Shown here: one piece after another, positions 1 to 35,252 of the stretch
Position numbering within the stretch: the stretch's first letter is position 1
Layout: each line of letters begins with the position of its first letter
Source of the DNA: Heterotrichella gracilis
Lineage: Eukaryota; Sar; Xanthophyceae; Tribonematales; Xanthonemataceae
Direction of reading: 5' to 3'
Assembly (NCBI GenBank): GCA_032358255.1
Contig: JAULBX010027650.1
Location: 1-35,252, forward strand
Length of the DNA stretch: 35,252 bases
Notes under the pieces: model-generated
Told to the model about the DNA's origin: nothing
The model's database searches: none
What the model saw: only the letters and a program-made list of their open reading frames with translations
Translations under genes and position numbers: made by a program

Positions 1-72
1 TGCGTGGCGCCGCATATGCAAGACCGACTGCTAATCTGGCTGTATTGCTGGAATGCATGTAACTAACTAACT
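1..72 (+). repeat. Left copy of terminal inverted repeat
   Basis: This stretch is the reverse complement of 35176-35247 with about four mismatches. It begins with TGCGTGGCGCCGCAT and ends in a short CTAA tandem tract. It lies in the intron that follows the last visible ABC1K exon. It is probably a dispersed, perhaps transposon-derived, element; no transposase is visible. Confidence 0.85.
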
Positions 73-156
73 AACTATCGTTCTCCTGATTTCCCTGAAC
101 CCTAGAACCCTACATCCTCAAACCCTATAACCCTGAAACTTTATATATCCACCCAC

Positions 157-3100
157 CTGCACCGTCTCCTGCCTCTCTGCCTGGCGCGAGATGTTGTCCA
201 GGAAGAAAGCGATGGAGCGCTTGAGGGAGAGGGTGTCGCTGGTGGGGACGATGATCTGCACATGCGGAAAAGGTTTTTTTGACTGACTGGATCAATTACT
301 TGGGGCTGTTCTGTATATGGGTTTTACATAAAATTACTTGGTTGTCGGCACAATTCCTTTACATTAAATGGTGGTCGGCATGAGCGGCAAGAAGTTTGCA
401 TTCTAATCCACAAGACAACCCACCCAGCCACCAGCACCTCCACCACCACCCACCCTTCAGCTGAATAAGCGGCTTGCACACCAAGTCAGCATCCTTGCGG
501 TACCCCCCATAGAACACATCCATCACAACCACCCTCAACCCCACCCCCACCCCCACCATCACCCCCACCCCCACCACCACCCCACCACCACCACCGCCGC
601 CACCACCCGCCACCACCCGCAAAACCACCCACCTCCAGCTGAATGAGCGCCTTAAGAACCAAGTCCGCATCCTTGCGGTACACCCCGTAGAACACATCCA
701 GCAGGCGCTCGCGGATGCGAGGGACGATCTCCCCCATCATGCCAAAATCGTAGAAAATCAGGGCTCCTGGAACAAGAATTCAGGGTTTAGGGTTTGCTGG
801 CCTGAGTATCCGACCCTCATGACTTTACCTAGAGGATGTGCACTTTGACAACACCCCCAAATTAGTAGCATGTAGTGATGATATCAACTCACTAGTGCAT
901 GGCACAAAACCCCTTTGAGCAATTTTTTAACAGCTATAAACATTTATAAAAATATCGCACCATTTGCATCCACTGCGATGTTGCCTGGGTGGGGGTCTGC
1001 ATGGAAGAAGCCGTGCTTGAGAATTTGGATGAGGTATGCCTCGGTAGCCCGCCTGGCGATGAGGGAGGTATCCAGCCCACCCGCTGCAAGCTGAGCGGCG
1101 TTGGTCACCTGAGTAGGGGGAAGCAGTGTGGGAATTAAGAATGTGGGAGATTTTTCGAAACCCCACACTGTTTTTTTTATCATTATTATTATAGTTCATT
1201 ATTGTGCACTCCAAGATTGAGAGAGGATTGGATGAGGTATGCCTCGGTGGCCTGCCTGGCAACGAGGGAGGTGTTCAAGCCACCCGCTGCAAGCTGCGCA
1301 GCGTTGTCACCTGCAAAATCGGAGACGATGTGATAATTTTGAACCAATGCTTCCCAGGTCCCCGTTGGTTCTAGGGAGGTTACGCAAGTTGCAGAGGCGA
1401 TACAACAAGATGGGGTTGCACCCTAAATCCTGAACCCTACACCCTCAACTTCCACTTACGCAGGGTGATGCTACCACATGTGCGTACCTTGGTCCCAGGG
1501 AGGTATTCTAGTGTGAGCACCCTAGGGGAGGTATACTGCCAGTGCACCACTGGCGCCTTGACCCAATTCTCCCCCTTGAAGTTCCTCCGGAAGCGATCGG
1601 CGTTCCTCCCCTCCTGAATGTAGTCAATCTCCTGGTACAGGATGGTGGCGCATTCCTGGAGAATGACAAGGGACCCAGGGTTAGGGTTGATGGTTTAGGG
1701 TACAGGGTTTAAGGTATAGGGCCAATCTCCTGGTACAAGATGGTGGCGCATTCCTGGAGGATGGCAAAGGACCCAGAGTTTATGGTACATGGTTTAAGAT
1801 ATAGGGTTTAGGATAGAGGGTTAATCTTCTGGTACAAGATGGTGGCGCATTCCTGGAGGATGCAAAGGACCCAGCGTGAATTTGGCAACATGTGATTGGA
1901 GTCTGATGGATTGTAGAGGATCAATGATCTAGGGTATAGGATTTAGGGTGCAGGATCTAGGGTTAGTCTTGCAACACCAATGACACAGGTGATGTATGTC
2001 GCAACACAGGTGAAGGTGCTGTATGTGGGGTAACATGCACGGTGGATGAACACATATAATCGCAGTGTTGATCGTTAGAAATCAAAGTTTCATCGTTGAG
2101 GGTTGTACCGCGGTTTTAAGTGGAAGAAGATACGCTTCTTACCCCTGGCATGGAAAGTTTAGGGTTTACAATGCAGGGTTCAGGGTTTCATCGTCGACGG
2201 TTTTCCCAGGGCCTTACTTGGTAGATGCCCTTGAAATCGCGTGCCTCATCCCCTTTGTCCAGCTGTGCAGCCACCACCTTGAGCTGCTCCAGATCGATGT
2301 CAAAGAGCGCCTGGGCAGGATGGAGAAAGAATCCATTATTTAGTTTACTAACAGCAAGAATGGCACAGAGTGCAGGAGTGTGTAATGGGGAGAAATTGGG
2401 TGGGCATTTTGTCCCTTTGTGCAGCCACCACCTTGAGCTGCTCTAGGTCAAACAGCGCCTGTACAAGGAGGGTAAAATCCATTGTTTAGTTTTGCAAGGA
2501 GCAGGAATGGGGAGAAAATGCATAGGTGGGTGGTCCCCTTTGTTTGCATTTCACCACCTTGAGCTGCTCTAGGTCAATATCAAGCAGCGCCTGTGCAAGG
2601 GGGTGAAATCAATCGTTTGGGACCAACGAGTACAATGTGGAGGAGTGGAAATTGAAGGGTTTAGGGTTTATGGCTTACGAGCACAAAGTGCAAGTGGAGC
2701 AGTGTGTAATGGGGAGAAACCGCGTGCGTGCTAAACCTGCACCAATACTAGCGTGGCTGGAGCCCTCACCTTGAGCCCTGGGCGTTGCACCTTGACCACC
2801 ACTAGAGTGCCATCAAACAGGGTGGCGCGGTGCACCTGACCCAGGCTGGCGGCAGCGATGGGGCGCGGGTCAAATCGCTGGAACAGGCGGGGGATGGGCG
2901 CTCCCAGCTCGCTTTCTATGATGGCGATGGCTTTCTCGGATGAGAAGGCGGGGACCCGGTCCTGGTGGGTGGGGATTCGAGTTTAGGAATTAGGGTTCAG
3001 GGTATTTTAGGTGCGAGGTGGGCAAACCCAGCTTGCTCTCTATGATGGCGATTGCTTACTTTTGTGTGAAGGCGGGGACCCGATGCTTAGAAGGGGGGTA

Positions 3101-5039
3101 GTTGTCTTTAGGTGGGCGGTGGGTGGTAGTAGTGCTTAGTTGTGAAAGTGGTGTGCTGGTTGGGGGAGGTTTTGCAATTGCTGTAATAATCTGTGCATTG
3201 AATGGACTTGCAAGGGAACAGTCTAGGGTTTCAACATCTAGGGTTTACCTGTAGCTTGGATAGCTCCTCAACAAATTCCGCCGGGAACAGGTCCGATCGC
3301 GTGGAGAAAAGCTGGCCCAGTTTGATGAAGGTTGGGCCGAGGTCAAGGATTGACTCCCGAATGTAGATGGCCAGGCTGCGTGAGCGCGCCTTTTTCTTTT
3401 CTTCGGTCAACCCCCCTGGATAGCTCCATGGCTGGTCCTGTGGAATGGGAGAGGTTTTTCATTAGACATATTGTGTGTTTTACTCATATACGTTAACATA
3501 AATACACTGTGGTTTATAATGTACTGAAATATTCCAGTTCTTATACACTATTTTTGGATTAAATGGAGTTCACCTCACAGGCAAAGCCTGCATTTAACAA
3601 GATGACGAAGAGCAGGAATGTGGGTTTCGTGCCCAATTTAAAACTTGTTTTATTCCCACTTTTATCCCCCTCTTACCTGCAGGTACAGCCGAGTCCTGAG
3701 GGTGATAATGAACAACCAGATATCTGCTTGGCGCCTGGTCTTGGAGTAGCTATCCTGGGCCCAGCGGAAATTGGCATCCGTTGGCAGCGCATCTGCAAGG
3801 GGGGGAATGGGGGGAAGGGAGGGTAAGCGGGAGGAGTTTTTTAGCAGTGCATCTGCAAGGCAGGTGGGGGGGTGAAAGGGAGGGTAAGTGGAGGGGGAAG
3901 GGTGCAATAGAGTAGCAATACCGCTGGAGACGGGGAGGCATCTCCCCTGGTGCAAGGGGCAGCGAGACACAACATGGCAATGGCGTATGCTACTGACCGA
4001 TGACACGGAGGATCACATGGTGGATGCATATGGGCAGCGCATGTGGAGGGGGAGGATCACATGATAGATGCATGTGGGGAGGGGACACTCCCCGCCACCA
4101 TGTCCCCTAAACCAGACACAGCCTAAGTGCCTATGCCGTATACCCTAAACCCTCCACACCCACCTGCATCCACCACAAAATCGTCCGCATCGTCCGCCAG
4201 CAGCATCCCCCGCGCCATCACCAAATCCCCAGCGGCCGCTTGTATCAAGGGGAGCGGCCTGACTTTTTGGCGCATCACCACCAACCCACTCCCGCTGCTC
4301 CCCGCTGCGCTAGTCCCCCTGATCAAGGGGGGTCGCTGGGAGATGGATGAAGCAGGTGCCTCTCTTGTTGCTGACACACTGCTGCTTGGGCCCACATCTG
4401 TCCTGTTGCGCCCATTCTGCCCAGCCACCTGTGTGGTTTTTGAGTGGTCTTGAATGTGTGTTCCTCTGTGTTACTGAGTGCTCTTGAGTGTTTTTGTGTT
4501 TTTGTGCGTCGTACAAACTACTTCTTTCAAGCAGAGAAACACACTCAACAACGATTCACTTCATGCTATGCTGGCTGCTCACCCGGCTGCACTGCTGCAA
4601 AAAATAATAATTAAGTGCCCAACCCACCTGCGTTCGTGTGGCTGGTGGTGTGGCGCTGTGCCCCCCTGTGGCGGCTGTGGTGGCGCCCAGGGGCACCATG
4701 CGCACATTGCTAAACCCTAAACCCTCAACCCCGAACCAGTGCACCAGCGGCTGGGATAAGCGGTAAGGGCACTATGCGCACACCGCTAAACCCTAAACCC
4801 TAACCCTAACCAGAGCACGCTGGGATGAACATAACTAACCAACCCACCTGTGTTTGTGTGGTTGCTGGTGTGGCGCTGTGCCCCCCTGGCGGCTGTGGTG
4901 GCGCCCCGGGCAACGGTAGGGGCACCATGCGCACATCGCTGCTCAGTTTGGGGGCCTGCCTGGTGGCGGGGCGGGGGGGCGTCTGCACCGCATGCACCTG
5001 GAAGGAACGCCGTGCGCCGGCGCCAGCGCCGGCGCGCAT
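157..5039 (-). CDS. ABC1-family atypical protein kinase (plastid ABC1K), 3' end outside window
   Basis: Joined minus-strand exons, 5' to 3': 5039-4848, 4428-4164, 3792-3677, 3437-3249, 2961-2770, 2310-2218, 1655-1488, 1108-961, 766-633, 255-157. All borders are GT-AG and the frame stays open for 532 codons. The start at 5039 gives an Arg/Ala/Ser-rich N terminus like a chloroplast transit peptide; an earlier exon is possible. Diagnostic ABC1 motifs appear in order: KLGQLFSTRSD (KxGQ), AAASLGQVHRA (Ala-rich loop replacing the Gly loop), VVVKVQRPG (ATP-binding Lys), YQEIDY (ExD), HADPHPGN (catalytic loop) and DFG. ABC1 kinases of plastids act at plastoglobules or thylakoids in prenylquinone and stress metabolism. 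From memory the sequence is closest to the ABC1K8/OSA1-like group; the exact orthologue is not settled. The usual C-terminal ~200 residues lie beyond position 157 or are lost. Exons 1, 3, 5, 6, 7, 8 and 9 have partial copies in adjoining introns. Confidence 0.93.
445..523 (-). repeat. Partial copy of ABC1K exon 9 (3' part with donor)
   Basis: Matches 625-703 in the same orientation, about 180 bp away, in the intron downstream of exon 9. It carries the end of the exon and its donor region, with substitutions and one extra G at the exon end that would shift the frame. It is a degenerate duplicate, not a required exon. Confidence 0.85.
539..612. repeat. C-rich/G-rich simple repeat in ABC1K intron
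   Basis: A run of CCACCCCCACCCCCACC and CCACCACCACC units. On the transcribed minus-gene RNA it reads as many GGGGG and GGTGG tracts, enough for a G-quadruplex. It lies just downstream of the exon 9 donor (exon end 633). Confidence 0.9.
1226..1313 (-). repeat. Partial copy of ABC1K exon 8 (5' part with acceptor)
   Basis: Closely matches 1024-1113, including the CAG acceptor and the codons for the AAQLAAGG stretch. A missing base just after the acceptor breaks the frame, and the copy stops before the catalytic HADPHPGN codons. It lies upstream of the real exon in gene orientation. Confidence 0.88.
1723..1874 (-). repeat. Two partial copies of ABC1K exon 7 (5' part with acceptor)
   Basis: Copies at 1723-1774 and 1823-1874 repeat the start of exon 7 (acceptor end at 1655). 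They are separated by GGTTTAGGGT-like telomere-type sequence. Both end inside the exon near the ExD-motif codons, so neither could replace the exon. Confidence 0.88.
2411..2600 (-). repeat. Two partial copies of ABC1K exon 6 (5' part with acceptor)
   Basis: Copies at about 2411-2466 and 2552-2600 repeat the first half of exon 6 (2310-2218), including the acceptor and the codons for DLEQLKVVAA, with small deletions. Only the copy at 2218-2310 is complete and joins in frame on both sides. Confidence 0.87.
3024..3084 (-). repeat. Partial copy of ABC1K exon 5 start
   Basis: Degenerate copy of the first ~55 bases of exon 5 (2961-2770), lying upstream in gene orientation. It carries several substitutions and would not maintain the frame. 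Confidence 0.75.
3841..4070 (-). repeat. ABC1K exon 3 acceptor copy plus short direct repeats
   Basis: 3841-3860 repeats the acceptor and first bases of exon 3 (3777-3797). Between 4010 and 4070 there is a separate pair of direct repeats around GGATCACATG and GATGCAT. All lie in the intron between exons 2 and 3. Confidence 0.6.
4622..4787 (-). repeat. Partial copies of ABC1K exon 1
   Basis: 4622-4712 repeats the 3' half of exon 1 with its donor (GTGGGT). It stays open in the same phase as the real exon end, so it could splice to exon 2. A third, shorter fragment is at 4762-4787. Telomere-like CCCTAAA arrays (4709-4726 and 4786-4811) separate the copies. Confidence 0.85.
4709..4811. repeat. 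Interstitial telomere-like CCCTAAA arrays
   Basis: Two short runs of CTAAACCCTAAACCC, at 4709-4726 and 4786-4811. They flank a fragment of ABC1K exon 1 and lie inside the first intron. Confidence 0.85.
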
Positions 5040-6525
5040 CTGGCACCTGCTTTGAAAGGGAACACGCCACTTGTAAATCCTCTAATAGTGGACATGGAAT
5101 CGAAGGATTAGAACGCCTAACCCCTAAAGCTCCCCATGGAATGGCCCCATATGACACCTGGTTTGCTAGGAGAGGGGTTTGCAAACTCTGCTCGTGGAGC
5201 CTAAAAGGGTTTTGCCACCCGAACTAGTGGACCTGGAAGGGTTTTGCCTTGCGTCAGCGCCTGGCTTGCATTTGGCAGCTAGCCGAGCTAGTGGAGCAAG
5301 ATGTGCACCAGAAACAAGCTGCGCACCTAGCAAATGGGAAGGAACAAGCTTTGCACCCAGTGGAGGTAACGAAACAAGCTTTGTATGAAGTGCTAGATGG
5401 TTAGTCACGACCCGCTATGCACACATACATGGCAGGGCGGTTGGAAGTGCCTCGGGGGGGTGCAAGTACCCTACTTTCGTGGTTACAATGTCAAGGTATC
5501 TTGCATATTTTTAAGGCAGTTGGTCTAGTACACATATACAAAGTCTTGTGGGTGCTTGTGGGGAGGGGCTGCTAGTGGTGGGTGCAGCGCATGCAACTAT
5601 CAACGTTAGCACCCCCCTCTCCCCCTCTCAACCCCCACACTCTCTACCATGCGTCAATCAACCCACAACCTTCCAGTGCGGTGTGCTAGTACATGAGAAG
5701 CAATGCATTCACCCAAAGTAAAGCTTCTTCCAGTTCCAAGGTGCATGCATGCATATGCAAGACATAATCTACGTCGTGCAGTGCAACCCCGTGCACAAGA
5801 CACACACCACGAAAAGTAGTGTAGCTTCACCCAACAAGGTCGAGGGTGTGCCACTTAAGTGTGACGCACTGCTGCTTCTTGTGGTAGTAATGGCAAGGGT
5901 GGCCACGTCTCTCACGACCACCATACAGACTGTCAAGCCGTGCAGCGAAGCCAAACCCACTTCCAGACTCTTACCTGGCCTGCATCTCTGGTCCGTCTAC
6001 TTGCTCACGTGTCTGTTATTGCTGGTGGAAAGTGGCAGAATTACAACTAATAACAGCTACGGCATGTCCTATTGCATGCCCACCACACAGGATTGGGCTA
6101 GGATGCCACTTGGAAAAGATCGAGCCCACGCCTCAAGTCGGATGTGCAAGGTGATGTGGTCTTCGTGCAACAACGCAAGCTTTGACGATTTGAGGGGTCT
6201 AGAGTGCCGTGGTGTAGGGGCGCTGAGCGAGTGCCCATGCGTTGCAGCAAGCAGTCGAGTCCTCGCGGAGATGGGTGGTCCTTACGTTTTTGCACGCACC
6301 GTGTTGATAAAACCTGGAGCAGGAAGGTCTACTACTGATACTACCCTTCTCATCAAGTTGGTATTTCCTTTCTGGGTGGTGCTGCGGTCACAACGTTGTA
6401 ACACGGCTGTTGTTGCTGGAATTGCGCTGTCACCCCTCTAACATCCTGCACCTCGTTTCACTCCATACAGCCAACCAAGTATACATAGTTATTACTTTTG
6501 GTGCTGCAACTAGCACCTACCACGC
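5040..6525. promoter_or_regulatory. Divergent intergenic region between ABC1K and the reductase gene
   Basis: This separates the start codons of two divergently transcribed plastid-type genes, so it should hold both promoters and 5' UTRs. No clear TATA box or known operator can be assigned by eye. 5200-5400 contains degenerate repeats around AACAAGCTTTG. An open frame of 230 codons on the plus strand (5749-6441) has no recognisable domain and no splice-supported partner, so I treat it as chance or as an unverified 5' exon. Confidence 0.5.
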
Positions 6526-9942
<3,417 letters not shown>

Positions 9943-11421
9943 TGGGTTGGCCGCAAAGTAACAAACTGTTTGGGGACAGCTGAGCTCGCTGGGGATGCCA
10001 TTGATGTTGCGCTTGAAACCGTTGGACATAATATTTGGTCTTGACTTAATTGAGTTGACAATGTTTGGGAACAACCTTCGATGATCACTGCATCATTCCT
10101 TGTATTAGATATCTTGTATTATTGAGGGATTTTTTCAGTAATCATATCAATTGCATGACATGGTGGTATATACCTAAGGTTGAAGGCTTCTAGAACCTGC
10201 GTTTTTCTCGTCAATATGTCAAGCCAATCCCATGATGTTATCCTCGAGGGACAATGTGCTCGGACTTGGGTTTATTTGCCAACCTTGACTGGGGTACTAG
10301 TTGCCAACCTTGCCACCTTGAAGGAATTGCGCAAGCGGTAGCTACCAGAGTTCTGGGCCCCAGACGAGGTTTACCAAGCCTGGCGGCCCTGGGGCCTCTA
10401 GACTCTGAGTGTATCTATTATTATCCCCTATAAATCCAAATTTGAACTTCGTAAGAGGAAAGAATTTCAAAGGAAGGGCACATAGGGACTCCTGGCAAAG
10501 TTAGGGGGCCGCTGGCTTGCACCAGGTAAGCATGGTGCATGCATGCACAATCATGTGCACGGCCAGTCTACTTGAAGCTCTGAGAAGTTCTGAGAACTGC
10601 TGGTCAAACTCTGAAAAGTTCTGAGAATGGCTGGACCAGGTCAAGCAAGCAAGGGGAAAGGGGATGCGCAAGGAGACGCTTAGGACGCGCAAAGGCGGAA
10701 TCCGAGTTAAGGGGCCACTGGCTCGCACCAGGGCACCGACCAGACATTACGGCTGGTCAAGCACAAGCCTTAGCCAATGCTAGCATGCATGCCATGCAAA
10801 AGGGTTTGATGTTTGGTGTACACAACATCAGAGTAATTCGGAGAAGTCGCACATCAGAGTGATCCGGAGAAGTCGCTTGCCTGCGTCAGAGACTCTGTCC
10901 GTGCGTCCGTGCAGCTGTCCGAACCATGTGCGCAGCTTTCACGTACGATCGCCTCGACGTCAGCCCCTCCACGTCGGAACCACGTCGGATCGACAGCCTG
11001 GCAACGGCGACGCACAGAACTTTGCCGCAAGTTTGGGACCTTTTGCACGAACGTTCTCGAGTTAGCTTGCCAGCGACTGGCGATAGAAACGCTTGCAGGC
11101 AAGCGAGCATACACCGCAACGATCGACGTGGTTGCTGGCTCGCTGAGTTTTCCTGCAGTTTACGATGACCACTCAATGCATGCCATGTCCGCAACGAAGG
11201 AGCGGCACGAAAACGGGTCACAAAACTACGGTCGAGCGCGTGTCGCACACGGAGTTCAAGAACGCTCGGAACAGCACCCCTTGAGCAACAGAGTGGTTGC
11301 TACGCTCTGCCCAACTTTATTCGGACCAGTTTATCTGAATAATTTCGGAATTATATTATATTTGTTTTTAGTTTTCTCTTATACGTGCCACGTTTGGAAA
11401 ACCTGGGGTGGGGTGCCGGGG

Positions 11422-11446
11422 CCCGCCCGAGCGAAGCGAGGGCGGG
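11422..11446. repeat. GC-rich hairpin
   Basis: Arms CCCGCCC and GGGCGGG flank an 11-base loop containing GCGAAGCG. The GAGCGAAGCGAG core resembles hairpin repeats common in some algal genomes, including organelle DNA; the origin here is not shown. Confidence 0.7.
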
Positions 11447-11641
11447 AGGCGGTGGGTTGCACTCAGCAAACAAGCACTCACCATATCACCGAAAGGAGGC
11501 AGGCGCAAGCAAAAGCCACACCAAAAAACAGAGTAAACACCCGCCCTTTGCAAACCCTGCCAAACCCTAATCCCAGCTTCAAACTTAGGTGACCTGCGCG
11601 CAGCTGCGTTGTGCTCCACAGCCGCTGCTGGCAGGGGGAAT

Positions 11642-11677
11642 CCCCGGACCCGAAGTCGGGGCTGCGGCGCCAGCCGC
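11642..11677. repeat. Two adjacent short hairpins
   Basis: Arms CCCCG/CGGGG (11642-11661) and GCGGC/GCCGC (11664-11677) follow each other directly. No downstream U-tract supports terminator function. Confidence 0.6.
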
Positions 11678-12088
11678 CCTCTAGTATTATGAGCCTTTTA
11701 AGCCATTAAAATTAGCAAGAAGTTGCAATTCAGGAAATTCCAACAGTCAATCAGGTTCAATCAGTCTGGCAATCACACCTGAAAAAACAGCATTGCTGCC
11801 TGTTAGTGGCCCTGTCGGATCATCATATAAGGGCATACCCAATGGCTATCATATACAACTTTAAAAAAATAAAAACTCAACAATAATACATACAACAATT
11901 AATAAATGTATGTATGCAAACAATAATACATGCAAAAATCTGAAGCGTTTTCAACCACACCACCAATTACTAACTTCAAGTGGCCTTGTCGACAGTACCG
12001 TTTCACATGTATAGGTGGCAACTTAAAAAAATGCGGGACCCAATCACACTGCCAGATAATGATGCAGGCTGAGATGTACAAGTAGTAT

Positions 12089-15000
12089 TTAACCATACAC
12101 CGTGACCTGTGTTGAGTAGGTGCTTGGTGCGTCCGTGACTGAAGAACCAAAGCGACTCGTGACCTTTTGCACATTGTACATGTTTGCAGTCACAGTAAGG
12201 TTGTAATCACCCCTGCCAATGCCCACAGCAAAACCCGGCACGTCAATGGTCACCACCAACGCATTTGTCGCTGGGGGCCAGCCAGGGGTGTAATTTGGCA
12301 CCGTTGCGTTGAAATCCAGGGGCAACGCGGCGGGGCAGGCGGCGCCGGCGCTCAGCGCGTTGCAGGATATCGTCACGGGCCTACGCATGAGGCCGTCGTC
12401 GGGGTTCACCACCGGGGAAACGTCCCAAGCGAGGGCCATGGTGGCGGAGACGCGCACAGTGCCGCTGTTGGCATCAAGCATGGAGGCGCCGGTGATGGCC
12501 AAATAGACGAGGCCGGTGGGGTCGGCTGTGGGGTCAAAGCAGTAGCTTGAGTCGTCAAAGGGGTTGCAGGCTGGGTTGTATGAGGGGCTCCTGTAGTCTG
12601 CGTCAGCGCGGTAGCATCGACTGGTTGTATCCAGGTAATCCTGCCACTTGCAGCGGGTCCCCGGGAAAGTGGAGGCTGCGAAAAGGGGAACATTGCAAGG
12701 TTGGAAACCAAGCCACTGTGCAGGTGATTACCGATGGGTTGCAATATGGTTATCATATGTCATGGCATGTACTATGTGTTCCACGGTTACCACTTGAATT
12801 GCATGCAATCTATGCAATCAGGAACAATGATGCGGCCACCACATGTGCCCCAATGGCATGTGCAATCACGCTGCGCTCATTTTTGCAGGTATGGAGTTGC
12901 ATGGGCCCCGCTATGCCACACCACCCATAAACAGTGGCATGGGTGATACGCTGGTGCCTTTGGTGCACTTACATCGACACTTGCTTGAGTATGAGCACTC
13001 CCGGCAGTTGCAGCTCTCTCCACGTGAGCAAGTGTTGTCGCCGCACACGGAATCTGCGCAACACACGCGGCCGTACCGTTATGTGTGGGCAATGGCATGC
13101 AAACATTACCCTGGTATGTTGTCCCTGACGTGGTTGCAACTTCCAGATCATTACTTTACAAAATTATCGTATGTACCATTTGGGGAAATTACTCTGATAC
13201 CTTGCCCCTGATGTGCTTGCAAACTCTTGATCATCAGCAGTTTACAAAAATAATCATACCATTTGGGGAAATTACTCTGATACCTTGCCCCTGATGTGCT
13301 TGCAAACTCCTGACCATCAGTAGTTTACAATTTCAAATCATGAACCTTAGGAGAGGATGGAGGGAAGCAGTGTTGCCTACCTTTGCAGATGAGGGAGGGC
13401 ATTGGAGGGTCATTTCAGGAGAGGGGAACAAAAGGTTGAGGACGTAGGGTTTTGGGAGTCAACACAGGGGTTTTAAGTCAGCTACCTGCGCAGGTGAGGG
13501 TGAGGTTGTAGGGCACATACTGCCCAGTGCTCGGGGCCCTCATTGTTGCCTGGATGATCACTGGGCCTGGTTGGGTGCAGAATCCGCTCATAGCGTATGT
13601 ATACTGGTATGTTTTCAGTGAAGATGGAGTTTTGTCCGAAGACTGGCTCCAGGTGAAGGAGTCCCAGGAAAATCCACCCGACTTCACCTACGGAAGGCAA
13701 ACAAATGGTATGATGGTTTGAAGTAAGAAAGTGAGTGCAATGGCATGTACTTGGTTGTTGCTGTACCCTGCTCAGCTAGATCCTCTTCCTTATCCAACGC
13801 GCTTGTTCAAGGACAGGCTGCGTAGCTATTTATTTAATATTTTTGGTTGTTGCTTATGCATGTAAAGTATCCCGAGGATGCAACAATCTCAAGATCCCCA
13901 AGGTAATGGCCATGGAAATAAGTGAAAGGCCATGAATTATGCGAATTGCAGTTCATAATCCGTACCATTTTAGCATGCATGGTACCTAGCAACTCTATTA
14001 AGCCCGTACAAATGAACAGGGACATACAAAAACTTGACTGCCTCCGGTAGCACCTTTCCAAGGGCCCGTACAATCAAATTACATTTGGTCTGTGCTTGTG
14101 CCCAAAACGCACAGTCATATCAACTGTTGTGAAGCAAAGTCAACATATTGTAATCAACACTAAAATGTAAGCATTCATACACATGTCACAGTGAATTAGT
14201 TACGCCTTCTCAGAAGTCTCGCCTTAGGCAAATAGGGTTGAACCGCAGGTTGATTAGGATTTACTAAGGGTTCACTTCATATTGCATGACACACATACCT
14301 CGAAGGTGACATTTGAACAATGTGAGCATTTAAAAAATGTAAGCATTTAAAGATATTCACATACCTCGAAGGTGACATCCGTGTTAGGCGACGATGACCC
14401 AAAGGGCGATCCACCTCCGCCACAGTCAGTCTGCCAGTTGCTGCCAAATTGCAGGGCTGGGTAGATGAAGTAGCGCATCATGGGCTTAGGCACATTGATA
14501 CCGCTGAGGTAGGCCACGGTTCCGGGTCCGTTGGGGCCTGTGGATGGGGAGGGTGTGTGGTGTGTGGGTGGTGCGTCCGGTGATGGGTGGATCTAGCATA
14601 CGGATCAACTCCTGGTGCAGGCGTGTGGGATTAGCTACACGCATTGAGCGGGCAGGGGGAGGAACACATACATCAGATTTTTGGGGAGGGAGCCGCAGCA
14701 CACCCACGAGGACTAGAATGCGACTATTTCATCCTATTCTAGTTCCCGTAGCACACCCAGCAAACACAGCCACCTGGCAAGTTGTAGCACACCCAATACA
14801 GCTGCAATGTGATCACACGTGGCTGGTTGTACACACACATGTCGATTTGTTGCCTATCAATACGAAAGCGGTATAGCCAGCCATTTTACCTCACACGTCG
14901 GATGGACCAAATTTGGTCCCTGGCTTTGTGCCCTGACGCAAAAAACACACAAAGACACACAATACAGGAACGGGCCCCTGCCACCCCGACTGCTGGGCTG

Positions 15001-18000
15001 GAGCCAATTGTGATGCATTTCTGCACTGTGCGATCCTTTGCCAGATGCTGAGTGCACCTTTGCTATGACATGTAGAAGCACATGCAAAACCAGGCCAAGT
15101 ACGAGTTTGCAGCTCATCAATGCAGTGTAATCAATTGCCACCTCACCATACTGATGTCTTCACAGCAGCCGATCAAAACCCCAAAATAGCAATTTCCAAG
15201 TGATCACACACCCAAAAAAATCAGTTTGTAACCAATCATACCCAACACCTACCAAAGTAAACACCCATCGACTGCGACGGGAAGCCGCGGTTGCTACTCG
15301 AAAGGCCGGTGAGATCGGCAACCCCACCCAGCCCGTTGGTGGCGGTGTTTGCCAGGAAGCGGTAGTAGCCCTCTGTGGGCAGCTGAGGCAGCGTGATGGC
15401 ATAGTAGTTGCTTTTGGATATCTTCTCAGAACCACCCACAACCGATATGGCTGTGGCAGAGACGGTTCCCCCGCAGTCTTGCAGCGGTGCACCGCTACTG
15501 ATGGTTCCAGAGCTGCAAGTCAGGCAGAAAATCGCGTGGCTCACTACTTGGGTGGACTAACTTGGGACCTGTTCTAGTGTCAAGGAGACTCCTTATGGCT
15601 CATACGGTGTGGGTAACTCTGGTGGACTGAGGTTAGGACCTAATCTTGTGTCAACGAGGTTAAGATTTCAGAATGTCGAGCATGGGATCAAAAAAAACCA
15701 TGCAGCGCACTCGCTTGGATCACATGAAATGAATATGTCTCAGGTGAGGTTTTATTCAAAAGCACAGCTGACCACTTTTGAGGCTCACACTGTCTGCTTA
15801 AGGAAGCTGGCGATGGAAATCATGTGTTCCCCTATAGTCCATGACAGATCCATACATAATGGAGTGATTGCAGAAAATCGATGGATGATCACATGTAATC
15901 ATATCGTATGTGACCATGTGCAATTTGTATGAGACTAACATGTCACCAACTAGACGGTACCATGGGCCTCAAAAATGGATTGCGTATTTGTTGTTTTATT
16001 TATATCTACTTTTACACATGATCTCGCCCACCTGCACGAGAAGGTCATTCCCGTTAGCGAGGCTCCATTAGGGTTGATCCGCACATAGAGCACCGGAACC
16101 ATGACGTTGTTTTCGTCGCTGTAACTGCACTTGACATAGTCAGGGGAGCCTGAGAATGCGTCTATGTAACTCTTGTCACTGAAGACTGCAAAAGAAACCT
16201 GGGGCTTGGGGGCGACATCTGCGAGAGGGGGGAGGGGTGCGCAGGGCAAAATCAAACGAGCTGGCCAGAACCTGAATATGCTCTGCAGACATCAGCTTTG
16301 CATGCTCAAAATCCAGTCTGCTTCACGATTGAGGGTTCACAATCCACAGGTTCAGGTGAAAGTACATTCAAGACACAGCAGGCACGCAAACGCATGCATA
16401 CGAATCACAGAATCCATTGCAGGTACGCTACCGCATCAACAATGCACCCATGCCGCTTCCCAACAACCACTCACAGCTGTAGTTGGCCCACGCCACCGTC
16501 TTGGTGACTGACATGTAGCGCACGCTCACGCTGAAGGTGTACATCGCCTCGGGCTGCAGGCCCGACATGCTGGCGGCCTTGGTCACGGCAGGGCCAAGGA
16601 AGGGGCGGGGGCGCGCCAGGTAGTTTTGGTTTATGCCGAGGCTGACCTGCGGAGCCACGAAGGGGTACGATTATAGACTTATGTTGGGGTATGGAATTGA
16701 GCCTTGATGTAAATGTGTATGCAACAATTGATGATAATTACTGCCTACTTTTAACCATTGTTCTTATCATAGTAATCAATTATCTGCTCATTTATTTACC
16801 ACCACCGGTGGCCACTTTCCACTGCATCCATCACTCACATCTGCCTTTGTGCATGGTTGCAGACTGGCAAAAGGGTTTGGAATTAGGGACGAAAAACCAA
16901 CAGCCCCGTCCAGTAAGTTCCCAGGCGCTGAAAATTTGCATTGCAGTGCAAATGTATAAAAACAATAGTGATATTTAAGTGGTATTTAACCCTAAACAGT
17001 GCCTGGGTTTATAAGGTACCTGTACATCCCCTGGGATGGATGCGCCGGGTGTTGAGGACGACACAGAAAAAACCGCATACATCTTGTAATCGTTACTGTC
17101 GTACGGCTTCTGGTAGACCCCGTTCATATCCACAGTGAAGCTGACGCTGACTTTGTCTTTTTGAACTGAGTCTTGAGTGACTGAGTTGATGGTGATGTTG
17201 CCCTCGCCTGCAGGAGTATAATCGATCATCAATCACTCTAAACTTTAAATATATCTTTTATTTGTTATATACATGAAAATGATATATAGCGCATTCATTT
17301 GTAGTTTTATTGTACTTTATCACCCTAACCCTTACCCTAACTGTAACCCTGAACTTGTGTTTAAGTTGCTTGTCATGCAGTGTATGACGGACATTGATGG
17401 ACATATGTGCAAGCTCATTGCAATGCGGTTTGACTACACCGTCCAATTACGCATGTGACTGGTGCAAATCCGCCGTATTAGCCTTAGCAATATATGGCAG
17501 GTTTAAGCAAAAACGCCTGATATGTGTGCCCCTTAACATCCGCCCTACCTACGCATGTTATGGTGGCTGTGCGCGACAGCACCCGCTTGCCATCCGTGCT
17601 GCAATAGAACTTGGCGGTGGCGTTCACCACCCCTGGCTTGACACACATGATGTCACTGGCCAGCGCAACGCCGAATCCAGGCCAGGACGATGTGTCTCCT
17701 TGCGCGTAGGTGAAAAGGGAGGAGTCGGAGGTGAAGGTGGTGAGGGGGTGGTCGTCCGAGGCGGGGGCAATCACGCCATCGCCAGTCGCGACCTGGGGCA
17801 CGGGGGGTAAAGGTCAAGAGGTAATGGGAGGTTGCAAGCTGATTGGAAAGATCCAAATGCAATCTGAAGTGGTGGAAGGCATTTGGTCAATGCTGTTGGG
17901 TCTCCAAAGAGTTGAAAAGGGCATTTTAGGGTTTTAGCTCTGCCCTGCCATGCACGGACTCCCATTGTCCTGCTTGTTTCCCTATCCCAGATAAGGGTTT

Positions 18001-21000
18001 CAAATGGGTTTTTAGGTATTGGAGTGTCCCCCACCCACCTTGAACGCCACCCAGGTGTCATGTTTCTGGCCGTTGCAGTCAGTGGCAGTGGCCTTGAGGT
18101 TGAAGGGTATCTCGTTGTACCCTACCAGTAGGGTTTGGTCTGGGAGGTCGAGGGCGGCTGGCGCAGCGGCAAGAGCAGTGGCTGCATAGGCGGGGGAGGG
18201 GTGGGGAGGGGGTTTGAATTCAAGGGGTGCTGGGAACAATACCCTTCCCATACATGTCAGGCATGCCAAACCAACGAATCCCCTTCTGCAGTCCAAGCTC
18301 AGAATTACCACACATGGGAAGGCGCGATTGCAATGGTAAGGGGTGCTCGGCTGGTGATAAAACCCTAACAAGGGTTTTTGCACACTGCCAGTGGCACCGT
18401 ATGCACCACATGTATGCACCACGTGTGTGCACCACGGTATGCAGGGTTGTTGCACCCAACACTGGCCACCAAGGGAGGGTTGTATAGGCATGAAGGGGTA
18501 GGAGGGGTCCACTCGCCCATGTACGCTTCAAACACGGCTGTTCTGCACATTCTGCATGTAGGGTTTTAGACATCTACAGCTCTTAAATTGGGGCTTTGCG
18601 CTGCTTCAACTACACTATTCTGCATACTCTGCATGTAGGGTTTCACACATCTACGGCTTTGCAGCAGGGCTTTGCAGCGTTTAAAAGCGGGGCGTTCACT
18701 CACCAGGCACTGTGTAAAAGTAGGTCGACTTGCCCTCGACTTTGTTTCCATTCCAGGTGGCCACGGGGTTGAAAATGTATGTGGAACCCGACACCAGGTT
18801 GCCGACCTTGACAATGTATGTGTTGACATATCGTGTGAGGGCAATTGGCCAGGTGGCAAGGACAGTGGGATCTTCTGTAGGGACGCCACCTGGCGGGTTG
18901 CTGCCAGCATGCACCTCGATTGCCCACTGCACAACCAAAAAATTCAATTGAAGAGAGTTGTGTTGTGAATTTGGTTGGAATTTCAATGTTTTAATTTGTT
19001 GCTAAATCCTGGCAGTCATGGTGATCACCGTTTCTACCGACCATTCTGTCATAAACTGGAATGATAATACGCGGATACTACATGGTGTGCCTATAGCAGG
19101 CGATGCCAGACCTTTGATGCAATGATCCGTGCAAACGTCTGGTGTGTTGGGGTTTGGCAGCTCATCAGCCATGCATCCCATCCCATGTCAAATATACAAA
19201 TAGATAAATAGGTAAATATCGTCCATAATATGGATGATATGGATATCGTCCATAATATGGACTCCAATATCATATATCACCGGTGTTTTCGTGCTGTGCC
19301 ACTCACCGTAGGCCCTGGGTTGGCCCCCCAGGGCGGGCGAATGGCCAAGAATGATTGGGACTCCCAATCAATGTTGATTGTCACCGAGATCTGTGCTGTG
19401 GTGTCTGATTGAAGGGGGTCGAACACGTAGTAGTTGATTTTGGCCGCCGAAGCGGCGTCTGCGGGACATTGGAGTGGAGTAAGTGGAACTACATGAACGG
19501 ATGGATTGACACACAGCGCTTGGTGCAAGGGAATGAACCGTACTAAATGTATAACCGTACGCAATTGTTGACTGGAACCCTCAGATTGTGACATATTTCA
19601 GGTTGTGACAAATTTTGCAGGTTTGCCCCACACACTGTCCTCCAGGGCAGGCTACTATTATTCCTATTATTTTTACTATTATTATTTTAAGTTTGGTTTT
19701 TGGTGCGCTCCTCCGCAACTCACAAAACCCACAGGGCCTCACCTATGCAATTGATGTACATGACACCACTGTGTGCTGGGGAACCATTTGGAACTGCTAC
19801 GCTGGCCGTGTAGTCCCCCTGCCCGGGCTGATTGCATCTCCAACTCCCGGGATTTTCTGGCCACCCCAGCGTTGCCAATCCCTTGGAGTTTGTTTTGACG
19901 GTGAGAGTGGAACCTACTGGGACGTTGAGCAGTCCGGCGGGGCGGTTGGCAATGTCTCGCGTGAAAATCTCCCTCTCATACTGCACCCAGTGACGTTGTT
20001 TCATGATTGTATAACGCACAAATGTCTACTTGTGGTGATGCAAGCAATGAAGAATGGATATATATTGGGTGGATTATAAACATTCTGGTTCGTTTGGAAG
20101 GAAAGCGCTAGCGGACGGTGAAAATGCATGGCAAGGAAGGAGGAGAATGACCGCAAATTAATGCTTTCTTTCCGCCAAATGGATTGCAAGAGATCAGCAG
20201 GTAGTGCCCCTCCCCTCCTCGGGGCATCAAGGCTTCACCTTCAACATCATAGGGTTTAGGGTCATACTTAGAAGCCTGTCCCACCTTGAATGTCACCGCA
20301 ACGTTGGCCTCCGGCTTCCAGTTGCACCCATCGCACGTCATCACACTCACGTTGGCCTTCCACTCTACACCACTCCCACCATAAAACCCGATGAACGACC
20401 CTATTGCTCCCATGAAGGTAGGCTCGGTATAGTGCCCTGAGCAGGTGCAAACCACCGGAGGGGGCACGTAGTGGTCGCACAACGTGAAGGTGCTGCCCAC
20501 ACGGGTGAGGTCAAGGCTGCATTGCTGGCCGTCGCCCGTGAGGGACCCGTCGTCACAGTAGCTGCCGCAATCGGCAAAATCCTTGGGGCAGCGGGCCCAG
20601 CACTTGGCGAAGAAGATGTCGGGTGCCCTAGAGAGGCAAGTTGCACAGTTATACTTTAAGCTGCATGTGTTAATTATTTCATAATTGTATTTTAAATTAT
20701 TTTATTTTAAGTATTATATATTTTAAGGAGGCTTAGTTGCACAGTTGTTTTTAGGGATGTACAACGCATGTCCACATGCAGCTTACGGCATGTACATGTG
20801 CACATGGAAGGCATGTGGATACGTGGTATTGAAAATGATTGCTCGAGTCAACCGCACCAATCGGGACACTTTCCATAGCACACGGCGGCTTCATTGTTCA
20901 TGCCGGGGGGGCAGTCCTTGCCACCTGCGCACGCAATGAGACACACCATGAGTACCATGAGCCATCATTCATGGTAACTCAGCCGGTAGACGGATGTTGA

Positions 21001-24000
21001 TCATTCATTGGGGCACTCAAAGTGGTAGTACATGCATGCATGTCTAGAAATGTGGCGGCACATGTGCTGACATATAAACGAGGATATGAAACTAAAGCTT
21101 GCTCTTAGTAAACCTCATATGGGAGATGGTTGGGGCCAGTCAAGTCGTACTGCATGAAGATATCCTGCCCGCATGCGGAACCTAGCAAAGCAACATGGCA
21201 AACATGAATATCAAGATGAAAGAACGAGTCAACCAAAATTAGTATGTTAAGGTTTGAGCCTCACCTGTGCTGGAGCAAGGTTGTGTGAAGAAGTCCCAGC
21301 CACTACCACAATTCCAGCAAATCCCGGCAACATCTGTGCCGCCATTGGCACAGTTGCCGCAGTTGGGATTCAACAGGGAGCAGGAGCTTCGGAATTCAGA
21401 GTCCTTGGTGCAGTAGCCTGCATTAATGTTCAAAAGCATCAAAGTGACTTCTTGGCTTGAAACAATCACTAGTAGTTATGACGGCAACAACCCGCAAAGG
21501 TTTGGGCTGACACAACAAAATGTCACGCATGTACGTACAAAGGCTCCCAACCCTTGTAACCTAAACCCTCCAGCCCCCAGCACACACCCTTCATGAAGTG
21601 ATCCGTGAAAAACGCAACCAGCTTGTTCTTTATTGAGTTGAGCACCCCGTCCATGTTGGATATGCCCAACCTCAGGTCAATTTTAACGTCGACGCCAAGG
21701 AGTGTGAGGTCAGCAGCAATGCGCATGAACACCTGCCGATGTGAGATTAGTGATCAAACAAAGCATGAAAACGAGTGAGTTTGCAATGAGAAGGATGATG
21801 TATGCTGGCCCATTAAATGTTGTTAAAGTCAACAGCGAGGCGCATGAACATCTGCATTTGTTGAAGTTAGTTGAACGCTAATCTATGACAGCTTATACAA
21901 CTAAAGTGCTTGCACTTGCACTTGCCTCCGATTTGGTAATCTTGAGCTGCACAGTGGCAGTGTTGAATGAGAAGCCGTTGTGGAAATTGATGCCCAATTT
22001 AGAGAGGTCGATGCCCAGGGCGCTGCGCACGGTACGATGCAGGCTTAGGGTAGGATCCATTTTTAAAGTTTTGAAGTCAAGGATTGATGTGTTCGGGTCA
22101 TGTGTCAAGGCAAAATTTAGTTTGAGGTGGAGGGTTTGAGGCTGGAGCCGGTATGGCTTGGCTCAGCAAATCATTGTATCACAAATAAACATATGTAGGC
22201 CTATGTGATCTGTTGCTGCACGGGCTTCCAGCTTGTACAAAGTTTTACTCCATGGTTGGCTTGGAATGCTTGTATTTCATTTTAAAATTTGTTAGTCCCA
22301 TTGACTTTCTATTGCATAGATACATGTTGGGGATGGTGGTGGCTTCAACCTAATGCAAGCCCTAATAAGGTTTGTACCCTTTGAGAGTCGCCATTTCCAT
22401 TTGACCCAAAAGATTGGCAATGCAACGTATGACAAAACCATCAACCCAGAATCTCTTGACATCTCTTGATATCTCACGTAGAGTACAAAGTGGCACTCAA
22501 TTGTCAACAACACTGTGGATGAGGGTTTTGTTTAGAGCGATGCGTACTTGCCAACATCGTTTTGGACTCCGTCCAACACCGATCTGATGGAGCTCCCCTG
22601 CAGGCAGTGAGGGGAGGTATTGAGCACATGGCTAGAAGGGGTCATGGTCGGGATTTGGGAACATGTAGAACATGTGGGTATGTCAACCTGGGTATGGGTC
22701 TAGTGTGTTACATTTCTCAAGCAGCGTGTCTATCACATGTCTCAAGCTACATGCATATCACATGTCTTGGTGTGTCGAATTCACATGATCGTTTCCTTGA
22801 AGACACCTGCTATACAACCGCATGCCCCACATCAAGCGAGGCCATAGACTCATACACACAAATACTTTTGTTCCATACTTTACATTTTGGTATTTTGAAT
22901 GATGGTTCATGCGATTATCTGAAACACTGTACGCACCATGTCCATGGAGACGTTGAAATCCACCCCTTGCGTGTCCATCTGGAAAAACACGGTGGAGCTG
23001 ATTCCCAACATCTTGATGCTTGCATTCAGTTTGAAGCCCTGGTCTATGTACACATTCGGCACCCGCGTCGCGACACGCTGCGTGGCGCAGGTGATGGCCA
23101 CGTTGGAGAACTGGAGGTTGAGCGGGCCAAGGCTGGCACTCACTCCAAGGGACTTGAGCGCGTTCTCCAGGTCAAAAGAGCCGATGGCCACCTGCAAAAG
23201 GGGTGGGGGGTTGCTCCCATGCACAAATTCTCCACGTCAATGTTATGGGTGCAACGCCAAAGTAGGTGCGTGCTGAGCATGACACGATGCACCAACCAGA
23301 TAGGGAAAAGTCCTGTGCCTGTACAGATATACCCCTAAATAAGGGTTTACTAGAACCCTAGATAAGGGTTTACTGGCAATTCCAATACCCATAGATAGGG
23401 GTTTACTAGAACCCTCGAGAGGGAGGCTAATCCCTGCAGGGCCCTGGAATCCCCTATAACGCTAATACTGTAGCTGTATAGCAGCTATAGCACAGCATGG
23501 CAGGGGTACCGTAACATGGCTAGACCAGGCTTCTGGAATGTTGTAGAGCAGCGTTACCAGTAAGCTATATAAAGGCACAGAGCCAGCAGAAGCCCGACTT
23601 CTTAAGTTTATTCCTGCGTGCATTTTGCTTTGTGCACTGAGAATGCCGCTAAATGGCCACCATGCCTGAAATTTTAAACCATACACCCTTAGCCTCCCGC
23701 TCACCGAGAAGCCAAACCCGCCCGCGGTTTGGTCGTACACCATGGTTGTGTTGGCGTCCACCCCCACAATGCGGGTGGAGGCATCGAGGTAGAAGGACTG
23801 GATGGAGGTGGGGGCTGCACGGAGGGTGATCTTAGCCAGAAGGTACCTGCGGGTGGGGTGGGGAGGGGGGTGGGTAGGGTGGGGGATCACCACAAGACGT
23901 TGGTGGTGGTGCTAGATCTAGTGACCTCACATGAGGGGTTGTAAAGGCCAACAAATGTGACATGGCCTATGAGAAGGTTATTATGATGGGCTGACCACGC

Positions 24001-27000
24001 GTGTGGAGAGCAAGATGCCTATGATCAATAGGATGTATATACGGCTCAAAGCAAGATGCGTACGATCAATAGGAATTACATTTATGAGGTTCAAAAGGGG
24101 CTGTCTGACCCTTATAAGGGTTTCAGAGGGGCTGCCTGACCCTCACTGTCACTGCCCAGGCTCACCTGACAACAATGAAAGGGAAGTTTTTGAACCCCAG
24201 CTGACTCAGCACCTCCCCTTGCAGGGTGATGGAGGTGCCTGTGCTCCCCCCTTCCACACGAGCCCCGATGGCAAATGCCACATCTGCAGGTGGGAAACCA
24301 GCAGCGATCTAACAACAACACCCGCTGAGTACAAATCAAACATGTGTTTGAGGATTGGCCGCCCTCTGAGCTTTGATAGGCCCTCATACAAAGTGCGTGC
24401 GTTTTCAACCACTGATGGCACCTTCAATAGCACAGCCATTACATGCTCATGCAAAGGGACACCAAACCAATTCCCCGGTATGATAAACATCGTGCATATA
24501 CATTGCACTTCAATGTGCACGCATGTACACCCACATGGTCCCCAGCCTGCAAAGGAATGCACAAACGAGGGTTCATACCCTGCATACACTGTACAAGTGG
24601 CTCCCACTAAGAGCCACTTTTAGTAGATGAGCAAGGAGTACACGCACCGGTTGGGTCGAGGATGTCTATCCTGATGGTGGCGCTGAAATCTGCTTGCAAG
24701 TAGAACGCAATGTCCTGGCCGGAGCGGGCTTGCAGGCCAAAGGCAAAATCCACCTGCAAACCGTGGCACCTACCCTCAAACCCTATCCCCTCACAAAACA
24801 CCACATTGCTTCCCATCACATCAAAGAACATCGCTTGACATCGCAATGTCAAACCGGTTTAAAGATATCTCATCAAGCCGCTCTCGATGCTTGTAAACGG
24901 CATGGCATATTACAAGATTTTATTTGACAGTCACATTTAGGGAGCCAACCCGGGCTCGCAAGATAAATTATGGAAAGAACAAGAAGATGAAGCATTTATT
25001 CAATACTATTTTATCTTCCATTTTACCTTTCTTAACTTCCATTTTATTTCATTCTTTTTGTCACACTTTCTCTATGAATTCTACCCGCCACCCCTCCCCC
25101 TCTCAACCCACCATGGAGGGCCCCACAAAGGGTGCGCCCGCGTCAAACACCCACGTCTTTTGCAGCGCCAGCTGCACCGCGTTGGTGTTGGGATCCACTG
25201 TAAGGCTGACGTCAGATGAGCTGAGGCTCAGCGCATTAAGCACGTCGAGGACTGCCTGCTTGCCGCTCAGGTCGGGGACTGCTGCAATCCCCAACTTGCG
25301 GCCCGACCTGCAAGGGGGGTGGGGCAAAGGGAAGTGGTTAAACGATATTTATGGCATGGTGTGACTGCTAGTAATGTGACAAGCTTAATTAGGGCAAAAA
25401 CAAAAACCACTCATGGTGTGCTATGTAACGTTCCTGGTCATCTAGAATTGAGAAACCAACACATAAATAGCGAATGAAAAGAACTAAGAGTGAAACACAG
25501 CACAACAACGTGATGGGGGGCATATTAAGGGTGTAGGCGCGTACTTGTAGGAGACCACCACCGAAGTAAATGTGACCGGGTCCAAAAAGTCCAGCACCAC
25601 GCCCGGGGTGTCGGGCCACAATGTGGAGGCAATCGACCTGACGTTGATGGCGCCAGTGGTGATTGTTAGCTGCACCTTTGGGGTACCCTTGGCTTGGGCA
25701 GCGGCTGAGGCAAGGGCTGCCACCACCGACACAGGCACATTTACAAGCACGCCTGCGTGAGAAAAGGTAGATATTTGGGTAAATGAATGGTGAAGAGATG
25801 ATCAGTTTGTGGTTACACGAACATGCATGCGCTGCACATGGGCCCAAAATACAGAGATATATAGTTCGACATTATGTTTCAAACAGTCGGACTAGCAAAG
25901 TGCGTCTACACTGATGCTCCAAAGGATAACGTATGAATGCCTGGATTTTGATGTTGGGCTTTAACTGTGATTTAAAGCATGAGTATATTAATTGAGGCCT
26001 GATGTCTATGTGCACCAAACTCCTTTTAAGCTTCTTTTTTACACCCTGTTGGCTCGAACCTGTCAGTGTTCCCTTCAGCCCCACGCCACTCTTTGCATTG
26101 AAGCTGGCGGAGGTGATGGTGAGGTGGTCTATGGGGGAGAAGGACCCTTGCCACTGCACATGAGCACGATACACCAGGTGTGAGTATGCATACAAACTGC
26201 AGTCTGATAATAGTAATTGTAGTCCGTATGGTTTGGTGGTTGATTGTATGACCATGATGATTTGGACCTCATGTGTGCCAAATTGATAACAACTTAACAA
26301 CAACAGATGATCCAATTGAGAAACCTGCTTTGAACACATAAATGCACACATTCAATCCTCAAACAGATTGGCCAGCTGCAGCTAGCTGGGCCTAAGAAAA
26401 TCATGGAGGCAATACATTTATGCACACGTTATATCAATAGCCGCACATTGGTTGATCTGTCCTTCAAACAAATTGGAGTAATTGGAGGGAAACCTGGGCA
26501 ACCAGTTTCAGCTTCAAGTTTTTAGGTTTAGGTTTCACAGAATAATGATGAAAAGCCTGCCGCAGTCCAAAGACCATGGGCAATTCCCGGATGGAGCGAT
26601 TTCCGGTCCAGGGGGGGCGTTAGGTATTAGGTTGAAGGGTGTGACCGTCGTGAGTTTTAGATTCTAGGGCTCAGGGGTGTGGTACCCACCGCGATGGAGA
26701 CGTCAGCCTGGATGCTCCCCGTAGGCCCCATGACCATGAGCTGGGCTCCCACACCGCTCACATGCAGATCAGGCATGCTGATGGTGGTAGACACATACAC
26801 CCCCGGGCCAAGCAGGCTGTTGTCTGGCATCTTGTAGCCAGTGTAGCCGGCCTTGGAGGGCACGTACTGGACCTGAATGAATTGTAAAAAATTATGTAAG
26901 GGGTAGAATATTGAGGACTTCAATAATTCACAGGACCTGGTAAAATAGCGTGTTGTGAGTGATCAGGTGCATCGTAACGTGGGCCTAAGCCGCTGCCAGG

Positions 27001-30000
27001 TCAGGTTTGAAAGTAAAACAGGACAAAATACAGGGTGGATCTAGACAGCGCGAGCGCTTTTGAGTACTACTAGTTCAGTGCATCCTAACCTAGGTCTGCC
27101 ACCAGGTAATTGTAACCTAGCCTAGCATTGCCCCAGGTTGCCGCACATGCGATACATGCGACCCTTGCTGTTGTTGTCACCCTTCTATTTGTTTCTTGAT
27201 GCCACATTGTGCCAAATCTCCCCCCAACTGCACCTGCGGGCTGGACACCACTAGCGCATCTGCATCCGCTGACCAGTCAAACCCCAGTCCCGAGGCCATC
27301 CCTGGGAGCGTGGTTGATCCATCCAGGGATACAGCCAGGTACAGCAGTCCCCGGGGGGAGTCCATGGCAGCAGCCAGGGCAAGACCTGAGGAGTGCACTG
27401 CCGACACGCGGTATACGCCTGCGGGGATCGGGAGTGGGGATTGAAGATTGAGTATTGGGATACTATTTTTGGTGTAGGGTGGTGCAAACCTGCTACAGGC
27501 CTGAGGAGTGCAGTGCTGACATACGGTATATGCATGCGGGGGATTGGGGATTGGGATTTGGGAATTGGGGATCAGGGCTTTTGGTGTAGAGGTATACAAA
27601 TCTGCAGCAGCATGGGAGACAGGGTCAGCCAGAGCATTGGGTTACGGTGCAAAGGTACAAGCCCAACGCAACATTTCCTCGTATATAATCAAATTCCTGG
27701 TAGTAGGTGCCATGTCTTCCACCACCTTGTATAATACAGCCAGTCCTTACCATCCTATCTGCTTGATGTAAAACTGATTTTCCTCTTGTGACGCAGCTAG
27801 CCCTACCTGCTTGATTGCTTCACTTGGCACAATTGCAATGCTCACTCCCCCCCCCCCTTCGCACCTTGCAAATCCGACTTGAGCGAGATGGCCGGGAAGC
27901 CCAGCCCCGCCACCGCATCGGGCACATACGCCGGTGCCGAGGGCCACAGCACCTTCACCGCCTGATCCAAAACCACGTTGGATGCACTCATATCCACCAG
28001 GTATTTTGGCGACTCCGCTGCCTGCTGGGCCTTAGTTGTGAAAGTCAGCTCGGTATCCATGTCGATGGTTTGGGCAAAGAGGGCGTCGAAGGAGGCGCCT
28101 CCGCCGGAGGAGTATGTGCCGGATCGCAGGGTGAGCAGGGTGGGGATGATGGTGACATTGCCAGCCACCTACGGGAGGGTTTGTGTGTGTGTGGGAGGGG
28201 GTGATTGTTTTTAGAATTCGGATTCGAAACAAATGCTACCTTGATTAAGATTTTGTATTTATCCACAAATTCATAATTCGTTTTTTCTTCGAATATATTG
28301 AATGATCCAATTCAGAACATTTTGGGAGGGGGCGCGAGGTTGTTGTTGGTGTGTCAGGGCAAGAGGCGATGTGGGGCTGCACCTCCAACTTTAAGGGCCA
28401 AACCCTCAACCCTGAAACAATACCCTGAAGACATGCCATTGCGTACAAGACAGCTTGCTGCGCGTGCACCCCTCGCCCTAACCAGGGGTTTATTACCTAT
28501 ATAAACCAGTAAAATTAGTATACCCCTGCCCTACCACCCTCATTCCCCTGAAAAGCCCAACCCCTCACATGACCCCTCACATGACCCCTCATACCCCTCA
28601 CCAGCACGTCCAGCTGCGACAGCTTGCCCCCATCCCCCTTGGCCAGCGCAAATGCCACCAGCACATCATTGGCATCCAGTGCTGCTATGGTGACCAGGGC
28701 GCGCAGGTACACGCCAGGCAGGTAGGCGGTGCCGTTGACAACAACGCCGGCTGTGGCTGTGGAAAGGGGAAATCAGGTTTAGAATTCAAGGGATACAAGG
28801 AAAAAAACTCTTATTGAAAAAGAGAAGTTGGTTTGTCCGGGTCTCGATTGCCTCCAGGGCTGCTATGGTGACCAGGGCGCGCAGGTACACGCCAGGCAGG
28901 TAGTGGTGCCATAAACAACAACGCCTGCTGTGGCTGTGGGGGAGGAGGGTGGGGGTAAGAGGACAAATACATGAGTTTTCAAGCACATTGATGCATAAGC
29001 TCATGACTATCTTTGCAGCTTGCCTTTAAGCAGGTATGTTGATCTATGGAGTGCATTTAAATTTGAAATGGCCTTGCCTTCATGTTCATAGTGTGCGTCA
29101 GGATACCGGTACAAGAGGTGAGCAAATGCCATTCCATTTGCTGGAATGGAATATTCATAATGAGAATAACCACAAGTAGAGTCTGCAACTGCTGTGAGTT
29201 ACTGCCATGCGAACTGTACATCAAAACAATGATGGTCCACTATTAGAGATTTATCTTCATCCCACTTATTATTGCACGCCCCATCCCTTACCATTCTCGG
29301 CTACATAGATTATAAAGTGCCTCAGCAAAGCGGTACGAGGAGGTGAGCAAACTTCTTTAAAAATAGCCACAAGTAGAGTCTGCAACTGCCGTGAATTACT
29401 GGCATGCAAATTGTGCATCGAAACAATGATGGTCCACTCTTTAAAGATTTGCATTCATCTCACCCACCATTCTGGGCCACATAGATCACTGAGATTTGCC
29501 GCAGGCTGATTGCGTCGCCCCCGCTGGCCCAGTCATACCCGAAATCACTGGCCAGTGTGGACATTGACAGGGTCCCGGGCCAGTCCAGGGTGAGGAATAT
29601 CACCCCTTGTGCCTTGGATAGCTGTACTTGAATGGAGTTGCCGCTGGATTGCACTGCTACCAGTGTGTACACGGCTGCCCCAATGATAAAGGATAAATCA
29701 AAACTCACATAAAGAAGAAGCAAGTATGTTCAATGATTGGATTGGGTGAGTGTGCCCTAACAGGTCCAACTTCACATTTGGCAGCCCAGGGACACATTTG
29801 TGCTTTTGTGATTAAACTGTGATTTTCATATGGTTTCTTCGTGCTCTCATTGCAATTATGTTGCATATGACATTATTGCAATTACACTGCGATTTTGATT
29901 ACATTGTGAATTTGATCAATTTGATGTGGTTTCATCATGTGCCGTGGTCTCATCATGCAATTAAAGACAATTGTTGAGGCGCACCTTGCAGGTCCGACTT

Positions 30001-33000
30001 TATGCTGAGCAGCGGGAAGTTGACTGCCTGTAGCGAGTCCAACACTGCTTGGGGCGCACCCGGCCACAGTGTGTGGAGGGCAGTGGAGAATTCAACATTG
30101 GTTGCAATCATGTCAACCAGGAACTTGGGTGCGCCATCGGCGATCTGCTTGGCGGGGCAAGTGCGTGAGGTTGTGTACAAAATAATATAAACTTATAAGA
30201 ATTATTAATTAAACTTATTCAAAATATAACAAAATCCATATTATGCATGCGCGACCAATGACCACGCAGTCTGTCCACAATGGTTGTAATGTTGCATCCG
30301 CCACGTTGAAAGCATGGTGCGGAGGACGCCGATGTACATGTGCAAATCAGATGAAGAGCGCACTTGCAAGTGATATGCACACACGAACAACTTACCATAT
30401 AGGAACATCGAACCATGCATATAGATCATGGCCATCACCTGTTGCGGGGTGGTGTAGGCAAGGGTGCATGCCAGGTTGATGGTCCCCGCCAGAGTGGCGT
30501 TGAATAACGCTCCCCCCTTGGAGGAGTAGGCACCGCCGTGCAGGAGCAGGATCCCGGGGATGAGCGAGATGTCGCCTTGAACCTGAACAAAACGAAATTA
30601 CAGAAGATATGAAGACGTCTGGATTATCTAGCACCCTCTTATCAAGGGTAATAAGATAATAATAGTCCTATTATTATCTTATTACCCTTGCTCTTACTCC
30701 CCACCCAACCAGCAGCCCCACCCACTTACCGCCACATCTGCCGTGGAGTTGACCGTTGCATTCCCCTTGAGCAGTGCCAGGGACAATGTCACATTGGGGG
30801 CGTCCAGCTCTATTATGGCCCCCTGGGCATTGAAGTACAAGCCAGGGGCGTAGTGGGTGCCCTCAAAATCATACCCGTCGGTGGCTGCAGGGGTGGGGAA
30901 AATTTATAACAAATAAATATATACGCAGCCTGCCCGGGCCAAGGGATAGCACAGAACATGTCATTGGGAAGAAGTGATCAGGCTTGTAATATAAACCCCA
31001 ATCTAACCATGCTTGTAATGTAGACCTCAGTCTAATCAGGCTTGTCATACAAACCCCAATCTAACTGCGAATTTTTAGACTGTTCGAACCAGGCTTCTCA
31101 CATACACCATCCCTTTGAGACGTGGGTGTTTATTCCAGTGCAACATTGGCCGACACACCCACCAACAGTCTGTTCCATTACCATTGCCATTACCATGTTG
31201 TTAAAACCATTCCCATCTTTCACATCTACGCACCATTAGCCGATACATACACCAGCAGCATATTCTGCACCGTCACTCCATTACCAGGTCCAGTCCAATC
31301 CACCCCCCATTTGCAGCCAGCGATGCCGGGAACTTTACGGTTCAGGGTTTAGGGTAAACCTTGGATGATGCAGAAGACGCTATAGAATAGCACACCCCAA
31401 ACCCTATGTCACGCACCATTAGCTGACACATACACCAGCAGCATGTTCTGCACCGTCACCCCGCTACCAGGTCCCGTCCAATCCACCCCCAACTGCGCAG
31501 CCACTGATCCCAGGGATAGAGGTCCCTCGAGGTGGAAGGCAATGAGGTACAGCTGGCGAGCCACCAGCACCATGCGGATGGAGACCCCGCCATGGGCTGC
31601 TGCCAGGTCAAAGTTGCCTGCGGATGGCGGAAAATATTAATGGAGTGGGCGTAAATGTATCCCTTGCCAAAAGTGGCCTTGAAAATGCTGGTACATGGCA
31701 CTTTATCATGGGACCAAGGGGAATATCATTCTATAATCAGCAGGCAATGAGGTACAGCTTGCGAGCCACCAAATCCATGCGGATGGAGACGCCGCCATAG
31801 GCGGTTGCTAGGTCAAAGTTGTCTGCAGATGGCGGATAATATCAATGGAGTGGGTGTAAATGTATCCCTTGCCAGAACCTGGACCTTGAAAATGGTGGTT
31901 GGCACTCTGTGCGCTTCAGCATACATCAGCATGGCAGTTCATCATGGGACCAAGGGGCATATTATCCAGCAGGGAGTGTAAAAGCCAGCTACTAATGCAT
32001 AAATCAGAAAATGGCTTTATTCGATACAGTGTGTGTGTGTGTGGTGGGTGGGGGGGGGGAGGGGAGGAGAGGTCTCCATGGCAGTGGGTGTGGTGGCACC
32101 TCTGATGAAGTGCTAGTGGTGTTGCTGATGGTGATGATCAGGCAGTAATTAATTCAATTGATGACAAGAATGAAATTGCCGATATGCGGACATGGTGGCT
32201 TACATGGCACCCTTCCCATGGGAGCTTCGCCTTATAAGAGGATGTCTTTGCACTCACGCCAAGCAAGCAACAAGAAGCCCTAGCATCCATCCCGGCATGG
32301 GATGTCTCTCATGTCTAGCCCTACCTGGTATGATTGAGGACACGTCTAGCGAGGGGAAGGTGATCGCCCCCAGCTTGTCGCTTACCAGCTGAGGCACCTC
32401 CTGCCATATGGCCTGCACGCCCTGCAACACGGGCACAACAGGCAGCATAAATAAATTGAATATTTCATACTACAGGATTTTTTCTCTCTAGGAATTTACC
32501 GGAATTTTTGAAGCAGTCATACTATATAAAAAGAAGTTCAAATTAATTTTAATACTGAATGATGTATGTAAGCATATGCTCCAAACCCCGGAGCGATTTA
32601 GCGGCATTAGACTAGCGCTTGCAAGTGTTGAAATCGATTGGTGCACGCCGCCTCCAGCGAATGTGCATACCACATGCCAGTCCTGACCTCCAATATGCAC
32701 AACAGCATGAGCAAATCCCGGGGCAGGCTTGATCCCAATGATGCAAAAACATCTTGTAGAAGCTGCAGAGTCATGCAATCCCTGTGCCTACTTGTATTAG
32801 GGTTTAGGGTTTCATGAAGGACATAGTAGCATTATATTCCCCACCTGGGCCAGGTTCACCGCCGATGCCGCAAAATGGAAGGAGTAATCGTACCCCCCGC
32901 CTGCTTTGGGCACCAAGTTGATGTTGGCAAGCGCCGAGAAGCTGCCCGCAAAGTCCATCGAGCCCATACCCAGCAGCCCCCCGCCAGATGCGTCAAATTT

Positions 33001-35078
33001 GAAATCTGAGAGGGACATGAGGGAGGGGACCAGGGGGAAGGTGGTGGGGAACTGCGGGGGCAGAGGGGAGGGCAAGGGGGTGGGCGAGAATTGCAGTGGG
33101 TTTGTGAATAGGGGGCTGCGAATATTCTGTATTTTACATAAGTACCATGTAAACATCAAGCAGAAACCCACCTTGAATTTCACCCCCGAGGCGCTCAAAA
33201 TGTTGACCTGCGCGGGGTAGTTCGCCAGGTTCAAGGCGGGGATTGTGACCTTGATCCCCAAGGTGAGTGAGGGGGCGGGGTGGGAGACACCCTCCCAGGT
33301 GAAGCTGGCCTGATCGGCCTTCTTGGGCACGAATTCAATGAAGGGGTTGGACACCTGCGTCGGGTAACGGGGACAGAATAAAAGGTCTTATTCATTGACA
33401 TCCTTCATTGTGAATTCATGCAGTTCCCAAATATGATCATATTTTCCGTACGCATGCAGCCTTCTTGGGCACACATTCGATGAAGGGGTTGGACACCTGC
33501 GTCGGGTGAGGGCGAGGGGTGGTTAAGAGGAGCTGGGCAGAAAAGATGGCTGAGCAGCAATTCAGTTGGCCCATAACCAATGCACCACGCGCAACCCTAC
33601 TTGTACTGGAGGCGATCTCACGAGTCAGATGTCCTTTTCGGTTTGGTTGGCCACGTGGTTGATCGATTGGGTGATCATGTGACTAATGACGTGGGTGATG
33701 AGACAGCTGATGAGGTGACAGATCAATTGAGATAATTTGAATGCTCAACTGGAATCTGCAGGCGGCGTAGATGTCCAACCAAAACTCTACACGTGTCCAA
33801 TCAAAATCCTACACCCTACACTCAACACAGCTACCTGCACCACATCAGCAGCCAGACACGGCGGTCCAAAATTAACCCGAAGGCGTGAACCCCATACCCT
33901 AAACCCTAAACCCTAAACCCTTACCTGCACCACGTCAGCCGGCAGAGCGGAGGGCCAATCAAACCCCAAACCCTAAACCCTTACCTGCACCACATCCGCC
34001 GGCAGTGCGGACGGCCAATCGAACCCCACCCCCGCCGCCACATCCGGCAGCGTCACGCTCCTCCCCATCTCCACCCGCGCCAGCCTCAGCCCCACCCCCT
34101 GCCCCTGCACCACCACCAGGGCAGATCCGGCCCCCAGGGCTGCGGCCAGGGGGGCTGAGAGAGGGAATGGAACGGGGATGTCGTCCACAATTGCAGCCTG
34201 GATGGATTGGACCAGGCCCAGCATGTCTCCCGAGGAAAGGGTGAGGGAGGCGAAGGAATCCGCGCGGTTGATCGACACGCGCGCAAGCAGGTCGGTGGAA
34301 GTGGGTAGCGTGGTCTGCACGGCGGGGTGTAGGGTGTGAGGTGTAGGGTTTGTAGGGTTTGTGCCCTTCACAAGTAGGGTGTGAGATGTAGGGTGTAAGG
34401 TGTAGGGTTTGTGTCCTTCACAACTAGGGTCTGAGGTGTAGGGTTTGTGTCCTTCACAATTAGGGTGTGAGGTGTAGGGTTTGTGTCCTTCACAACTAGG
34501 GTGTGAGGTATAGGGTTCGTGCACTTCACAAATAGAGTGTGAGGTGTAGGGTTTGTGTCCTTCACAACTAGGGTGTGAGGTGTAGGGGTATGTGTCCTTC
34601 ACAACTAGGGTGTGAGGTGTAGAGTGTGAGGTGGACGTTTTTTGTCCTTCACAAGTCGCACATACGATCACAGTCACATCATATGGTACCACCACAAGCG
34701 ATGCTACACAACAGCTTGCACCCCACCACCACATCTGAACCCCATTGAAAACCCGAGCGCTTCCATGAACGCCTCCTCCACCATCACAAACCCTACCAAT
34801 ACCCTCAAACCCCTCACTGCCACCGCACTCCCCAACACTGCCCTGTAGGCTTTACTACCCCTCGCTATAAGCCCCTCACCAGCACCAAAAACCCTGGCAG
34901 GGTCACTTTGAAGCAGCTGGTCAGCTGCTGCAGGGCATCGGTGATCCCGCTTGACACCAGCCCCACACCCACACTGCCATCCGAGGTCCTGTACCCCACA
35001 TCAACCACCACGGGGTCTGAGGCAGCTGTGATGTTGGCGAGGGAGGAGGAGGTGCAGGTCTGGAGGCCGGAGAAGAAC
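12089..35078 (-). CDS. Giant modular, probably secreted or cell-surface protein of unknown family (5' end outside window)
   Basis: Forty minus-strand exons join in one frame to 2,548 residues and a TAA stop (12089-12091). Exons: 35078-34880, 34314-33985, 33354-33172, 33051-32845, 32421-32325, 31617-31417, 30884-30730, 30582-30439, 30144-29985, 29674-29468, 28756-28602, 28168-27865, 27418-27234, 26872-26690, 26153-26060, 25752-25545, 25307-25112, 24753-24648, 24283-24166, 23846-23705, 23191-22937, 22597-22552, 22161-21926, 21732-21588, 21417-21265, 21181-21114, 20916-20858, 20627-20285, 19980-19743, 19458-19307, 18926-18704, 18181-18039, 17792-17549, 17207-17020, 16646-16475, 16218-16032, 15512-15253, 14537-14365, 13687-13486, 12675-12089. 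Introns after exons 22 and 23 need GC donors (GCAAGT). Order of parts: tandem ~220-residue modules, a divergent stretch, a Cys-rich cassette, then small beta-rich domains. Many Asn-X-Ser/Thr sites and paired cysteines suggest an extracellular protein; there is no membrane segment at the C terminus. Function unknown. Confidence 0.85.
13174..13339. repeat. 83-bp tandem duplication in intron
   Basis: Two nearly identical 83-bp units beginning TACCATTTGGGGAAATTAC at 13174 and 13257, in the intron between the last two exons of the giant gene. No coding role is visible. Confidence 0.9.
14297..14314 (-). repeat. Short copy of exon 38 end
   Basis: An 18-base copy of the last bases of exon 38 plus its donor (real exon end at 14365). 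An imperfect direct repeat containing AAGCATTTAAA lies between the two copies. Confidence 0.7.
15549..15660. repeat. Imperfect tandem duplication in intron
   Basis: Two related units around GGTGGACT...GGACCT...TGTCAA, just upstream (gene sense) of exon 37. Non-coding. Confidence 0.6.
18541..18680. repeat. Imperfect tandem duplication in intron
   Basis: Two units sharing TTCTGCA..CTCTGCATGTAGGG and ACATCTAC, in the intron between exons 31 and 32. Confidence 0.65.
19207..19262. repeat. AT-rich near-palindromic repeat
   Basis: The sequence ATCGTCCATAATATGGA occurs twice, and each TCCATAATATGGA is itself palindromic. It lies in the intron between exons 30 and 31. Confidence 0.75.
20285..21417 (-). 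other. Cysteine-rich cassette of the giant protein
   Basis: Exons 25-28 encode about 207 residues with about 21 cysteines, including CGNCANGG, GICWNCGSGWDF, DCPPGMNNEAAVC, KCWARCPKDF and CDGCNW. Exon 27 must use the second of two AGs (start 20916); the first, 8 bases upstream, meets an in-frame stop. The cassette resembles extracellular disulfide-rich repeats of algae and protists and links the large modules to the C-terminal domain chain. Confidence 0.75.
23332..23437. repeat. Short imperfect tandem repeat in intron
   Basis: Three units of TAAGGGTTTACT(A/G)G with AACCCT(A/C)GA, containing telomere-like GGGTTTA words, in the intron between exons 20 and 21. Confidence 0.75.
24010..24150. repeat. 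Two neighbouring short duplications in intron
   Basis: GCAAGATGC(C/G)TA(T/C)GATCAATAGGA is repeated at about 24010 and 24051. AGGGGCTG(T/C)CTGACCCT is repeated at about 24096 and 24126. Both pairs are downstream (gene sense) of exon 19. Confidence 0.75.
25545..27418 (-). other. Giant protein module R3 (exons 13-16)
   Basis: About 223 residues. It starts with GVYRVSAVHSSG and the GLGFDWSADAD box, then has GPGVYVSTTISMP, and ends with STLWPDTPGVVLDFL, matching the order of landmarks in R1 and R2. It is the most divergent copy: the YSS-GG segment is shortened, and its last intron is phase 2 instead of phase 1. Confidence 0.75.
27483..27545 (-). repeat. Partial copy of giant-gene exon 13 start
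   Basis: Repeats the acceptor and start of exon 13 (27378-27430), upstream in gene orientation, with substitutions. Further AGGCCTGAGGAGTGCA-type similarity supports duplication. Confidence 0.8.
28560..28601. repeat. ACCCCTCACATG tandem repeat at exon 11 donor
   Basis: Three to four units of (G)ACCCCTCACAT directly downstream of the exon 11 donor; the last unit contributes the donor GTGAGGGG itself. Confidence 0.8.
28850..28940 (-). repeat. Partial copy of giant-gene exon 11 start
   Basis: About 90 bases closely matching 28671-28760, including acceptor side and the codons for YLRALVTIAAL. A short deletion disrupts the frame. It lies upstream of the real exon in gene orientation. Confidence 0.88.
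29100..29475 (-). repeat. Intron-exon segmental duplication at exon 10 end
   Basis: About 29100-29315 and 29335-29490 share GAGGTGAGCAAA, CCACAAGTAGAGTCTGCAAC, AACAATGATGGTCCACT and the exon end around CACATAGAT. The copy with the complete exon end and GTGGGT donor is the one nearer exon 10 (29468). Confidence 0.85.
30643..30690. repeat. Perfect 23-bp inverted repeat with 2-bp spacer
   Basis: Arms 30643-30665 and 30668-30690 are exact reverse complements around TC. The arm begins CAAGGGTAATAAGATAATAA. It lies in the 147-bp intron between exons 7 and 8 and would form a strong hairpin in DNA or pre-mRNA. Confidence 0.97.
30985..31075. repeat. Three ~40-bp imperfect tandem units
   Basis: Units of (C/A)ATGCTTGTAAT / CAGGCTTGT followed by AAACCCCAATCTAA, in the intron between exons 6 and 7. 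Confidence 0.75.
31143..31330 (-). repeat. Partial copies of giant-gene exon 6 end
   Basis: 31223-31330 repeats the last ~100 bases of exon 6 with its donor region (real: 31409-31515). 31143-31185 is a more degenerate third fragment. Both lie downstream of the exon in gene orientation. Confidence 0.87.
31743..31874 (-). repeat. Partial copy of giant-gene exon 6 start
   Basis: About 130 bases matching 31539-31672 with period ~203, including intron flank, TCTGCAG acceptor and the codons for FDLA..YGGVSIRM. Exon 6 thus has partial copies on both sides. Confidence 0.9.
32027..32071. repeat. GT microsatellite followed by G tract
   Basis: (GT)n then GGTGGGTGGGGGGGGGGAGGGG in the intron between exons 5 and 6. 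Possibly length-variable. Confidence 0.9.
33459..33508 (-). repeat. Partial copy of giant-gene exon 3 start
   Basis: About 47 bases matching 33318-33364, including the acceptor CGCAG and the codons for VSNPFIE, in the upstream intron. Confidence 0.88.
33831..33981 (-). repeat. Two partial copies of giant-gene exon 2 end with telomere-like joints
   Basis: 33831-33874 and 33920-33962 repeat the last ~40 bases of exon 2 with its donor (real: 33981-34027). CCCTAAA arrays sit at 33893-33921 and 33961-33981, exactly between successive copies. Confidence 0.92.
34334..34657. repeat. 36-bp minisatellite, about 8 units, in first visible intron of giant gene
   Basis: Unit about TGTGAGGTGTAGGGTTTG followed by TGTCCTTCACAACTAGGG, period 36 with small variants. 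Each unit contains a telomere-like TAGGGTTT word. As the period is a multiple of three, the minus-strand frame stays open and continues into exon 2. The acceptor at 34315-34316 nevertheless gives a clean exon. Confidence 0.95.
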
Positions 35079-35175
35079 CTGTGCGTGTGGAGGCTTGAAA
35101 AGTCATTGTTTTAATTTTGTATTCAACAAATACATAATAAAACGTTTGGAAAATAATTAAAAAAACATTTCTTCA

Positions 35176-35247
35176 AGTTAGTTAGTTACATGCATTCCAG
35201 CAAAATAGCCAGATTAGCAGTCAGTCTTGCACATGCGGCGCCACGCA
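35176..35247 (-). repeat. Right copy of terminal inverted repeat
   Basis: Reverse complement of 1-72 with about four mismatches over 72 bases. It lies upstream of the first visible exon of the giant gene, in an intron or the gene's 5' flank. Confidence 0.85.
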
Positions 35248-35252
35248 GCTCT

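Follow-up and report, generated by a model that had tools for sequence, protein, structure and literature searches.

Direct local duplications of exon edges around filler, often telomere-like, in introns of Heterotrichella gracilis

The locus and the gene models

The window analyzed here, a stretch of 35,252 nucleotides (nt) from the xanthophycean Heterotrichella gracilis, is one whole contig (C513; JAULBX010027650.1) of a draft assembly (GCA_032358255.1) of 68.5 Mb in 903 contigs. It carries three genes (Table 1), and the scanned pieces of the third returned no Pfam match. The exon models of genes 1 and 2 are supported by homology; those of gene 3 come from a small home-made gene finder with two borders set by eye, in that exon 27234-27421 was extended (about 2 nt off the AG) and exon 29469-29676 was added, the finder's small weak exons being omitted.

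For comparison, we used chaperonin genes placed by Pfam, a placement that is blind to repeats. Matches to PF00118 lie on 14 contigs, from which 11 genes were used; two contigs with almost uninterrupted matches (C180 and C409) and one with a single match (C263) were omitted. The gene finder overlaps 52 of the 54 Pfam-placed chaperonin exon cores, a figure that is not an independent test, because the cores of 8 of these 11 genes were in its codon training. Chaperonin junctions were taken from predicted exons with a score of at least 12 or an overlap with a Pfam core. The three window genes and the 11 chaperonin genes (the 14 modelled genes) alone were used in the main junction tests and in the tests of decoy scores, of tracts in introns with and without duplications, and of branch motifs in acceptor copies. 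A second sample comprised 20 stretches, each 10 kb long, of other contigs, the loci L001 to L005 and L026 to L030 lying outside all counts; its introns are gaps between adjacent same-strand predicted exons, some of which may not be introns. Two of these stretches, both with zero pairs in the 200-kb pair count, were set aside as bacterial in most sample tests, namely, L013 (contig C145) on the basis of its genes (biotin synthase and a DapB-like gene, named by eye) and L016 by composition and ORF density only. CpG and TGCA use is alike in the other stretches, which gives no sign of two eukaryotes mixed in the assembly.

Table 1. Genes and duplicated exon edges of the window (positions in nt; decoy, the partial copy; true, the copy at the exon itself)
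Feature	Position	Strand	Details
Gene 1	157-5039 (modelled exons)	-	ABC1 atypical kinase, PF03109, E 1.6e-81
Gene 2	6526-9942	+	NAD(P)-binding protein, NAD_binding_10, PF13460, E 3.2e-35
Gene 3	about 13.5-35 kb	-	Home-made gene finder and borders by eye
Gene 1 donor, exon 633-766	424-703	-	True 603-703, decoy 424-525, filler 526-602, CCACCC-rich
Gene 1 acceptor, exon 961-1108	1025-1313	-	True 1025-1111, decoy 1228-1313, filler 1112-1227
Gene 1 acceptor, exon 1488-1655	1625-1877	-	True unit, one decoy from 1723 and another from 1822, with telomere-like repeats separating them
Gene 1 acceptor, exon 2218-2310	2254-2618	-	Two upstream decoys, about 2408-2487 and 2552-2618
Gene 1 acceptor, exon 2770-2961	2895-3082	-	Decoy 3019-3082, telomere-like filler 2959-3018; aligned block 3 nt short of junction
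Gene 1 acceptor, exon 3677-3792	3781-3891	-	Decoy 3841-3891
Gene 1 donor, exon 4848-5039	4619-4940	-	Decoy 4619-4711; telomere-like repeats between (CCCTAAA on + strand)
Gene 2 acceptor, exon 7277-7384	7133-7342	+	Decoy 7133-7229, telomere-like filler 7230-7243, true 7244-7342, 93% identical
Gene 2 exon 8176-8288, acceptor end	8102-8391	+	Decoy 8102-8143 (95%), starting at the acceptor of the exon; telomere-like filler 8144-8171
Gene 2 exon 8176-8288, donor end	8102-8391	+	Decoy 8346-8391 (96%), stopping just beyond the donor of the exon; telomere-like filler 8295-8345
Gene 2 exon 9267-9400, acceptor end	8831-9535	+	Three decoys: 8831, about 8952, 9071
Gene 2 exon 9267-9400, donor end	8831-9535	+	Decoy 9478-9535, telomere-like filler 9418-9477
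Gene 3 acceptor, predicted exon 27234-~27420	27382-27605	-	Decoy 27497-27605; upper border by eye, about 2 nt off AG
Gene 3 acceptor, predicted exon 28602-28756	28672-28939	-	Decoy 28850-28939 (91%)
Gene 3, near donor of exon 29469-29676 (by eye, uncalled by finder)	29165-29463	-	Copy 29165-29265; alignment stops about 5 nt before the junction, beyond which a weaker similarity is visible by eye
Gene 3 predicted exon 31436-31617, both ends	31228-31906	-	Donor decoy 31228-31330, acceptor decoy 31742-31906
Gene 3 acceptor, predicted exon 33172-33354	33317-33515	-	Decoy 33459-33515
Gene 3 donor, predicted exon 33985-34314	33811-34020	-	Decoys 33901-33960 and 33811-33870; telomere-like tract continues from true donor
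Gene 3, direct duplication wholly non-coding (counterexample)	13105-13330	.	
Gene 3, further wholly non-coding duplication	14292-14378		
Gene 3, further wholly non-coding duplication	18525-18675		
Gene 3, further wholly non-coding duplication	30977-31065		

Direct duplications in the window and across the genome

Comparison of the window with itself by BLAST revealed 36 pairs, of which 35 are direct and the sole inverted one is formed by the two contig ends. Thirty-four of the direct pairs are spaced 58 to 423 bp apart, and the remaining one is a 29-kb telomere-type match. Partial copies in the same orientation accompany 16 exons in the adjoining intron (seven in gene 1, three in gene 2, and six in gene 3), and a junction is contained or touched in 16 of the 23 window families (11/12 in genes 1 and 2 and 5/11 in gene 3). 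The pattern is clearest in gene 2, where two of the three duplicated exons have copies at both ends and the complete copies splice into an open reading frame.

The same orientation prevails elsewhere in the genome, with 84 direct pairs versus 1 inverted pair (E of 1e-4 or better) in the 200 kb of the sample. Their spread is uneven, 6 of the 18 non-bacterial stretches being without pairs and 2 having a single one, and direct pairs occur in 8 of the 11 chaperonin genes and in none of the other 3. The initial annotation had described at least 15 exons with such copies, one complete copy keeping frame, and had proposed a process that is local, recurrent, and independent of gene function; the self-comparison that it suggested and the chaperonin genes bear out these points, the process being local, recurrent, direct in orientation, and not tied to one kind of gene.

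The copy-to-copy distance is bimodal, and for the 92 of 95 families spaced less than 260 bp apart, two Gaussians, at 99 bp (standard deviation [SD], 21) and 187 bp (SD, 20), beat one by 24 units of the Bayesian information criterion (BIC). The median aligned unit is 63 bp in one spacing mode and 89 bp in the other, i.e., these are direct local duplications of the size of an overhang. When the wide-spacing class was checked for a hidden middle copy, 7 of 27 fillers displayed some similarity. That the modes reflect the nucleosome scale is a guess.

Association with exon-intron junctions

The 14 modelled genes hold 40 families, and 30 of these include or touch a junction. Random sliding of families inside their own gene gives an expectation of 19.6 (SD, 2.8), the observed count being reached in 0 of 2,000 such shuffles; purely non-coding families number 8 of 40, versus 14.7 expected. 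This junction bias is modest, about 1.5-fold. A stricter test, which calls for a junction at least 5 nt within the unit, is weak (22/40 versus 17.0 expected; 104 of 2,000 shuffles). In an earlier coding of this test, the expectation was 17.7 (175 of 2,000 shuffles), and no single subset is convincing (genes 1 and 2, 9/12 versus 6.6; gene 3, 5/11 versus 4.0; chaperonins, 8/17 versus 7.2). The annotation's view that each copy carries a splice junction is thus overstated, and a count against a shuffled control, of the kind that it called for, is clear for contact and weak under the strict definition.

A first test of the sample with predicted exons gave 22 of 51 families spanning a junction, versus 13.2 expected (SD, 3.0; maximum of 23 in 1,000 shuffles). 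When the 29 misses were read by eye, a subjective and uncounted reading, many displayed a splice consensus that the finder had missed; others lack one (e.g., L017 3396, L020 1625, L022 3879, and L024 3850). Three sample families are coding tandem repeats in one predicted exon (L019 9455, L020 6007, and L020 7191). A splice-motif test free of gene models placed 9 of 95 families at a P value of <0.05, 21 at <0.1, and 34 above 0.5, a weak excess in a test that is too blunt because random gene segments score high too.

The 33 junction-touching units have a consistent layout. The true copy precedes the decoy in 16 of 17 donor cases and follows it in all 16 acceptor cases, as is required if the decoy sits in the intron, and the exon part is longer than the intron part in 24 of the 33 (P = 0.013). 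The decoys retain GT or AG in 28 of the 33 units, in keeping with the earlier statement that they are decoy splice sites.

Filler between the copies

Among the 26 families with at least 88% identity, here called young, 22 have filler of at least 15 nt, and in 16 of these 22 the filler is like neither flank (left-like in 1 and right-like in 6, with one in both), which indicates that most young events have the form unit-filler-unit and are not eroded tandems. Copies lie head to tail or overlap in 4 of the 26 young families and in 24 of the 69 less similar ones, and plain tandems (filler of less than 15 nt or overlap) account for 28 of 95 families.

Sequence resembling the telomere repeat makes up 9.5% of the bases between copies, versus 2.4% of the left flank and 0.95% of the right flank, and by a second measure it constitutes 9.0% of the filler versus 0.91% elsewhere. 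The units themselves are also above background (5.4% and 4.5%). An 11-mer telomere match lies between the copies in 29 of 95 families, and a looser 10-mer criterion finds one in 43 of 85 fillers; AT-rich or nondescript filler is also common. The sole filler searched genome-wide, that at 1112-1227, was retrieved only at its own locus, unlike a mobile-element repeat. Both the non-homologous filler and its telomere-like content had been missed in the initial annotation.

Telomere repeats and their tracts

An exact five-fold TTTAGGG array occurs 50 times in forward and 51 times in reverse orientation in the assembly, and the same pattern read backwards never does. Seven contigs (C70, C140, C526, C609, C717, C770, and C824) have an array as CCCTAAA, the left-telomere orientation, within 10 nt of their start, which identifies the repeat as that of the telomere. 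Many other arrays are internal to contigs. Internal tracts of the genome's own telomere repeat, a feature of interstitial telomeric insertions, are present: the telomere heptamer class accounts for 1.37% of bases in the sequence set analyzed, whereas the median among the 20 classes of equal composition is 0.15%.

The tracts and the duplications are linked. When the tracts were masked, direct duplications were seen on both sides of 62 of the 203 tracts, a flank change of the kind expected of break repair, and at 9.0% of 603 random sites; the remaining 141 lack a direct duplication at that score, and inverted duplications surround 0 of the 203. Tract-rich regions are richer in duplications (Spearman, 0.77; 30 pieces), and among the introns of the modelled genes, tracts are present in 24 of the 32 that contain a duplication and in 27 of the 74 others (Fisher's P = 0.0003).

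The tracts also crowd at splice sites. In a set of 229 introns, curated or predicted, a splice site is no more than 50 nt away from 81 of the 179 tracts, versus 46.7 expected (SD, 5.6), a value reached in 0 of 2,000 shuffles; the predicted introns of the sample alone give 44 of 93 versus 23.0, and 19 control heptamer classes pooled give 258 of 841 versus 214.0. The G-rich strand is read in 28 tracts near donors and 3 near acceptors, and the C-rich strand is read in 19 near donors and 31 near acceptors. Counted by runs at 229 sites, 16 tracts point outward and 0 inward at acceptors, with 2 and 2 in mid-intron windows (n = 189). Of 101 copies of CCCTAA, 31 lie 20 to 49 nt upstream of acceptors, and of 34 copies of TTTAGGG, 0 lie within 80 nt upstream of them. 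CCCTAA contains CTAA, a branch-point-like core, and TTTAGGG would read as a 3' splice site (TTTAG followed by G), that is, as a cryptic acceptor. Purifying selection against such a site most simply explains the lack of TTTAGGG upstream of acceptors. A branch-point motif is present in 8 of 16 true acceptor copies versus 25 of 97 introns and 14 of 97 mid-intron windows, and it sits in the filler in 5 of 7 short cases, numbers too small to carry weight. Some donors seem to continue in register into TTTAGGG.

Origin of the duplications

On balance, we favor the view that the copies were left by error-prone repair at staggered breaks, in which filler, often telomeric, was added, and that splicing decides which of them survive. 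A staggered break would leave overhangs of some tens of nucleotides; both sides would be filled in, probably by a fill-in of the CST-Pol α type, and the ends would be rejoined with extra filler DNA, yielding unit-filler-unit in the same orientation. The filler, often the genome's own (TTTAGGG)n, would be supplied by telomerase or by capture of telomeric DNA. Splicing would then act as a filter. Events inside exons would mostly be lost, and a duplication across a junction would be tolerated because splicing removes the filler and the incomplete copy together with the intron. Since the filler precedes the complete exon copy at acceptors, a CCCTAA filler could provide a new branch point. What recommends staggered-break repair is that a single step yields direct duplications with foreign DNA between them. 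The observations on which we draw are the almost invariably direct orientation, the filler unlike its flanks in most young events, the enrichment of telomere-like sequence between copies, the enrichment of copies and tracts at borders, and the exclusion of the TTTAGGG strand from the sequence upstream of acceptors.

Extension of both ends by telomerase was considered as the source of the tracts. It predicts G tracts near the left copy and C tracts near the right one; the fillers show no signal of such polarity (0.44 and 0.46; P = 0.81), and in the two that contain both strands, too few to use, G lies ahead of C. The missing polarity makes captured telomeric pieces at least as likely a source. 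A further point concerns placement. By our own reasoning, the distance from the filler to the true junction equals that of the intron-side break, and uniform breakage with loss of exon-internal events thus predicts an even spread of filler. Crowding at borders would accordingly call for breakage or repair that favors such sites, perhaps because exon borders are fragile, or for selective retention of filler that proves useful. A bolder version, which we offer tentatively and regard as doubtful, holds that exon borders are, genome-wide, the favored sites of breakage or healing in a repair process linked to the addition or capture of telomeres, that this process duplicates exon edges and inserts telomere repeats, which are recycled as branch points and donor-side G runs and thereby drive intron growth, and that the 99- and 187-bp modes are a ruler of chromatin scale.

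The main competitor is random tandem duplication followed by selection, under which events in exons are purged, copies within introns drift unseen, junction copies stay visible through the constraint on the exon, and telomere tracts are incidental. The modest size of the junction enrichment fits this account, as does the lack of any listed family with both copies in one exon in the 14 modelled genes; duplications are also found far from predicted exons, covering 4.1% of bases there versus 10.5% in introns. We nevertheless consider it unlikely. Young families are equally enriched, 13 of 16 touching a junction versus 7.7 expected (4 of 2,000 shuffles) and, at 90% identity or more, 9 of 12 versus 5.4 (36 of 2,000), which indicates that slower decay of the exon copies alone is insufficient. 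On the intron side, breakpoints lie close to the junction, with at most 6 nt of intron in 12 of 33 units versus 3.2 expected. The roughly tenfold enrichment of telomere-like sequence in the filler and the crowding at splice sites of tracts, which are detectable without any exon constraint, also speak against it.

Alternatively, the tracts might have come first, as splicing signals (CCCTAA as a branch point and G runs at donors), their G-rich strand then stalling replication and provoking template switching and duplication. Some support comes from introns without a detectable duplication, where 36 of 81 tracts still lie within 50 nt of a splice site versus 23.9 expected (6 of 2,000 shuffles), and from families in which the tract is within the repeated unit, as reflected in the telomere-like share of the units. 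A co-duplicated tract should also lie outside one of the copies, though, and the flanks are poor in such sequence compared with the space between copies. Moreover, the run-based count at donors (14 outward and 13 inward at 229 sites) has no orientation bias, as fits polarity-free insertion rather than a donor-side signal. We therefore rate this order of events as quite improbable.

There is very little to suggest that the copies function in regulated splicing as decoy or alternative exon ends. Their retained GT or AG would suit such a role, but on the evidence of sequence they are only partial, their median site scores are lower than those of the true sites (donor, 4.8 versus 6.7; acceptor, 5.35 versus 6.6), and they occur in housekeeping chaperonin genes too; the annotation's suggestion that they are raw material for alternative exons likewise finds no favor in these partial copies and lower scores. 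Finally, short-read misassembly duplicating read-length pieces, an idea prompted by the draft state of the assembly (903 contigs, at least one of them bacterial) and by spacing modes near 100 and 190 bp, is scarcely credible, since it should give near-identical copies, whereas these are mostly 70 to 98% identical, with indels, around non-homologous filler.

Relationship to known systems

Several known systems share parts of this pattern. In mammals, two studies describe interstitial telomeric sequences inserted at double-strand breaks, where they are likewise placed by break repair, sometimes with a direct target duplication at a staggered break and added random sequence (PMC2246262, PMC7215372). 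Simple duplications are rare at those loci (6/130 in rodents, 4/25 in primates, and 3/66 in horse), and human intronic tracts were deemed compatible with random placement (PMC2246262, PMC7215372). The H. gracilis tracts differ from what is described there in the share that lies between direct duplications, in their crowding at splice sites, and in their strand bias. Closer to the step that we propose, CST-guided Pol α-primase acting at 3' overhangs gives rise to small direct tandem duplications after a staggered break, and the same complex also performs C-strand fill-in at telomeres; the available portion of that report does not mention telomeric filler (PMC8355091), and the events described here are evolutionary and enriched at borders. 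A tandem genomic duplication across an intron-exon boundary in a potato RdRp gene resembles our cases in being local and in passing on splicing signals (PMC4974935). It is a single case in which a new intron was made (PMC4974935), whereas the many cases here lengthen existing introns and include filler.

Gained introns flanked by short direct repeats are alike in having inserted sequence and in being attributed to staggered-break repair; there the repeats flank the introns, whereas here they are exon edges inside existing introns. Intron gain by duplication, sought as a direct repeat across both intron ends, reached a score of 28 in 2 of 229 introns versus 0.2 in shuffled data, and none reached 40; the highest-scoring intron falls within a duplicated region, and the gene model there may be incorrect. 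Introner elements are another recurrent process that reshapes algal introns, and they form families of similar copies. The filler at 1112-1227, the one searched, differs from them in that no second location was found for it.

A single duplication spanning an intron-exon border, in potato, has already been published (PMC4974935). Telomere-type filler in exon-edge duplications and border placement of intronic telomere tracts appear to be unreported, in that no report of either was found among the matches listed, a weak evidence of absence given that these comprise titles and the beginnings of abstracts and that the subscription literature is mostly outside them; a further candidate consulted was PMC12177298.

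If correct, our interpretation would join break repair, telomere sequence, and intron evolution, which are usually studied apart. With many unit-filler-unit events of differing ages in one genome, intron lengthening becomes directly testable, as do the turning of telomere repeats into branch points and the tolerance of splice sites for near-perfect decoys about a hundred bases away. Because the decoys keep the splice consensus, they are also a warning for gene prediction in such genomes.

Spacing of duplicated units and telomeric continuations

In 92 of the 95 sampled families of local direct duplications, the copy-to-copy spacing of the duplicated units is bimodal, with modes at about 99 bp and about 187 bp, and its distribution drops beyond 210 bp. 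TTTAGGG repeats continue in register from several donors, both in the window (33965-33984, minus strand) and in three other loci of the same assembly, L035, L036 and L007 (e.g., GTAAGGGTTTAGGG and GTGGGTTTAGGG). These donors look as if telomere addition had been primed by the G run of the donor. The intronic array beside an exon of gene 3, the minus-strand gene of the window, looks like a telomere-derived minisatellite. The gene 3 protein displays apparent repeated segments, GTYSSGGGASFDA and GGAYSSKGGALFNA, recognized by eye, and those pieces of it that were scanned matched no Pfam family.

Gene 3 and its intron array (window coordinates)
Feature	Position	Remarks
Gene 3	about 13500-35100	very long predicted protein
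36-bp tandem array, TAGGG core	34330-34654	in the intron adjoining predicted exon 33985-34314

Variation among genes and base composition

The duplication process is uneven from gene to gene, as no duplications were detected in the chaperonin genes L031, L032 and L037, where telomere-like tracts are also sparse, making up 0 to 0.37% of bases; in L032 the introns are short as well. Across the window and the nonbacterial loci compared, CpG is depleted (observed/expected ratio, 0.43-0.70), and there is a 1.8- to 4.2-fold excess of TGCA. These departures suggest DNA methylation and a preference for TGCA.

Assembly purity and the window ends

The same assembly includes AT-rich contigs dense in ORFs, namely, L013 (C145) and L016 (C205), and it is not pure, because L013 holds bacterial-type genes (e.g., those for biotin synthase and DapB, named by eye). 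Self-comparison of the window revealed an inverted pair at its ends (1-75 and 35176-35247; 94% identity). Of 689 genome-wide candidate matches to this short, dispersed repeat, 40 scored 97-100%, and at least five other contigs start with it. The repeat probably marks one end of a young mobile element that interrupted the assembly.
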